Shown here: in pieces, positions 1 to 64,000 of the stretch
Numbering within the stretch: the stretch's first letter is position 1
Layout of the letters: every line of letters begins with the position of its first letter
Notes under the pieces: model-generated
What the model was told of the DNA's origin: nothing
What the model saw: the letters and a program-made list of their open reading frames with translations, nothing else
Databases searched by the model: none
Assembly: GCF_009914315.1 (NCBI RefSeq)
Contig: NZ_CP042596.1
Location: forward strand, 744,001-808,000
From: Granulicella sp. WH15
Lineage (GTDB): Bacteria; Acidobacteriota; Terriglobia; Terriglobales; Acidobacteriaceae
Direction of reading: 5' to 3'
DNA: 64,000 nt
Translations under genes and position numbers: made by a program

Positions 1-147
1 ATGCAAAAACAGATTAAAACTTAAAACGGATCAAGCAAAAGCAAGTGATTGACCCTTGGCCACGACCAAATCCCTCTTGATGTTGCTTTTGTTTTAATCC
101 GTCTTGATCCTTTTTATCCCTTTTTCCCCGTTTGCTTTGTCCTTCTC
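1..147. other. Non-coding window edge, AT-rich
   Basis: This stretch lies 3' of the threonine dehydratase gene. It is much richer in A+T than the rest of the window and holds imperfect inverted words such as GCAAAAGCAA near 33-43 and TTGCTTTTG near 84-92. I see no convincing gene, and no clean terminator hairpin with a T tract. Confidence 0.4.
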
Positions 148-1140
148 TTACCCAGTCGCAACCTCTTCGCGGAGCTTCTCCAGCAGCACCGGCTCCACGT
201 TCCGCCCGCTCAGCACCACGACGACCTTCTCCACCTGAGGCAGCTCCTTGGCGTGGAAGAGCGCCGCTGCCGTGGTAGCCGCGCCGCTCGGCTCCGGCAC
301 CAGGTCGGAGTGGCGCAGCATCACCCGCATCGCCTCCAGAATCTCATCCTCCGACACGGTCACAATCCCGTCCACATAGCGCAGAATGTGCTCGAAGTTC
401 CTCTTGCCCAGTGACTGCGTGCGTAGCCCGTCGCTGATGGTGCGGGTGGTCTTCGCCGCGGGCCACTCCACCAGTGTCTTAGTGTCGAAGCTCTCCTTGG
501 CGTCGGCGGCCAGCTCCGGCTCGGCCCCCCAGACGCGGGTGTTGGTGCCCCGCTCCATGCTGGCCAGACGCACCGCCGTGGCCACGCCGCTCAGCAGCCC
601 GCCGCCGCTTACCGGCGAGATGACCAGCCCGGCGTCGGGCATCTCCTCCACGATCTCCAGCCCGCAGGTGGCTTGTCCGGCGATGATGTGCGGATGGTCG
701 TACGGGGGGATGATCGTATAGCCGAACTTCTCCGCCAGCTCCTCGGCCTTCTCCTTGCGCGCCGAGCTGGCCGGACCGACGAAGACCACCTCCGCCCCCA
801 GCGCCCGCGTGGCCTCGATCTTCACCTCCGGCGCGTTGTCCGGCATCACGATGACTCCTTTCGCTCCCAGCGCCCGCGCCGCGTAGGCCACACCCTGCGC
901 GTGGTTTCCGCTGGAGTAGGTGATGACCCCGCGCCCCAGCGCGTCGGCCGGAAGCTGCGCCACCATGTTGTACGCGCCGCGCAGCTTGAAGCTCCCGATG
1001 GGCTGGGCGGACTCGCACTTTACCCACAGCTCGAAGTCCAGCCCCGGCACATCCAGCCGCACCAGTGGCGTCTTTACCGCCACCCCAGCGATCCGCGCCT
1101 GAGCCGCCCGAATCTCCGCCAACGTCACCAACTCACTCAT
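148..1140 (-). CDS. Threonine/serine ammonia-lyase (PLP-dependent)
   Basis: A 330-residue fold-type II PLP enzyme, expected to deaminate L-threonine to 2-oxobutanoate and ammonia (or L-serine to pyruvate) in the cytoplasm. The PLP-binding lysine sits in SFKLRGAYN (about residue 52), the substrate loop is SSGNHAQG (about 76-83), and the phosphate-binding glycine-rich loop is SPVSGGGLLSG (about 175-185). The C-terminal ACT-like regulatory domains of biosynthetic IlvA are absent, so by length it resembles the short catabolic/TdcB-like or serine-racemase-like group. Isoleucine biosynthesis genes are not adjacent, so the physiological role is open. It is followed upstream, on the same strand with a 48 bp gap, by an alpha/beta hydrolase gene. 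Family is certain; substrate preference is not. Confidence 0.9.
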   Translation of the reverse strand: MSELVTLAEIRAAQARIAGVAVKTPLVRLDVPGLDFELWVKCESAQPIGSFKLRGAYNMVAQLPADALGRGVITYSSGNHAQGVAYAARALGAKGVIVMPDNAPEVKIEATRALGAEVVFVGPASSARKEKAEELAEKFGYTIIPPYDHPHIIAGQATCGLEIVEEMPDAGLVISPVSGGGLLSGVATAVRLASMERGTNTRVWGAEPELAADAKESFDTKTLVEWPAAKTTRTISDGLRTQSLGKRNFEHILRYVDGIVTVSEDEILEAMRVMLRHSDLVPEPSGAATTAAALFHAKELPQVEKVVVVLSGRNVEPVLLEKLREEVATG

Positions 1141-1188
1141 CGTTCTCTCCGCGACAACTTGATCGAGTCCATCTTATCGGCTCCCAGT

Positions 1189-2394
1189 CTATCGACTCTC
1201 GGCCTCGTGCATCACCAGAGCAAACAGATGCACCAGCTTCCACTGCTCCCACAGACCCGGACTGGCCGCGACGTCGATGTGCGAGATCACCGGGCTGACC
1301 AGCATCGCCCGCAGGCTCGACGGCGGCAGCTCGCGCGCCATCCACAGCGTCTCGGCGGCGGGGATGATGTTGTCGCCCTCGCCGTGCAGCAGGTACACCG
1401 GCGTCTTTAGTTGCTTGAGACGATCTCCGGGAGACAAAGCCTCCATCTCCCTGCCATGTTTCTCTATGGCCTGTTCGAGCCGCGCCTGCGTGGCCACAGA
1501 ACCCGCATCCATCATCGCCACCGCCTCGGCCTCCTGGGCCTCGTTCAGCTTCGCCTTAGCTGCGTCCTCGGCGGGTTTGTCCTCGTAGAGATGAGCCCGC
1601 AGGACCGTCCTGACCGCCTCCACATCTGCCGGGGGGACGAAGTCCTCGATGTACTCGTACTCCAGCACCAGCGGACCGTACTCGTGCGCGGGCAGGCGCT
1701 CGATGGTGCCGTCCGGCCTCGCGTCCGCGCCGGTCCTGAAGTACTGGGCCACCCGCTCCATGCGGTCCTGCGACCCTACCGCAAACACAAACTTGAAGTT
1801 TTTCTCATACAGCGGATCGGTCGCCGCCACCAGCGCCAGCCCGCCCGAGAAGCTAAGCCCCATCACCCCGACCGGCCCACCTGTCTTCTTCGCGTACCAC
1901 GCCACCGACTCGCCGATGGTCTCGACCGACTTCTGATCGACGTGGTAGTCCTTGATATCCGGTAATTCCGGCGTCAATACGCGCAGACCGCAGCTCGCCA
2001 TCGCCGCCGCAAAGCTCTCCAGCCGAGGCTCGTCGATGCCCAGGTGATGGACCCCGTGGAGCACGATCAGCGAGGGAGCATCGGGCCTGTCGGTGGGCAG
2101 GTAAACCCGCGCCCGCACCTTGCCCGACGGCACCTCGAAGCTAAGGTCTTCAACCGAGATCGACTCGCCCACGATATTGCCGACGATTGCAGGCACCGGC
2201 TTGTTGCTCACCTGTTGCAATACCGCAATCGCCTGCAAATGCGCCCGCGCAAACGGCCACCCCGCCACGGCCAGCATCCCCGTCAGCCCCACGACCAGGG
2301 CCGTCCACCCGATCTGCCGTTTGTTGCGCTCCAGAAACCCCGGTTCCCGCACTGCCGGAGCCACCCTCTTTGCCGATCTCTTTTGCTTTGCCAC
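1189..2394 (-). CDS. Membrane-anchored alpha/beta hydrolase
   Basis: A protein of about 401 residues with one hydrophobic segment near the N-terminus (QIGWTALVVGLTGMLAVAGW) followed by an alpha/beta-hydrolase domain. The oxyanion-side sequence is VLHGVHH, the nucleophile elbow is GLSFSGG with serine in the central position, and LLHGEGDNIIP supplies the likely acid aspartate. The substrate cannot be told. The open frame extends upstream to 2469, but those first ~20 codons lie inside an interspersed repeat (MTALRAGGPSGRT is repeat-encoded). I therefore prefer the GTG at 2394, giving a start MAKQKRSAKR; this choice is an inference without a strong ribosome-binding site. The basic stretch ahead of the membrane segment fits a cytoplasmic N-terminus and a periplasmic catalytic domain. 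Confidence 0.75.
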   Translation of the reverse strand: MAKQKRSAKRVAPAVREPGFLERNKRQIGWTALVVGLTGMLAVAGWPFARAHLQAIAVLQQVSNKPVPAIVGNIVGESISVEDLSFEVPSGKVRARVYLPTDRPDAPSLIVLHGVHHLGIDEPRLESFAAAMASCGLRVLTPELPDIKDYHVDQKSVETIGESVAWYAKKTGGPVGVMGLSFSGGLALVAATDPLYEKNFKFVFAVGSQDRMERVAQYFRTGADARPDGTIERLPAHEYGPLVLEYEYIEDFVPPADVEAVRTVLRAHLYEDKPAEDAAKAKLNEAQEAEAVAMMDAGSVATQARLEQAIEKHGREMEALSPGDRLKQLKTPVYLLHGEGDNIIPAAETLWMARELPPSSLRAMLVSPVISHIDVAASPGLWEQWKLVHLFALVMHEAESR

Positions 2395-2430
2395 CGTGGC
2401 TACGAGTCTACCAAGCAAGCCGGAAAGATA

Positions 2431-2611
2431 TGTCCTGCCGGACGGGCCTCCTGCGCGGAGGGCGGTCACTTCGTGACTTTCATACTTGTCTGGGTGATTT
2501 AAAGAGCAAAGATCCTCCCGCTGGTCGGAAACGAAGATTGCTCGCTTCCGACCAGCGGGAGGACCTCAAAAAATCATCTCGGCTATGCAGCCCCGAGAAC
2601 GGTACGAAGTA
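2431..2611. repeat. Composite palindromic repeat, copy 1
   Basis: Full-length copy read on the minus orientation: the module GTCCGGCAGGAC/CCTCC...GGAGG is at the left, TCACTTCGTGA at 2467-2477, then the long hairpin and finally CCCCGAGAACGGTACGAAGTA. It lies between the RNase J stop codon and the alpha/beta hydrolase gene. Its right end abuts the rnj stop codon directly (GTACGAAGTA|CTA on the plus strand). Confidence 0.9.
2513..2563. terminator. 18-bp perfect hairpin within repeat copy 1
   Basis: Arms 2513-2530 and 2546-2563 are exact reverse complements (core CCTCCCGCTGGTCGG / CCGACCAGCGGGAGG) with a 15-nt loop. It sits about 50 bp downstream of the rnj stop on the minus strand, so it could end rnj transcription. 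There is no strong T tract, so the terminator role is inferred from position only. Confidence 0.45.
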
Positions 2612-4279
2612 CTAGATTTCCATGATGACGGGCATAATCAACGGCCTGCGGCTGGTGCTCTTCTGGATGAACCGCTTCAGGTCGTTGCGGATCTTCTCCT
2701 TGATGACGCCGTAGTCCTGCTTCTCTTCGGTGTTTGAGGAGTCCAGCGTCCGCTGCACGATGTTCCGCGCCTCGGCCATCACCTGCGCATCGTCAATCGC
2801 GAAACCGCGCACGACGATCTCCGGCTGGCTCTCTACGCGTCCGGTCCGCTTGTTGATCGCCAGGATCGGCAGCATAATGCCATCCTCAGACAGGTGCTTG
2901 CGGTCACGGATCACGACGTCCTCGACCACATCAATCGAGCCGCCCGAATCGATACAGATCCGCCCGGTCGTTACCTTGCCGTTCTTCTGCGCCGTGTCCT
3001 TGGTGAACTCCAGCACCTCGCCGTCTTCGAGCAGGATCGTCCGCTCCGGAATCCCCGTCGAAGCCGCCAGCTCGGCGTGCCGCTTCAGGTGGCGATAGTC
3101 CCCGTGGACCGGAATAAAGAACTTCGGCCGCACCAGGTTAATCATCATCTTCAGCTCTTCCTGGCTGCCGTGCCCGCTCACGTGGATCAGGCCGTTGGTG
3201 CCATCGTCGTGGATAACGTTGGCGTCGCGCCGCTCCAGGTGGTCGATCACCCGATAGATGGACTTCTCGTTGCCCGGAATGACGCGCGAGCTCATCAGCA
3301 CCGTATCGCCCGCGTCGATTTTGGCGAACTTGTGGTTGTTCACCGCCGCCCGGCTCAGCGCGCTCATCGGCTCGCCCTGAGTGCCCGAGATCATGATGCA
3401 GAGCTTATCCGGCGCGAAGTCGCGGATCTGCCCCGGATTGATGAGCAGCCCCTGCGGAATCTTCAGGTAGCCCAGGTCCTGCGCGATCTCGGTCGAGTTA
3501 TCCAGCGACCGTCCGATCACCGCAACCTTGCGCCCGTACTTGTGCGCCAGCTCCATCGCCAGGCTCAACCGGTGGATCGACGAAGAGAAGCAGCTAAAGA
3601 ACATCTTCTTCTTGGTCTGCGCGAAGATCTCATCGAGCCGCGGACGTACGGCCTTCTCGCTCGGCGTCCAGCCCTTGCGGTCGACGTTGGTGGAGTCCTG
3701 CAACAGCGCCAGCACGCCGCCCGTCTTGCCCAGCTCGGCGAAGGCCTGCAGGTCGAAGGGCCGCCCGTCGGTGGGAGAGAGGTCGATCTTGAAGTCGCCG
3801 GTATGGAGAATGATCCCCACCGGCGTATGGATGGCCAGCGCCACGCAGTCCACCAGCGAGTGCGTCACCCGGATGGGCATGATGGAGAACGGCCCCAGCG
3901 TAAACCGCTTGCCCGGCAGTATCTCGATCAGGTCGGCATCGTCCAGCAGGCCGTGCTCGTCCAGCTTGCCCTCGACGTAGGCGAGCGTGAACTCGGTGCC
4001 GTACACCGGCACGTTAAGCTCGGAGAGGATCCACGGCAGGCCGCCGATGTGGTCCTCGTGCCCGTGCGTCAGGATGATCGCCTTCACCTTGGACCGGTTC
4101 TCGGTCAGGTAGGAGATATCCGGAACCACGATATCGACACCAAGCAGTTCTTCTTCAGGAAACATCAGGCCGGCGTCGATGACGATAATGTCATCCTGCC
4201 AACGGAGCGCCATGCAGTTCATACCGAACTCGCCAAGGCCACCCAGCGGAATCATTCTTAATTTATCTAGACTCATCAA
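2612..4279 (-). CDS. rnj: Ribonuclease J
   Basis: A 555-residue metallo-beta-lactamase/beta-CASP ribonuclease, expected to carry out 5'-3' exonuclease and endonuclease steps in mRNA turnover and rRNA maturation. The zinc motif HGHEDHIGG is at about residues 74-82, with further metal ligands in the HTGDFK segment and the beta-CASP segments SGTQGEPMSAL and HVSGHGSQEEL. The RNase J C-terminal domain follows, ending in RPLIMPVIMEI. Length and order match family members. I chose the MMSLDKLRMIPLGGLGEFG start at 4279; a start one codon later is equally possible. The gene stands alone, with palindromic repeat copy 1 directly after its stop. Confidence 0.95.
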   Translation of the reverse strand: MMSLDKLRMIPLGGLGEFGMNCMALRWQDDIIVIDAGLMFPEEELLGVDIVVPDISYLTENRSKVKAIILTHGHEDHIGGLPWILSELNVPVYGTEFTLAYVEGKLDEHGLLDDADLIEILPGKRFTLGPFSIMPIRVTHSLVDCVALAIHTPVGIILHTGDFKIDLSPTDGRPFDLQAFAELGKTGGVLALLQDSTNVDRKGWTPSEKAVRPRLDEIFAQTKKKMFFSCFSSSIHRLSLAMELAHKYGRKVAVIGRSLDNSTEIAQDLGYLKIPQGLLINPGQIRDFAPDKLCIMISGTQGEPMSALSRAAVNNHKFAKIDAGDTVLMSSRVIPGNEKSIYRVIDHLERRDANVIHDDGTNGLIHVSGHGSQEELKMMINLVRPKFFIPVHGDYRHLKRHAELAASTGIPERTILLEDGEVLEFTKDTAQKNGKVTTGRICIDSGGSIDVVEDVVIRDRKHLSEDGIMLPILAINKRTGRVESQPEIVVRGFAIDDAQVMAEARNIVQRTLDSSNTEEKQDYGVIKEKIRNDLKRFIQKSTSRRPLIMPVIMEI

Positions 4280-4339
4280 CTCCCGAGTCTAACAGCTATG
4301 CGGTTTTGGGGCTTTTTAGCTTTGACGTGCGGGAGTTTT

Positions 4340-4432
4340 GTCGTTGTTTCCGAAGTAGGTCCAGGCTTTAGCCCGGACATCTCAAGTTGCCCCGAATGCG
4401 GGCTTTAGCCCGCGAGGTATGCTTTTCTTTCC
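4340..4432. repeat. GGGCTTTAGCCC-type repeat, copy D1
   Basis: Contains TTGTCGTTG, GTAGGTCC, GGCTTTAGCCCGGACAT and GCGGGCTTTAGCCCGCGAGGTATGCTTT. The two GGGCTTTAGCCC-like cores form short hairpins. The order of words matches the copies near 27.0, 29.4 and 59.9 kb, but D1 lacks the CATTCAGGAGCGAAGC portion. It lies in the 223-bp gap between rnj and a small membrane-protein gene. Confidence 0.8.
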
Positions 4433-4502
4433 CCAGCCACCAATCCGGGTGCCCATGTCTCGGGTCTGAGACATGGGTTTCAACCAAGGGTACCCTTCGA
4501 AG

Positions 4503-4691
4503 TTAAATCGAGCGCAGAGCCCGGGCGGGGAGCAGGAAGATCGCCGCAACCAGCCCAAAGACCCCGGTGACGACGATTCCGACCAGCCGGAACGGCAGCA
4601 GAAGCAGCCAAACGATGGGATAGAGCACCAGCGCCATCAGGGCGACCGGCCAGCAGATGACGAGCAGAACGCAGAAGAGCAGAAGTTTCAT
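4503..4691 (-). CDS. Small hydrophobic membrane protein (62 aa)
   Basis: A 62-residue, almost entirely hydrophobic product (MKLLLFCVLLVICWPVALMA... then LLLLPFRLVGIVVTGVFG) that would form two membrane helices, with a basic end (PARALRSI). The complementary AGGAAGCTGATCTCC lies upstream of the ATG and provides a plausible ribosome-binding site. I recognise no family. It could be a genuine small membrane protein or, less likely, chance coding potential; the hydrophobic composition on the correct strand favours the former. Confidence 0.6.
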   Translation of the reverse strand: MKLLLFCVLLVICWPVALMALVLYPIVWLLLLPFRLVGIVVTGVFGLVAAIFLLPARALRSI

Positions 4692-4775
4692 GGAGATCAG
4701 CTTCCTTTCCCCATCAGATACGCAGACGGCGGAACCGAAGTTCCGCCGTCTGCAATCATCCCATAGGAAATCGAG

Positions 4776-5627
4776 CTAGCGCAGCAGATCTTCGAGCGCC
4801 AGCGACAGCTCCGTCTTCTCGTCGCGGTACTTCACGATCACCGGCGTCGCCAGGCTCAGCCCCCAATCCTTGCCGATCCCCGACGTCACCTGCCGCGACC
4901 CCGGTACGACCACCGCGCCGCTCGGGATAATCAGCGGCGTCTCCGCCGTGGCCTTGTAGATCTCGCCCTTCACCAGGTCATACACCGGTGTCCCGCGCGT
5001 CAACACGGTTCCGGCGGCCAGCACGGCCTTCGAGCGCACGATGGTGCCCTCGTAGACGCCGGTGTTGCCGCCGATCAGGGCGTCGTCCTCGATAATCACG
5101 GGCGAGGCGTTTACCGGCTCCAGCACGCCGCCGATCTGCGCCGAGGCCGAAAGATGCACGCGCTTGCCGATCTGCGCGCAGCTTCCCACCAGCGCGTGCG
5201 AGTCCACCATCGTGCCTTCATCGACGTACGCGCCCACGTTCACATAGGAGGGCGGCATCATCACGACGCCTTTGGCCATATAGGCTCCGGCCCGCACCGA
5301 GCTGCCGCCCGGCACCACGCGCACGCCATCGGCCACGGTAAACCGCCGCGCCGGGTACGTCGCCTTGTCTACAAAAGAAGCACCCGTGGGGCAGCCCATC
5401 TCCTCCAGTGCGCCCAGCCGGAAGCCCAGCAGGATGCCGCGCTTGACCCACGCATTTACCCGCCAGCCCGTCGGCGACGCCGCATCCGGCTCAGCCGACC
5501 GCAGCTCGCCCTTCTCCAGCCCATCGCGCAACTGTGCAAACGCCGCCAGCGCCTCGGGGTTGCCGATCGCCTCTGTACCCTTGCCGAACCAATACTCCAC
5601 TACAGCTTCCAAACCCTGCTCGCTCAA
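4776..5627 (-). CDS. dapD: Tetrahydrodipicolinate N-succinyltransferase
   Basis: 283 residues. The enzyme transfers succinyl from succinyl-CoA to 2,3,4,5-tetrahydrodipicolinate, giving N-succinyl-2-amino-6-oxopimelate, in the succinylase branch of diaminopimelate/lysine synthesis. An N-terminal helical region ([10 protein letters not shown]) precedes left-handed beta-helix hexapeptide repeats ([43 protein letters not shown]) and a C-terminal strand segment ([18 protein letters not shown]). The length matches other DapD proteins. It lies 63 bp downstream of dapA on the same strand, so the two are probably one transcript; the other pathway genes (asd-lysC-dapB) are about 5 kb away. Confidence 0.96.
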
Positions 5628-5690
5628 AACCTCTCCGTTCCTGTTGTCATTTGTTCTTTTGTTGCTCTGTTCGAGCGGCCCGCTGTCTGT

Positions 5691-6614
5691 TTAGAAGACC
5701 CGCAGGTTATCCACGCGTCCGGTCGGGGCCTCCACCAGCAGCCCCAGCTCGCCCACCAGCGTCTCGAGCCGCTTCCGCGTGGCCTTGCTCACCGGGACCA
5801 TCGGCAGACGCAGCACATCCTCGCCCTTGCCGACCATCGCCATCACGGCCTTCACCGGAGCCGGGGAAGCCTCCCAGAAGTGCGCCTGCATCAGCCGGAA
5901 GTACTGCCGGTTGATCTTGCGCGCCAGCTCCCAGTCGTCGTTCAGCGCCGCCCGCACCATCTGAGACATTGCCTGCGGAATCACGTTCGAAGCCACCGAG
6001 ATCAACCCCGCGCCGCCCACCGAGATGATCGGCAGCGCCAGCCCGTCGTCGCCCGCGAAGACCTTGAAGCTCTTCGGCACCAGCGTCAGCAGCTCGGTAA
6101 TCTGGACCAGATTGCCGCTCGACTCCTTGATGCCGACCACGTTGGCCAGTTCGGAGAGCCGCACCACGGTCTCCGGCTCCAGGTTCGCGCCCGTGCGCCC
6201 CGGAATGTTGTAGAGCAGGATCGGCAACGGCGTCGCTTCGGAGATGGCGCGGAAGTGCTGGTACTGGCCCTCCTGCCCGGGCTTGTTGTAGAAGGGGTTG
6301 GCGGTCAGGATGCCGGTCAGCCCCGGAACCTTTTCGAGCTGTCTGGCCCGAGCCACGGCGATGTGCGTCGCGTTGTGGGTGCATCCGGCGAAGACCGGCA
6401 CCCGCCCCGCCGCGGCCGCGCAGGCGATCTCGATGGCCCGCAGCCACTCGGCTTCGGTCAGGGTCGAGGCCTCGCCCGTCGTGCCGCACGGCACCAGCAG
6501 CTCAATACCATTTTCGATCTGCCAACAGACCAGCGCGTGCAGCGCCGCCTCATCGAGCGATCCATCCCCGCGAAAGGGGGTTACCAGCGCAGTTCCACAC
6601 CCGGAAAGTTCCAT
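5691..6614 (-). CDS. dapA: 4-hydroxy-tetrahydrodipicolinate synthase
   Basis: 307 residues, a class I aldolase-type TIM barrel condensing pyruvate with aspartate semialdehyde, the first committed step of diaminopimelate synthesis. Visible landmarks are the N-terminal GTALVTPF, the substrate loop PCGTTGEASTLT (about residues 40-52), the catalytic tyrosine in LLYNIPGRTG (about 135) and the Schiff-base lysine in VGIKESSGN (about 163). The product of asd, encoded at 13.4-14.5 kb, is its substrate. It precedes dapD on the same strand. A long open frame on the opposite strand (to about 6944) is a GC-driven shadow. Confidence 0.97.
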   Translation of the reverse strand: MELSGCGTALVTPFRGDGSLDEAALHALVCWQIENGIELLVPCGTTGEASTLTEAEWLRAIEIACAAAAGRVPVFAGCTHNATHIAVARARQLEKVPGLTGILTANPFYNKPGQEGQYQHFRAISEATPLPILLYNIPGRTGANLEPETVVRLSELANVVGIKESSGNLVQITELLTLVPKSFKVFAGDDGLALPIISVGGAGLISVASNVIPQAMSQMVRAALNDDWELARKINRQYFRLMQAHFWEASPAPVKAVMAMVGKGEDVLRLPMVPVSKATRKRLETLVGELGLLVEAPTGRVDNLRVF

Positions 6615-6636
6615 AGCACAGTTGAGTTTACAACCT

Positions 6637-6877
6637 CGAAGGTACTTCGTACCGTTCTCGGGGAGGTATGGGCGGGATTATCTTCTGAGGGCCTTCCGCT
6701 GGTCGGGTACTTCGTACGGTTCTCGGGGCGGCAGGGAAGGGATCATCTGCATGGGGCCTTCCGCTGGTCGGCAGCGAGCATATTTTTGTTTCCGACCAAC
6801 GGGAGAGCCACGCGAAGCAGTAAAAAGGCGTGTAAACGCCCGCCCTCCGCGCAGGAGGCTCGTCCGGCAGGACAAGT
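6637..6877. repeat. Composite palindromic repeat, copy 2 (tandem 5' half)
   Basis: Plus orientation. The first part, GGTACTTCGTACCGTTCTCGG through CTTCCGCTGGTCGG, occurs twice in a row (about 6641-6706 and 6707-6771). It is followed by one right arm CCGACCAACGGGAG, the GGCGTGTAAACGCC hairpin and the CCTCCGCGCAGGAGG / GTCCGGCAGGAC module. It fills the gap between the dapA start and the stop of the DinB gene, and its right end stops 3 bp from that stop codon. Confidence 0.9.
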
Positions 6878-6879
6878 CT

Positions 6880-7359
6880 TTAGCGTTTACGAGGCAGCGA
6901 AAGGTCCAGGTCGCCTCCGGTCAACTGCTTCGTCAGCACGATGATCTGTCCGGCGTGCATCTGCAGATGCGCCACAATCTGAAACACCGCCTCCAGAATC
7001 GTCATCGCCCCGTGAATCCCGGTCGGCTGTGGATTGATCTTCTCGAGCATCCGCTCCGCCGGAACCGACCCCACCACCACACAACACTCGCCCAGCGTCG
7101 CGGCAAAACGCTCACGCGTCTCGGTGACCTGAGCCTCAGTGATCTCCGCAAACTCCTCGTCTCGCTCGCGCACATCCGGCTGGCCGCCGATTCCATGCAG
7201 AAACCACTGCCGCATATTGCCTTCAAGGTGCAGCAGCAGGTTGGCGATGGAGTTCTCGTGAGCCGCGCCGCGATGTGCGATCTGAGCGTCGGTCAGCCGG
7301 TTCAGGCAGGCGTCGATATCCTGCTTCGTGCGCTGCATCCGCCATACGGCGAAGGTCAA
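6880..7359 (-). CDS. DinB-like four-helix protein
   Basis: A 159-residue protein of the DinB/YfiT-like four-helix-bundle superfamily. It has histidines in the positions expected for the metal triad: LLLHLEGNMRQW (about residue 48) and the C-terminal HLQMHAGQI pair (about 134-138). Members include thiol-dependent transferases and many uncharacterised proteins; the substrate here is unknown. The only usable in-frame start is a TTG at 7359, preceded by AGGA at a suitable distance; an in-frame stop lies upstream. It is a single gene between repeat copy 2 and the TonB-receptor gene. Confidence 0.8.
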   Translation of the reverse strand: MTFAVWRMQRTKQDIDACLNRLTDAQIAHRGAAHENSIANLLLHLEGNMRQWFLHGIGGQPDVRERDEEFAEITEAQVTETRERFAATLGECCVVVGSVPAERMLEKINPQPTGIHGAMTILEAVFQIVAHLQMHAGQIIVLTKQLTGGDLDLSLPRKR

Positions 7360-7411
7360 AAACGTTCCTGCAAATTCATCCGGGACATGCCCCTGATTCT
7401 ACCCGCGCCGC

Positions 7412-9241
7412 TCACCTCTTCGCTCGCGACAGCACCAGCTCGACCCCGCCGACAAAGCTGCGCCCCTGCATCTGTACGTTGTCGATCTCCTGATAGCCCG
7501 TGTTCGCGAGATTCGTCATGCGCAGGTAAGGATGCACTCGCCCCGCCTCACGCGCAATCGAGGCGTCCCACACCGCGTAAGGCGCATGGTGATATCGCTC
7601 GACGACGCCGAGCCGCGTGTCAAAAAGTATGCCCTGCTTCGAGCGCCAGCGATACTCCGTGCGCCCGTTGTTCACCGGGTAGTTCAGCACGTACTCCGAT
7701 TGCAATCCGCCCAGCGCCTTCTGCGCGCCGGTCAGCAGCGTCCACGAGAGCTTCACCACGCCGCCACGGCTCGCCTGCCAGCCCAGCGATCCCTCCAGTC
7801 CCTTGAACGCCAGCCCCGGCAGGTTGCTCGCCTGCCACGGCTGCGCGCTGCTCGCCCGCGTGTAGTCGATGGTGTTCGTCTGGTTCGAGTAGAACCCCGT
7901 CAGCGTCGTCTCCAGCCGCGGTACTGGGAACCAGTTCAACCCCAGCTCGTAGCTCCACGCCGACTCCGGCTTCAGGTTCGCGTTGCCCAGCGTAGTCGGG
8001 TCCGAATAGTAGAGATCGAGATAAGTCGGCAACCGAAAGCCATAGCTCGCCGACCCTTTCAGGCGCAGCGAGTGCGGCAGCCACAGCGTGCCCGCAGCCA
8101 TCGGGCTGGAGACCACGCGCCCGCCGCTGAAGACCTCCTCGCGCAGCCCCGCCGAGAGCGACCCGCGCCCCGGCACGCGCCACTCCACCTCACCGTAACC
8201 CGCGCCGCGATTGCGTCCATGCTGGCCCAGGTTGGTGCTATTGATCTGCTCGGTCGTCTCCTCAAGCCCGGTCTGCAAGGTCGTATTTTTGAAGATCTCG
8301 CGGCTGTCCCGCAACGCGCCCTGGAAGCTGTTGTCGATGTGTTGATTTTTATATCCGTCGGGCTGGTCCTTCTCGAGCAAGAAAATATCCGTGTGCCGCC
8401 GATACCCGAAGGCCGCCAGCGTGTGCTCGTCGAACTGCTGCGTCGCGCCGGTAAACCAGCCCTTCGTGCGTTCGCGCGAGTTGTAGTCGCCGAAGAACTG
8501 CGCTGCGCCGAACTTGCGGTCGTCAGTGGCCAGCAGCAGGTCGGTCGCGCCCAGTGCGCTTTTCAGCCGCGTCTCAGAGCTGAGATCCTCGGTGCGGTAG
8601 TCGCGGTCGGCGATAAAGCCCGTCGAGAAGTTGCGATCCCCGGCCAGTACCTCGCTCCAGCGCCTCTTCACCAGCGACGCCAGAAAGAGCTGGTGGTTCT
8701 CGTTGTAGCTGCCCACGCCCGCGTCCAGCCGCAACGTATCGGCCTCGGGCTGCCACGTCATCACGTCCACCACGCCGCCGATGGCGTCCGACCCATACAC
8801 CGTAGAACCCGCGCCGTGCAGCACGTTCATCGAGCCGGTAGCGGCCAGCGGCACGGGCAGATCGAGGTTGAAGTGCGAGGTCTCGACGTTGGTCATGCGC
8901 AGCCCGTTCAGCAGCACCAGAGTCTGCTCGAAGGTCGCGCCACGCACGGAGATATCGGACAGCACCCCGGCGGGCGCACGCTCCTGAATATCAATCGAAG
9001 CATCGGTGCGCAGGTAGTCTTCGACGCTGCCGTACGCTTCGGGATGCTCCTGCGTGTCCAGCGCTACAACGGTCCGGGCCGACTCGCCCTCACTGACCGG
9101 CGTCACATTGCCCAGCACCACCACCGAGGTGTGCACCGGCGGAATCGCCTGTTGTTGCTGGCTGTCCTGCGCCTGTGCGGTTATGCTGCCTGCTGCCAAT
9201 AAAGCCACGCCAATCGTTCGTTCGATGCTCAATGAGTACAC
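7412..9241 (-). CDS. TonB-dependent outer-membrane receptor (BtuB-like)
   Basis: A 609-residue receptor with an N-terminal signal peptide (IGVALLAAGSITAQAQ), a plug domain (VEDYLRTDASIDIQERAPAG, then ISVRGATFEQTLVLLNGLRM and GAGSTVYGSDAIGGVVDV) and a beta-barrel. It imports a scarce ligand (cobalamin, siderophore or similar) using TonB energy. The size and plug resemble the BtuB/CirA class rather than the 900-1300-residue Oar-like receptors elsewhere in this window. It ends in LVLSRAKR rather than in the usual aromatic residue. The gene is divergent from a MarR regulator, with a 23-bp palindrome in the 95-bp gap, so MarR control is likely. No cobalamin riboswitch was seen upstream. The ligand is undetermined. 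Confidence 0.88.
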   Translation of the reverse strand: MYSLSIERTIGVALLAAGSITAQAQDSQQQQAIPPVHTSVVVLGNVTPVSEGESARTVVALDTQEHPEAYGSVEDYLRTDASIDIQERAPAGVLSDISVRGATFEQTLVLLNGLRMTNVETSHFNLDLPVPLAATGSMNVLHGAGSTVYGSDAIGGVVDVMTWQPEADTLRLDAGVGSYNENHQLFLASLVKRRWSEVLAGDRNFSTGFIADRDYRTEDLSSETRLKSALGATDLLLATDDRKFGAAQFFGDYNSRERTKGWFTGATQQFDEHTLAAFGYRRHTDIFLLEKDQPDGYKNQHIDNSFQGALRDSREIFKNTTLQTGLEETTEQINSTNLGQHGRNRGAGYGEVEWRVPGRGSLSAGLREEVFSGGRVVSSPMAAGTLWLPHSLRLKGSASYGFRLPTYLDLYYSDPTTLGNANLKPESAWSYELGLNWFPVPRLETTLTGFYSNQTNTIDYTRASSAQPWQASNLPGLAFKGLEGSLGWQASRGGVVKLSWTLLTGAQKALGGLQSEYVLNYPVNNGRTEYRWRSKQGILFDTRLGVVERYHHAPYAVWDASIAREAGRVHPYLRMTNLANTGYQEIDNVQMQGRSFVGGVELVLSRAKR

Positions 9242-9303
9242 CCCTCATCTGTCATCGTCAGCCCTGTTGTTACTTGTCACAAGGATAGTTCGGTACAGCT
9301 CTT

Positions 9304-9326
9304 GATAGTTGAATCATTCAATTATC
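9304..9326. promoter_or_regulatory. Probable MarR operator palindrome
   Basis: A 23-bp near-perfect palindrome centred on C9315: inner arms TTGAAT/ATTCAA, one mismatched pair, then outer arms GATA/TATC. Size, AT-richness and location are typical of MarR-family operators. It lies 10 bp upstream of the marR start codon and about 63 bp upstream of the divergent receptor start. A dimeric MarR bound here could repress both genes. Confidence 0.7.
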
Positions 9327-9336
9327 TAATAGGAAC

Positions 9337-9777
9337 ATGCGTATCAACGCGTTTCTCTTTGAAAGCCCCATGTTCGCCATCACCCGCGCCGCACGCCGCT
9401 TCGACGCACTCGCGGCCCAGGCTCTCAGCGCCGAGGGGCTAAGCTTTCTCGAAGCCCTGGTGCTCGCGGCGGTCTTCTTCGAGTCGCCCCAGGTCATCAA
9501 GCCATCTCAGCTTGCCGAGACCTTCGGCACCACACGCGGCAACGTAAGCCACTGCATCTCATCGTTAGAAGCTCGCGGCCTGTTGCAACGCAAGATCGAC
9601 CCCGCCGACGCCCGAGCCTATTATCTGCACCTGAAACCGCAGGGCAAACGGGCCGCGTTACAGGTCATCGGTGCGCTCGACCGTTTGCAGCGCGGCTTCG
9701 AGAAGGAAGTCGGCAAGAGTGCCTTGAGCACCATGCTGCAAACACTGCGCAGGCTCGAAACGACTTACAACGACTAG
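9337..9777 (+). CDS. MarR-family transcriptional regulator
   Basis: 146 residues with a winged helix-turn-helix: KPSQLAETFGTTRGNVSHCISSLEARG (about 55-81) is the recognition-helix region and KIDPADARAYYLHL (about 86-99) the wing, both in MarR consensus form. AGGA stands 6 bp before the ATG. It is divergent from the TonB-dependent receptor, with a palindromic operator between them. The expected role is autoregulation plus repression of the receptor, released by a small ligand; the ligand is not predictable. A palindromic repeat (copy 3) begins right after the stop. Confidence 0.9.
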   Translation: MRINAFLFESPMFAITRAARRFDALAAQALSAEGLSFLEALVLAAVFFESPQVIKPSQLAETFGTTRGNVSHCISSLEARGLLQRKIDPADARAYYLHLKPQGKRAALQVIGALDRLQRGFEKEVGKSALSTMLQTLRRLETTYND

Positions 9778-9880
9778 TCCTGCCGGACGGGGCACTTCGT
9801 GCTGTATTCGGCTTCGCGTGGTCCTCCCGTTGGTCGGAATCAAACAATGTTCGCTGCCGCCCAACGGGAGAATTACGTGT
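9778..9880. repeat. Composite palindromic repeat, copy 3 (short)
   Basis: Minus-oriented, short copy: TCCTGCCGGACGGGGCACTTCGTGC, then GCTTCGCGTGG and the hairpin CCTCCCGTTGGTCGG ... CCGCCCAACGGGAG. It fills the gap between the convergent marR and aminopeptidase genes, starting at the marR stop and ending at the aminopeptidase stop. It may serve as a bidirectional terminator. Confidence 0.85.
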
Positions 9881-9881
9881 C

Positions 9882-11165
9882 TTACACCCACTCGCCCGCG
9901 CGCATCAACGGTTCGCTCGTTCCATCCTTCGCAACGCCATCCACGTTCATCTCACCCGACCCAATCATCCAGTCCACATGGATCAGGCTCGCGTTCGCAC
10001 CCTTTGCCGCCAGCGCATCCCCATCCATATGCTCGCCATCAATCAGGCACGTCGCATAAGCCTGCCCCAGCGCAATGTGGCTCGCCGCATTCTCATCGAA
10101 GAGCGTATTCCAGAACAGAATCCCGCTCTGCGCAATCGGCGACGAGTGCGGCACCAGTGCCACCTCACCCAGCCGCCGCGCGCCCTCGTCGGTCGAGATC
10201 AGCCGGTTCAACACATCCTCGCCCGACGTCGCAGTTGCCGAGACGATCTTGCCGCCCTCAAAGACACAAGAGATATTCTCGATCAGCGTGCCTTGGTGCG
10301 AGAGCGGCTTCGATGCCTTCACGCGGCCATCCACGCGGTCTTTGTGCGGCGTGGTGAAGCACTCCTCGGTCGGAATGTTGGCGTTGCAGAAGATGCCGTT
10401 GCCCGCCTCGCCGCCGCCGCCCGCCCACAGATGATCGTCCGCCAGCCCCACCGTCAGGTCGGTCGCGCCGTCATTCGAGTGGAAGCGCAGCGCGTAGTAC
10501 CGCTTCTCGTTCAGGTAGGCCACACGCTCGTGCAGGTGCCGCGAGTGCGCCTTCCAGGTAGCGACCGGATCTTCCTCGGTCGCGCGCGACGCGGTAAAGA
10601 TCGCATCCCACAGCTTGGCGACGCCCTCTGCCTCGGGCAGGTCAGGGAAGACCAGCTTCGCCCACGCCGGAGTGGCGGCGGCCAGGATCGACCAGTTGAT
10701 CGCATGGCGCGTAATCAGCTCCATCGCGGGCTTGTTGGCCTTCGAGCCAGCGATGTTCGCGCGCGAGACCTTTGCCGGGTCCTGCCCGGCCAGCAGCGCG
10801 GGGTTCGATCCGGCCAGCGCCAGCCGCGCCGCACCGCTGCCGAACGCGGCGGCGATCCCATCCGCCATCCACTGCGCGGCGTGGTCGAACGAGGCGTCCT
10901 GGGCGTACTTGTACCGCGCCAGCACGGCCTCATCGTCGCTGTAGAAGGTCGTCACCAGCAGCGCGCCAGCCTTGTACGCGTGCTCGGTGATGCGCCGCAC
11001 CAGCGGCATCATTTCGGTGGTGGCCGAGATGACCAGCTCCTGGCCCTCACGCAGGTTCAGGCCCACGCGCACCGCGACCTGAGCGAAGCGGTCCAGCTTT
11101 TCTTCAAAGGGAAGGGATGCGAAATCGAACTCGAAGGGCGAAACGGCGGAAGCACTCATGCTCAC
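9882..11165 (-). CDS. M29-family aminopeptidase
   Basis: A 427-residue metallo-aminopeptidase of the thermophilic AmpS/PepS/AmpT (M29) family, a cytoplasmic enzyme removing N-terminal residues from peptides. Family landmarks are DGATDLTVGLADDHLWAGGG (about residues 240-259), NIPTEECFTTPHKDRVDG (about 270-287, with the metal-binding glutamates), the histidine-bearing SHIALGQAYATC segment and the C-terminal IHVDWMIGSGEMNVDGV. It is the last gene of an apparent asd-lysC-dapB-aminopeptidase transcript, 24 bp after dapB. Its place behind lysine genes may reflect amino-acid recycling, but this is speculation. Confidence 0.9.
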   Translation of the reverse strand: MSMSASAVSPFEFDFASLPFEEKLDRFAQVAVRVGLNLREGQELVISATTEMMPLVRRITEHAYKAGALLVTTFYSDDEAVLARYKYAQDASFDHAAQWMADGIAAAFGSGAARLALAGSNPALLAGQDPAKVSRANIAGSKANKPAMELITRHAINWSILAAATPAWAKLVFPDLPEAEGVAKLWDAIFTASRATEEDPVATWKAHSRHLHERVAYLNEKRYYALRFHSNDGATDLTVGLADDHLWAGGGGEAGNGIFCNANIPTEECFTTPHKDRVDGRVKASKPLSHQGTLIENISCVFEGGKIVSATATSGEDVLNRLISTDEGARRLGEVALVPHSSPIAQSGILFWNTLFDENAASHIALGQAYATCLIDGEHMDGDALAAKGANASLIHVDWMIGSGEMNVDGVAKDGTSEPLMRAGEWV

Positions 11166-11189
11166 AAGAATACAACTTCACGCCGTTGC

Positions 11190-11879
11190 CTACAGCTTCG
11201 AGAAGACCTCGCGGAAGTCGTAGCTCCCGCTCTTCTGCTTCACCAGCCACTCCGCCGCCCGCACCGCGCCTTCGGCAAAGCCGCGCCGCGAGAACGAGTC
11301 GTGCTGCAACACCAGCCGGTCGGCCTCGCTGGTCGCAATCAGCAGGTGAGTCCCCGCCGCATCGCCCACGCGCTTGGCCTCGATCGGCACAATCGCCACG
11401 CCAGCAGCCTCTTCCACCACTTCAGCCAGGCTCAGCGCAGTGCCCGAAGGCGAGTCGAGCTTGGTCACATGGTGCGTCTCTTCGATGGTGAAGGCATAGC
11501 CCGCGTCCTTCAGGCTCTTCGCCATCTGGGCCGCCACCTGCATCATCACCTGCACGCCGACGGAGTAGTTCGTGCCATAGAGCAGGCTCGCGCTGCGGCG
11601 CTCGGCCAGCCCGCGCATATCGGCCAGCTTGTCATACCAGCCTGTGGTGCCGATCACCATCTTCGCCCCCGTCGCCAGGCAGGCGCGCATGTTCTGCACC
11701 ACCGCCTCGGGCGCGGTAAAGTCGATCACCACGTCGAAGCCCGCCACGAACGGCGGCGTCAGCGCCGCGGCGTCCTTGTTCTCCTTGGCGTCGAGCACGT
11801 GTACGCCGTGCCCGCGCTCGGCCGCCACATCCGCCACCAGCTTGCCTGTCTTGCCGTGCCCCAGTACCAGAACGCGCAT
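11190..11879 (-). CDS. dapB: 4-hydroxy-tetrahydrodipicolinate reductase
   Basis: 229 residues, the NAD(P)H-dependent reductase following DapA in diaminopimelate synthesis. The N-terminal nucleotide-binding loop is MRVLVLGHGKTGKLV, the central GTTGW motif (about residue 85) is present, and the catalytic signature EETHHVTKLDSPSGTA (about 133-148) holds the histidine pair, the lysine and the substrate-binding PSGTA. It is a little shorter than most DapB proteins (about 240-270). I chose the ATG at 11879 because GAGGGTGG precedes it; an in-frame ATG at 11921 would add 14 non-conserved residues. It lies 41 bp after lysC or, with the longer start, closer. Confidence 0.94.
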   Translation of the reverse strand: MRVLVLGHGKTGKLVADVAAERGHGVHVLDAKENKDAAALTPPFVAGFDVVIDFTAPEAVVQNMRACLATGAKMVIGTTGWYDKLADMRGLAERRSASLLYGTNYSVGVQVMMQVAAQMAKSLKDAGYAFTIEETHHVTKLDSPSGTALSLAEVVEEAAGVAIVPIEAKRVGDAAGTHLLIATSEADRLVLQHDSFSRRGFAEGAVRAAEWLVKQKSGSYDFREVFSKL

Positions 11880-11962
11880 TCCACCCTCTTTCAATACCAG
11901 CTTATCGGCGGCCGACTCCATCGAATCCGTCTGGATCTGTCGACGGCCGCCGAACAGACAGC

Positions 11963-13396
11963 CTACACCTTCGCCATTCGCGCTGTCGCATCGAACACAG
12001 CTTCATCAGGATCGGAGAAGAACTCCTGATGCAGAGAGCGCACCGCCTCCTCTACATCTTCCTCGTCGATCATGAAACTCATGTTGATCTCGCTGGCTCC
12101 CTGCGAGATCATCCGGACATTGATATCGCGCACCGCACCGAAGACCCGGGCGGCGATACCGTTGTGTCCGCGAATATCCTCGCCCACCAGGCAGACCAGC
12201 GCCTTGCGGCCCTCATACTTCACGTCGGCGATCTTGCCCAGCTCCGCGCAGATGGCCGGAAGCTGCTCGTTCGAGTCCACCGTCACCGAGATGCTCACCT
12301 CGCTGGTCGAGACCATGTCGATGGCGCAGTGGTACTTATCGAAGACGTCGAAGACAGCCTTCAGATAGCCGTGTGACATCAGCATACGGCTCGCGACCAC
12401 ATCCACAATCGTCAGCCGCTTCTTTACCGCGATGCTCTTGAGCGGGCTGGCGCACTTGGGCGCGATCGGCGTGATCTTGGTGCCTTCGTTGGAGGGGTTG
12501 CGCGAGTTGAGAACATACACCGGAATGCTCTTCTGCACCGCCGGAAGAATGGTCGCCGGATGCAGCACCTTGGCTCCGAAGTAGGCAAGCTCGGCGGCCT
12601 CTTCGAAGCTGATCGTCTTCACCCGCAACGCGTCGGGACAGATGCGCGGATCGGTCGTCATGATGCCGTTCACGTCCGTCCAGATCTCGATGGCACCGGC
12701 ATACAGCCCGCCGCCGACGAGGGCCGCGGTGTAGTCGCTGCCGCCGCGTCCCAGCGTGGTGGTGACGCCCTGCTCGTTGGCTCCGATGAAGCCGCCCATC
12801 ACGGGGACCGCGCGGGCTTCCACGAGAGGCAGTACGTGTTCTAACAGCTTGGCCTCGATGATCTCTTCGAGTGGCGCGGCCTTGCCGAAGTGCGAGTCGG
12901 TGATGATGCAGGTGCGGGCGTCGACGTGCGCGCCCGAGAGGCCGCGATGCTCGAAGGCGCGCGCGACCATGATGCTGGAGAGGCGCTCGCCGAAGCTGAC
13001 GACGAGGTCCGTGCTCCGCTCGGTCAGCTCTCCCACTGCGGCGATTCCGCGCAGCAGGTCGTCAAGCGCGTCGAACTGGCGATGCAGGAAGTGCGCCAGC
13101 TCCGCGATCTCGCGGCCGACGATCTGGTCCGCCGTGTCGAGGTGCCGCTTGCGCAGCTTGAACGAGATGGCCACCGCGCCGTCACGGTCGCCGCCTCCGG
13201 CTGTGGCGGCAGCGGCCAGCAACTGGTCCGTCACCTTCGCCATGGCCGAGACCACCACGATGGGCTGCAAGCCCTGATCGCGCCGCCCCTTCACGATGCC
13301 GACGGTGCGCTTGATCGCCTCTGCATCCTCCACCGAGGTGCCGCCGAACTTCATTACAACAATCTTGGGCCTGGGTTCCGACACCGCTGCGCTCAT
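11963..13396 (-). CDS. lysC: Aspartate kinase
   Basis: 477 residues, phosphorylating L-aspartate with ATP as the first step of the aspartate family pathway. The kinase domain opens with VVMKFGGTSVEDAEAI (about residues 13-28), has the SFGERLSS segment, GFIGANEQGVTTTLGRGGSDYTA (about 203-225) and the FGAKVLHP motif (about 275). Two C-terminal ACT domains follow (DVVASRMLMSHGYLKAVFDVF; VCLVGEDIRGHNGIAARVF), so feedback control by lysine and/or threonine is expected. The start codon overlaps the asd stop by 4 bp (ATGA), indicating translational coupling. Monofunctional: no homoserine dehydrogenase domain. Confidence 0.96.
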   Translation of the reverse strand: MSAAVSEPRPKIVVMKFGGTSVEDAEAIKRTVGIVKGRRDQGLQPIVVVSAMAKVTDQLLAAAATAGGGDRDGAVAISFKLRKRHLDTADQIVGREIAELAHFLHRQFDALDDLLRGIAAVGELTERSTDLVVSFGERLSSIMVARAFEHRGLSGAHVDARTCIITDSHFGKAAPLEEIIEAKLLEHVLPLVEARAVPVMGGFIGANEQGVTTTLGRGGSDYTAALVGGGLYAGAIEIWTDVNGIMTTDPRICPDALRVKTISFEEAAELAYFGAKVLHPATILPAVQKSIPVYVLNSRNPSNEGTKITPIAPKCASPLKSIAVKKRLTIVDVVASRMLMSHGYLKAVFDVFDKYHCAIDMVSTSEVSISVTVDSNEQLPAICAELGKIADVKYEGRKALVCLVGEDIRGHNGIAARVFGAVRDINVRMISQGASEINMSFMIDEEDVEEAVRSLHQEFFSDPDEAVFDATARMAKV

Positions 13397-14502
13397 GCCG
13401 TCACCAGCCCTGCTGCCGCTCCCTTGGGGGCGTCGAGCTTGCCCAGCATGGCCAGGATCTCCGCGTTCAACAAGGCTGCTCCAGCGGCTCCGCGAATCGT
13501 ATTGTGCGAGAGCACCACGAACTTCCAGTCCAGCAGGTTACACGGACGCAGGCGTCCCACGGTGGACGCCATGCCGCGTCCACGCATACGGTCCAGGCGC
13601 GGCTGCGGACGATCTTCCGCAGCGTCATACTCCACCGGCTGGTCCGGGGCCGAGGGCAGGTCCTGCCCCTCGTGAATCCCGCGCAGCGGCGAGAACTCCG
13701 CCCAGGCCGCGAGAATCTCCTCGCGGGTCGCGGGCTTGCGGAACTTGATGCTGACGCACTCGGTGTGGCCATCTTCCACGGCCACGCGGTTGCAGTGCGC
13801 GCTCACCTTTACGTCGAGCATCTCGACATGGTCGCCGCGCACCGCGCCCAGCAGCTTCGCAACTTCTTCTTGCAGCTTCTCTTCTTCGTTCTTGATGAAC
13901 GGGACGACGTTGCCGAGAATGTCCAGCGAGGCGACGCCGGGGTAGCCCGCGCCGCTGATGGCCTGCATCGTGCTCACGAAGAGGCTCTCGATGCCGAAGC
14001 GTTCCTCAAGAGGCTTCAGTGCCAGCACCAGGCCGATGGCCGAGCAGTTGGGGTTCGTCACCATGAACCCGCCCGACTCCTTGCGCCAGCTCTGCCCGTC
14101 GATCATGCCCAGGTGGTCGGCGTTAACCTCCGGCACGACCAGCGGCACATCGCTCGTCATGCGGAAGGCGCTCGAGTTCGAGATGACGGCGCAGCCTGCT
14201 GCCGCGAACTTCGGCTCCAGCTCGAGGGCCACGCTTGAATCCAGCGCCGCGAAGATGATCTTCGGCAGCTCGCCCGAAGGCGTGCCCTCGGGCACGTTCG
14301 GCATCAGGGTCATGGCTGCGATCTTCGCCGGAATCGGCGTATCCAGCTTCCACCGGCAAGCCTCGGCGTAGGTCTTGCCTGCGCTGCGGTCGCTCGCCGC
14401 CAACCATGCAACTTCGAACCACGGGTGGTCCGCCAACATCTGAATAAACCGTTGCCCGACCATGCCGGTCGCGCCCAGAATCCCAACTTTGCGTCGTTCC
14501 AT
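13393..14502 (-). CDS. asd: Aspartate-semialdehyde dehydrogenase
   Basis: 369 residues, reducing aspartyl-4-phosphate to aspartate-4-semialdehyde with NADPH. The N-terminal Rossmann loop is VGILGATGMVGQRF (about 5-18), the catalytic cysteine lies in TNPNCSAIG (about 165-173), SGAGYPG follows, and the C-terminal histidine region is near RPCNLLDWKF. The overall sequence pattern is closer to the archaeal/fungal-like type than to the E. coli Asd type. I chose the ATG at 14502 (MERRKVGILG); the frame continues upstream to 14544. The stop overlaps the lysC start. It heads the asd-lysC-dapB-aminopeptidase operon. Confidence 0.95.
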   Translation of the reverse strand: MERRKVGILGATGMVGQRFIQMLADHPWFEVAWLAASDRSAGKTYAEACRWKLDTPIPAKIAAMTLMPNVPEGTPSGELPKIIFAALDSSVALELEPKFAAAGCAVISNSSAFRMTSDVPLVVPEVNADHLGMIDGQSWRKESGGFMVTNPNCSAIGLVLALKPLEERFGIESLFVSTMQAISGAGYPGVASLDILGNVVPFIKNEEEKLQEEVAKLLGAVRGDHVEMLDVKVSAHCNRVAVEDGHTECVSIKFRKPATREEILAAWAEFSPLRGIHEGQDLPSAPDQPVEYDAAEDRPQPRLDRMRGRGMASTVGRLRPCNLLDWKFVVLSHNTIRGAAGAALLNAEILAMLGKLDAPKGAAAGLVTA

Positions 14503-14622
14503 GATCCCTCTAGGATACAGCAACCTTTGGTCCGGAGTGCGCATCCGGGCACCATGCCCACGGCGAAAACCTACGAACCAACAGCTTTTTTAAGCATAGT
14601 CACCCGCAGATAAAGACGGCAT

Positions 14623-14801
14623 AAGTACTTCGGCACTTCGTGCGGTTCTCGGGGCTGCATGGGAGGGATCATGTTTTGAGGGCCTCCCGCTGGCTGGCAG
14701 CGAGCATCTTTTGATTCCGACCAACGGGAAGACACCATGCGAAGCTATAAAAAGGCGCGCAAACACCGCCCCGCTCGTAGCGGGCTCGTCCGGCAGGACA
14801 G
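14623..14801. repeat. Composite palindromic repeat, copy 4
   Basis: Plus-oriented full copy: AAGTACTT then GGCACTTCGTGCGGTTCTCGGGG, CCTCCCGCTGGCTGG ... CCGACCAACGGGAAG, a degenerate C hairpin GGCGCGCAAACACC, CCCGCTCGTAGCGGG and GTCCGGCAGGAC. Its D stem CCCGCT/AGCGGG differs on both sides from the CCTCC/GGAGG of other copies. It occupies most of the 304-bp gap upstream of asd and ends a few bases from the next gene's stop; the remainder shows nothing further. Confidence 0.9.
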
Positions 14802-14806
14802 TGTTT

Positions 14807-15121
14807 TTAGAGGCTGTTCGAGCGCCAGCGTTGCGTGTGATAGCTGCCCGACCCGCCCCAAACCATCAGCGCAACGATGGCGTGGATGAGGAACCACATC
14901 GTCAACCCCTGATCGCGATAGATGAGCACCAGGATCAACACGCGCGGCAGCAGCAGCGCCAGGATCGGCGAGAGCAGCGAGTCCAGATGAAACCGCACCA
15001 GGTCGCGGTCGAACCAGGCGATGATGAGCGCGATGCGCGGCAGAAACAGCGAGAAGACCAGAAACCAAAGCGGCAGTGCGTGAACCGCAAGGGAGTTGAC
15101 GTCGAGAAGATGGTTGCTCAT
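14807..15121 (-). CDS. Small integral membrane protein (104 aa), unknown
   Basis: A 104-residue product with about three hydrophobic segments: ALPLWFLVFSLFLPRIALIIAW (about 15-36), LLSPILALLLPRVLILVLIY (about 50-69) and MWFLIHAIVALMVWGG (about 74-90), then a short polar tail. I do not recognise the family. It stands alone between repeat copy 4 and a cupredoxin-like lipoprotein gene on the same strand. Confidence 0.65.
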   Translation of the reverse strand: MSNHLLDVNSLAVHALPLWFLVFSLFLPRIALIIAWFDRDLVRFHLDSLLSPILALLLPRVLILVLIYRDQGLTMWFLIHAIVALMVWGGSGSYHTQRWRSNSL

Positions 15122-15200
15122 GGTCGTGTTGGTCCTTCCAGCATAGGTGTTGCTGTAGGTGCGATGTGCGGCCAGCCCGGATGGTTGTTAGGCCCTGTCG

Positions 15201-16001
15201 TTACTTACTGAAAGCAAAGTCAGCCTTGGCTTCACCCTTGGCCGTTACGGTCACGGTCAGTGTCTGCTCGCCCAGCTTCTCGTGTACCGCGCCCAGCGTG
15301 TACGTGCCTGCAGGCAATCCCGCAATGCTGAAGTTCCCCTTCGCATCGCTCACCGCGAAGAACGGCGTCTGCGACACGTTGATAAACGCATTCATCCACG
15401 GATGATTGTTGCAGCGCACCGGGATCATCAGCTCCGGCACCTTGAACTGCTTGCTCTTCGGAGTGCCCTTCGGACTCTGCGATACATCCACCGTCTCATT
15501 GCCGACCACCGTGGGCATCGTATGGATGTTGTGCATCGTCACATCCGAGTTGTGAAACTCGACCGAGCCGCCCCGCACTACGCCCACCACGTGCGGCTCG
15601 TACTGGCAGCCCTTCTGGTCCATCACCACCGGCGCGCTCATGCTGCTGCCGATGGCCATCGCCGCCGCCGGACCGCTCTTCACATACACGAAGACGTTCG
15701 CCAGCTTGCCCTCGTGGACCACATACTGCTCCGAGAACATATCCCCGCCACCGCTCATGCCGCACGCCGGGTCCATGCTCGTGTCGATCCTGACCGGAGC
15801 AGGAGCCTTGCCGTTGAAGTGGATCGTTCCGCTCACCGCGCCCAGCGTAGCCGGGTCCAGCTTCACGGTGGGCGCTGCCGGGGAGTAAGCCTCGGATCGC
15901 GGCGCAGCGCCACTCTCCGAGGTGCTCTTCACCGCGGTATCCGGCTTACATCCAGCCAGAGCCAACACCGCAAAACCAGCCAGCAGAACGATCTTCTTCA
16001 A
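15201..16001 (-). CDS. Cupredoxin-like lipoprotein
   Basis: 266 residues. The N-terminus MKKIVLLAGFAVLALAGC is a lipoprotein signal with lipobox LAGC, so the mature protein should be lipid-anchored outside the cytoplasm. The middle has a plastocyanin-type copper-site pattern: a histidine in VEFHNSDVTMHNIHTMP (about 150-166) and C-x-x-H-x-x-M in VRCNNHPWMNAF (about 193-204). The C-terminal third (KGNFSIAGLPAGTYTLGAVHEKLGEQTLTV) is a carboxypeptidase-regulatory-like beta-sandwich. Likely an electron-transfer or copper-binding protein; the partner is unknown. No respiratory genes are adjacent. Confidence 0.82.
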   Translation of the reverse strand: MKKIVLLAGFAVLALAGCKPDTAVKSTSESGAAPRSEAYSPAAPTVKLDPATLGAVSGTIHFNGKAPAPVRIDTSMDPACGMSGGGDMFSEQYVVHEGKLANVFVYVKSGPAAAMAIGSSMSAPVVMDQKGCQYEPHVVGVVRGGSVEFHNSDVTMHNIHTMPTVVGNETVDVSQSPKGTPKSKQFKVPELMIPVRCNNHPWMNAFINVSQTPFFAVSDAKGNFSIAGLPAGTYTLGAVHEKLGEQTLTVTVTAKGEAKADFAFSK

Positions 16002-16023
16002 CGCAAAGCTCCCTTTATAAAGA

Positions 16024-16190
16024 CCTGTCCCGCCGGACGGGCCCGCTACGCGCGGGGCGGGCGTTCACGCGCCTTTTTACTGCTTCGCATGGTCCTCCCG
16101 TTGGTCGGAAACAAAAGATGCTCGCTGCCGACCAACGGAAGGCCCCATGCTTTTTACTTACCCATACCGCCCCGAGAACGGTACGAAGTA
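16024..16190. repeat. Composite palindromic repeat, copy 5
   Basis: Minus-oriented full copy: CCCGCTACGCGCGGG module, GCGTTCACGC hairpin, CCTCCCGTTGGTCGG ... CCGACCAACGGAAGG (T-A in the pair that is C-G in copies 1 and 12), then CCGCCCCGAGAACGGTACGAAGTA. It ends exactly at the stop codon of the isocitrate dehydrogenase gene, as copy 1 does at rnj. Confidence 0.9.
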
Positions 16191-17210
16191 CTAGCCGATT
16201 GCCGCGATGACCGCATCCGCAAAGGCCTTGGTGCCACTGTTGCCGCCGACATCCTTCGTCAGCGTCTTACCTTCGGCGTATACCGTCTCAAGCGCGGTTT
16301 GCACCTTCTCGGCCGTCGCAGGCTCGTCGATGTGGTGCAGCATCAGCACCGCCGACTGCAACAGCGCCGTCGGGTTCGCCTTATCCTGGCCCGCGATATC
16401 CGGAGCCGATCCATGCACAGCCTCGAAGATCGCGCACTCCAGCCCGATGTTCGCTCCCGGAACCAGACCCAGCCCGCCCACGAACGCCGAGCACAGGTCG
16501 CTCAGGATATCGCCGTACAGGTTCTCGGTCAGGATGATGTCGTACTGATAAGGGTTCAGCACCAGTTGCATACAGGTGTTGTCCACGATGTGCTCGGCAT
16601 AGGTCACCTCGGGAAATCCGGCGGCAACCTCCTGGCAGCACTTCAGGAACAGGCCATCCGACAGCTTCATGATGTTGGCTTTGTGGATGGCGTGAATCTT
16701 CTTGCGCCCATGCTTCTTCGCGTAGTCGAAGGCCGCCTTCGCGATCCGCGTCGAGCCCTTGCGCGTGATGATCTTCAGGCTCTGCGCCACGTCCGGCTGC
16801 ACCATCACCTCGAGTCCCGCGTACAGATCCTCGGTGTTCTCGCGGAAGATGATGAGGTCGATGTTCGGATAGTTCGTCTTCAGCCCCGGCAGCGACTTCA
16901 CCGGCCGGAAGTTCGAGAACAGGTCGAACTTCTTGCGCAGCGTCACGTTGATCGAGCTGAACCCGCCGCCGATGGGCGTCGTCACAGGCCCCTTCAGGGC
17001 GACACGATTCTGCTCAATCGACTCATATAGCGCCTTCGGGATGTACTCCCCGGTCTTCGCGAACGCGTCCGCGCCCGCATCGTAGCGGTGCCAGTCGAAC
17101 GAGCATCCGGTTTTCTTGCCAGCTGCCTCCAGAATCGAGACAACCGCGGACGAGACCTCGGGGCCGATGCCGTCCCCAGGGATCAGTGTGATCTTGTGTG
17201 CTTCGCTCAT
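16191..17210 (-). CDS. NAD-type isocitrate/isopropylmalate dehydrogenase
   Basis: 339 residues of the beta-decarboxylating dehydrogenase family. ITLIPGDGIGPEVS (about 7-20) opens the protein, the substrate motif FRENTEDLYAGLE (about 118-130) carries the arginine and the NTED sequence typical of isocitrate rather than isopropylmalate dehydrogenases, HKANIMKLSDG (about 175) follows, and ENLYGDILSDLCSAFVGGLG (about 230-249) supplies the metal-binding aspartates. The predicted reaction is isocitrate to 2-oxoglutarate with CO2 and NADH. No leu genes are adjacent, which supports isocitrate. The start overlaps the nrdR stop (ATGA), so the two are translationally coupled although functionally unrelated. 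Confidence 0.88.
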   Translation of the reverse strand: MSEAHKITLIPGDGIGPEVSSAVVSILEAAGKKTGCSFDWHRYDAGADAFAKTGEYIPKALYESIEQNRVALKGPVTTPIGGGFSSINVTLRKKFDLFSNFRPVKSLPGLKTNYPNIDLIIFRENTEDLYAGLEVMVQPDVAQSLKIITRKGSTRIAKAAFDYAKKHGRKKIHAIHKANIMKLSDGLFLKCCQEVAAGFPEVTYAEHIVDNTCMQLVLNPYQYDIILTENLYGDILSDLCSAFVGGLGLVPGANIGLECAIFEAVHGSAPDIAGQDKANPTALLQSAVLMLHHIDEPATAEKVQTALETVYAEGKTLTKDVGGNSGTKAFADAVIAAIG

Positions 17211-17689
17211 GCACTTCCTTTCTTATGCTTGTTTTCCCTGACGTTCAACAACTCTTCCAGCTCTGCCTTGAACTCCCGCACGTCCTTGAAGTCGCGGTAC
17301 ACGCTGGCAAACCGGATGTAGGCCACCGTGTCGATGCCCTTCAGCCGGTTCATAATCAACTCGCCGATCTCGGTCGTCGTGCGCTCGCGCTCGGGCGAAT
17401 CGACGACGAAGGCCTCGGTCTCATCGACGATCTCTTCGAGCTGGCTGGCGGAGACGTTGCGTTTCTGGCACGCCTGCATCAGTCCGCCCAGCACCTTCTG
17501 CCGGTCGAACTTCTCTCTGCGCGCGTCTTTTTTCACGACCATGTAGGGGATCTCGTCGATCCGCTCGTAGGTGGTAAACCGTTTATTGCATCGTTCGCAC
17601 TCGCGCCGTCGGCGGATGGAGTCCGCCTCTTTACTTTCGCGCGAGTCCACGACCCGATCCTGCCCGAAACCGCAATAAGGACACTTCAT
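17207..17689 (-). CDS. nrdR: Transcriptional repressor NrdR
   Basis: 160 residues. An N-terminal zinc ribbon with CPYCG (residues 3-7) and CERCNKRF (about 31-38) is followed by an ATP-cone domain (VVKKDARREKFDRQKVLGGLMQAC, about 53-76). NrdR senses (d)ATP and represses ribonucleotide reductase genes. The open frame continues upstream to 17941, but that extension is encoded by palindromic repeat copy 6; MKCPYCG at 17689 is the true start because the zinc ribbon begins there in the family. It overlaps the isocitrate dehydrogenase gene by 4 bp. No ribonucleotide reductase gene is in the window. Confidence 0.96.
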   Translation of the reverse strand: MKCPYCGFGQDRVVDSRESKEADSIRRRRECERCNKRFTTYERIDEIPYMVVKKDARREKFDRQKVLGGLMQACQKRNVSASQLEEIVDETEAFVVDSPERERTTTEIGELIMNRLKGIDTVAYIRFASVYRDFKDVREFKAELEELLNVRENKHKKGSA

Positions 17690-17713
17690 GGAGATAGGCC
17701 CGATTCTATCAGC

Positions 17714-17881
17714 AGTACTTCGTACCGTTCTCGGGGCTGCATGGGCAGGATTGACAGCAAAGGGCCTCCCGCTGGTCGGCAGCGAGCATATTTCTTTCCG
17801 ACCAACGGGAGGACCACGCGAAGCAGTAAAAAGGCGTGCAAACGCCCGCCCCGCGCGTAGCGGGCCCGTCCGGCAGGACAA
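17714..17881. repeat. Composite palindromic repeat, copy 6
   Basis: Plus-oriented complete copy, a good type example: AGTACTTCGTACCGTTCTCGG, CCTCCCGCTGGTCGG...CCGACCAACGGGAGG, ACGCGAAGC, AAAAAGGCGTGCAAACGCC, CCCGCGCGTAGCGGG and GTCCGGCAGGACA. It lies between the divergent starts of nrdR and the S53 protease gene, so it cannot be only a terminator; any promoter for either gene must sit within or around it. Confidence 0.92.
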
Positions 17882-17961
17882 AGCTTTTGTGGATGTTTTT
17901 TCTCCCCTCCAGCTACATCCCCAAACCTCCTCCGCATCCAATCAGCCACATGGAGGTTCCC

Positions 17962-19560
17962 ATGCCTGCTTCAGCCCGCTTCGCATCTCAACCCCGAGTC
18001 ACTCTTCCCGGCAGCGAACGATCCCCATTCGTCCCCGCAGCAGGAACTGGTGAGCCAACCCCGCACCCCACGGCCTCCAAGGTTACGGTCTCGGTCCTCG
18101 TGCGGCCCAAGCAGCCACTCGACCCCCGCACCCTGGGCCAGCTCGGCACCCGCCTGACCCGTGCCGCCTATGCCAAGCAGCATGGCCCTGACCCCGCATC
18201 GCTCCAACTGGTCCGCGACTTCGCCGCCGAGTACGGTCTCACCACCGAGACCACCCCCGTCCCCCACACCCTCCACCTCACCGGCACCTGCGCCGCCATC
18301 CAGAAGGCCTTCGGCGTCCAGCTAAAGCAGCACACCATCGCGGGCCGTCAGTGCCGCCTCCGCGAAGGAGCGATTACCCTTCCGAATGAGCTGGATGGCC
18401 ACGTCCTGGCCGTCCTCGGCCTCGACACCCGCCCACAGGCCAGGCCCCACTTTCGCGTAGCCCGCGCCGAGGCCGTCAACACTTCCTACACCCCCGTCCA
18501 GGTCGGCCAGCTCTACGGCTTTCCCGCCGGAGCCACCGCCCCCGGACAGACCATCGGCATCCTCGAGCTGGGCGGTGGCTACCGCACCGCCGACCTCACC
18601 GCCTACTTCAAAACCCTCGGCCTGCCCGCGCCCAGCGTCACCGCCGTAGCGGTCGACGGCGGCAAGAACACCCCCGGCGACGCCAACGGGGCTGACGGCG
18701 AGGTCATGCTCGACATCGAGGTCTGCGCGGCCATCGCTCCCGGCGCGAAGATCGTCGTCTACTTCGCCCCCAACACCGATCAGGGCTTCATTGACGCTAT
18801 CTCCACCGCCGTCCACGACACCACCCACAAGCCCGGCATCCTCTCCATCAGTTGGGGCGGCCCGGAGTCCTCGTGGACCAAGCAGTCCACCACCGCGCTC
18901 GACGCCTCCTGCCAGGCCGCCGCCGCCGTCGGCGTCACCATCACGGTGGCCGCGGGCGATAGCGGCTCCTCGGACGGCGGCACGGGCAATAACGTCGATT
19001 TCCCCGCGTCCAGCCCGCACGTCCTCGCCTGCGGCGGCACCAAGCTCGAAGGCAGTGGCACGACCATCACTTCGGAGGTCGTCTGGAACGAGACCGCCGC
19101 CGATGAGGGCGCGACCGGAGGCGGTGTCAGCACGGTCTTCCCGCTGCCCACATGGCAGCAAAACGCCAACGTCCCCAGCAATGGCCGTGGCGTTCCCGAC
19201 GTCGCAGGAGACGCCGACCCCTCCACCGGCTACACCATCCGCGTCGACGGCGAGAGCGCGGTCATCGGCGGCACCAGCGCCGTCGCGCCGCTCTGGGCGG
19301 GCCTCATCGCGCTCGCCAACCAGCAGAACGGCACCGACGCGGGCTTCCTCAACCCCACCCTCTACACGGCCCCGTCCGCCCTCCGCGACATCACCTCCGG
19401 CAATAACGGAGCCTACACCGCCGGTCCCGGCTGGGATGCCTGCACCGGCCTGGGCAGCCCCATCGGCACAGCCGTCATCGAAGCTCTCGCTGGCATTAGT
19501 AGCAAGCCGGTCAAGAAACCCGTCGGCAAGACGCCCAAGCCGGTGAAAAAGCGCGCCTAA
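17962..19560 (+). CDS. Sedolisin/kumamolisin-like serine-carboxyl protease (S53)
   Basis: About 532 residues. An N-terminal pro-domain (VTVSVLVRPKQPLDPRTLG to LRLR/VLGLDTRP, about 25-165) precedes the peptidase domain. The catalytic Glu and Asp lie in DGEVMLDIEVCAAIAPGAK (about 250-268), the oxyanion Asp in TVAAGDSGSSDG (about 325-336) and the Ser in VIGGTSAVAPLWAGL (about 430-444). A C-terminal Asp-rich calcium site and a lysine/proline tail (KPVGKTPKPVKKRA) follow. S53 enzymes work at acid pH, fitting an acidophilic soil bacterium. GGAGG 5 bp before the ATG at 17962 decides the start. No clear signal peptide is visible, so how it is exported is unclear. A DUF1440-type gene follows after 11 bp. 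Confidence 0.9.
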   Translation: MPASARFASQPRVTLPGSERSPFVPAAGTGEPTPHPTASKVTVSVLVRPKQPLDPRTLGQLGTRLTRAAYAKQHGPDPASLQLVRDFAAEYGLTTETTPVPHTLHLTGTCAAIQKAFGVQLKQHTIAGRQCRLREGAITLPNELDGHVLAVLGLDTRPQARPHFRVARAEAVNTSYTPVQVGQLYGFPAGATAPGQTIGILELGGGYRTADLTAYFKTLGLPAPSVTAVAVDGGKNTPGDANGADGEVMLDIEVCAAIAPGAKIVVYFAPNTDQGFIDAISTAVHDTTHKPGILSISWGGPESSWTKQSTTALDASCQAAAAVGVTITVAAGDSGSSDGGTGNNVDFPASSPHVLACGGTKLEGSGTTITSEVVWNETAADEGATGGGVSTVFPLPTWQQNANVPSNGRGVPDVAGDADPSTGYTIRVDGESAVIGGTSAVAPLWAGLIALANQQNGTDAGFLNPTLYTAPSALRDITSGNNGAYTAGPGWDACTGLGSPIGTAVIEALAGISSKPVKKPVGKTPKPVKKRA

Positions 19561-19571
19561 GGAGATACATC

Positions 19572-20082
19572 ATGCAGTCTGAAAAGCATCCCATTCGCGG
19601 CATCCTCGCCGGAGTAGCGGGCGGTCTCGTCGCTGCCTGGGTGATGAACGAGTTCATGGCCGGTCCCGGCACGAAGCTCACCCACGCCATCCAGTCCGAC
19701 GAAGAGAACGCCAAACAAGCCCAGCATCGACGCCACCATGAAGGCCGCCGACGCCATCGTCAACACCGTCACCGGCGGACGCCACCTCTCGCTCGAAGAG
19801 AAACAGAAAGACGGCCCCATCGTCCACTACGCCTTCGGAGCCCTGATGGGTGGCCTCTACGGCGGCCTCGCCGAGTACAGCCCGCTCGTCCGCTCGGGCT
19901 TCGGAACCAGCTTCGGCGGCGTCCTCTTCACCGGGGCTGACCTCATCGCCGTCCCCGCCTTCAAGCTCTCGGGCGCTCCCACGGAGTTTCCCGCATCCGC
20001 CTACGCCACGCCCTTTGCCGCCCACATCGTCTACGGAGCCACCACCGAGCTGGTCCGCCGCATCGTTCGGGCTGTTCTATAA
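19572..20082 (+). pseudogene. DUF1440-like membrane protein, frameshifted
   Basis: The reading frame starting at 19572 (MQSEKHPIRGILAGVAGGLVAAWVMNEF, a glycine-rich membrane helix) loses sense after EENAKQ, and the conserved remainder continues in the +1 frame (PSIDATMKAADAIVNTV..., GPIVHYAFGALMGGLYGGL, FGTSFGGVLFTGADL, HIVYGATTELVRRIVRAVL). Removing one base between about 19709 and 19716 (for example one A of the AAA run) joins both into a single protein of about 169 residues. GGAGA precedes the first ATG, 11 bp after the S53 stop. Either a real frameshift mutation, two separate short proteins, or a sequencing error in the run. Function of the family is unknown. Confidence 0.7.
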
Positions 20083-20106
20083 ATCTGGCGTGAGATCATC
20101 CTTGAG

Positions 20107-20373
20107 ATGCAACCCGCGTTGAAATCCCGGCTCCGGCAGGAGGGCCAGCTCACTCTCCAGGTCAAGGTCATCCCCCGCGCCCAGACCAGCCACGTCGCCG
20201 AGCTGATGGCCAACGGCGCGCTCAAGATCAAGGTCAACGCCATCCCCGAGGACGGCAAGGCCAACGAAGAGGTCCGCACGGTGCTGGCCGATTTTCTGGA
20301 CGTTCCCAAGCGCAACGTGGAGATCGTCCGCGGCCACACCAGCCAGCAGAAATTGGTTCGGGTTCAAAGCTAA
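20107..20373 (+). CDS. DUF167 (YggU-like) protein
   Basis: 88 residues with the family pattern: LTLQVKVIPRAQTSHVAEL, then LKIKVNAIPEDGKANEEV (about 39-56) and a C-terminal IVRGHTSQQKLVRV. The fold is known; the function is not. It follows the DUF1440-like gene by 24 bp on the same strand. The ribosome-binding site is weak (CTTGAG). A short repeat (GCACTTCGTGC/ACGCTTCGCGT) lies immediately after the stop. Confidence 0.88.
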   Translation: MQPALKSRLRQEGQLTLQVKVIPRAQTSHVAELMANGALKIKVNAIPEDGKANEEVRTVLADFLDVPKRNVEIVRGHTSQQKLVRVQS

Positions 20374-20375
20374 AG

Positions 20376-20437
20376 GCAAAAGCGCCCTAGCGCCGGGCGG
20401 GCGGCACTTCGTGCGGTACTGGACGCTTCGCGTGTTT
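20376..20437. repeat. Short palindromic repeat, copy C1
   Basis: AAAAGCGCCCTAGCGCCGGGCGG, then hairpins GCACTTCGTGC and ACGCTTCGCGT. Lies between the convergent DUF167 and flippase-like genes. Near-identical to the segment at 29551-29613 and related to part of the long composite element. Confidence 0.85.
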
Positions 20438-21475
20438 CTAGCCGATCACGGCTTCTTCGGCCTCTTCACTGCGCCGCGCCAGCGCCTCCAGCGAGATCCC
20501 CTCCACCTTCGCATACACCAGCCCCACCGGAATCACGCCCATCGTCGTAATCAACCAAAGCATCAGCCCCGAGCTGACCGCCAGCTCCTGCGGAATCCCA
20601 AACAGCAGCGTCAGCGCCGCAATCGTCATCGCCTGCGCCCCGCCGCCCACGCCCGGCAGTTGCACCAGCGATCCCACCACGCTGAACCCCATCAGCAGCA
20701 GCGTATGCGCAACGGTCAGGTGCGAGACCGGAGCCGGAAACGCCTTCATCACCAGCACATACGAGACCGCAATCGTTGCCCAAAGCACAATGCTGATCCC
20801 CGCCACCGAGGCAAAATCCCCCCATCCCGCGATCACATCCAGTCCTTCTCGAAACGCGTGAACCTTCTCCGCAACTGATGCCCCGGCGTTCTTCGAGACG
20901 ATTCCGACGAACCCACTCATCAGCCGCGCCATGACGCCGCCCGCCACCCGCACGCTGACCACGAACGCTGCGACAATCAGCGTCAGCCCCGCGATCACAT
21001 AGCCCACCTGATGAAACCGTTCATGGAACGGCAGCGAATCCAGCCCCGGCGAGACCGCCAGATTCAGCCCGAAGAGCAGCCCGAACGCCCCCAGATCGAA
21101 GACCCGCTCCACCGCCACCACGGCGATCTGCGAGGCAAAGCTCAGCCCTGTCCGCCGCGCCACCAGCAGAGGTCGGATTAGCTCGCCAATGCGCCCAAAG
21201 AGAGAAAGCCCGGTAAATCCGACAAACTGCGAGCCGACCAGTTGCCACCAGCGCGCCGTCGAAGGCGTCCGCCGCAGAAACACCGCCCAGCGCACCGCCC
21301 GCAGTACGTAGTTCACGTAGATGACGAGCAGCGCCGCCAGCAGCATCCGCCAGTCAGCCGTCCTCAGGCTGCGCCCGAAGCCCGCCCAGTCGAAGTGCGA
21401 CGTGTGCAGCTTCCACGCGACGAAGCCCGCCAGCGCGGCCAGCAGAACCCACGGCAGCGCCTTCCGCACACTCAC
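20438..21475 (-). CDS. Flippase-like integral membrane protein (LPG synthase TM/UPF0104)
   Basis: 345 residues with roughly seven to eight hydrophobic segments, belonging to the lysylphosphatidylglycerol synthase transmembrane/UPF0104 group. Typical landmarks are the N-terminal tryptophan-rich amphipathic region, LGSQFVGFTGLSLFGRIGELIRPLLVAR (about 75-110, with the conserved G-R-x-G-E-x-x-R-P pattern), AVVAVERVFDLGAF, and the glycine-rich LPGVGGGAQAMTIAALTLLFG (about 275-296). Relatives are lipid flippases or polyisoprenyl-linked sugar transport proteins; there is no aminoacyltransferase domain. Its start overlaps the stop of the transglycosylase gene by 4 bp, hinting at a role in the cell envelope. 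Confidence 0.85.
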   Translation of the reverse strand: MSVRKALPWVLLAALAGFVAWKLHTSHFDWAGFGRSLRTADWRMLLAALLVIYVNYVLRAVRWAVFLRRTPSTARWWQLVGSQFVGFTGLSLFGRIGELIRPLLVARRTGLSFASQIAVVAVERVFDLGAFGLLFGLNLAVSPGLDSLPFHERFHQVGYVIAGLTLIVAAFVVSVRVAGGVMARLMSGFVGIVSKNAGASVAEKVHAFREGLDVIAGWGDFASVAGISIVLWATIAVSYVLVMKAFPAPVSHLTVAHTLLLMGFSVVGSLVQLPGVGGGAQAMTIAALTLLFGIPQELAVSSGLMLWLITTMGVIPVGLVYAKVEGISLEALARRSEEAEEAVIG

Positions 21476-22176
21476 TGCGCCGCCACCAGCTTGGTTTTTA
21501 GGGCTAAGTCCTGAAGAGCAAGCTTGCGCCGGTTGTACTCGAGAATTACCCGCCGCACATACTCCCGCGTCTCAGGAAAGGGAGGCACGCCGTGGTACTT
21601 GTCCACCGCGCCCGGCCCGGCGTTATAGGCGGCCAGCGCCCGCTGCAAATCATCCTTATACCGCGTCAGCAACTGGTCCAGATAAGCCGTTCCCCCGGCA
21701 ATATTCTGGTCCGGCAAAAACGCGTCCTTCACTCCCAGAGTCGCCGCCGTTCCGGGCATCAACTGCATCAGCCCACGAGCACCGGTGCGCGATACCGCCA
21801 GCGCCCGCCCGCCGCTCTCGGCCTTGATAACGCTCGCCAGCAGGTCCGTGTCGATGCGATGCTCGGCCCCGGACTTGGCCACTAACGCCTGTATCTGGGC
21901 CGCAGTGGTGGGTGCCGTTTTTACCTCTGGAACCGGAGGCTCGACCCTCTCCTCCAAGACCTCGACCTTATCCACGGACCCCGCCGCCACCTCGACGTAG
22001 TTATCGGCGGTCAAGTAGAGCCGTGCCCGATCTCCGTCGGCCTCGCGCCGCACCACGTGGTCGAACTCCTGCCCGTTCTTCAGCGTCACATGCTCGGCGG
22101 CACGAGCCAGCGGCGTCGCCAACACAAACGCCAGCGCCAATCCGATCTGCCCTCGCCCGAAGCCGCTCATACCCAA
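21472..22176 (-). CDS. Lytic transglycosylase (SLT domain)
   Basis: 234 residues. An N-terminal signal peptide (IGLALAFVLATPLARA) is followed by a region resembling SH3-like/DUF sequences (HVTLKNGQEFDHVVRREADG) and a C-terminal SLT domain. The catalytic glutamate is in ASVIKAESGGRALAVSRTGARG (about 113-134), with the LMQLMPGTAATLGV and AYLDQLLTRYKDDLQRALAAYNAGPGAV motifs. It cleaves peptidoglycan between MurNAc and GlcNAc, giving 1,6-anhydro ends. Translationally coupled to the flippase-like gene that follows (overlap ATGA). Confidence 0.92.
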   Translation of the reverse strand: MGMSGFGRGQIGLALAFVLATPLARAAEHVTLKNGQEFDHVVRREADGDRARLYLTADNYVEVAAGSVDKVEVLEERVEPPVPEVKTAPTTAAQIQALVAKSGAEHRIDTDLLASVIKAESGGRALAVSRTGARGLMQLMPGTAATLGVKDAFLPDQNIAGGTAYLDQLLTRYKDDLQRALAAYNAGPGAVDKYHGVPPFPETREYVRRVILEYNRRKLALQDLALKTKLVAAQ

Positions 22177-22203
22177 AAGCCTACCATCTAGCCTTTATCG
22201 GCT

Positions 22204-23130
22204 CTACCGTGCGAGCGCCGACATCGCCAGCAGTTCCTCGACCACCACCGCGACGCCATCCTCATGGTGCATCCCGGCCATCTGCCAGCCGCGCTCCCGG
22301 GCCATCGCCTGCAAGTCCTCCGGGGCGTTGCCCATCAGTACCGGCGAGCCCGCAATCTCCAGCATCGACAGGTCGTTCCAGTTATCGCCAAAGGCCATAA
22401 TCTCTTTGTTATCAATCCCCATCGAGGCAGCCAGCCGCGCCAGAGCCACGCCCTTCGAGCAGCCGCCGGGCAGGATATCCAGCAGGCAGAGATCGCGCTC
22501 GGGGTACTCGGCCTTGTGCAGAGCCACCGCCGCATCGGCCCGGTCGTCGCCCACGCCCGCGACCCAGGGCAGCTCCAGCATCCTGTCCGCCGCCGCCCTC
22601 ATCCGCTCAATCGAGCCGCAGAGCATCATCTGGATCGTCGCGGCATCCGCGTCAAGGCACACTTCGATCGGCTGCATGTTCTCGATGTAAGCCGCGTTCG
22701 CCTCCATCCAGCGGCCGATGCTGATGTGCAGGTCGGCCAGCTCTTCCACGACCAGCGAGCCGCGCTCGTCCTCACCATCGGGCAGCACCTTGTCGAACGT
22801 AATGACCAGCGCGTTGCGGAAGCCGTCGAGGTGCCCGCAGAGCTGCCGCGCCCGCTCGACGGACATCAAGTTACGGTCGAGCAGCCGGGTGGGCTGGCCC
22901 ATGGTGCGGGTCACGGTTCCGTTCGAGCTGACGAGCACGGTCTCGGGGCCGAGGCCGATCTCCCGCAACGGCCGCATGGCATAGCAGTGTCGCCGCCCGG
23001 TCGCCACGACGACGGCGATCCCCGCCGCCTCTGCCGCCCGCAGTGCAGCGGCATTGCGTTCGCCGGGCCGACCGTCGCGGGCCAGCAGCGTTCCATCTAA
23101 ATCGACAGCAATCATCTTTACCAAAGCCAT
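22204..23130 (-). CDS. Cof-type HAD-IIB phosphatase
   Basis: 308 residues of the HAD superfamily, subclass IIB. Motif I is AVDLDGTLLARDG (about residues 8-20), motif II threonine lies in VVATGRR (about 41), the type IIB cap spans about 90-210, lysine motif III is in GCSKGVALARLAASMG (about 228-243) and motif IV is MAFGDNWNDLSML (about 250-262). Substrates in this family are small phosphorylated metabolites; none can be singled out. It is a single gene with the lytic transglycosylase 27 bp downstream on the same strand. Confidence 0.92.
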   Translation of the reverse strand: MALVKMIAVDLDGTLLARDGRPGERNAAALRAAEAAGIAVVVATGRRHCYAMRPLREIGLGPETVLVSSNGTVTRTMGQPTRLLDRNLMSVERARQLCGHLDGFRNALVITFDKVLPDGEDERGSLVVEELADLHISIGRWMEANAAYIENMQPIEVCLDADAATIQMMLCGSIERMRAAADRMLELPWVAGVGDDRADAAVALHKAEYPERDLCLLDILPGGCSKGVALARLAASMGIDNKEIMAFGDNWNDLSMLEIAGSPVLMGNAPEDLQAMARERGWQMAGMHHEDGVAVVVEELLAMSALAR

Positions 23131-23150
23131 ATCTCATTCTCACATCAGAG

Positions 23151-23246
23151 AGCATCTTTATTTCCGACCAGCGGGAGGACCACGCGAAGCTTTAAAAAGG
23201 CGTGCAAACGCCCGCCCTCCGCGTAGGAGGCCCGTCCGGCAGGACA
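23151..23246. repeat. Composite palindromic repeat, copy 7 (3' half only)
   Basis: Plus-oriented half element starting in the long-hairpin loop (GAGCATCTTTATTTCCGACCAGCGGGAGGACC), then ACGCGAAGC, AAAAAGGCGTGCAAACGCC, CCTCCGCGTAGGAGG and GTCCGGCAGGACA. The left half of the hairpin is missing. It lies upstream of the HAD phosphatase gene in a divergent intergenic gap. Confidence 0.9.
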
Positions 23247-23408
23247 GCCGTTGTTTTAGGAGCACGGCTTTAGTCGTGCCCTTAACGAGCCGGGCTGTAT
23301 TCTGATCTGGATACGAGTCAGGCACCTGCGGCACGGCTTCCCGTACGGATGTCACAGGTTTAAGGGTAATCAAATGAACATCTTGCGTAACCGCGCCGGG
23401 GAGTGCCG
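23247..23408. other. Intergenic region upstream of the hydantoinase pair
   Basis: Contains a short hairpin GCACGGCTTTAGTCGTGC (about 23262-23279) that resembles the GGCTTTAGCC cores of the D-type repeats, then sequence presumably carrying the promoter of the hyuA gene. GGGGAG stands just before the ATG at 23409. No further element is recognisable. Confidence 0.4.
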
Positions 23409-25354
<1,946 letters not shown>

Positions 25355-25358
<4 letters not shown>

Positions 25359-26923
25359 GCGCAATCGACCCCATCGAGCTGGCCGTCTTCAAGAGCGCCA
25401 CCCACTCCATCGCCGAAGAGATGGGCGCGACCCTGCGGCGGACCTCTTTTTCGCCCAATATCAAGGAGCGCCGCGACTACTCCTGCGCGGTCTTCGACGC
25501 CTCGGGCGAGGTGATCGCGATGGGCGACCACATGCCCGTCCACCTCGGCTCGATGCCCATGTCGGTGCGGGCGGCCATCGACGCGCTCACGCTGGGGCCG
25601 GGCGACATCGCCCTGCTCAACGACCCCTACGCGGGCGGAACCCACTTGCCCGATTTGACTATGGTGTTGCCGGTCTTTACCAAGGGCGAGTCCGCGCCGG
25701 TCTTCTACGTGGCCTCGCGGGCGCACCACGCCGACGTCGGCGGCATGTACCCCGGCTCGATGGGGCTGTGCCGCGAGGTCTACCAGGAGGGCCTGCGGAT
25801 TCCGCCGGTGAAGCTGGTGCGGGCGGGCGAGATCGACCCCGGCATCCTCGGCATCATCCTGCATAATGTGCGCACGCCGCGCGAGCGGGAGGGCGATTTG
25901 CTGAGCCAGATCGGGGCCTGCCGGGTGGGCGAGCTGCGGCTGCGGGAGCTGCTCGAAAAGTACGGTGCTGCACAAGCTCGGCTGTTTTCGACCGCGCTGC
26001 TGAACTACGCCGAGCGCCTGATGAGAGCGGAGATCGCCAAGGTGCCGCAGGGCCGCTTCGAGGCCGAGGACTTCCTCGACAACGACGGCTTCGGCAGCGA
26101 GCCGGTCCGCATTGCGGTGGCCATCACGGTTGCGGGCGAGGGCGTGACCATCGACTTCGCGGGCTCGCACGCGCAGATCGCCAGCAGCCTGAACGCGGTC
26201 TACGCGATTACCTACTCGGCGGTCTTCTACGTGTTGCGCTGCCTGCTGCCGGACGACGCTCCGGCCGCGGCTGGCCTCATGCGGCCGGTGACGATGCTGG
26301 CCCCGCTTGGCTCCATCGTCAACGCGCAGCTTCCGGCTCCGGTGGCTGGGGGCAACGTGGAGACCTCGCAGCGGATCGTGGACGTGCTGCTGCGGGCGCT
26401 GGCTGCGGCGCTGCCGACGAGGATTCCGGCGGCCAGCTCGGGCACGATGAACAACCTGACCATCGGCGGCGTGGACCCGAGAACCGGGCGCGCGTTTGCC
26501 TACTACGAGACGACCGCCGGAGGCCAGGGCGCGCGGCCCGGCGCGGACGGCCTCTCCGGCACCCACGCCCACATGACCAACTCGCTCAACACGCCGGTGG
26601 AAGCGCTCGAGTACGCCTACCCCTTCCGCGTCCGGACGTACGGCTATCGTGTTGGCTCGGGCGGCGCGGGCCAGTTCCGTGGAGGCGACGGGATCATACG
26701 CGAGATCGAGCTGACCACCCCGGCGCGGGTAACTCTGCTGGCCGATCGCCGCGTCTTCCAACCCTACGGGCTGGCAGGCGGCGAGTCTGGTGCGGCAGGC
26801 AGATCGTTGCACCGCTCAGGCGAAGAGTTGCTCGAGCTTCCGGGAAAGACAAGCCTCGAAATCAAGGCTGGCGATTCAATCCGAATCGAGTCCCCGGGCG
26901 GCGGCGGCTGGGGAGCTGCATGA
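25355..26923 (+). CDS. Hydantoinase/oxoprolinase family protein, subunit B
   Basis: 522 residues, the B subunit pairing with the preceding gene. Characteristic segments are EMGATLRRTSFSPNIKERRDYSCAVFD (about 24-50), GDHMPVHLGSMPMSV, NDPYAGGTHLPDLT (about 90-103), HHADVGGMYPGSM and the C-terminal YRVGSGGAGQFRGGDGIIREIEL (about 430-452). It is translationally coupled to subunit A. Together they form a cytoplasmic ATP-dependent amidohydrolase-type complex. A hairpin directly overlapping the stop (26922-26962) may terminate the transcript before eutB. Confidence 0.93.
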
Positions 26924-26962
26924 GCTATTAGGGCAAAGCTTTAGCCAGACCTCTAATAGCTC
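26922..26962 (+). terminator. Hairpin at the end of the hydantoinase operon
   Basis: GAGCTATTAG (26922-26931) and CTAATAGCTC (26953-26962) are perfect 10-bp inverted repeats; the loop contains a second near-palindrome (GGCAAAGCTTTAGCC). The stem includes the stop codon region of subunit B. No T run follows, so it may be a processing or stability hairpin rather than a classical terminator. Confidence 0.5.
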
Positions 26963-26974
26963 GAAGACGCCTTT

Positions 26975-27132
26975 GCCGTTGCTTGTTTTCTTGGTTGTCA
27001 TTCAGGAGCGAAGCGGAGGAATCTGCTTTTGTCGTTGTTCTTGCCGTTGCTTCTGGGGTAGGTCAGGGCTTTAGCCCGGACATTAAAACTCGCCACAGAA
27101 GCGGGCTTTAGCCCCCGAGGTATGCTTTCTTC
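26975..27132 (+). repeat. GGGCTTTAGCCC-type repeat, copy D2 (left of eutBC)
   Basis: GTTGCTTGTTTTCTTGG, GTCATTCAGGAGCGAAGCGG, AGGAATCTGCTT, a run of TTGYYGTTG-like units, GTAGGTCAGGGCTTTAGCCCGG, AAAACTCGCCACAGAAGCGG, and GCCCCCGAGGTATGCTTTCTT. An inverted copy with almost the same sequence lies at 29300-29490, so eutBC is bracketed by inverted repeats. Confidence 0.92.
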
Positions 27133-27181
27133 AATTCGCCACAAATCCGGCGATACAACAGGAATCGCTTACTATGCAGGC

Positions 27182-28570
27182 ATGACGTTTCTGCACAGCA
27201 GCGGTGGTGAGACCTTCCGGTTCGAAGACCTGCGGACACTGCTTGCCAAGGCCAGCCCGCTGCGCTCGGGAGACGAACTGGCCGGAGTCGCTGCCACCTC
27301 CGCCATCGAGCGTATGGCCGCGCGAATGGCTCTGGCGGACGTGCCGCTGAAGGAGTTTCTGCGCGAAGCGGTCATCCCCTACGAGAGCGACGATGTGACC
27401 CGGCTGATCGTGGACACGCATGACGCGGTAGCCTTCGCACCGATCAGCCACCTGACCGTGGGCGGTCTGCGGGACTGGCTGTTGAGCGATTCGTTCGACG
27501 AGGACGGCGTCACCCCAGCCGCGCTGGCCGAGGGTTTGACGCCGGAGATGGTGGCCGCGGTCTCGAAGCTGATGCGGAATCAGGACCTGATCCTGGTGGC
27601 CCGCAAGTGCCGCGTGGTGACGCGGTTTCGGACCACGGTGGGGCTTCCGGGCAGGCTCTCGGTGCGGCTCCAGCCCAACCACCCCACCGACGACGTGCAG
27701 GGCATCGTGGCCTCGACCATCGACGGGTTGCTCTATGGATGTGGGGATGCGGTCATCGGGATCAACCCGGCGGGCGACTCGCTCCACAACGCGGTTCGCC
27801 TGCTTCAGGTGCTGGACGAGTTCCGCCTACGTTATGAGGTGCCCGTGCAGAACTGCGTGCTGGCCCACATCACCCACGCCCTGCGGGCGATGGAGCAGGG
27901 CGCGCCGGTCGATCTGGTCTTTCAGTCGATTGCGGGAACGCAGGGGACGAACGAGAGCTTCGGGGTCTCGCTGGCGCTGCTCGAAGAGGCGCACCAGGCG
28001 GCGCTGGCGCTGGGGCGCGGCACCGTGGGGACCAACTGCATGTACTTCGAGACCGGGCAGGGCAGCGCCCTTTCGGCTGGTGCGAATCATGGGGTAGATC
28101 AGCAGACGTGCGAGGTGCGGGCCTACGCGGTGGCGCGGCGGTTCTCGCCGATGCTGGTCAACACGGTGGTCGGGTTCATCGGGCCGGAGTACCTCTACGA
28201 CGCCAAGCAGATCATCCGCGCAGGGCTTGAGGACCACTTCTGCGGCAAGCTGATGGGGCTGCCGATGGGCTGCGACATCTGCTACACCAACCACGCCGAG
28301 GCCGATCAGGACGACATGGACAGCTTGCTGACGCTGCTGGGCGTGGCCGGGGTGAACTTCATCATGGGCGTGCCGGGGGCGGACGACATCATGCTGAACT
28401 ACCAGAGCACCTCGTTCCACGACTCGCTGTACGTGCGTGAGGTGCTGGGGCTGCGGCGAGCGCCGGAGTTCGAAGCGTGGCTTGCCGGAATGGGGATTGT
28501 GGATGAGCGCGGCAGGCTGGCGGCCTCGCGGGCGGTGGCGGAGAGGCTGTTGCCGGTGGGGTTGCGATGA
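27182..28570 (+). CDS. eutB: Ethanolamine ammonia-lyase large subunit
   Basis: 462 residues, the catalytic heavy chain of the adenosylcobalamin-dependent lyase converting ethanolamine to acetaldehyde and ammonia. Family landmarks are ETFRFEDLRTLLAKASPLRSGDELAG (N-terminus), TVGLPGRLSVRLQPNHPTDD (about 160-179), the CGDAVIGINPAGDS segment, FQSIAGTQGTNESFGV (about 247-262), YFETGQGSALSAGANHG (about 286-302) and MGLPMGCDICYTNHAEADQDDMD (about 358-380). I prefer the ATG at 27182 because the earlier ATG (27122) lies inside repeat D2. The stop overlaps the eutC start. No eut shell, eutA reactivase or regulator genes are seen nearby. Confidence 0.95.
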   Translation: MTFLHSSGGETFRFEDLRTLLAKASPLRSGDELAGVAATSAIERMAARMALADVPLKEFLREAVIPYESDDVTRLIVDTHDAVAFAPISHLTVGGLRDWLLSDSFDEDGVTPAALAEGLTPEMVAAVSKLMRNQDLILVARKCRVVTRFRTTVGLPGRLSVRLQPNHPTDDVQGIVASTIDGLLYGCGDAVIGINPAGDSLHNAVRLLQVLDEFRLRYEVPVQNCVLAHITHALRAMEQGAPVDLVFQSIAGTQGTNESFGVSLALLEEAHQAALALGRGTVGTNCMYFETGQGSALSAGANHGVDQQTCEVRAYAVARRFSPMLVNTVVGFIGPEYLYDAKQIIRAGLEDHFCGKLMGLPMGCDICYTNHAEADQDDMDSLLTLLGVAGVNFIMGVPGADDIMLNYQSTSFHDSLYVREVLGLRRAPEFEAWLAGMGIVDERGRLAASRAVAERLLPVGLR

Positions 28571-29322
28571 AGGATGAGCTGGCGCGGGATGCGTGGGCGG
28601 GGTTGGCGCGGTGGACTCCGGCCCGGATCGCGCTGGGGCGCGTGGGGGTGAGCGTGCCGACCGGGGCCACGCTGGAGTTTGGAATGGCCCACGCGCGGGC
28701 GCGGGATGCGATCCATACTCCGCTGGATGTGGCTGGGCTTGCTGCGGAGCTGCGGGATGCTGGCTTTGCGACGGATGCCGTGACGACCCGGACTTTATCG
28801 AGGGCGGAGTATTTGCTGAGGCCGGATCTGGGGCGGCGGTTGTCTGCGGCTTCTCGTGAGGCGATTGTTTGCGATGGTGCTGCGGGCCGATTGACCGTGG
28901 TGATGGCCGATGGTTTGTCGGCGCTGGCTCCACGGCGTCATGCGGTGCCGTTGCTGGTGGCACTGCGGCAGAGGCTGATCGACTGGACGCTCGATACGGT
29001 GTTTATTGCAACGCAGGCTCGCGTGGCTGTGGGTGACGAGATTGGCGAGCTGCGCGGGGCGGAGGCAGTGCTGGTCCTGATCGGCGAACGGCCAGGGTTG
29101 CAGGCCAGCGACAGCTTGGGGGCTTATCTGACGTACGCGCCGCGAGTGGGGTGCTCGGATGCGGAGCGGAATTGCGTCTCGAATGTGCGGGTGGGTGGGT
29201 TGGGTTATGAGGAGGCGGCTGGGTTGTTGGGGCGGCTGCTGGAAGGTGCAAGACGGCTTGGCGGCAGTGGGGTGGGGTTGAAGGATGAGGGTGAAGAAAA
29301 GAAAGCATACCTCGGGGGCTGA
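28567..29322 (+). CDS. eutC: Ethanolamine ammonia-lyase small subunit
   Basis: 251 residues, the light chain that completes the AdoCbl site with EutB. ARIALGRVGVSVPTGATLEFGMAHARARDA (about 18-47), LSRAEYLLRPDLGRRLS (about 78-94), VVMADGLSALA, GEIGELRGAEAVLVLIGERPGLQASDSLGAYLTYAPR (about 158-193) and the NCVSNVRVGGLGYEEAA segment match the family. It is coupled to eutB by a 4-bp overlap. The last codons (KKAYLGG and the stop) coincide with the beginning of repeat D3, so the natural C-terminus has apparently been replaced or trimmed by repeat sequence. Confidence 0.94.
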   Translation: MKDELARDAWAGLARWTPARIALGRVGVSVPTGATLEFGMAHARARDAIHTPLDVAGLAAELRDAGFATDAVTTRTLSRAEYLLRPDLGRRLSAASREAIVCDGAAGRLTVVMADGLSALAPRRHAVPLLVALRQRLIDWTLDTVFIATQARVAVGDEIGELRGAEAVLVLIGERPGLQASDSLGAYLTYAPRVGCSDAERNCVSNVRVGGLGYEEAAGLLGRLLEGARRLGGSGVGLKDEGEEKKAYLGG

Positions 29323-29490
29323 AGCCCGCTTCTGTGGAGAGTTTTAATATCCGGGCTAAAGCCCGGACCTACCCCAGAGGCAACGGCAAAGGCAACAGCA
29401 AAGACAACAGCAAGAACAAAGACAGAAGCAGATTCCTCCGCTTCGCTCCTGAATGACAACCAAGAAAACAAGCAACAACAAAGAAACAGG
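29300..29490 (-). repeat. GGGCTTTAGCCC-type repeat, copy D3 (right of eutBC, inverted)
   Basis: Reverse-complement orientation relative to D2: AAAGCATACCTCGGGGGCTGAAGCCC, CCGGGCTAAAGCCCGGACCTACC, an expanded run of GGCAACAGCAAAGACAACAGC-like units, GCAGATTCCTCCGCTTCGC, TCCTGAATGACAACC and CCAAGAAAACAAGCAAC. The repeat run is longer than in D2, giving about 190 bp against 155. It overlaps the end of eutC. Between it and the next short repeat (29491-29550) nothing else is seen. Confidence 0.92.
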
Positions 29491-29550
29491 CAACAACGAG
29501 GGGGTTCATTCATTGACGGTTTCGTCGCCGATGGGTGGATGACTTCAAGT

Positions 29551-29613
29551 GCAAAAGCGCCCTTGCGCCGGGCGGGCGGCACTTCGTGCGGTTCTGGACG
29601 CTTCGCGTGTTTT
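29551..29613. repeat. Short palindromic repeat, copy C2
   Basis: GCAAAAGCGCCCTTGCGCCGGGCGG, hairpins GCACTTCGTGC and ACGCTTCGCGT, then GTTTTT. Nearly identical to copy C1. It lies at the stop of the NCS2 permease gene, in the convergent gap with eutC. Confidence 0.85.
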
Positions 29614-30926
29614 TAGCCGTGGCTCATCCACGCAAAGCGTGCCAGAAAGAGCAGCGCCAGCAGGTAAAGCATCCAGTGCTGACGGCGGCCACGGCCCGTG
29701 GCCAGCTCGAGGACCGCGAAGCTGATGAGGCCGAAGGATAGGCCGGTGGCGATCGAGTAAGTGAGCGGGATCGTGATGAGCGTCAGAAAGCTGGGGATGG
29801 CCACGCGCGGCTCGTCCCAGTCGATGCGCGCCGCGCCCGCGACCATGAGGGCTCCGACCAGAATTAGCGCGGGCGCGGTGGCGAAGTCGGGGATGGCTCC
29901 TACGGCGGGGGCGACGAAGATCGCAGCGAGAAAGAGGAGACCGGTGACGATGGCTGTGACGCCGGTGCGGCCTCCTGCTGCTACTCCGGCTGACGACTCG
30001 ATGTAGCTGGTGACCGTGCTGGTGCCCGCGAGCGAGCCTATTACTGTTGCCGAGGCATCCGCGAAGAAGATGCGGTCGAGACGCGGGATGGTGTGGTCTT
30101 CGGCGATCAGGCCCGCGCGCTCGGTGACCGCGACCAGGGTGCCGATGTTGTCGAAGAGATCGACGAAGAGGAAGACGAAGATAATCTCGAGCGCGTTCAT
30201 CCGTAGCGCCCCGCGCAGGTCGAGGTGGAAGGCGGTCTCGCGGATGGCCAGCGGGTTGAAGGTGGACGGGTGCCACTGCACCTGGTGGCAGGCGATGCCG
30301 AGGGCCAGCGTCGTAAGTACGCCGAGCAGCATCGCGGCCTTGACCCGGTAGGCCGAGAGTATGGCGATGAAGACGATGCCGAAGATGGCGAGCTGGACCG
30401 AATGATCGTGGAGGTTGCCGAGCGTGACCGTGGTGGCCGGGCTGGGCACGATGAGGCCGGAGTTGCGCAGCCCGATGAAGGCTATGAAGAGGCCGATGCC
30501 CCCGGCCACGGCGGCGTGGAGCTGGTAGGGGATGGCGGCGACGAGTCTTTGGCGGATGCCCCCGAAGGTGAGCAGCAGAAAGATGACGCCCGAGAGGAAG
30601 ACGGCTCCGAGTGCGGTCTGCCAGGGGATGCCCATGCCCTTGACGACGGTGTAAGTGAAGTAGGCGTTCAGCCCCATGCCGGGCGCGAGCGCGAGCGGGT
30701 AGTTGGCCAGCGCGCCCATCAGGATGGAGCCGATGGCCGCGCAGAGGCAGGTGCTGGTGGTGACGGCGGCCAGCGGCATCCCCGTCTGCGAGAGGATGGC
30801 GGGGTTGACGAAGATAATGTACGCCATGGTGATGAAGGTGGTGAGACCGGCGAGGGTCTCGGTCCGCCAGGTGGCGTTGTGGTGTGCGAACTGGAAGTGC
30901 TCTTCGAGGCGCTGCTGCAGGGTCAT
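29613..30926 (-). CDS. NCS2-family purine permease (AzgA/PbuG-like)
   Basis: 437 residues with about 12 or more membrane segments, of the nucleobase/ascorbate NCS2 group (adenine/guanine/hypoxanthine type). Signatures are TWRTETLAGLTTFITMAYIIFVNPAIL (about 20-46), the APGMGLNAYFTY motif (about 82-93), FVFLFVDLFDNIGTLVAV (about 245-262) and GTSTVTSYIESSAGVAAGGRTG (about 298-319). It imports purine bases by proton symport. The neighbouring hydantoinase genes could be linked to purine or pyrimidine breakdown, but they lie on the other strand and the link is speculative. Confidence 0.93.
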   Translation of the reverse strand: MTLQQRLEEHFQFAHHNATWRTETLAGLTTFITMAYIIFVNPAILSQTGMPLAAVTTSTCLCAAIGSILMGALANYPLALAPGMGLNAYFTYTVVKGMGIPWQTALGAVFLSGVIFLLLTFGGIRQRLVAAIPYQLHAAVAGGIGLFIAFIGLRNSGLIVPSPATTVTLGNLHDHSVQLAIFGIVFIAILSAYRVKAAMLLGVLTTLALGIACHQVQWHPSTFNPLAIRETAFHLDLRGALRMNALEIIFVFLFVDLFDNIGTLVAVTERAGLIAEDHTIPRLDRIFFADASATVIGSLAGTSTVTSYIESSAGVAAGGRTGVTAIVTGLLFLAAIFVAPAVGAIPDFATAPALILVGALMVAGAARIDWDEPRVAIPSFLTLITIPLTYSIATGLSFGLISFAVLELATGRGRRQHWMLYLLALLFLARFAWMSHG

Positions 30927-30995
30927 GGAGGGGCTTTCGCGGGAACGGCCGCCAGCCTTGTGAGCTGGCGGCCGAGTTAAGCATAAGGCCTTGCG

Positions 30996-33900
30996 TTAGA
31001 AGGTAAGACCGAGGGACATCTGGATCTGGCGCGGTGCTCCGATGGTGTGCTTGGTGATGCCGAGGCCGCCCGCCTGCTTGGTGTAGAGGCTGTAGGGATC
31101 GGTGCTGTAGCCGGGGGCGTTGTTGTAGCCTTCGTTCTGCGAGACGTTGTCGGTAGGGATATCGAAGCTGCTGGTGTTGGTGACGTTGAAGACGTCGAAG
31201 GTGTAGCGCAGCTTGAAGATATCGTGGATAGGAAGTACTTTGACCAGCGAGGCGTCGGTACGCTTCTGCCAGGTCTGGCGGAAGATGTTGCGCTGGCCGC
31301 TGGTGAAGCCGGTCTCGAAGACGTCGCCGTTGGGGACGCCCTGCGTGCCCTGGGCGATGAGCGGGATGGTGAAGCAGGAGGCCTTGAGGGCCGCGCCGGT
31401 CTGGGTTTTTTCGTTGTAGAAGGCTCCGGAGTCGCCGGTGAGGGCGTTCTTGGGAGTGCAGCCGGGAGCCAGGGGGACGATGGGGTTGGTGATGCCGTCG
31501 AAGGTGCTGTAGTAGAGGCTGCCGACGGCTCCCGAGTAGTCGATGACGCTGTAGGGCTGGCCGCTCTGGATGATGCCGATACCGTTGAGGGACCAGCTAT
31601 TGAAGAGCTTGCCCCTCAGGGTACCGTCGCCGTAGAACTTGGGCAGCGTGTAGCTATAGGTGAAGTTGAGGACGTGGGTGCGGTCGAAGTCGGCCGAGCC
31701 GTAGCCGCTGCGCAGGTTGTTGGGATCGTTGCCGTTATAGAAGAGGCCGAGGGCGCTCTGTTCATCGGTGGCGTGCGAGTAGGTGTAGGAGAGACCGGCC
31801 TGGAAGCCGTGGCTGAGGCGCTTCTCCACGTGCGCTTGAAGCGCGTGGTAGGCGGAGATTCCAGCGGCGGTGTAGGTCTCGGACTCGGACGAGAGGCCGG
31901 TGTAGGGGACGCGGAGGTCGACGTTGCCGCCCTCGTAGTTCTGCTGCATCTGCCCGTACTGGCAGTTGCCCTCGGTGGGGTCGTTCACGCAGATGGGGGC
32001 GAAGGTGTTGTTGTCGAGGACAGTGTAGCCGTAGCTGAAGTATTGGGCGTTGGGTCCACCGGCCAGAGTGGGGTTGTTCTTGGTGGCGACGTGTGCCTGG
32101 TTGAACGGCAGCGGGATGACCTGGTGACGGCCCAGGTTGCCGACGTAGCCCAGCTCGACCATCAGGTAGTTGGTCGGCTGCCACTGCACGTTGAAGGTGA
32201 AGTTGATGCTGTAGGGCAGCTTGTTGGCGCGGTTGTAGTCACCCAGCGTAAAGGGCTGCGCTCCGGCGATGATGCTGGCCGCATTGGGCAGGGACTTGGT
32301 GACGTCGGCGGCGCTGGGGTTCGACGGGCCGGGGCCGCGCACAGATCCCCAGGGCGTCGCCAGCGAGTAGTCGCTGGTGTCGGGGCCACCGGGGGTTCCG
32401 GCTCCGCAGACGGGGATGTAGAAGTCGTAGAGATAGCTGGTTTTGCCGTAGGGGGAGGAACTGTAGCTGCAATGCTGCTCGGTGACGAAGGGCGGTGTCT
32501 GGCTGACGCCGAAGGGGCCGCCGGAGATCTCGCCCGCCGCGTATCCGGGCGAGAGGTAGGTGTACAGCTCGCCGCGGTCGTAGTACATGCCGGTTCCGGC
32601 GCGGACGACCACCTTGTTCTGGAAGATGGTCGGCTGCCAGGCGGCTCCAATGCGGGGCGCGATGCCCCACTGGCGGCCGGTGAGTGTGGTGTTGCTGACG
32701 CCGCTGGTGCCGTTGGCGTTGTTGCCTGCGATGATGATGCCTGAGTTGGCGATGATGTCGCCGCCGACGTTATAGCTGTAGAGCGAGGGGTCGAAGTTGT
32801 AGAGGCGGCCGTTCTTTTCGGTCAGGCCACCGTTCCAGTCGTAGCGGATTCCGGCGGTGATGGTGAGGTTCGGCTTTACCTGGAACTTATCCGAGAGGTA
32901 GAGGCCGAGCTGGTTGGCGCGGTAGTAGCGGTTGGCGTCGCCCTGCAGGTAGGTGGTGGCGACGAAGCCGTTGGTGCTGTACGGAGTGATCCAGTTCTTG
33001 GCGAAGGTGGCGAAGTCGGGCGACGCCACCGAGCCTTTGCCGGTGCGCTGGTCGCGCACGTTGAGCTGCGTGTACGCGTAGCTGCCGCCGAAGGTGACTG
33101 CGTGCTTGCCCTTGGTCCAGATGGCGTTGGCCGAGGGCTGGAAGCGGTTCTGGAAGATGCCGGTGTTGGGGCTCTGCGACGAGGCGGCAGGCCCGATGCT
33201 GAGCGACTGCGCGCCCAGGCCGTCGGGGGTGTTGGAGCCGAGCGTATCCACTATCGTCAGGCCGGGGAAGTAAGAGCCGAAGGCCGGGGTCATGGCCGCT
33301 GCCGGGGTGTTGGCCTGTCCGGGAGCCCAGGGCTGGTCGTTGGTGCTATAGGCCTTCTCGCGCACATAGCCCAGGGTCTCGGTGATGCTGAGGCTGGGGC
33401 GCAGCGACTGTACGTTATTGATGGAGATGACCTGCGAGCCGGTGTCCATGTGCTCGGTGAAGCCGCGCACGTTGGAGACGGCGAAGGGGGAGCTGTTGGG
33501 ATCGTGCTGGTAGTAGTACTTGATGGCGAGAATGTCTTTGGGCGTGGCGTTCCAATCCAGCGAGGTAGCAAGCTGATCGGAGATGAACGAGGACGTGCCG
33601 GTCTGGAAGGAGTTGTAGGGCGAGAAGAAGCTGGGCGCGTGGCCGTTGTCGTTCGGGATCAGCCAGCTTCCGTCGGGGTTCTTGGCCTGGAACATGGCGA
33701 GGCCGACCGGGTTGGTGGACCAGTCGCGGGCGGTGACGTCGAAGCCGTTCTCGCCGATGGTGAGCTGGCCGGGATTGTTGGGATCGGGCACGCCGAAGCT
33801 GTTATTGACGAGCTGAGCCAGCCCGATGGGAGTGCGATTAGTGTCGCTGAGGCCGACCGGCACGGGAGCTTCGGTGTCGCCGGTCTCCTGGTCGGAGATG

Positions 33901-34958
33901 TAGAGGTGCTGGTAGCCGATGAAGCCGAAGAGCTTGTCCTTGATGATGGGGCCGGAGATCGTTCCGCCCGCGATGTAGCGGTGGAGCTGCGGGTTCTTGT
34001 CGCTCTCGGGGACGTTGGAGTCCTTCTTGAAGAAGAAGGGCGCGGCGTTCATAAAGTTGGTGCCGCGGTGCCCGTAGGCGCTGCCGTGGATGGCGTTGCC
34101 GCCGGACTTGGTGCTGAGGTCGATGTGCGCGCCCGAGGCCGAGCCTTGCTGCGCGTCGTACATGCTGGCGTTGACGCGGGCCTCTTCGATGGTTTCCGGC
34201 GCGGGCGTGGGGATGGCGTTGCCGATGGCGAGATAGACCGATGACGCGCTCTGGATCAGCCCGCCCGCCCCGGCGATGCCGTTGCCGGTGTTATTGATGA
34301 CGCGCGCCGAGGCCACCTGGCTGGTGCTCTTGCCGTTGAAGAGGTTGCTGCCGTCGACGCCGTTGAGCTGGAAGCTGTTGGAGGTGTCGCGCTGGCCGTT
34401 GGCCCATATGGGCGAGTTGCCGAGGCCCGAGTTGACGCCGGTGCCGCCGGGTAGCTCCGCATTGACGCCGGGCGAGAGGATGGCCAGCCCGGTGAAGCTG
34501 CCGGTGGGCAACGGGATGGACTCGATCTGCGTCTTGTCGAGGACGTAGCCGTTGGTGGTGTCGGCGGCGTTCAGCAGCGGGTTCACGTCGACCGTCACCG
34601 AGTCTGAGACCGCGCCGACCTGGAGCTGCGCGGGCAGGGTCACGGTGCGGTCGGCCTGGACGAGGATGCCGGGGAAGCGCTTGGTGGAGAAGCCGTCGCG
34701 GCTGAAGACCAGCGTGTAGTTGCCAATGGGGAGGTTCTGGAAGGTGTAGAAGCCGTTGCTGCCGGAGGTCTGGGTGCGCTGGATGCCGGTCTGCTCGCTG
34801 GTGGCGGTGACGGCGGTGCCGGGCAGGATAGAGCCGGAGGGATCGGTGATCTCGCCGGTGATGCCCCCGAGGGTCTGCTGGGCGAGCGCGGTGGAGGAGG
34901 CAAAGAGAGCGAACAGAAGAACCAGGACGGCGGCGAAGGTACGGCGACAGTTGAACAT
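30996..34958 (-). CDS. Oar-like TonB-dependent receptor with carboxypeptidase-regulatory-like domain
   Basis: 1320 residues. A signal peptide (TFAAVLVLLFALFASSTALAQ) is followed by a CarboxypepD_reg-like beta-sandwich (GGITGEITDPSGSILPGTAV ... FSRDGFSTKRFPG, about 27-105), a plug domain (IESIPLPTGSFTGLAILSPGVN) and a long beta-barrel ending in QIQMSLGLTF, with the terminal phenylalanine typical of outer-membrane barrels. Such giant receptors are abundant in Acidobacteria; substrates are probably carbohydrates or peptides but are unknown. The start at MFNCRRTF (34958) is chosen for the signal peptide, with GGAGAGG upstream; the frame remains open for 80 further codons into a non-coding region. 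Confidence 0.92.
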   Translation of the reverse strand: MFNCRRTFAAVLVLLFALFASSTALAQQTLGGITGEITDPSGSILPGTAVTATSEQTGIQRTQTSGSNGFYTFQNLPIGNYTLVFSRDGFSTKRFPGILVQADRTVTLPAQLQVGAVSDSVTVDVNPLLNAADTTNGYVLDKTQIESIPLPTGSFTGLAILSPGVNAELPGGTGVNSGLGNSPIWANGQRDTSNSFQLNGVDGSNLFNGKSTSQVASARVINNTGNGIAGAGGLIQSASSVYLAIGNAIPTPAPETIEEARVNASMYDAQQGSASGAHIDLSTKSGGNAIHGSAYGHRGTNFMNAAPFFFKKDSNVPESDKNPQLHRYIAGGTISGPIIKDKLFGFIGYQHLYISDQETGDTEAPVPVGLSDTNRTPIGLAQLVNNSFGVPDPNNPGQLTIGENGFDVTARDWSTNPVGLAMFQAKNPDGSWLIPNDNGHAPSFFSPYNSFQTGTSSFISDQLATSLDWNATPKDILAIKYYYQHDPNSSPFAVSNVRGFTEHMDTGSQVISINNVQSLRPSLSITETLGYVREKAYSTNDQPWAPGQANTPAAAMTPAFGSYFPGLTIVDTLGSNTPDGLGAQSLSIGPAASSQSPNTGIFQNRFQPSANAIWTKGKHAVTFGGSYAYTQLNVRDQRTGKGSVASPDFATFAKNWITPYSTNGFVATTYLQGDANRYYRANQLGLYLSDKFQVKPNLTITAGIRYDWNGGLTEKNGRLYNFDPSLYSYNVGGDIIANSGIIIAGNNANGTSGVSNTTLTGRQWGIAPRIGAAWQPTIFQNKVVVRAGTGMYYDRGELYTYLSPGYAAGEISGGPFGVSQTPPFVTEQHCSYSSSPYGKTSYLYDFYIPVCGAGTPGGPDTSDYSLATPWGSVRGPGPSNPSAADVTKSLPNAASIIAGAQPFTLGDYNRANKLPYSINFTFNVQWQPTNYLMVELGYVGNLGRHQVIPLPFNQAHVATKNNPTLAGGPNAQYFSYGYTVLDNNTFAPICVNDPTEGNCQYGQMQQNYEGGNVDLRVPYTGLSSESETYTAAGISAYHALQAHVEKRLSHGFQAGLSYTYSHATDEQSALGLFYNGNDPNNLRSGYGSADFDRTHVLNFTYSYTLPKFYGDGTLRGKLFNSWSLNGIGIIQSGQPYSVIDYSGAVGSLYYSTFDGITNPIVPLAPGCTPKNALTGDSGAFYNEKTQTGAALKASCFTIPLIAQGTQGVPNGDVFETGFTSGQRNIFRQTWQKRTDASLVKVLPIHDIFKLRYTFDVFNVTNTSSFDIPTDNVSQNEGYNNAPGYSTDPYSLYTKQAGGLGITKHTIGAPRQIQMSLGLTF

Positions 34959-35153
34959 AGGGTGCCTCTCCACGGATGAATGTTCGGGATGCTGCTGGTG
35001 ATACAGGACTGCGCGCCATGCTGCTGAAGCGCTGGTGGAAAGACGATAGCGGCCCCGTCGAGGGGCGATCCGTGCAAGGTTCTGTGATGTTGTGAAATGA
35101 CAATAAACCATCGCCGGGGCTGTGCCTAGAATTAATTCAAGAGGAAAAAACAT
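34959..35153. other. Divergent intergenic region, receptor promoter side
   Basis: Holds the presumed promoter of the Oar-like receptor gene. Apart from the receptor ribosome-binding site (GGAGAGG on the minus strand) and an AT-rich stretch near 35125-35155, I see no recognisable element before repeat copy 8 begins. Confidence 0.35.
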
Positions 35154-35318
35154 TGTCTTGCCGGATGTGACTCCTACGCGTCGGGTGGGTGTTTTCATTC
35201 CTCTTTGAAAGCTTCGCGTGGACCTTTCCGTCGGCGGTAAAAATGCTTGCTGCCGACCAACGGAAGGCCCTCAGAAGATCATTCTGCCCATACAGCCCCG
35301 AGAACGGTACGAAGTACA
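35154..35318. repeat. Composite palindromic repeat, copy 8
   Basis: Minus-oriented, somewhat diverged copy: GTCTTGCCGGATGTGACTCC, GCTTCGCGTGG, CCTTTCCGTCGGCGG ... CCGACCAACGGAAGG, then CAGCCCCGAGAACGGTACGAAGTAC. The right end stops 11 bp before the mfd start codon, so the repeat forms the mfd leader. Confidence 0.88.
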
Positions 35319-35328
35319 CTGGTTAGGC

Positions 35329-39004
<3,676 letters not shown>

Positions 39005-39010
39005 AGTTTG

Positions 39011-39150
39011 TTCTGCCGGACGGGGCACTTCGTATGGTTTCGGTTTCGTGTAACCCGCTGGTCGGAAGGAAAATTCTCGCTGCCGACCAGCGGGAGGCCC
39101 TATGCTGACGATTTACCCAGATCGCCCCGAGAACGGCACGAAGTGCTTTG
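39011..39150. repeat. Composite palindromic repeat, copy 9
   Basis: Minus-oriented: TCTGCCGGACGGGGCACTTCGTATG, CCCGCTGGTCGGAAG ... CCGACCAGCGGGAGG, ending in CGCCCCGAGAACGGCACGAAGTGC. Stem variants GGCAC/GTGC replace the GTAC/GTAC of other copies. It lies between mfd and the nucleoside hydrolase gene, both on the plus strand. Confidence 0.88.
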
Positions 39151-39168
39151 GGCTAATCTAGCTGCATC

Positions 39169-40248
39169 ATGTGCAAGACCCTGCTTGGCCTGCTTTTCTT
39201 CAGTGCGTCGTTCGCAATGGCGCAGACGCCGCGTCTTGTCATCGTCGATCAGGACGGCTCCGGTCCCGGTGGATCGAACCAGATGGCGATGATGGTGCTG
39301 CTGCAATCGCCGCAGGCTAGGGTGCTGGGCATCACGATGGTGAGCGGCAACGCGTGGGAGCCGGAGGAGGTGCAGCACACGCTGCGGATGCTGGAGCTGA
39401 TCCATCGCACGGATGTGCCCGTGGTGCCGGGCGCGGTCTTTCCACTGGTGCGCAACCGTGAAGAGACGTTGCTGTGGGAGAAGCGGTACGGCACGGTGCC
39501 GTGGCTCGGCGCATGGGGCGATGCGGCGAAGCACTCGGGTTCGTCTCCGTGGCACGAGCCGATGGTGGTGCCGAAGCTCGCAGAGGGCGAGCCGACGACC
39601 AAGCCGTTGGCCGAGGATGCCGCGCACTTCCTCGTGAGACAGGTGCGAGCGCATCCGCATCAGGTGACGGTTTACGCAGCCGGGCCGCTGACGAACATCG
39701 CATTGGCCATCGCGATTGATCCCGAGTTCGCCGCGCTGACGCAGGGCATCGTCATCATGGGTGGAAGCTTGAACCCGGTGTCGACAGAGGCGGAGTTCAC
39801 CACCGATCCGAGGCACGAGTTCAACTTCTGGTTCGACCCCGAGGCCGCTCACATTGTGCTGCGAGCGCACTGGCCGCGCATCGACCTGACGACCGTCGAT
39901 ATCTCGATCAAGGCGATGTTCACCGAGGCGATGTTGAAGGAGATTGCGTCATCACCCAATCCTGCTGCGCAGTACATCGCGCACTACTCCGAAGACCGTT
40001 ACTTTTTGTGGGATGAGCTAGCTGCTGCTGCATGGCTTGATCCGAAGATCATCACCGGCGAGCGGCAGTTGTATCTCGACGTAGACCTCTCGCGCGGAGC
40101 GACATATGGCGATACTCTGGCATGGACTGCGGACAACAAGCCGGAGCTTGATCTACAGTTGGTTCACGCGCAGATAGACCTCGATCTGCCGCGATTTACC
40201 AAGCTGTTTGTGGAACTGATGCGCCGCCCCGCGAAGGCCGCGCAATAG
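39169..40248 (+). CDS. Secreted nucleoside hydrolase-like protein
   Basis: 359 residues with a signal peptide (LLGLLFFSASFAMAQ), so probably periplasmic. The nucleoside hydrolase fold is indicated by ITMVSGNAWEPEEVQHTLRMLEL (about 49-71), PVVPGAVFPL, VTVYAAGPLTNIALAIAIDPEF (about 167-188), HEFNFWFDPEAAHIVL (about 215-230) and WDELAAAAWLDPKII (about 285-299). The calcium-binding motif, usually DxDxGxDDA, reads DQDGSGPGGSNQMAMM: the first two aspartates remain but the DD pair is SN. The enzyme may use a variant metal site or may act on something other than ribonucleosides. A single gene. Confidence 0.82.
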   Translation: MCKTLLGLLFFSASFAMAQTPRLVIVDQDGSGPGGSNQMAMMVLLQSPQARVLGITMVSGNAWEPEEVQHTLRMLELIHRTDVPVVPGAVFPLVRNREETLLWEKRYGTVPWLGAWGDAAKHSGSSPWHEPMVVPKLAEGEPTTKPLAEDAAHFLVRQVRAHPHQVTVYAAGPLTNIALAIAIDPEFAALTQGIVIMGGSLNPVSTEAEFTTDPRHEFNFWFDPEAAHIVLRAHWPRIDLTTVDISIKAMFTEAMLKEIASSPNPAAQYIAHYSEDRYFLWDELAAAAWLDPKIITGERQLYLDVDLSRGATYGDTLAWTADNKPELDLQLVHAQIDLDLPRFTKLFVELMRRPAKAAQ

Positions 40249-40290
40249 ACAGAAGAGGGCTTCGATTTAGACTGTGCCTTGAGGGTTCTT

Positions 40291-42090
40291 ATGCGCCGAC
40301 TTCCCCGACTCTTTCTCGCCTTCGCCGTATCGACCGGAGCTATTCTCATGCCGCTTGCCAGTTCTGCTGCCCCCGCGCAGCGCCTCTCCGCCGATGGCGC
40401 GGGGCAGACGTTTCACTTCCTCGCCGACCAGTACTTCGAGCAGGCGTACTTTCCTTTCTCGCCGAGCGGCGGCACCGCGCTGGGGCTGCATCAGTACGAC
40501 TCGCAGCTTGAGGATTACGCGCCTGCCGTGATTCAGAAGCAGATCGCGCTGCGCAAAGACTTTGAGAAGAAGATTGCGGCGATCGATCCTTCGATGCTCG
40601 ATGCCTCGGTGGCGGCGGATCAGCAGATTCTGCTGGCGAACCTGCGCTCTTCGCTGCTGACGCTCGAGACGATCAAGCCGTGGGAGACGAATCCGGATAC
40701 GTACTCCTCGGGCTGCGCGGGTTCGGCGTTCGTCATTATGAGCCGCAACTACGCGCCCGCGAACACGCGGTTGAAGTCGCTGGTCGAGCGCGAGAAGCTG
40801 ATGCCCGCGCTGTTGACTGAGGCGCGGACGAACCTGAAGAATCCGCCGAAGATTTATACCGAGATCGCGCTCGAGCAGATCGACGGGCTGGTGAGCTTCT
40901 TCGAGACCGATGTGCCTTCTGCGTTCAAGGACGCGACCGACCCGGATATCAAGGCCGATTTCGCGAAGAGCAACGCCGCCGTGATTGCGGCGCTGAAGAG
41001 CTACGGCGCGTGGATGAAGAGCGACCTGCTGCCGCGCTCGACGGGCGAGTATCGGCTGGGCGCGGAGACCTTCAAAAAGAAGCTGGCGCTGGACGAGATG
41101 GTGGATACGCCGCTCGACCGGCTGCTCGAGATCGCCTATGCGGACGCGCACAAGAACCAGGCCGAGTTTGCGCGCATTGCCAAGGAGGTCGATCCGACGA
41201 AGACGCCGCTTGAGGTGTTGGCCGAGCTGGCGACGATCCACCCCGCTCCGGACAAGCTGCTTAATGCCTTTCAGGACCAGTTCTCGAGCCTGATCGCCTT
41301 CATCAATGCCAAGCAAATCATCACCATTCCTGCGACGACCGAGCCGACGCTCGAAGAGACGCCGCCGTTCATGCGCGCCACCACGCAGGCCTCGATGGAC
41401 TCGCCCGGGCCGTTCGAGAAGAACTCGACCAAGGCTTACTTCAACGTGACCCTGCCCGAAAAAGACTGGACGCCCGAGCACATCGCCGAGCACATGGCCG
41501 CGTTCAACATCGGCACGGTCACCTCGACGGCGGTACATGAGGCGTATCCGGGGCACTACGTGCAGTTCCTGTGGCAGTCGCACTTTCCCTCGAAGATCCG
41601 GCAGGTGATGGGCGCGACGACCAACATCGAGGGCTGGGCGCACTACTGCGAGCAGATGATGCTCGACGAAGGTTACCTGCCGACGCTGACGGGCTCGCCC
41701 GAGGAGCAGGCCAAGCAAGCCAAGCTGATCCGCCTGGGTCAGTTGCAGGACGCGCTGCTGCGCGATGCGCGGTTCATCGTCTCGATCCGGATGCACACTG
41801 GCGTGGGAGGAGAGCTGAGCTTCGACCAGGCGGTAGACGTCTTCGTCAAGGAGGGCTACCAGTCGCATGCGGTGGGCGTGATGGAGGTGAAGCGCGGCAC
41901 CAGCGACGCCACCTACCTCTACTACACGCTGGGCAAGCTGCAAATTATGAAGCTGCGCGCCGATGTGATGCAGCAGCAGGGCGCGAAGTTCAACCTGAAG
42001 ACCTTCCACGATGATTTTATGCGACAAGGCCCGGCCCAGATCAAGATCATCCGCAAGTCCATGCTGCATAATGATTCACCGGTACTGTAA
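40291..42090 (+). CDS. DUF885 putative metallopeptidase-like protein
   Basis: 599 residues with a signal peptide (LFLAFAVSTGAILMPLASSAAPA). The C-terminal half has the DUF885 signature VHEAYPGHYVQFLWQ (about 410-424), a gluzincin-like H-E-x-x-x-G-H arrangement, and GWAHYCEQMMLDEG (about 445-458) supplying the downstream glutamate. Family members are predicted zinc peptidases or carboxypeptidases, but biochemistry is scarce. ATG at 40291 has GAGG 6 bp upstream; a TTG at 40279 would add four residues. Short gaps to both neighbours; no pathway context. Confidence 0.87.
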   Translation: MRRLPRLFLAFAVSTGAILMPLASSAAPAQRLSADGAGQTFHFLADQYFEQAYFPFSPSGGTALGLHQYDSQLEDYAPAVIQKQIALRKDFEKKIAAIDPSMLDASVAADQQILLANLRSSLLTLETIKPWETNPDTYSSGCAGSAFVIMSRNYAPANTRLKSLVEREKLMPALLTEARTNLKNPPKIYTEIALEQIDGLVSFFETDVPSAFKDATDPDIKADFAKSNAAVIAALKSYGAWMKSDLLPRSTGEYRLGAETFKKKLALDEMVDTPLDRLLEIAYADAHKNQAEFARIAKEVDPTKTPLEVLAELATIHPAPDKLLNAFQDQFSSLIAFINAKQIITIPATTEPTLEETPPFMRATTQASMDSPGPFEKNSTKAYFNVTLPEKDWTPEHIAEHMAAFNIGTVTSTAVHEAYPGHYVQFLWQSHFPSKIRQVMGATTNIEGWAHYCEQMMLDEGYLPTLTGSPEEQAKQAKLIRLGQLQDALLRDARFIVSIRMHTGVGGELSFDQAVDVFVKEGYQSHAVGVMEVKRGTSDATYLYYTLGKLQIMKLRADVMQQQGAKFNLKTFHDDFMRQGPAQIKIIRKSMLHNDSPVL

Positions 42091-42204
42091 CGTTCTGCGT
42101 GTAAAGTGCATCCCACGGAGGTGGCATAGTTTCATGCTGCTTGCTTGTTAGCATGGGTATGCTGACTCCACAGAAAAATCTCACAAAGGGTTCATTTCAA
42201 CGAC

Positions 42205-43092
42205 ATGACACAGATCAAGCCGATGAAGATTCGCAAGGCCGTCATTCCCGCGGCCGGCATGGGCACGCGCTTTTTGCCCGCAACGAAGGCCACGCCGAAG
42301 GAGATGCTGTGCCTGGTTGACAAGCCGCTGATCCAGTATGGCGTGGAAGAGGCCGTGGCCGCGGGTTGCACGGAGATCATCATTGTGACTGGACGCGGCA
42401 AGACCACGATGGAGGACCACTTCGATAAGTCGTCGGAGCTGGAGGCCTCACTGGCCGCGAAGAACAAGACCGCTCTGCTGGAGGTGGTGCGGTCGGTGTC
42501 GAAGCTGGCGAAGATTACCTACACGCGGCAGGCGGAGCCTCTGGGGCTGGGCCACGCGGTCCTGATGGCCAAGGAGATTGTGGGCGATGAGCCATTCTGC
42601 GTGCTGCTGCCGGACGATATCGTCGATGCGGATGTGGCTTGCCTGAAGCAGATGGTGGAGGCGTTCAACGAGACCGGCAGTACCATCCTCGGCTCTGAGG
42701 TCGTGGAGGGCGCGGCGATCTCGGCGTACGGCTGTTTGGACTGCACGGTCGATGCGAAGAACCCGCAGCTGCTGGCGGTGAAGAACATGGTCGAGAAGCC
42801 GAAGGCGGAGGAGGCTCCGAGCCAGAATGCGATCATCGGGCGTTACATTCTGACGCCGCGGATCTTCGAGATGATCGAGGGGATCAAGCCGGGCGCGGGT
42901 GGCGAGCTGCAACTGACCGATGCGATCAAGGCGCTGTTGCAACATGAGAAGGTGTACGGCTTCAGCTATAAGGGCAAGCGGCACGATGCTGGGGACAAGC
43001 AGGGCTTCCTGCGGGCCACGGTGGAGCTGGGGTTGAAGCACCCGGTTCTGGGAGCGTCGTTTCGCGAGTGGCTGAAGGCTTTTCCTGTGTAG
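42205..43092 (+). CDS. galU: UTP-glucose-1-phosphate uridylyltransferase
   Basis: 295 residues, making UDP-glucose for cell-wall polysaccharides, lipopolysaccharide and trehalose. The nucleotide-binding signature VIPAAGMGTRFLPATKATPKEML (about 13-35) and YGVEEAVAAGCTEIIIVTGRGK, VLLPDDIVDAD (about 133-143), NMVEKPKAEEAPS (about 195-207) and the C-terminal KGKRHDAGDKQGFLRATVELGL are typical. The length matches GalU. The 115-bp gap before it holds only a small AGCATGGGTATGCT hairpin (42150-42163). A strong hairpin follows the stop. Confidence 0.96.
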   Translation: MTQIKPMKIRKAVIPAAGMGTRFLPATKATPKEMLCLVDKPLIQYGVEEAVAAGCTEIIIVTGRGKTTMEDHFDKSSELEASLAAKNKTALLEVVRSVSKLAKITYTRQAEPLGLGHAVLMAKEIVGDEPFCVLLPDDIVDADVACLKQMVEAFNETGSTILGSEVVEGAAISAYGCLDCTVDAKNPQLLAVKNMVEKPKAEEAPSQNAIIGRYILTPRIFEMIEGIKPGAGGELQLTDAIKALLQHEKVYGFSYKGKRHDAGDKQGFLRATVELGLKHPVLGASFREWLKAFPV

Positions 43093-43102
43093 GTTCGAGC
43101 AA

Positions 43103-43215
43103 GAGGGCCTCTCGCTGCCGACCAGCGGGAGGCCCTTTGCTGTTTCTACTACCCCGACAAGTATGAAAGTCACGAAGTGACCGCCCTCCGCGTAGGAGGC
43201 CCGTCCGGCAGGGCG
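43103..43215. repeat. Composite palindromic repeat, copy 10
   Basis: Plus-oriented: a collapsed long hairpin (GGGCCTCTCGCTG ccga CCAGCGGGAGGCCC), then GTCACGAAGTGAC, CCTCCGCGTAGGAGG and GTCCGGCAGG. It lies between the convergent galU and LOG-family genes. Confidence 0.88.
43106..43136 (+). terminator. galU terminator hairpin
   Basis: GGGCCTC-t-CGCTG (43106-43118) pairs with CAGCG-g-GAGGCCC (43124-43136) around a five-base loop, followed by TTTGCTGTTT. It begins 14 bp after the galU stop, a good position for an intrinsic terminator built from the repeat. Confidence 0.65.
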
Positions 43216-43217
43216 TC

Positions 43218-44198
43218 TTAAGGCAGCGTCCTCGCGATATCGGGGCCGAGTATCTCCTGCGCAGAGGGGGCAGGCTCCTCGGGCACCGGCTCGGCGGCGG
43301 GCTTGCCTATGAGGTGCTCGCTGAGGCCCGCCTTGAGCATTGCAAAGGCCTGCTCCGGCGTATCGGCGAACTGGACTAGCTCGAGATCCTTCACCGCGAT
43401 GGCTCCCTTGGCGGCGAGCAGGTCGAGGTTGATGACCGACTTCCAGTAGCTGGAGCCGTAGATGATGACGGTGATCCGCTTGGCCAGCTTGCGCGTCTGC
43501 GCCAGCGTAATCAGCTCGAACATCTCGTCGAGCGTGCCGAAGCCTCCCGGAAAGACGACCAGCGCCTTGGCCAGATAGGCAAACCAGTACTTCCTCATAA
43601 AGAAATAATGGAACTCGAAGTTCAGCTCGGGCGTGATGTACGGGTTGGGCATCTGCTCGAAGGGCAGCTTGATGTTGAGCCCGATGGTCTTGCATCCGGC
43701 CTCGTACGCGCCGCGGTTGGCTGCCTCCATGATGCCGGGGCCGCCGCCCGAGGTGACGACGAAGCGGTGACGCCTGCCAGGCAGAGACTGCGCCCAGCGC
43801 GCGACCATGCCCGCGAGGGTTCGGGCGTCCTCGTAGTACTGGGCCATCTCGACTGCGGCCGTGGCCAGTGATAGCTGGAGCACGGTGGCCTCGCCGCTGG
43901 CGATCTCGTCCATACGGGCGGGCTGTTCCTGTTCAGGCGCGGGGGCAGAGGAGCCGGTGTTCTCGAGCAGCTCCAGCGCGTGGCTGGCCTCGTCGAGCGC
44001 GCGGAACCGGGCCGAGCCGAAGAAGACGACGGTGTCCTCGATGCGTTCGCGGCGGAAGCGGACGAGCGGCTCCTGGTACTCGGCCATGATGCGGAAGAGG
44101 CGGCCGTCGGGCGAGTCGAGAAACTCGGAGTTTTCGTAGGCCAGGGGAGCGCGGTCGAGCGGGTCGGGCGCGGAGCGTCGTTGGGAGTCGTCGGGCAT
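43218..44198 (-). CDS. LOG-family (TIGR00730) Rossmann protein
   Basis: 326 residues with a lysine-decarboxylase-like/LOG domain. VVFFGSARF (about 43-51), VTSGGGPGIMEAANRGAYEAG (about 150-170), FHYFFMRKYWFAYLAKALVVFPGGFGTLDEMFEL (about 198-231) contain the conserved nucleotide-binding GGGPG and PGGxGTxxE motifs. Relatives are phosphoribohydrolases acting on nucleoside monophosphates; the physiological substrate in non-plant bacteria is usually unknown. The frame is open upstream to 44573 in a GC-rich shadow; MPDDSQRRS at 44198 is taken as start, 7 bp after the stop of the preceding membrane-protein gene. Confidence 0.9.
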   Translation of the reverse strand: MPDDSQRRSAPDPLDRAPLAYENSEFLDSPDGRLFRIMAEYQEPLVRFRRERIEDTVVFFGSARFRALDEASHALELLENTGSSAPAPEQEQPARMDEIASGEATVLQLSLATAAVEMAQYYEDARTLAGMVARWAQSLPGRRHRFVVTSGGGPGIMEAANRGAYEAGCKTIGLNIKLPFEQMPNPYITPELNFEFHYFFMRKYWFAYLAKALVVFPGGFGTLDEMFELITLAQTRKLAKRITVIIYGSSYWKSVINLDLLAAKGAIAVKDLELVQFADTPEQAFAMLKAGLSEHLIGKPAAEPVPEEPAPSAQEILGPDIARTLP

Positions 44199-44205
44199 TG
44201 GAGCC

Positions 44206-44619
44206 TCAGCCGCGCTGGTCGCGGTAGTTGACGGCCTCGGAGATGCCGATCCAGATATCGAGCAGGCCGAGTCCGGAGATGAAGCCGCGCACCGAGCCGA
44301 GCTGCAGCACCGACCACAGCCGGGTGTGCGAGAGCAGGAAGAGGTTGTGGTCCCACAGCGTGGGCCACCACGGCAGCACCACCAAAATAACCCCGAGGTA
44401 GACGCAGAAGAGCACCAACACAAAGAGCGACATGCGTTGCAGCCACAGCGGCGCGGGCTTGCCTTCGAGTGGCGGCGGAGGCGCAGGAGAGTGCTTGACC
44501 GGTTCGAGCGGCGGCGCGGGTGGGTCGGGAAAGAGTTGAGGCTGGGCCGGCATTCGGGTGGTGCGCTCTCCAAAGCTTGAGGTTAGCAGAGCGGGAACGC
44601 GATTGGGGCCCGATGCCAT
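44206..44619 (-). CDS. Putative membrane protein (137 aa), unknown
   Basis: A product of up to 137 residues with a proline-rich N-terminal half (PDPPAPPLEPVKHSPAPPPP) and two hydrophobic stretches, LFVLVLFCVYLGVILVVLPWW (about 65-85) and a weaker SVRGFISGLGLLDIWIGI (about 107-124). It probably starts at MPAQPQL (44553) or at 44619. I do not recognise the family. It is transcribed with the LOG gene, whose start lies 7 bp after this stop. Confidence 0.65.
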   Translation of the reverse strand: MASGPNRVPALLTSSFGERTTRMPAQPQLFPDPPAPPLEPVKHSPAPPPPLEGKPAPLWLQRMSLFVLVLFCVYLGVILVVLPWWPTLWDHNLFLLSHTRLWSVLQLGSVRGFISGLGLLDIWIGISEAVNYRDQRG

Positions 44620-44759
44620 GCTGTGACTCCATGCTATAACCTGCGCGGGCTGGAATCGAGGTCGTTACGAAACTCAAATCAGGAGACGCTAGAAGGACGC
44701 AAATATTCTCTTTGAGGCTCCAGGGAATTTCGGATTGAGCACTTAATAGCTGGGCATGA
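44620..44759. other. Intergenic boundary region, no feature seen
   Basis: 140 bp between the membrane-protein gene and the transposase remnant. The base composition falls toward A+T from here on. I could not match an inverted repeat here with sequence on the other side of the transposase, so the insertion-sequence ends are not defined. Confidence 0.35.
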
Positions 44760-46087
44760 TCAGTCCGGATGAAGAGCTTGCACCAGTTTTGTTGCGCCGA
44801 GCACATTTGTGATGCGCTTTAGGTTGTACGCCATGGTAGCGAGGCCGATTTCGATCTTTGCACCGGATAACCCACGCATCAATAGGCGTGGATGCCCGAA
44901 AATGCGGTACTTGATCGTTGCGAAGGGATGCTCGACCGTACATCGACGTAGCCTCATCGCCTCAGGTGTCAACCGCTCTTGCATCCGGTTTAACGCTTCT
45001 TCATACAGGTGGCGAGCGAAGCCACGTCTCGGAGCCTGGGTACAACGTGATTTGAGCGAACAAGCACCACAGTCGAGCGACGAAGCCCTGTACATGATGT
45101 AACGATCTTTATGGTTGGTATTTTTGCGTAGTAGCCTCTTGTTGCCAGGATAGAGATAGGTATCGGGATCAGGTTCGTAGCGAAAGTCCTGACGCCCGAA
45201 CAGTGTGCCATCGCCCTGGTTGTTCACTGTACGCATAACGGGAACGTACGGCGTCATGCCCGCAGCTTCGCAGTGGGCCGCCTGTTCTCCATTCGAGTAC
45301 CCAGTGTCGGCTACTACCTGAAAACTGTCTAGGTCGAGTGCTTTCTTTGCAGCCTAGGCCATGGGCTTCAAGCAACGGATATCAGATGCATCGAGTACCA
45401 CAGCGTGTGCCACGATTAGTGCATGTTCCGCGTCGACGGCAGTCTGGACGTTGTATGCGGGTAAAGAGTTCTGACGCATCAACATAAAGCGGCCTCAGGT
45501 TCGGGATGCTGCTTTAGCTTCTCCAGCGCAGCTTGCACGGCAGATGAATCAATGCTTGTCTGTTGTTCGTCGTCCGCTTCCTCGATGCTGTCGAGATAGC
45601 GTTTTAGAGCGAGTCGTTCGCGGGCGCTGTCAATGCTGGCCACAGCGCGAAACTTTGAACCATCGATAGCGATCCACTCGCCCCGAATGAGTCCGCCGCC
45701 GCGTGCGAAACGAACAAGTTCGCCTCCCGCCGTCGTAATTGCATCGCGGGGCATCCGACGGAACTCAGCGATGCTCTTGTGGTCTGGATACAAGCGCTCT
45801 AGAAGCCACATCATCTCGACATTTCGGCGACACTCGGCTTCCAACCGCCGTGACGAACGGATCTGGTTCAGGTAGTCGTACAGATACAATTTCAATAAAT
45901 CGCGTGGATTGTAACCGGGTCTTCCCGTTTCAGCAGCCTGAGCACGCTCGAAGCCAAGCTCCGACATCACAAGCTTTTCGACGAACGCGTCAATCACGCG
46001 GCACATATGATCGACTGGCACAAAGTCGTCCAACACCAAAGGAAACAGCGTTCCCTGATTTCACCCCTCGCCTTGGGTATAACCCAT
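44760..46087 (-). pseudogene. IS1182-type transposase, decayed
   Basis: A DDE transposase read from ATG 46087 (RBS GGAGG) as MGYTQGEG, then a TGA (46063-46061) where relatives have arginine. The frame continues with NQGTLFPLVLDDFVPVDHMCRVIDAF, GRPGYNPRDLLKLYLYDYLNQIRSSRRLEAECRRNVEMMWLLERLYPD and the DDE-type WIAIDGSKFRAVAS. At about 45490 a missing base shifts the frame after PEA; the correct continuation is RFMLMRQNSLPAYNVQTAVDAEHALIVAHAVV. A TAG (45356-45354) then replaces a glutamate before AAKKALDLDSFQVVADTGYSNGEQAAHCEAAGM, and the C-terminus (FATIKYRIFGHPRLLMRGL) is intact to 44760. Two nonsense codons and one frameshift make it inactive. Confidence 0.92.
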
Positions 46088-46192
46088 AAGAAGAAATACC
46101 TCCGCTTAGCAAGGCAATCTTCTCATCGATCTCTGTTTAAAACATCGATCACACAACCCAAGATTTTTAGTACGTCGTACGACGCGCCGTGT

Positions 46193-46966
46193 TCAAGACT
46201 TTCCGATCTCGACTAATTTTTGATGACCGGCCTTACTCATTCTGAGCTTTCGACCATCAATAAGAATTATGGAACCCTCCGTCTGCCCTTCCCGATAAAT
46301 TTCTCTGATCTGATTCAGATTGACGATTAAGGACCGATGAATGCGGACAAACTGTGTGGGGTCCAGCCTCTCGCTTAGGTTGGTAATGGTCTCACGCAAC
46401 ATGAATCTGCGACCATTCGAGTGAAGACACGAGTAATATTCCGCCGCTTCGATCCACTCAATCTTCTCCACCGGAAGAAGAATTTCCTTGACACCATCTT
46501 TGACCAGAAAACGGGAGGGGTACGCCTTGGGCTCATCGCCGGCATTTCGTAATCCATTGAGTACCTCTGCGAGTTGCGATTGGGTCAAGAGCGCGGCCTT
46601 TGCCGCAATCTTTTCCCGAACCCGTACCAGCGCGGCCTGAAGTCGCTCTGCTTGTACGGGCTTTGTCAGGTAGTCGATTGCGTGAATCTCAAATGCCCGC
46701 ACCGCGTGCTCATGATAAGCAGTCACAAAGACAGTCGGCGGAAGGTGCGGCAAGCCGACTTGCTCCACGACATCGAACCCACTGATCTTCGGCATCTGAA
46801 CGTCAAGGAATAGCAGGTCTACCGGTTCGGATCGAAGGTAGTCGATAGCCCCTTGACCGTTCTTGCACTCCGCGACAACCTCAACGTCCCTATAATCGGT
46901 AAGCAATATCCTAAGCAACTCTCGCCCCAACGGTTCATCGTCGACGATCACGGTCCGTAGAGTCAT
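46193..46966 (-). CDS. LytTR-family response regulator
   Basis: 257 residues. The receiver domain has the acidic pair VIVDDEPLGREL (Asp about 9-10), the phosphoacceptor Asp in LLFLDVQMPKISGFD (about 54) and Lys in IDYLTKPVQAERL (about 105). A LytTR DNA-binding domain follows (SRFLVKDGVKEILLPVEKIEWIEAAEYYSCLH, then FVRIHRSLIVNLNQIREI). It acts with the histidine kinase encoded just upstream (4-bp overlap). The neighbouring TonB-dependent receptor is a likely target, as gene order suggests, but no binding site was identified. Confidence 0.93.
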   Translation of the reverse strand: MTLRTVIVDDEPLGRELLRILLTDYRDVEVVAECKNGQGAIDYLRSEPVDLLFLDVQMPKISGFDVVEQVGLPHLPPTVFVTAYHEHAVRAFEIHAIDYLTKPVQAERLQAALVRVREKIAAKAALLTQSQLAEVLNGLRNAGDEPKAYPSRFLVKDGVKEILLPVEKIEWIEAAEYYSCLHSNGRRFMLRETITNLSERLDPTQFVRIHRSLIVNLNQIREIYREGQTEGSIILIDGRKLRMSKAGHQKLVEIGKS

Positions 46967-48105
46967 GCGTCTGTCCGTTCGAAAGGTATTTGTATCGTAA
47001 CTTCATATCCCCCCGTAGCCAGCGGCGCGGCAGTAAACTCATGCGTCCCTGGATAAAAGAAAGCAAGGCGTTCTTGAGTGTTCTGCATTCCGATCCCGTG
47101 CCCCTTGGTAGACGAACCAGTAGAGCCGCATCCATTGTCTCGGACCTGCATCCATAGGCTGTCTCCTACTCGCTTGACGTGGGTCTCAATCAACCCGCCA
47201 CCCTCCATCGGCGCGATCCCATGTTTGACTGCATTCTCGATAATGGGTTGAAGGAGGAAGCACGGTACAAGTCCCTCCAGTGCTTCCGGAGTCGCTTCGA
47301 TCTTAACTTCCAGCCGATCGGCAAACCGAACCTGCTGGATTGCCAGATAGCTTTCAACAACCCGCAATTCTTCGGTGAAGGGCACCTTCTCAGGGGCACG
47401 GCGCTGGAGCGTCGTGCGCAGGATTGTATTGAGGTGTCCGAGGGTTTTTGTCGCTTCCGGGTTTCTCCCTTGCGCCACCAGGCTGGCCAAGGCATTCATC
47501 GTGTTGAACAGGAAGTGAGGTTCCATCTGCATCTGGAGGGCTTTGAGCTGGGACTGCGATAGCTGCCTTTCCAGTGACAGCTTCTGCATGGCATCCCGCT
47601 GCCTTTGGGACTGTGTAAACAAAAGAGCGGAAACGCCGAATGCAAAACCATAAACCAGGAGCTCTATGCCAAAGCGGTTGAGGTCGAAGTACAGCGCCCA
47701 GATGTGTTTGACGTTTCCATGGACGGGCCACCCTGGAACAAGCGAATGGATAATCCCGATTACGAGTAAATGCAACAGGCCAAGGGTCGAAGCAGCGAGC
47801 AGATGAAAGGTAACCGTTTTGGGAGTAAATCTCAGGGCTGAAGGTTTCCACCGTCTTAGCCTCCATAGCCCCAGCGCAACCAGACCCCACCAGCCTGAAA
47901 AGACCGCCCCGTACCGAAGCGACGCCAGCGCCGTGATCGACCGGCACTCACTTGCCATCAAGAGTGTGAGCACGACAGATGTGACCAGGAGCACCTGCCA
48001 ATCCTGAATCCGTACGATCCATTGCTCGCGCCCATTAGAGGCGAATTCCTCAGTCGGGGGAAGTGCAGAATTGCTATCCACAGGTTTGGAAGTGAAATAC
48101 CGCAT
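46963..48105 (-). CDS. LytS/YehU-type sensor histidine kinase
   Basis: 380 residues. About four hydrophobic segments (VLLVTSVVLTLLMA; VFSGWWGLVALGLW; HLLAASTLGLLHLLVIGIIHSLV; FGIELLVYGFAFGVSALLF) form a membrane sensor. A His_kinase (PF06580-type) region with the phosphoacceptor histidine in QMQMEPHFLFNTMNALASL (about 203-221) and a HATPase domain (QPIIENAVKHGIAP, RDNGCG, GHGIGMQNTQERL) follow. I chose ATG 48105 because AGGA lies 5 bp upstream; the frame is open to 48138. It pairs with the LytTR regulator. There is no periplasmic ligand domain of note, so the signal is unknown. Confidence 0.92.
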   Translation of the reverse strand: MRYFTSKPVDSNSALPPTEEFASNGREQWIVRIQDWQVLLVTSVVLTLLMASECRSITALASLRYGAVFSGWWGLVALGLWRLRRWKPSALRFTPKTVTFHLLAASTLGLLHLLVIGIIHSLVPGWPVHGNVKHIWALYFDLNRFGIELLVYGFAFGVSALLFTQSQRQRDAMQKLSLERQLSQSQLKALQMQMEPHFLFNTMNALASLVAQGRNPEATKTLGHLNTILRTTLQRRAPEKVPFTEELRVVESYLAIQQVRFADRLEVKIEATPEALEGLVPCFLLQPIIENAVKHGIAPMEGGGLIETHVKRVGDSLWMQVRDNGCGSTGSSTKGHGIGMQNTQERLAFFYPGTHEFTAAPLATGGYEVTIQIPFERTDA

Positions 48106-48168
48106 GAGCGTCCTTTCACAAAACATCAGCAACTTCATATTATTCGCCCAGCTTTCCGACTGAATGAT

Positions 48169-50919
48169 TTAAAAAGCAAACCGCGCTCCCAACTCCAAGC
48201 GTCGCCCGGCTTCGCCAGATAGGGGCTGTCCCAGGTTGGGCGACAATACTGTTTGGACCGCCGTGACGTTGGTATGATTCAGTAAATTGGCGCTCCGGAC
48301 ATTGAATGTGAGGGTTCGTGTCTGTGACCTATCATTCGTCTTCAGGTTGAAGATCCGGCTCATGTTCGCGTCGAGGTGGATCAGGGAGGGCATGGTCCCC
48401 AGATTGCGCGGCACGTCCCCGTTAACTGCGTTCGCGGTGAGCAGCCCAAAGCGAGTGCTGTATACGCCCGCACCAGGAGCGGAAGCATAAGCGGGGCGGT
48501 TATTAAAGTTGCCATCGCCGTTATTGTCCGTACCCGTGATGATGTTGTACGGTGTGCCCTGCTGCGCGGCGAACTCTGTGGATAGGACCAAGCGGTACGG
48601 CAGGTTTAGATTCCCGTTAAGAAAGAAGCCGTGGGTACTCGCCCAGTCGGCTCTGGCCGATTCGCCTATGTCGCTGTAGCTCGACTGAGGAATCCCGTCT
48701 CCACTGCCGCCATCGGTCCTGGAGTTCCGATATGCATAGTATGCAAACAGCCCGAAGCGCTTGTAACTATGCTGATCTACGACGAAGGAGAGGACATTTC
48801 CTGCAAAATGACCTGAGTTCTGATATTGCAGAAGATTTTCGTTAGAAGCGATCGGCCTCGGCGCAAGAAGAGCTGCTGTGGGATTGGGAGCCGTGTCGAC
48901 GCCGCTTTTCACCATCGGCGCATTGATGTTTCTGATCCGGACAACGTTCCAGGTCTCACCAAGATAGAAGTTCACTCTGACGCTCCAGTGATGAGGAAGC
49001 TCATGCTCAGCATTGAAATATCCTGCGAATTCAAGTGGTTGCGCAAGCGAATGTGGAAACTGTTGGGTGGTGCCAACCTCGATTGACCCGGGAACTTGCA
49101 CTAATGGATCGACGTAACTGGGCGAATATACGGTCACCTGCTTCTGCAGCACATCATTCAGCCGGGCGACTTCGAGCGCATGATGGGGGCTGATCGATCC
49201 ACTGAAAAGACCGATCCGAGCGCGGAAAATCCAGGTTTCCTTCTTGTCGGGACTCCATGAGAAGCTTGCACGCGGCCCAAAATTGCCGACGCTATCGGGT
49301 GATGTTTGAAAAGCGTACCGCAGACCGGCATTCACAGTGAAACGCGGTCCAAGCTTAATGATGTCCTGCAAATACAGACCCAGCCGCCACTGCGTAAGTG
49401 GGACAAGCGGAGTTCCACCAGTCACTTGATAGGTGGTGGGTATGCCACCAGGAAGATTATTTTGAGCGCGCCGGTATTGCTCGATTGCGCTGATGGTTGT
49501 CGTCTGTCCGGTAGGACTGTTGTTTGCATCTAGGACTGGAGCGCTCCCGCCCCCAAAAACATAAGTACCGTTGAAGTTATTCGGATTGTAGTCATGCTCA
49601 AAGATACCGAGCGACTGAACGCCGAATTTCAACTGATGTTTGCCGTGTGTGATCAGCAAGTCGTCATCTATTTCGAGGTCACGTTCCCGGTCGTTCAGAT
49701 TCTGACCGCTTGAGCCACCACCGATGAAGTAGCCGGAGACCTGGAGTGCCGGAGACGTCGACAGTGGAGACTGCTCCGTGCGCTTCCATGAATAGCCAAT
49801 ATGGGTCGCGTGCAACAGATTAGCGTTGGGTATTAGCGTATTGGTAAATCGAAGATCGTTCTCACTCAAGAGGCTTGAATATCCTGCCTCAGCCAACGTG
49901 AGACCACCGACGCCCTGATTGCCCAGATTGTTGACGTTGGAGGAGAAGGAGAACACTGCAACATCTTTTGAACTCACTTGCCAATCGCCGCGAGCCGAAG
50001 CGATCCAAAGCCTCTGTGGGGCCGAAATCGCCTGCCGCAACGGTACTTGATTCCCACTTCCATCCAGTGTTACTGCATTGACGATGTTGAATTCATCGAT
50101 ATCGCGCTTTTCCAGCGCGAGAGCGAAGCCGCTCTTTTTCGGGAGGACCGGCCCGCTCAGTTCAAATCCATACCGGCGCTTACCGGCCGGTGTGGCCGTA
50201 GCCGAGAAAGGATCGGTCGCATTGAAGCTGCTGTCGCTATCTGAGTAAAAGAGTGCCCCATGAAAGGAGTCGGCGCCAGGCTTGGTGACGATCTCGATGA
50301 CTCCGCTGCTAAATGGAGGAGTCTGGTATTCGGCAGAGAAGAGATCCGGATTGACACGGATCGTGGCGATGGAACTCTTGGGCGGAATCGCGCTTCCATT
50401 CTGAAAGCCGTCGACCAGGATAAGCGTTGAGGCGGGAGAGCCTCCTCCGCTCGCAGAGAGCGCCTGCAATTGCCGGAGAAAATCATCAGGATCATCGGCG
50501 AGCAACTGCACGTCTTTTGTGCTCAACGTAGCGGTTCCCGAACCGCGATCACTAGAGCTGGCATCGCCGTCCACCTGCACTATCGTCTCCACATGGGCTA
50601 TCTCCAATTGGAGATTGAGATGAACACTTCCACCAGCCTGTTTTTCAATTGTGGCTGCCTTAGGAGTAAAGCCCTCGGCTTGCGCCATTATTTTGTTGGA
50701 GCTTATCCGAACGCATGGCAATAAAAAATAACCCGCCGCATCGGAGATCGTCTTTTCTCCGTCGGCAGTCTGTACCTCTGCTCCAGGAATAACCGCTCCC
50801 GTCGGATCAGTAATGGTTCCGTCGATGCGGATACCCATTGTACAAGGCTGTTGTGCCACCGCCAGATATGGAAGCATCAACCCAGCCCATATCAACCAAT
50901 TCTTGCAATTCCTGCCCAT
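48169..50919 (-). CDS. Oar-like TonB-dependent receptor with carboxypeptidase-regulatory-like domain
   Basis: About 916 residues. The signal peptide is WLIWAGLMLPYLAVAQQ; the CarboxypepD_reg-like domain GIRIDGTITDPTGAVIPGAEV...AQAEGFTPKAATIE (about 24-100) follows, then a plug (VQLLADDPDDFLRQLQALSASGG, TLILVDGFQNGSAIP, FSAEYQTPPFSSGVIEIVTKPG) and a barrel that ends in LELGARFAF. Shorter than the receptor at 31-35 kb and only distantly alike. The GGAG upstream of ATG 50919 is 11 bp away, so the start is not certain (50988 is possible). It lies 63 bp from the histidine kinase start on the same strand, suggesting a receptor-kinase-regulator unit. Confidence 0.9.
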   Translation of the reverse strand: MGRNCKNWLIWAGLMLPYLAVAQQPCTMGIRIDGTITDPTGAVIPGAEVQTADGEKTISDAAGYFLLPCVRISSNKIMAQAEGFTPKAATIEKQAGGSVHLNLQLEIAHVETIVQVDGDASSSDRGSGTATLSTKDVQLLADDPDDFLRQLQALSASGGGSPASTLILVDGFQNGSAIPPKSSIATIRVNPDLFSAEYQTPPFSSGVIEIVTKPGADSFHGALFYSDSDSSFNATDPFSATATPAGKRRYGFELSGPVLPKKSGFALALEKRDIDEFNIVNAVTLDGSGNQVPLRQAISAPQRLWIASARGDWQVSSKDVAVFSFSSNVNNLGNQGVGGLTLAEAGYSSLLSENDLRFTNTLIPNANLLHATHIGYSWKRTEQSPLSTSPALQVSGYFIGGGSSGQNLNDRERDLEIDDDLLITHGKHQLKFGVQSLGIFEHDYNPNNFNGTYVFGGGSAPVLDANNSPTGQTTTISAIEQYRRAQNNLPGGIPTTYQVTGGTPLVPLTQWRLGLYLQDIIKLGPRFTVNAGLRYAFQTSPDSVGNFGPRASFSWSPDKKETWIFRARIGLFSGSISPHHALEVARLNDVLQKQVTVYSPSYVDPLVQVPGSIEVGTTQQFPHSLAQPLEFAGYFNAEHELPHHWSVRVNFYLGETWNVVRIRNINAPMVKSGVDTAPNPTAALLAPRPIASNENLLQYQNSGHFAGNVLSFVVDQHSYKRFGLFAYYAYRNSRTDGGSGDGIPQSSYSDIGESARADWASTHGFFLNGNLNLPYRLVLSTEFAAQQGTPYNIITGTDNNGDGNFNNRPAYASAPGAGVYSTRFGLLTANAVNGDVPRNLGTMPSLIHLDANMSRIFNLKTNDRSQTRTLTFNVRSANLLNHTNVTAVQTVLSPNLGQPLSGEAGRRLELGARFAF

Positions 50920-51346
50920 GGGTCGCTTGTCTCCTGATCTAAAAATCCCAGCGACCGCAGACATGATCCAATGGTTTGCAAGGAACATCAGGATTGATCA
51001 GGGGAATGACCATTTTCTTATGGCAAAGCTGCGAGCCTATCGGGTGAGGATTAGCCCTTACACCAACCGTTCACATCCCAAGTGCAGAAGCTGTTCATAG
51101 CGGATGACACAATATCTTGACCCATCTCAGTAGATCGGAACCCACCATTTCGCTGATTGAAGCGCGACGTTTCAAGCAGCGGACGGATGATCGGCAACTT
51201 GGAAGTTGAACCAACGACAACCTGGACCCGAGCATAGGTTTCGTAACAGTCTCGAATCGACCCCGCAGAGGTGGCCGGGCAGGGGAGTGTGAATTGCAAT
51301 CGCGTGCGAACGGGCGCAGGACGCGTCAGGATGCGAAGATAGGGAT
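50920..51346. other. 427-bp region with an unrecognised 82-codon frame
   Basis: Between the receptor and the ABC-F gene. It holds the receptor promoter region and a TTG-initiated minus-strand frame 51299-51051 (82 codons, ending in TWDVNGWCKG). I do not recognise the product, and it lacks a good ribosome-binding site. It could be a small gene or a fragment left by the rearrangement that delivered the neighbouring AT-richer genes. Confidence 0.3.
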
Positions 51347-53278
<1,932 letters not shown>

Positions 53279-53283
53279 CGAGA

Positions 53284-53375
53284 ATCTTTGATCCCGACCA
53301 ACGGGAGGACCACGCGAAGCCGAGTACAGCACGAAGTGCCGCCCGCCCTCCGCGCAGGAGGCCCGTCCGGCAGGA
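53284..53375. repeat. Composite palindromic repeat, copy 11 (3' half)
   Basis: Plus-oriented: CCGACCAACGGGAGGACC, ACGCGAAGC, then GCACGAAGTGC, CCTCCGCGCAGGAGG and GTCCGGCAGGAC. The left half of the long hairpin is absent. It sits between the convergent ABC-F and phosphoesterase genes and abuts the phosphoesterase stop. Confidence 0.88.
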
Positions 53376-54128
53376 CTATCTGCCTTCGCGCAGCCGCAGG
53401 GCTAGCCGTTCGGGCAATCCGGCCATCAGGATGCGGCCCTGCGCACGAACCACGTCGTAGGGCACGCGATGGAAGGTAATCGTGGCGGCCTCGGTGTCGT
53501 AGATGGCATAGGCAGCGCGCCAGTCGTAGTCCCGGGGCTGGCCCACCGAGCCGGGGTTAATCAACTGCCGTGTCTCCGCCGGAATCTCGAAGACCCAGGA
53601 GCCTGCCTCGTTGGCGCTGGCGTACGCGGGCCGCAGCTCGTGCCAGTCGTGCTCCTTCTGCGAAAACCCTCCCTGCAGATGAGTGTGCCCAAAGAAGGTG
53701 ATGGAGGTCGTCATCTGCTGCAGCGGAGCCCACGCATCGCGCATACTCAGGATGTACTGGTCTTCATTGAGCGGTGAGCCATGGGCGCAGGTGACGCCGG
53801 GTTGCGCCGGATGCAGCGGCCCCTGCTCAAGCGCCCGCAGCCATTCCGTATTCTCGGCCGTCAGCTCCTCGCGGGTCCACAGCGCGGCGGCGCGGGCGAC
53901 GGGGTTGAACCCATTCGGCGAGGTCAGCCCGCAGCAGACGCGGTCGTGGTTGCCGCGCACGGTCAGGCTCGAGAGCGGCCGGATAAGGTCGATGACCTCG
54001 TTCGGGCTGGCCCCATAGCCCACGATATCGCCGAGGTTCCAGAGCGCGTCCCACCCGCTGGCAGCGTCGAGGACGGCCTGAAGGGCTTCAAGGTTTCCGT
54101 GGATGTCGGAGAGGACTAAGGCACGCAT
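53376..54128 (-). CDS. Calcineurin-like metallophosphoesterase (YfcE-like)
   Basis: 250 residues with the metal-binding motifs in order: LSDIHGNLEALQAV (D-x-H, about 7-20), GDIVGYG (about 34-40), RGNHDRVC (about 59-66) and ITFFGHTHLQGGF (about 143-155). The C-terminal NPGSVGQPRD is typical of the YfcE/MJ0936 subgroup, whose members hydrolyse phosphodiesters in vitro. Substrate unknown. Single gene; 105 bp separate it from the next ABC ATPase gene on the same strand. Confidence 0.93.
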   Translation of the reverse strand: MRALVLSDIHGNLEALQAVLDAASGWDALWNLGDIVGYGASPNEVIDLIRPLSSLTVRGNHDRVCCGLTSPNGFNPVARAAALWTREELTAENTEWLRALEQGPLHPAQPGVTCAHGSPLNEDQYILSMRDAWAPLQQMTTSITFFGHTHLQGGFSQKEHDWHELRPAYASANEAGSWVFEIPAETRQLINPGSVGQPRDYDWRAAYAIYDTEAATITFHRVPYDVVRAQGRILMAGLPERLALRLREGR

Positions 54129-54233
54129 GGGGCTCGCATCGGACTTGTATGAAAGGTCTTCGGCAAGCCTGAAAGGCGAAAAAAGCCGACTCCCAAGAAT
54201 ATCTTCCGAGGGCTATGGTGTCGAATCGGTGAC

Positions 54234-55073
54234 TTAGGCCAGGGAAGCGAGCGGTAGGCCGCGATCAGTCTGCATGGTGGGGGTGGAGGCCAGCAGCCGC
54301 CGGGTATAAGGATGCTGGGGCGCGCGGAAGAGTTCAGCGGCAGGAGCCTGCTCGACGATTCGGCCATGCTGCATCACGGCTACCTGGTCGCCGGGCTGTC
54401 CGCACGCTTGGGCGACGACAGCTAAGTCGTGCGATATGAATAGCATGGCCAGCGAGTGAGAGCGGCGCAGGCTGGCCAGCAGCTCCAGAATCTGAGCCTG
54501 AACGGTGACGTCGAGCGCGGTGGTCGGCTCATCGGCGATGAGCAGCCGGGGCCGGTTAACGAGCGCCATGGCGATGAGGATTCTTTGGCGCTGTCCCCCC
54601 GAAAACTGGTGCGGATAGTGCCCAAACCGCGCCGCCGGGTCGGGCAGGGCGACGTCGTGCATCGCCTCCAGAACCTTTTTTTTGATGGCGTTACGATCCA
54701 TCTCGGGGTGGTGCGCCTGGACCGCCTCGGCGATCTGCTGCCCCACGGTCATGGCCGGGTTCAGTGCCGACATCGGCTCCTGAAAGATCATGGCGATGCC
54801 GCTGCCGCGCTGGCGGCGCATCTCTGGCTCGGGCAGGGCGAGCAGGTTCTGTCCCGCAAAGGTGATGGAGCCGGTGACCTGTGCCGAGGGCGGCAGCAGC
54901 CGCAGCAGCGCCAGCGAGGTGGCCGACTTGCCGGAGCCGGACTCGCCCACCAGCCCGAGCGTCTGCCCCTGCCGGATGGCGAAGGAGATTCCGTGGACGA
55001 CGGGACGGCCTCCGAAGGCGACGGTGAGGTCCGAAACCTCGAGCAGCGGGTTGTCCGATTGGGAATCCACCAC
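54234..55073 (-). CDS. Oligopeptide/dipeptide-type ABC transporter ATPase
   Basis: 279 residues. Walker [18 protein letters not shown] (about 36-52), Q-loop [18 protein letters not shown] (about 93-110), signature [16 protein letters not shown] (about 152-167), Walker [16 protein letters not shown] (about 173-187) and the end [11 protein letters not shown] are diagnostic of DppD/OppD-type subunits. The C-terminal oligopeptide-ABC extension is shorter than in most relatives (about 320 residues). No permease or binding-protein gene is adjacent, so it is an orphan here or works with components elsewhere. Confidence 0.9.
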
Positions 55074-55138
55074 ATGAATGGTAGCTGAATGGAGGCATCG
55101 GCTGGCACGACCTGCCGGATATCGCGTCTAATGCCAGT

Positions 55139-57070
55139 ATGAGGATCTGCGGCAAAGGTCGGGTCGCGTCGGCGGTCGCCGGAGTCGTTGCGCTTGCCTT
55201 GCCCGTTGCAGTCCCCCTTGCCGCCCAGATGCACGCTGTCAAAAAGCCCGAGACCGTGGTGCGGGCGGTGGGGGTCTACGAGTGGACCGGCGACGTGGCT
55301 AAGCCCGCGGCCAGTCGCCTCATCCCGGTCACGCTCTTCATCGACGGCAGTTTGCAGGACGCTGGAGTCTACCTTGCCCGTCCCGTCCCCATGGCGCTCG
55401 AGACCGGAACAATCTTCGAGCTGGACCAGTCCGGCGTGCCTAAAGGGCTGCTGGATCTTGCATTTGCGCGTCACCTGCAACCGGCCGAGGAGAGTTCGGC
55501 GGCTCCGTACGACGACGGCTGGTTTGGCTACGGGCAGTACAAGGCGCTGCCCACGCCCAAGCTGACGCCGCCTTCGGGCAAGGTGCGTCTCTCGAAGGGC
55601 ACGGTGCAGAGCAGCAAGCCGGATACTGCGCGTCCGCATTTTTCTTCAGACAACAAGAGTCCGGACAGCACCGCAAACAAAAGTGCGAGCACCACGGCCA
55701 ACAGCGATCCGGACCGCCCGACGATGCGGCGGCGGGACGACTCCGGCAGCACTTCGACGTCCACGCCCTCGGCCTCTTCGAGCACCCCCACAACGACGGC
55801 TTCAACCCCCAAGCCGGACGATGATCCGAACCGTCCGACAATGAAACGCCGCGACGACTCGGCTTCGAGTACTCCCTCAACTCCTGCGGCTTCTACAACT
55901 TCGCCCCCTTCCACACCAAGCACGACGGCTTCTACAAGCAAGTCGGACGACCCCGACCGTCCGACGATGAAGAGAAAGTCGGATTCCGGCAGCGATAGCT
56001 CCTCGGCAGGCTCTTCGGATTCAAAGACCTCCAGCAGCGACTCTGACCCCGACCGTCCGACGATGAAGCGCCGAAGCGATTCCGGTAGCACGACGGCATC
56101 CAGCAGTACCCCCGCCGATGACCCGGACCGTCCGACGATGAAGAGAAGGTCGGATTCCGGCAGCGATAGCTCCTCGGCAGGCTCTTCGGATTCAAAGACT
56201 TCCAGCAGCGACTCCGACCCCGACCGCCCGACGATGAAGCGTCGGAGCGACTCCGGCAGCACCACGGCGTCGAGCGACTCCCCGGCCGACGACCCGGACA
56301 GGCCTACTTTAAAAAAGCGTAGCCCAGCCGAGAAAAAGGCGGCGCAGAAGGGAGGCGGAGCGTCGGTCTCCGAGGTCGGCTCCTTGAATGACGACCCCAA
56401 CCGCCCCAACCTGCACCGTGGCAAGCCCACCCACGCCATGACCGACGACGACCTGCCCAAACTGATCGGGCTGCCGCCGGACCTGCACCAGATGGTCGCG
56501 GTATCGGACGCGGTCGACCGCCCCCAGCACGACTTCGCCCGTGCCTGGGAGAGCAAGGAGGAGCAGGAGACAGTGCTGGGCAAGATGCGCGATCTGGCCC
56601 GGAATCGGCTGAAGACATACGCCGGAGTCGCTCCCGCTTCGCCGCCGACCAAGCCAATAGTCGTTCGTACCGGAGCCCATCGGAGCAAGGCCGTAACTCC
56701 GCCACCTCCTCCTCCGCTGCCGCTGTCGGATGAGGTGTTGAAGGCTTACACCCTGAGTTACGGCGGCGCGCCGACCTACAGCTTCTCGGCCTCGTCGCCG
56801 AGCCCGGATGGAGCCACCGTCCAGTACGTGACGGTGATTGCCCAGGCCGACGCCAACAACGACCTGCGGGTAGCGCTCGACAACGTCACCGACTCGCGGC
56901 ACCTGGACCGCACGCCCCGGCTGCGGCTGGTGGACGTGGTGGATGCGGAGGCATCGAACCGGGCCAGCCTGCTGGTCGAGCTGCGCGCGCAGCACAGCCG
57001 TACCTTTGCCCTATACCGCCTCATCGGGGCGCAGGCCGAGCAGGTCTTTTCCACTGGAAGCACGCAGTAA
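55139..57070 (+). CDS. Secreted Ser/Thr-rich repeat protein, unknown
   Basis: 643 residues. A signal-like N-terminus (SAVAGVVALALPVAVPLAAQ) is followed by a conserved region (VVRAVGVYEWTGDVAKPAASRLIPVTLFIDG, about 40-70), then from about 190 to 410 eight copies of DPDRPTMKRR-like units spaced by Ser/Thr/Asp-rich linkers, and a C-terminal domain (LSYGGAPTYSFSASS ... AEQVFSTG, about 530-643) with beta-strand character. The units read SDPDRPTMRRR, DDPNRPTMKRR, DDPDRPTMKRK and so on to DDPNRPNLHRGKP. I recognise no family. Composition suggests an extracytoplasmic protein with a flexible, acidic-basic repeat tether. It is divergent from the orphan ATPase gene. Confidence 0.8.
   Translation: MRICGKGRVASAVAGVVALALPVAVPLAAQMHAVKKPETVVRAVGVYEWTGDVAKPAASRLIPVTLFIDGSLQDAGVYLARPVPMALETGTIFELDQSGVPKGLLDLAFARHLQPAEESSAAPYDDGWFGYGQYKALPTPKLTPPSGKVRLSKGTVQSSKPDTARPHFSSDNKSPDSTANKSASTTANSDPDRPTMRRRDDSGSTSTSTPSASSSTPTTTASTPKPDDDPNRPTMKRRDDSASSTPSTPAASTTSPPSTPSTTASTSKSDDPDRPTMKRKSDSGSDSSSAGSSDSKTSSSDSDPDRPTMKRRSDSGSTTASSSTPADDPDRPTMKRRSDSGSDSSSAGSSDSKTSSSDSDPDRPTMKRRSDSGSTTASSDSPADDPDRPTLKKRSPAEKKAAQKGGGASVSEVGSLNDDPNRPNLHRGKPTHAMTDDDLPKLIGLPPDLHQMVAVSDAVDRPQHDFARAWESKEEQETVLGKMRDLARNRLKTYAGVAPASPPTKPIVVRTGAHRSKAVTPPPPPPLPLSDEVLKAYTLSYGGAPTYSFSASSPSPDGATVQYVTVIAQADANNDLRVALDNVTDSRHLDRTPRLRLVDVVDAEASNRASLLVELRAQHSRTFALYRLIGAQAEQVFSTGSTQ
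55961..56302 (+). repeat. In-gene tandem duplication, period 171 bp
   Basis: 55961-56131 and 56132-56302 are two consecutive 57-codon units, nearly identical over the first ~110 bp and more diverged after that. Most differences seen in the first part are at third codon positions (ACC/ACT, TCT/TCC, CGT/CGC), with one K-to-R change. Each unit carries two DPDRPTMKRR motifs. Confidence 0.85.
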
Positions 57071-57238
57071 CAGCAGAAAGCAACCCCTTGAAATACAAGA
57101 ATTCCCGGGTACTTAAGTGCTTAGGTATCAAGCGTGATCCCCTTTTTGAAGCACCATTGTTGCAGCAGTCACATCCCCTTCATCTTGTGGGGAAATACTT
57201 GCAGCGAAAGGTAACCTAAGGCACGGGGAGGGGGTTCT

Positions 57239-58411
57239 ATGAGCCAGTCGAGCATCTCATATTGGTGGCGCGAGCCGAAGGCGACCGAAGGTTTTCGTAC
57301 CGGGGTCTCGTTGCACAGCCACACCAGCATGTCGCGGGAGACGCTCGACTTCATCGCGGAGCTCTCGAGCGACTGGCGCTGGCTGCAGCGTGTGATGCGT
57401 TGGGCCGAGGACCGCTCGGCGCGCTGCTCGGGCATCCGTCCCAACTACGCGGCCAGCTACTGGACCCCACCGTTGACGCCGCGTCTGGCTTTTGACCTGG
57501 AGCGTACGCAGGTGGAAGAGAAGCTGCAACTGGCGTCCCTGGTCTCGATCACAGATCACGACGACATCCGCGCCCCGATGCTGCTGCGCTCGATCGACAG
57601 CGCCCGGCACATCCCGGTCTCGCTGGAGTGGACGGTGCCGTACGGAGCCACCGCATTCCACCTCGGCGTCCACAACCTGCCCAGCGCCACTGCCTTGGAG
57701 TGGATGGTGCGGCTGGAGGCCTTCACGGCGATGAAGTCGTCCGAGCAGCCCGCGGGGATGCTGACGGCGATGCTGGCCGAGCTCGACGAGCTGCCCGGCG
57801 TGCTCATCGTCTTCAACCACCCGCTCTGGGATCTCTACCGCATCGGCAACGCCAAGCATGAGGCGCTGGTCAACGACTTTCTGGCGGTGAACGGCCAGTT
57901 CATCCACGCGCTGGAGCTGAACGGCCTGCGCGATTGGAAGGAGAATCGCGAGATCTCGACGCTGGCGGGCAAGTGGAACCAACTGGTAATCTCGGGCGGC
58001 GACCGCCACGGGGTGGAGCCGAACGCGAACGTGAACCTGACCCACGCGACCAGCTTCACCGAGTTCGTCTACGAGGTGCGGCGCGAGCGGATCTCGCATG
58101 TGCTCTACATGCCGCAGTACGCCGAGCCGTGGAAGCACCGTATCCTGCAGTCGACGCTGGACGCGATCCGCGACTACCCGCACTTCCCCGAAGGCTCGCA
58201 GCGCTGGGATGAGCGCGTCTTCCACCCCGACTCGAAGGGCGAGATCCGCCCGCTCTCGACGCTGTGGAACGACGGTCAGGCCCCGGTTTATCTGCGGTTC
58301 ATCCTGAACGCGGTTCGTATGATGGGCGCGGCTCCGGTCTCGGGCGGCCTGCGCATGGCATGGAGCGACACCAGCGAGATGCGCGCCGCGCTGAGCAAGC
58401 TAGACGCATAG
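57239..58411 (+). CDS. PHP-domain protein (putative metal-dependent phosphoesterase)
   Basis: 390 residues. Motifs characteristic of the PHP superfamily are visible in order: SLHSHTSMSRE (H-x-H, about 25-35), LVSITDHDDI (D-H-D, about 100-109), SLEWTVPYG (Glu, about 123), IVFNHPLWD (His, about 190) and ISGGDRHGV (Asp and His, about 250). This is a full set of ligands for a multi-metal site, so an active hydrolase is likely. The rest of the protein (about 270-390) is not familiar. Substrate unknown. A GGGGAGGGGG-rich stretch stands before ATG 57239. A GT4 glycosyltransferase gene follows on the same strand, past repeat copy 12. Confidence 0.78.
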   Translation: MSQSSISYWWREPKATEGFRTGVSLHSHTSMSRETLDFIAELSSDWRWLQRVMRWAEDRSARCSGIRPNYAASYWTPPLTPRLAFDLERTQVEEKLQLASLVSITDHDDIRAPMLLRSIDSARHIPVSLEWTVPYGATAFHLGVHNLPSATALEWMVRLEAFTAMKSSEQPAGMLTAMLAELDELPGVLIVFNHPLWDLYRIGNAKHEALVNDFLAVNGQFIHALELNGLRDWKENREISTLAGKWNQLVISGGDRHGVEPNANVNLTHATSFTEFVYEVRRERISHVLYMPQYAEPWKHRILQSTLDAIRDYPHFPEGSQRWDERVFHPDSKGEIRPLSTLWNDGQAPVYLRFILNAVRMMGAAPVSGGLRMAWSDTSEMRAALSKLDA

Positions 58412-58600
58412 CACTTCGGCACTTCGTGCGGTTCTCGTTGCGGTATGGGCGGGATTCTCTTCTGAGGTCCTCCCGCTGGTCGGAAACGAGCATTTTGTTT
58501 CCGACCAGCGGGAGGACCGTTGCCTCTTGAGTCATCGAGACAAGGTATACGCGTCACGAAGTGACCGCCCTCCGCGTAGGAGGCCCGTCCGGCAGGACAA
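58412..58600. repeat. Composite palindromic repeat, copy 12
   Basis: Plus-oriented full copy beginning right at the PHP gene stop: GCACTTCGGCACTTCGTGCGG, GTTGCGGTATGGGCGGGATTC, the long hairpin, then GTCACGAAGTGAC, CCTCCGCGTAGGAGG and GTCCGGCAGGACA. It lies between two plus-strand genes. Confidence 0.92.
58466..58518. terminator. 22-bp perfect hairpin within repeat copy 12
   Basis: Arms 58466-58487 and 58497-58518 are exact reverse complements over 22 bp, with a 9-nt loop (GAGCATTTT). The core is CCTCCCGCTGGTCGG / CCGACCAGCGGGAGG. It is 55 bp downstream of the PHP gene stop and could terminate that transcript; a T tract is lacking. Confidence 0.5.
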
Positions 58601-58622
58601 TGTCTTTTAAGGCCACGAAACT

Positions 58623-59834
58623 ATGCCGATGTACCCTAGTTCGATGCAGGCTCCGCGCATCGCTTACTTTCCGGATTCGTTCCACGAGGTCAATGGGGTC
58701 GCGCATACCAGCCGGAACTTCGTGGCTTATGCGGAGCGGCACGGCCTTCCCTTTCTGTGCGTGCGCGCGGGCGACCGCGACACCGCCGAGCACCGTCGCG
58801 GCGAGCTGACCACGCTGGAGCTGCCACGGAGCTGGGTCGCGGTCGGCATGGAAAAAGACCTCTCCTTCGACCCGCTCTACTGGCGGCACGGAGACGTGAT
58901 CGAAGAGGCTTTGCTGCGCTTCCGCCCCGATGTCATCCACATGACCGGGCCGAGTGAGCTGGGGATCTTTGCCGCGTACTTTGCCTGGAAGCTGGGGATT
59001 CCGCTGGCCGCCTCGTGGCACACCAACGTACACGAGTACGCGGCGCGGCGGCTGGACTGGCTGACGGCCCTGCTGCCCGAGGCGATGGGCCAGAGCACCT
59101 CATCCGGCATCGAGGCCGGGGCGCTGGAGCTGACGGGGCGTTTTTACCGGCTGGCCAAGGTGCTCTTCGCGCCCAACACGGAGCTGTGCGCCATGCTGGA
59201 GCAGGCCACCGGCAGGCAGTGCCAGTTGATGCAGCGCGGCGTGGATACGGAGCTGTTTTCTCCAGCCCATCGGCAGCCAGACCAGCCGGAGAGACCCTTT
59301 ACACTGGGGTACGTCGGGCGGCTTTCGGTGGAGAAGAACGTCTCCCTGCTGCCGCGGATTCAGGACGCGCTGACGAGCGCCGGGATCGATGCACGGTTTC
59401 TGATTATTGGGCACGGGGCGGAGGAGGAGGCGCTGCGGCGTGCTCTGCCCACGGCCGAGTTTGCCGGGGTGCTGCGCGGGCCGGATCTGGCGCGAGCCTA
59501 TGCCCGCATGGACCTGCTGGTCTTTCCCTCGCACACCGACACCTTCGGCAACGTGGTGCTGGAGGCGCTGGCCAGCGGGGTTCCGGCGGTGGTGACGCCG
59601 GACGGTGGCCCGAAGTACATCGTCCGCGAGGGCGAGACGGGGCATATCGTGCCGGACGAGGGCTTTGTCGGCGCGATCTCCGGGGTGCTGAACGATCCTG
59701 AGCAATTGGTCCGTATGCGCGCAACGGCGCGGCAGTATGCCTTGGGGTGCAGTTGGGATTCGGTCTTCGATCGGGTGTATACGGCGTACGTGGAGATGCT
59801 TGAGCGTGAGGCAGCGGTGAAGCGGCTGGCATAG
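58623..59834 (+). CDS. Group 4 glycosyltransferase (GT-B)
   Basis: 403 residues. The N-terminal acceptor domain has RIAYFPDSFHEVNGVAHTSRNF (about 11-32) with the conserved N-G-V, RPDVIHMTGPSELG (about 99-112) and PLAASWHTNVHEY. The C-terminal donor domain has TLGYVGRLSVEKNVSLLPRI (about 222-241), ARMDLLVFPSHTDTFGNVVLEALASGVPAVVT (about 292-323, with the E-x7-E pattern) and GGPKYIV. It resembles mannosyl- and sulfoquinovosyl-type transferases (PimB/SQDX group). Predicted cytoplasmic, making glycolipid or exopolysaccharide linkages. A second in-frame ATG (58644) is possible. Confidence 0.9.
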   Translation: MPMYPSSMQAPRIAYFPDSFHEVNGVAHTSRNFVAYAERHGLPFLCVRAGDRDTAEHRRGELTTLELPRSWVAVGMEKDLSFDPLYWRHGDVIEEALLRFRPDVIHMTGPSELGIFAAYFAWKLGIPLAASWHTNVHEYAARRLDWLTALLPEAMGQSTSSGIEAGALELTGRFYRLAKVLFAPNTELCAMLEQATGRQCQLMQRGVDTELFSPAHRQPDQPERPFTLGYVGRLSVEKNVSLLPRIQDALTSAGIDARFLIIGHGAEEEALRRALPTAEFAGVLRGPDLARAYARMDLLVFPSHTDTFGNVVLEALASGVPAVVTPDGGPKYIVREGETGHIVPDEGFVGAISGVLNDPEQLVRMRATARQYALGCSWDSVFDRVYTAYVEMLEREAAVKRLA

Positions 59835-59841
59835 CAGTTGT

Positions 59842-59888
59842 TACGCGAAGCGTCGAGTACCGCACGAAGTGCCGCCCGCCCGGCGTGA
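59842..59888. repeat. Short palindromic repeat, copy C3 (inverted)
   Basis: Reverse orientation of C1/C2: ACGCGAAGCGT, CGAGTACC, GCACGAAGTGC, CGCCCGCCCGGCG. It follows the glycosyltransferase stop. Confidence 0.8.
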
Positions 59889-59896
59889 GGCCGCAC

Positions 59897-60010
59897 TTGC
59901 CGTTGCCTGTTGTTGGCTGTCATTCAGGAGCGAAGCGGAGGAATCTGCTTCTGTCGTTGCCGTTGCTTCTGGTCAGGTCGGGGCTTTAGCCCCGAGGTAT
60001 GCTTTTTTCT
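59897..60010 (+). repeat. GGGCTTTAGCCC-type repeat, copy D4
   Basis: TTGCCGTTGCCTGTTGTTGGC, GTCATTCAGGAGCGAAGCGG, AGGAATCTGCTTCTGTCG, TTGCCGTTGCTTCTGG, GGGGCTTTAGCCCCGAGGTATGC and TTTTTT. Same orientation as D2, with a single GGGGCTTTAGCCCC hairpin. It ends at the stop of the GH13-like gene in a convergent gap; the hairpin plus T run could act as a terminator. Confidence 0.9.
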
Positions 60011-60012
60011 CC

Positions 60013-61401
60013 CTACTTCAGATGCGGCTCGCCGATGTAGACCCCATATGGCGGCAGCGTAAACGAGCCCACCTGGATCGGCTGAATGTAGCTCCCGCTC
60101 GCGGTCGAGGGGATCAGGTTACGCAGGAATCCGGCGTGCAGGTCGTGCGTCAACGAGGCTTGACTGGGGTGCGAAGCCAGGTTGAGGACGATGACCACGG
60201 GATCTCCGGACGCGGGCCTGCGGATCCACCCGACCACATCGGGATTGCCTGTATCGAGCAGCGTGCTGGCGCCGGAGCTGAGGGCTGGATTGTTGTGGTG
60301 CATCGCGCTCAACTGGCGATACCAGCCCAGCAGGGACTTGGGATCGGGGTCTTCGGCGGCGACGGTGGCTGTCGTATTGTTTATCGGCAGCCAGGGCTTA
60401 CCGGTACTGAAGCCGGGCGTTCCGCCCCAGGGCATCAACGCCGGAGCCACGGCCGCAAGGGATGCCTGCGCGGCGGCTGGAAGCGACTCCGGTTTGGTTG
60501 TGGAGGCTGCCTGAAGACCAATCTCCTGCCCGTAATACAGGTTCGCGGCGGAGCGGCTGGTCAGCAGCAGGGTGGCCAGCAGGCGTGCGATGGCAGTGCT
60601 CTGCGCGGGATCGGCGTAGCGATCCGGGCTGCGCGGGTGGTCCGGGGAGTCGGTGAAAAAGACCGGGGCAGTGCGATTCGGAGCCAGCGAGTCGAGCAGG
60701 GCGCGGCGCAGGTCGGAGCCGCTGAGATGATCGGTGAGGGCCAGCGGCGGCGTCAGGGCCAACTGGGCGGAGGCAGCGCCAAGCTCGGCATCGGCCAGGA
60801 TCACGCGCTGGCCGCCAAAGCCGTCGGCCACCTGTCTTAGCTGGCGCGCGGTCTGTTCGACATCGGCGGCGGTCATGGGGGCTTTGGCGTCACGTATCAG
60901 GCGAAGTCCGGCGATGCCGCGGCTGAACCAGAAGCGGGCCAGTCCGGTCATCTCGGCGGCGGAGCGCCCGGCGGTGAGCGGCAGGTCGATGATGGTGCGG
61001 ATGCGGCGGCGGCTGGCCTGCTGGATCAGGTCGTCGAAGTCGCCCGGAGCGCCGTAGAGCGGGTCCGGCTCCGGAGCTGCTCCGGCAGTGAGGGTGATCT
61101 TCAGCGGCGAGAGCAGGATGGCGTCGACGTTGAGCGATTGCAGGTAGTCGAGGCGTTGGGTGACCCCGGCCAGATCGCCGAAGCCGTCGCCGTTGGAGTC
61201 CTGGAAGGTGAGGGGATCGATCTGGTAAAAGACGGCGGTGCGCCACCACGGGTCCGCCGATATGCCGTCACCGGCCCAGTGCGAGTGGGCCAGTGTCTGG
61301 GCCGATGCGCCCGCGCCCGCACCGAGTGCAAGGGCAAGCAGAAACAGGATGGGGAAGCGTTTTGGGGCCTTGCGGGACGCGGGTGAAGCCGGGGAGATCA
61401 T
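60013..61401 (-). CDS. Alpha-amylase-like (GH13) protein lacking catalytic residues
   Basis: About 462 residues with a signal peptide (FPILFLLALALGAGAGASAQ). The N-terminal part WWRTAVFYQIDPLTFQDSNGDGFGDLAGVTQRLDYL (about 50-85) is a clear GH13 TIM-barrel start, and the C-terminus has the typical all-beta domain (VVIVLNLAS, GSFTLPPYGVYIG). However, region I reads RTIIDLPLTAGRS instead of D-x-x-x-N-H, region II reads GLRLIRDAK where GFRLDA is expected (nucleophile Asp replaced by Ile), and the general-acid region reads ILADAELG. The barrel is also shorter than usual. So it is likely a non-catalytic or very altered member. Start at MISPASPAS (61401); no strong ribosome-binding site. Confidence 0.8.
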   Translation of the reverse strand: MISPASPASRKAPKRFPILFLLALALGAGAGASAQTLAHSHWAGDGISADPWWRTAVFYQIDPLTFQDSNGDGFGDLAGVTQRLDYLQSLNVDAILLSPLKITLTAGAAPEPDPLYGAPGDFDDLIQQASRRRIRTIIDLPLTAGRSAAEMTGLARFWFSRGIAGLRLIRDAKAPMTAADVEQTARQLRQVADGFGGQRVILADAELGAASAQLALTPPLALTDHLSGSDLRRALLDSLAPNRTAPVFFTDSPDHPRSPDRYADPAQSTAIARLLATLLLTSRSAANLYYGQEIGLQAASTTKPESLPAAAQASLAAVAPALMPWGGTPGFSTGKPWLPINNTTATVAAEDPDPKSLLGWYRQLSAMHHNNPALSSGASTLLDTGNPDVVGWIRRPASGDPVVIVLNLASHPSQASLTHDLHAGFLRNLIPSTASGSYIQPIQVGSFTLPPYGVYIGEPHLK

Positions 61402-61432
61402 GATTTTGATGCTACTTGAGTTGAATGTTGAT

Positions 61433-61498
61433 GCAAAAACGCCCTCACATCTGGCAGGCGGCACTTCGTGCGGTCTTGGACGCTTCGCGTGTTTTCCG
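61433..61498. repeat. Short palindromic repeat, copy C4
   Basis: AAAAACGCCCTCACATCTGGCAGGCGG, hairpins GCACTTCGTGC and ACGCTTCGCGT, then GTTTTCC. Similar to C1/C2 with a changed first module. It lies between the coaBC stop and the GH13-like gene start (both minus strand). Confidence 0.8.
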
Positions 61499-61500
61499 AT

Positions 61501-62721
61501 CTAGAGGACTGGTTCAAGGCTGCATGTGCGCAGGGCCACGGTCTGGTCGAGAATCCGCGCGGCCATCAGGCGTTTGCTGCTCTCGGGCAGGGGGACCGAG
61601 ACGGTAGGGGTAAGGAAGATGCCCGCGTTGGAGTCCGAATCGAAGCCCAGGCCGGGCAGGGAGACGTCGTTGATGACGATGGCGTCGGCCCCTTTGCGCA
61701 GCAGCTTGGCGCGACCATTCTGTTCGGGCGAGTCGGTCTCGGCGGCAAAGGCTACGACGAGGGTGTTGGCGCTGCGCCCCGCGACCACACGGGCGATGAT
61801 GTCCTCGGTTGGCTCGAGTTCCAAGGTGAGCGGCCCGTTACGGCGAATCTTCGATCCGGCAACCTCGGCGACGCGGAAGTCGGCCACGGCGGCGGCCCCA
61901 ATGATGATGGTGGTGGCGGGCAGGTGGTCCAGAACAGCGTGCATCATCTGGCGGGCGGTCTCGACGCGGACGACCGTACAGCCAGCCGGTGCCGCCAGCG
62001 TCGAGGCGGTGACCAGGGTGACGGCGGCCCCACGGGCGGCGGCCTCCTCGGCCAGGGCGTGGCCCATCTTGCCGCTGGAGCGGTTGCCGAGGAAGCGCAC
62101 CGGGTCGATAGGCTCGCGGGTGCCCCCAGCGGTGATCAGAATGTGCTCATTCGTAAGGTCTTTTGTCTTGAGAAGCCTTTGCAGAACTGCCTCGGCGATT
62201 ACCTCGGGATCGGCGAGACGGCCTCCGCCGGTCATTCCGCAGGCCAGGTAGCCGGAGCCCGTCGGGACGATCTGGACGCCGCGCGACTCGAGCGTGCGCA
62301 GGTTGGCCTGGGTGGCCGGGTGGTTCCACATATTGACGTTCATCGCGGGCGCGAGCAGGATCGGCGCGGTCGTGGCCAGCGCGAGCGTAGTCAGGAAGTC
62401 GTCGGCCAGCCCGTGGGCCAGCCGGGCGATGGTGTTGGCCGTGGCCGGAGCGATGACAAGGGCGTCGATCTGCTGAGCGACAGCGATGTGCTCGATGCTG
62501 AACGGCCCGGCTTCGCCGGAGGTCGCCTCTGCCGAGGGCTTCCAGAGTGAGGTGAAGACCTGATGGCCGGTGAGCGCGGCGAAGGTGAGGGGCCGGATGA
62601 ACTCCTCGGCGGAGCGGGTCATGGCCACCTGCACGTCTACTCCGCGATTTTGCAGGGCGCGGACCAGTTCGGCGGCCTTGTAAGCGGCTACTCCGCCTGC
62701 GACTCCCACGAGGACGTTCAT
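61501..62721 (-). CDS. coaBC: Phosphopantothenoylcysteine decarboxylase / phosphopantothenate-cysteine ligase
   Basis: 406 residues, the bifunctional enzyme of coenzyme A synthesis. The FMN-dependent CoaC half has [20 protein letters not shown] (about 4-23), the histidine in [30 protein letters not shown] (about 75-104) and [22 protein letters not shown] (PxMNxxMW, about 117-138). The CoaB half has [27 protein letters not shown] (about 187-213) and the [18 protein letters not shown] segment. Its start overlaps the panC stop by 4 bp, so panB-panC-coaBC is a coupled operon covering consecutive steps of CoA synthesis. Confidence 0.96.
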
Positions 62722-63611
62722 GCGGAGACCTCCTGCGCGGTTGTTTGGACAGCAATAGGCTGCATGGGAGGAAGAACCATATTGTCGATGAGGCGCGTGT
62801 TGCCGAGGTACGCAGCTACCGCGACGAGGGCTCCGCGCTTGAGATTGGCGATAGGCTCCAGCGTGTCGGGATCGACGATCTCGGCGTACTCGAAGCGCAG
62901 GCCGGGGGAGCTACGGATGGCGGAGGTCAGGTTGGCGACGAGGGTCGGGACCTCATGGATGCCCTCGGAGACGGCGGTAGAGATGAGGGCCAGGGCGCGG
63001 GAGAGCGCGAGCGCCTGGGTGCGCTGCTCGGTAGTCAGGTAGCGGTTGCGGGAGCTGAGAGCCAGCCCGTCGGGGTCGCGCACCGTGGGGCAGACCATTA
63101 CGTGAAGGGGGAAGTTGAGGTCGCGGACCATGGCCCGAATGGTAGCCACCTGGGCGGCATCCTTCTGGCCGAAGTAGGCGAAGTCGGGCGAGACGATGTG
63201 GAAGAGCTTGGCCACGACGGAGGCGACGGCGCGCAGGTGGCCGGGGCGGAAGTGCCCGTCGAGCCGCTCGCTGATGCCGGGCACCTCGACGAAGGTGCGG
63301 TTAGGATCGGCGGGGCCGTGGGGGTACATCTCCTCGGGCTGGGGCGCGAAGAGGAGATCGACTCCGGCCTGCTCGAAGAGCTGGCAGTCGCGCTCGAAGG
63401 TGCGGGGGTAGCGGCTGAAGTCCTCGTTGGGGCCGAATTGGGTGGGGTTCACGAAGAGCGAGGCGACGACGCGGCCGCACTGACTGCGGGCGGCGCGGAC
63501 GAGCGAGAGGTGGCCCTCGTGCAGGGCTCCCATGGTGGGAACGAGGCCGAGCGTGCCGGAGCCTGAGGCGATGGCCTGGCGCAGGCTGGCGATGGTGGTG
63601 TGGATCTGCAT
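62718..63611 (-). CDS. panC: Pantoate-beta-alanine ligase
   Basis: 297 residues, joining pantoate and beta-alanine with ATP to give pantothenate. GLVPTMGALHEGHLSLVRAA (about 22-41, with the HxGH nucleotide motif), VVASLFVNPTQFGPNEDFSRYPRTFERD (about 48-75), YFGQKDAAQVATIRAMVRDL (about 144-163), CPTVRDPDGLALSSRNRYL (about 170-188) are the expected active-site motifs. It starts 3 bp after the panB stop and overlaps coaBC. Confidence 0.97.
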   Translation of the reverse strand: MQIHTTIASLRQAIASGSGTLGLVPTMGALHEGHLSLVRAARSQCGRVVASLFVNPTQFGPNEDFSRYPRTFERDCQLFEQAGVDLLFAPQPEEMYPHGPADPNRTFVEVPGISERLDGHFRPGHLRAVASVVAKLFHIVSPDFAYFGQKDAAQVATIRAMVRDLNFPLHVMVCPTVRDPDGLALSSRNRYLTTEQRTQALALSRALALISTAVSEGIHEVPTLVANLTSAIRSSPGLRFEYAEIVDPDTLEPIANLKRGALVAVAAYLGNTRLIDNMVLPPMQPIAVQTTAQEVSA

Positions 63612-63614
63612 TGG

Positions 63615-64000
63615 TTACTTTCCTGCTGGGATGGGCGGATGCTCGAACTCGGCGCGGACGCCGGACGAGAGGTGATAGCTCTCGGAGTCGCTGGGGAAGG
63701 TGCGCGCGGCGACGGCCTCGCGGAAGTGCCGAAGCCCGCTGCGTACCAGGTCGCCCGCGCTGCCGAAGCTGCGGACGAACTTGGCGCGGTGGAGGAAGGT
63801 CAGCTCGAAGATATCGTGGAAGACGAGAATCTGTCCGTCGCACTCCGGCCCCGCGCCGATGCCGATGGTGGGGATGCTGGCCGCGGCGGTGATGCGCGCG
63901 GCGACCTCGCGAGGAACGCCTTCGAGCACCAGCGCGACGGCTCCCGCGCCTTCGAGGGCGGCGGCGTCTTCGAGCAGCCGGTCGATGGCCGCGACGGTCT
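63615..64000 (-). CDS. panB: 3-methyl-2-oxobutanoate hydroxymethyltransferase, C-terminal part
   Basis: The gene enters from beyond the window edge; about 128 C-terminal codons are present. TVAAIDRLLEDAAALEGAGA, VALVLEGVPREVAARIT, SIPTIGIGAGPECDGQILVFHDI (the catalytic glutamate is in VLEGVP) and FVRSFGSAGDLVRSGLRHF match PanB. It forms ketopantoate from 2-oxoisovalerate and methylene-tetrahydrofolate, the first pantothenate step, and is followed after 3 bp by panC. Confidence 0.94.
   Translation of the reverse strand, partial: TVAAIDRLLEDAAALEGAGAVALVLEGVPREVAARITAAASIPTIGIGAGPECDGQILVFHDIFELTFLHRAKFVRSFGSAGDLVRSGLRHFREAVAARTFPSDSESYHLSSGVRAEFEHPPIPAGK

Follow-up and report, generated by a model that had tools for sequence, protein, structure and literature searches.

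A family of intergenic hairpin elements in Granulicella sp. WH15 and its relatives

Copies in the window and their anatomy

Between the genes of Granulicella sp. WH15 lies an element of about 170 nt that is built of small hairpins. In the window, meaning the whole 64-kb stretch analysed (744001-808000), the twelve places given in the original prediction all carry it (12/12, with motif positions found by regular expression and arms by profile), and the arms of the family are of types A, B and C.

2424..2612, minus strand: B-C element, B arm 2431-2527 on the left and C arm 2548-2612 on the right; the last base of the C tip is common with the stop codon of an RNase J-like gene (2612-4255)
6642..6879, plus strand: C-C-A element, tandem C arms 6642-6706 and 6707-6771, A arm 6792-6873
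9777..9872, minus strand: A arm 9778-9837 on the left with the central stem, the other arm truncated; abuts the stop of a MarR family gene (9337-9777)
14623..14806, plus strand: C-A element, C arm 14633-14693, A arm 14717-14799
16017..16191, minus strand: A-C element, A arm 16027-16108, C arm 16128-16191; the last base of the C tip is common with the stop of gene 16191-17210, putatively isocitrate/isopropylmalate dehydrogenase-like from a reading of its protein
17715..17887, plus strand: C-A element, C arm 17715-17779, A arm 17798-17879; adjoins nrdR, in a gap occupied in three relatives as well
23147..23250, plus strand: half element, A arm 23164-23245
35146..35317, minus strand: A-C element, A arm 35155-35226, C arm 35253-35317
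39003..39147, minus strand: C arm 39083-39146 on the right with a short variant left arm that the arm profiles do not match
43093..43217, plus strand: B arm 43119-43212 with a remnant of the central stem (motif regular expression, arm profile)
53277..53376, plus strand: half element, an A arm variant in which GCACGAAGTGC replaces the GNRA-loop hairpin
58412..58608, plus strand: C-B element, C arm 58419-58483, B arm 58502-58599; takes up most of the gap between genes 57239-58411 and 58623-59834

Each copy had been read as an ordered set of hairpins, and the named hairpins are indeed present, but a better description places a long stem in the centre and an arm of small hairpins running outward on either side. 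The unit of the element is the arm, a polar row of small hairpins, and two arms set head-to-head round the central stem make the intact element, which in relatives measures about 193 bp, has inverted tips and is not flanked by a target duplication. Many C tips exactly abut stop codons. The tip is a 4-bp stem, GTCC/GGAC, with a loop that is mostly GGCA, and the bases outside A and B tips are A(A/G)GTCTTT. The GGCGTGCAAACGCC hairpin is variable, with GTGA and GTAA loops too, as is the CCTCCGCGTAGGAGG hairpin, in whose place CCCGCGCGTAGCGGG and further stems occur. Among the first 100 tips listed for the relative G014 there are 19 close tip pairs; every one points outward, and in 18 the distance is 178-213 nt. 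The tandem 5' half predicted at 6637 is there as tandem C arms, now refined to C-C-A. The half elements at 23151 and 53284 do have one arm each, but are not the sole ones: the copies at 9778, 39011 and 43103 are also one-armed by profile, with part of the other side still present by motif.

Copy number, distribution and inheritance

Sampling 34% of the 4.67 Mb WH15 genome and extrapolating gives about 330 copies. The exact tip 12-mer GTCCGGCAGGAC is present 148 times, whereas the reversed pattern, taken as a chance control, has 3 occurrences. The family is genome-wide, not the handful of copies that would have refuted the original prediction. It was found in 22 of 37 genomes of the genus and in none of 24 outside it, and so as far as searched the element is restricted to one acidobacterial genus. 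The window has no match in Rfam at the gathering score, and the accessible portions of the literature on such repeats yielded no description of the family, in keeping with the view that it is not one already known.

Element positions are mostly common to close species. Occupied syntenic gaps are shared in 9/11 cases between the relatives G25 and G32, 8/14 between G14 and G25 and 7/7 between G14 and G32. At orthologous sites, counted as pooled over three overlapping comparisons, differences fall at 7/234 positions of the tip stem, 8/200 of the third hairpin stem and 0/60 of the GAA loop, against 87/368 in the spacer and 91/313 outside. The copies look constrained at their sites, because the tip and third hairpin stems differ by 3-4% and spacer and flank by 24-29%; these comparisons take in gaps where both copies are still recognisable, and this favours conserved hairpins. 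Presence or absence does differ between close species, as the original prediction had proposed to check, but, from the junctions read by eye, at least one of these cases is due to internal deletion and another has the look of a gain. Arms are lost by deletion in the aligned cases, where arm loss and internal deletion occur, again by eye, at short direct repeats. The apparent gain (case 2, in G25) replaced some 55 nt of the target and did not simply split it.

Readings of the element

The element is probably an old REPIN- or BIME-like population of non-autonomous repeats that is now mostly inherited vertically. It would have spread as non-autonomous mobile DNA, its hairpins being handled as single strands by some enzyme, and selection may now be keeping the copies for something that their hairpins do for the host, at the ends of genes or on the strand being replicated. 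Inverted arm order, kept pairing, genus restriction, vertical sharing, orthologous constraint and arm loss by deletion all speak for this reading. Against it, constraint at fixed sites is not what one expects of selfish copies, some 55 nt of target were replaced in the apparent gain, no clear folded strand is seen and pair types do not exceed those in shuffles. The predicted mobile family of REP/BIME or MITE type stands as a high-copy intergenic hairpin family, but not as to mobility: near-identical copies are absent in a sample of 34 A-C copies (highest pairwise identity 0.959), and of 11 Y1 transposase loci, a minority of the genus's Y1 matches, none has an arm match, two lone tips with 2 mismatches apart. 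The proposed search for a RAYT/TnpA-REP gene flanked by the same hairpins has accordingly turned up none at these loci. A Y1 match occurs in 49 of 60 genus genomes; the carrier genomes G014, G028, G002 and G029 have none. In WH15 both matches, at 529168 and 1879404, lie outside the window, which as predicted holds no transposase partner.

A doubtful alternative is replication-linked structured DNA, in which hairpins would be selected at fixed sites and be densest at the origin, the second hairpin would be a fast-changing tag (a C5/G5 stem containing a single odd base pair, exchanged by short-tract swaps between copies) and the direction of arm loss would be set by the replication fork. The second hairpin changes sequence unusually fast with its shape retained: discrete stem alleles interchange and pairing is mostly kept. 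Changes in the hairpins keep structure, in that across 29 copies 98.1% of cells are paired against 94.9% in shuffles and 38 cells are double-changed against 13.4, with a pair-type count (15 versus 15.7) that is not above shuffles. Selection on one strand, as judged from G-T versus A-C mismatches, was not upheld, the excess in cells (25 versus 11, P 0.03) vanishing in positions (10 versus 10). Anti-correlation of second-hairpin alleles between the two arms of an element was likewise dropped (same in 4/20, 3.9 expected). The allele-switching hairpin could act as a natural reporter of exchange in short tracts from repeat to repeat.

Element density drops tenfold from origin to terminus in WH15, from 17.5 to 1.8 per 100 kb with distance from dnaA (rho -0.55; partial rho -0.46 with GC, codon typicality and gap count controlled for), and the trends are weaker for unrelated repeats in those stretches. 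Density also tracks GC (rho 0.65) and codon typicality (rho 0.66), and therefore the gradient may reflect an older backbone around the origin. In G014 the 250-kb bins at dnaA hold 22 and 14 among the tips listed, most other contig bins 2-14 and one distant bin 14. Single tips mostly point toward the origin in the relative G066, and significantly only there (region up to 1.857 Mb, both strands assumed complete), with 35 minus-strand and 7 plus-strand single tips at 0.25-1.45 Mb. Among the 35 minus-strand tips, the ones compared with the arm profiles, at least 9 sit in two-armed elements, so that "single" there means one exact tip left. A strand bias first noted among the listed G066 tips was set aside as partly a listing artefact, minus-strand matches differing between lists. 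Half elements in chosen G066 stretches number 17 toward and 0 away left of the origin and 7 toward and 3 away right of it, counts biased by choice because the stretches were picked from the tip list. A complete subset of 49 tips has the same direction, not significantly (P 0.24-0.55 by assumed terminus), as do G014 single tips (P 0.16); in the WH15 genome single tips have no significant direction bias. Near-origin single arms point toward versus away from the origin in 7/4 (G14), 10/3 (G25), 4/2 (G32) and 15/11 (WH15) cases, which are not independent because sites are common to G14, G25 and G32. Replication-linked loss could be read out from the gradient together with the origin-directed single tips.

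It is unlikely that the element is a selected RNA element, whose hairpins at mRNA 3' ends would terminate transcription or protect messages and which would be copied by recombination. Of 123 elements 121 lie in gaps and 2 at stretch ends, and by another criterion 4/126 overlap a called gene start; distances to gene starts are approximate because genes come from a home-made caller. Convergent gaps are enriched (44 of the 121, with 22.9 expected), and in tandem gaps 42/56 elements are nearer the stop. GNRA is an RNA motif, and at least 46/56 A-arm loops have it; read inwards, the A arm contains a hairpin with a run of T that resembles a terminator (2/5 matches there, 1.6 expected in all). Yet this T run is missing from the B and C arms, arm order shows no link to transcription in tandem gaps (9 A-C against 7 C-A) and 21 elements lie in divergent gaps. 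A pure terminator role is rejected on gap classes and arm order, as the original prediction had argued from the use of all three gap classes.

Decidedly improbable is a MITE of a DDE (cut-and-paste) insertion sequence, its inverted tips being terminal inverted repeats moved by a transposase. Full copies in relatives do end in inverted sequences, GTCCTGCCGGACGGGC...GCCCGTCCGGCAGGAC, and vary rather little in length, but in C-A copies of WH15 the C and A tips are not inverses of each other, and in 41 full elements, some orthologous to one another, target duplication is absent, with no excess of 2-9 nt direct repeats at offsets 0-12. Absence of target duplication also fits IS200/IS605-type movement. 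Nor did the few half-half pairs that were examined contain a parent transposon bearing these ends: among 77 close element pairs (some counted twice) 3, of which 2 are distinct, are half facing half, and the genes between are candidate purK, purE and a glycosidase-like protein by reading of the proteins.

Least probable of all is a role in chromosome structure, as a site related to gyrase, a nucleoid protein or the replication fork. This would account for the density near the origin, the weaker trends of unrelated repeats and the G066 tip direction, but sits poorly with the distant G014 bin, the covariation with GC and codon typicality and the lack of significant tip bias in WH15.

REP-type repeats have been studied largely via the RAYT enzyme. 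Here a large repeat population persists in carriers with no detected Y1 transposase, its hairpins kept at fixed sites, and so whether such repeats serve the host becomes testable.

Comparison with known repeat systems

BIMEs are mosaics in alternating orientation with tandem arms. Judged by these general features the element is alike, being an arm mosaic in alternating orientation in which tandem arms occur, but its sequences differ, it has one central stem and, as searched, it belongs to one acidobacterial genus. The name, bacterial interspersed mosaic element, appears in the accessible part of PMC2817692.

With the RAYT-linked GTAG REPs and REPINs the element shares high-copy extragenic palindromes and inverted doublets that form a hairpin with conserved ends. 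Outside its tips there is no GTAG consensus at the palindrome foot, the letters GTAG occurring inside the second hairpin where the loop is GCGTA, and none of the 11 Y1 loci is a RAYT flanked by the same repeat; the element does not show membership of a RAYT-driven REP family. Of MITE features, terminal inverted repeats are found in the relatives' full copies only and not in WH15 C-A copies, and target site duplication in none of the 41 full elements.

CGTC REPs, as set out in the available part of PMC3733652, are hairpin repeats without a dedicated transposase, having 8-9 bp stems, A-T first pairs and mostly CCA tails. For the element too no dedicated transposase was found, and its tip is preceded by C, spelling CGTC, but the 4-bp stem GTCC/GGAC and mostly GGCA loop set it outside that definition. 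The same part of PMC3733652 places TIRYT-associated terminal repeats in Acidobacteria, the phylum of WH15, whose two Y1 transposase genes are taken to be of the TIRYT kind; the hairpins flanking them are, by eye, other palindromes.

REPINs are REP doublets that form hairpins, according to the part of PMC3116915 available. Compared with them the element has no RAYT partner found, measures about 193 bp in relatives, with a row of small hairpins per arm besides the central stem, and has discrete alleles in its second hairpin. It resembles them, as described in that part of PMC3116915, in its inverted conserved ends, its variable spacer that keeps pairing, its compensatory changes, its single ends as remnants and its extragenic placement.

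Copy number and anatomy

The hairpin repeat was confirmed at all twelve places where it had been noted in the window, and it is not a few-copy element. The copy at 17700-17885, used as a BLAST query against the whole genome of Granulicella sp. WH15 (4,673,153 bp, a single contig, the window being 744001-808000), hit 364 candidates; scoring 40 of these yielded at least 43 matches. The exact tip (outermost hairpin) GTCCGGCAGGAC occurs 148 times, 73 on the forward and 75 on the reverse strand; the pattern written backwards occurs 3 times. Across 80 evenly spaced 20-kb stretches (1.6 Mb), 113 copies scored E<1e-3 with a profile built from 29 seeds; by extrapolation the whole genome would have about 330.

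Arm profiles recognised 188 arms in 123 elements from the sample plus the window, one sample stretch overlapping the window and so being counted twice. The A arm reads outward GCGAAGC, GGCGT(GNRA)ACGCC, the second hairpin and GTCC(GGCA)GGAC; the B arm has GTCAC(GAA)GTGAC in the third place, and the C arm terminates with G(C/T)AC(GAA)GT(G/A)C. On the outward strand the common loops of these hairpins have G as their first base and A as their last. Here the C arm is the most frequent (102 of 188); it makes up 1 of 72 arms in near-origin regions of the relatives G014, G025 and G032. In relatives an intact element pairs an A with a B arm, or two B arms, with the tips inverted; 41 full elements are 165-238 nt long (median 193).

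Arm composition of the 123 elements (arm profiles)
A-C: 37
A alone: 29
C alone: 27
B-C: 12
C-C inverted: 9
B alone: 5
A-C-C: 3
C-C tandem: 1

GGCACTTCGTGC, accompanied by GGGCGGGCGG and GCTTCGCGTG, forms a related arm ending that lies at three places in the window, is joined to C tips at other genome sites, and probably belongs to the same family.

20376-20444: related arm ending
29551-29619: related arm ending
61433-61501: related arm ending

The hairpin structure is kept across copies. In 29 aligned copies 98.1% of the cells form pairs (94.9% in shuffles) and 38 cells are double-changed against 13.4, with none of 500 shuffles as high; the number of pair types shows no excess (15 against 15.7), and pairs with two-sided change are barely above shuffles (4 against 3.1). 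DNA folding gives z = -2.87 for 17715-17887 in the window and z = -7.76 for the full element at locus L113.

Inheritance and turnover at orthologous sites

G025, G032 and G014 are closely related (reciprocal-best-hit proteins of 92-96% median identity) and many of their elements are shared: 9 shared and 2 in G025 only over 52 syntenic gaps for G025/G032, 8 shared with 5 in G025 only and 1 in G014 only over 87 gaps for G014/G025, and 7 shared with none differing over 37 gaps for G014/G032. By eye, the element's middle is missing in G032 between GCGC repeats in one junction case (1), and one arm is missing in G025 between TGTCC repeats in another (7). In case 2 the element in G025 has taken the place of about 55 nt from a gene's 3' end and now contains the final codons; the remaining cases are less clear. 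One gap with an element in G025 and a remnant in G032 holds in G014 (C1 near 425 kb, local 274077-274152 of the joined region) the palindrome TGTTCCACGTGGAACA, which we take to be parS-like.

Whole-element identity is not clearly higher than that of other DNA of the same gaps (88% against 81%, 82% against 85%, 81% against 79%), and so constraint in orthologous copies acts on parts of the element and not on the whole. Third codon positions differ by 14% (G025/G032), 25% (G014/G032) and 23% (G014/G025) in 18-23 equal-length genes.

Substitutions by part, pooled over three overlapping comparisons (G025/G032, G014/G032, G014/G025); G025/G032 alone
Tip stem: 7/234; 1/84
Tip loop: 2/117; 1/41
Third hairpin stem: 8/200; 2/80
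GAA loop: 0/60; 0/24
Central stem: 24/252 (G014/G025, 15/84); 2/96
Spacer: 87/368; 20/144
Outside element: 91/313; 41/116
Second hairpin stem: 98/300; 32/110
Second hairpin loop: 19/150; 5/55

Turnover is faster in the second hairpin than in the parts beside it, since the 20 nt on its inner side are still orthologous (similarity 0.95, 0.88 and 0.86 against 0.60-0.65 for random arms) and its stem is much nearer to random (0.73, 0.68 and 0.63 against 0.59-0.60), with its allele common to orthologues at 0.50, 0.38 and 0.22 against 0.13-0.18 (n=10, 8 and 9 throughout). Of the stems in 27 comparisons of orthologous arms, 17 differ on both sides, 7 on one side and 3 not at all; in the five two-sided G025/G032 cases 22 of 25 pairs are still Watson-Crick, where equally many random changes leave 8.0 (maximum 17 over 20,000 trials). 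Perfect stems are of few types (CCTCC, CCCGC, CTCCC, CCCAC, CGCCC, CCGCC) and number 45 of 71 in this genome, against 21.1 when halves are re-paired between copies (1000 trials, maximum 32). We infer that short-tract exchange between copies drives this turnover; template switching within the palindrome is a possible alternative route.

Placement on the chromosome and in gene gaps

Elements per 100 kb fall with growing distance from dnaA (at 442) as 17.5, 11.8, 6.2, 5.9, 2.8 and 1.8 (rho -0.55; partial -0.46). Density also correlates with codon typicality (rho 0.66) and GC (rho 0.65), and the origin trend persists when 35 codon-typical stretches are taken alone (rho -0.67). Across the sample, GC skew has its extremes at 4.26 and 2.04 Mb, which makes position 0 only an approximate origin. 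For other repeats the rho values with distance from dnaA are -0.22 (GGGCTTTAGCCC), -0.18 (GGAGCGAAGCGG) and -0.20 (the repeat D8), and -0.44 for the related arm ending (D8b). The window also holds the following repeats.

4338-4433, 27041-27136, 59979-60013: GGGCTTTAGCCC palindromes, a second dispersed repeat with a weak origin gradient
26988-27044, 59910-59966: third dispersed repeat, with GGAGCGAAGCGGAGGAATC
55705-56287: 57-nt and 171-nt repeats within a called gene

In the relative G066 (dnaA at 1822526), 35 single exact tips point toward the origin and 7 away at 0.25-1.45 Mb among the tips listed, at least 9 of the 35 sitting in two-armed elements whose other tip is changed; taking every listed tip up to 1.857 Mb, the division is 48:22, against 53:62 in the remaining genome (P 0.004). 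A 49-tip subset (P 0.24-0.55) and single tips of G014 (P 0.16) run in the same direction without significance, and single tips of this genome show no significant bias.

Elements occupy 56 tandem, 44 convergent and 21 divergent gaps, where gap numbers predict 70.2, 22.9 and 27.9 (P 6e-6). Counting arms with a recognisable tip (165; 154 after duplicate removal), 45 C arms face a stop codon, of which 13 abut it exactly, 12 have the stop's last base in common with the tip (TA, then the shared G) and 3 are one base off. Non-element DNA is 50 nt in the 44 convergent gaps against 153 nt in 142 element-free ones (P 5e-7), marginally shorter in divergent gaps (196 against 248 nt, P 0.06) and no different in tandem gaps (118 against 125 nt, P 0.27). 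The shortening probably reflects deletions that begin at the tip and halt at the stop codon.

Partner enzyme and distribution among relatives

A Y1 transposase flanked by the same hairpins, sought as a partner, did not emerge at the loci inspected; the two hits in this genome are flanked by other palindromes (by eye). No arm matched at any of 11 Y1 loci, where only two lone tips with 2 mismatches were seen; in other loci, tips with that many mismatches occur at chance level. Y1 hits occur in 49 of 60 genus genomes and are absent from the relatives G014, G028, G002 and G029. These four genomes all match the element by BLAST; the exact tip is missing from G028, whose version has thus diverged.

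Matches were found in 22 of 61 genomes, all of the same genus (22 of 37, this one included), and in none of 24 outside it; 26 of 62 genus genomes contain exact matches to the 16-mer GTCCTGCCGGACGGGC, in up to 239 copies. Named relatives were located through the isocitrate/isopropylmalate dehydrogenase-like gene adjoining the element (best 80 loci), and the gap upstream of nrdR (window 17660-18100) was inspected by eye in eight. It is occupied in three and lacks the element in five (L138, L146 (G. rosea), L125, L127, L132).

Occupied nrdR gaps (by eye)
L130, Granulicella sp. L60: whole element
L129, Edaphobacter lichenicola X5P2: one arm
L147, Granulicella sp. S190: one arm

By eye the gene beyond the element seems to be a different one in this genome than in the relatives carrying the element there, and so a rearrangement breakpoint may sit at the element. 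No description of this family was recognised in the accessible portions of the literature searched, including PMC12306157, PMC3174227, PMC3116915, PMC8049555 and PMC3733652; a table of predicted REPs in PMC12306157 includes Granulicella aggregans.
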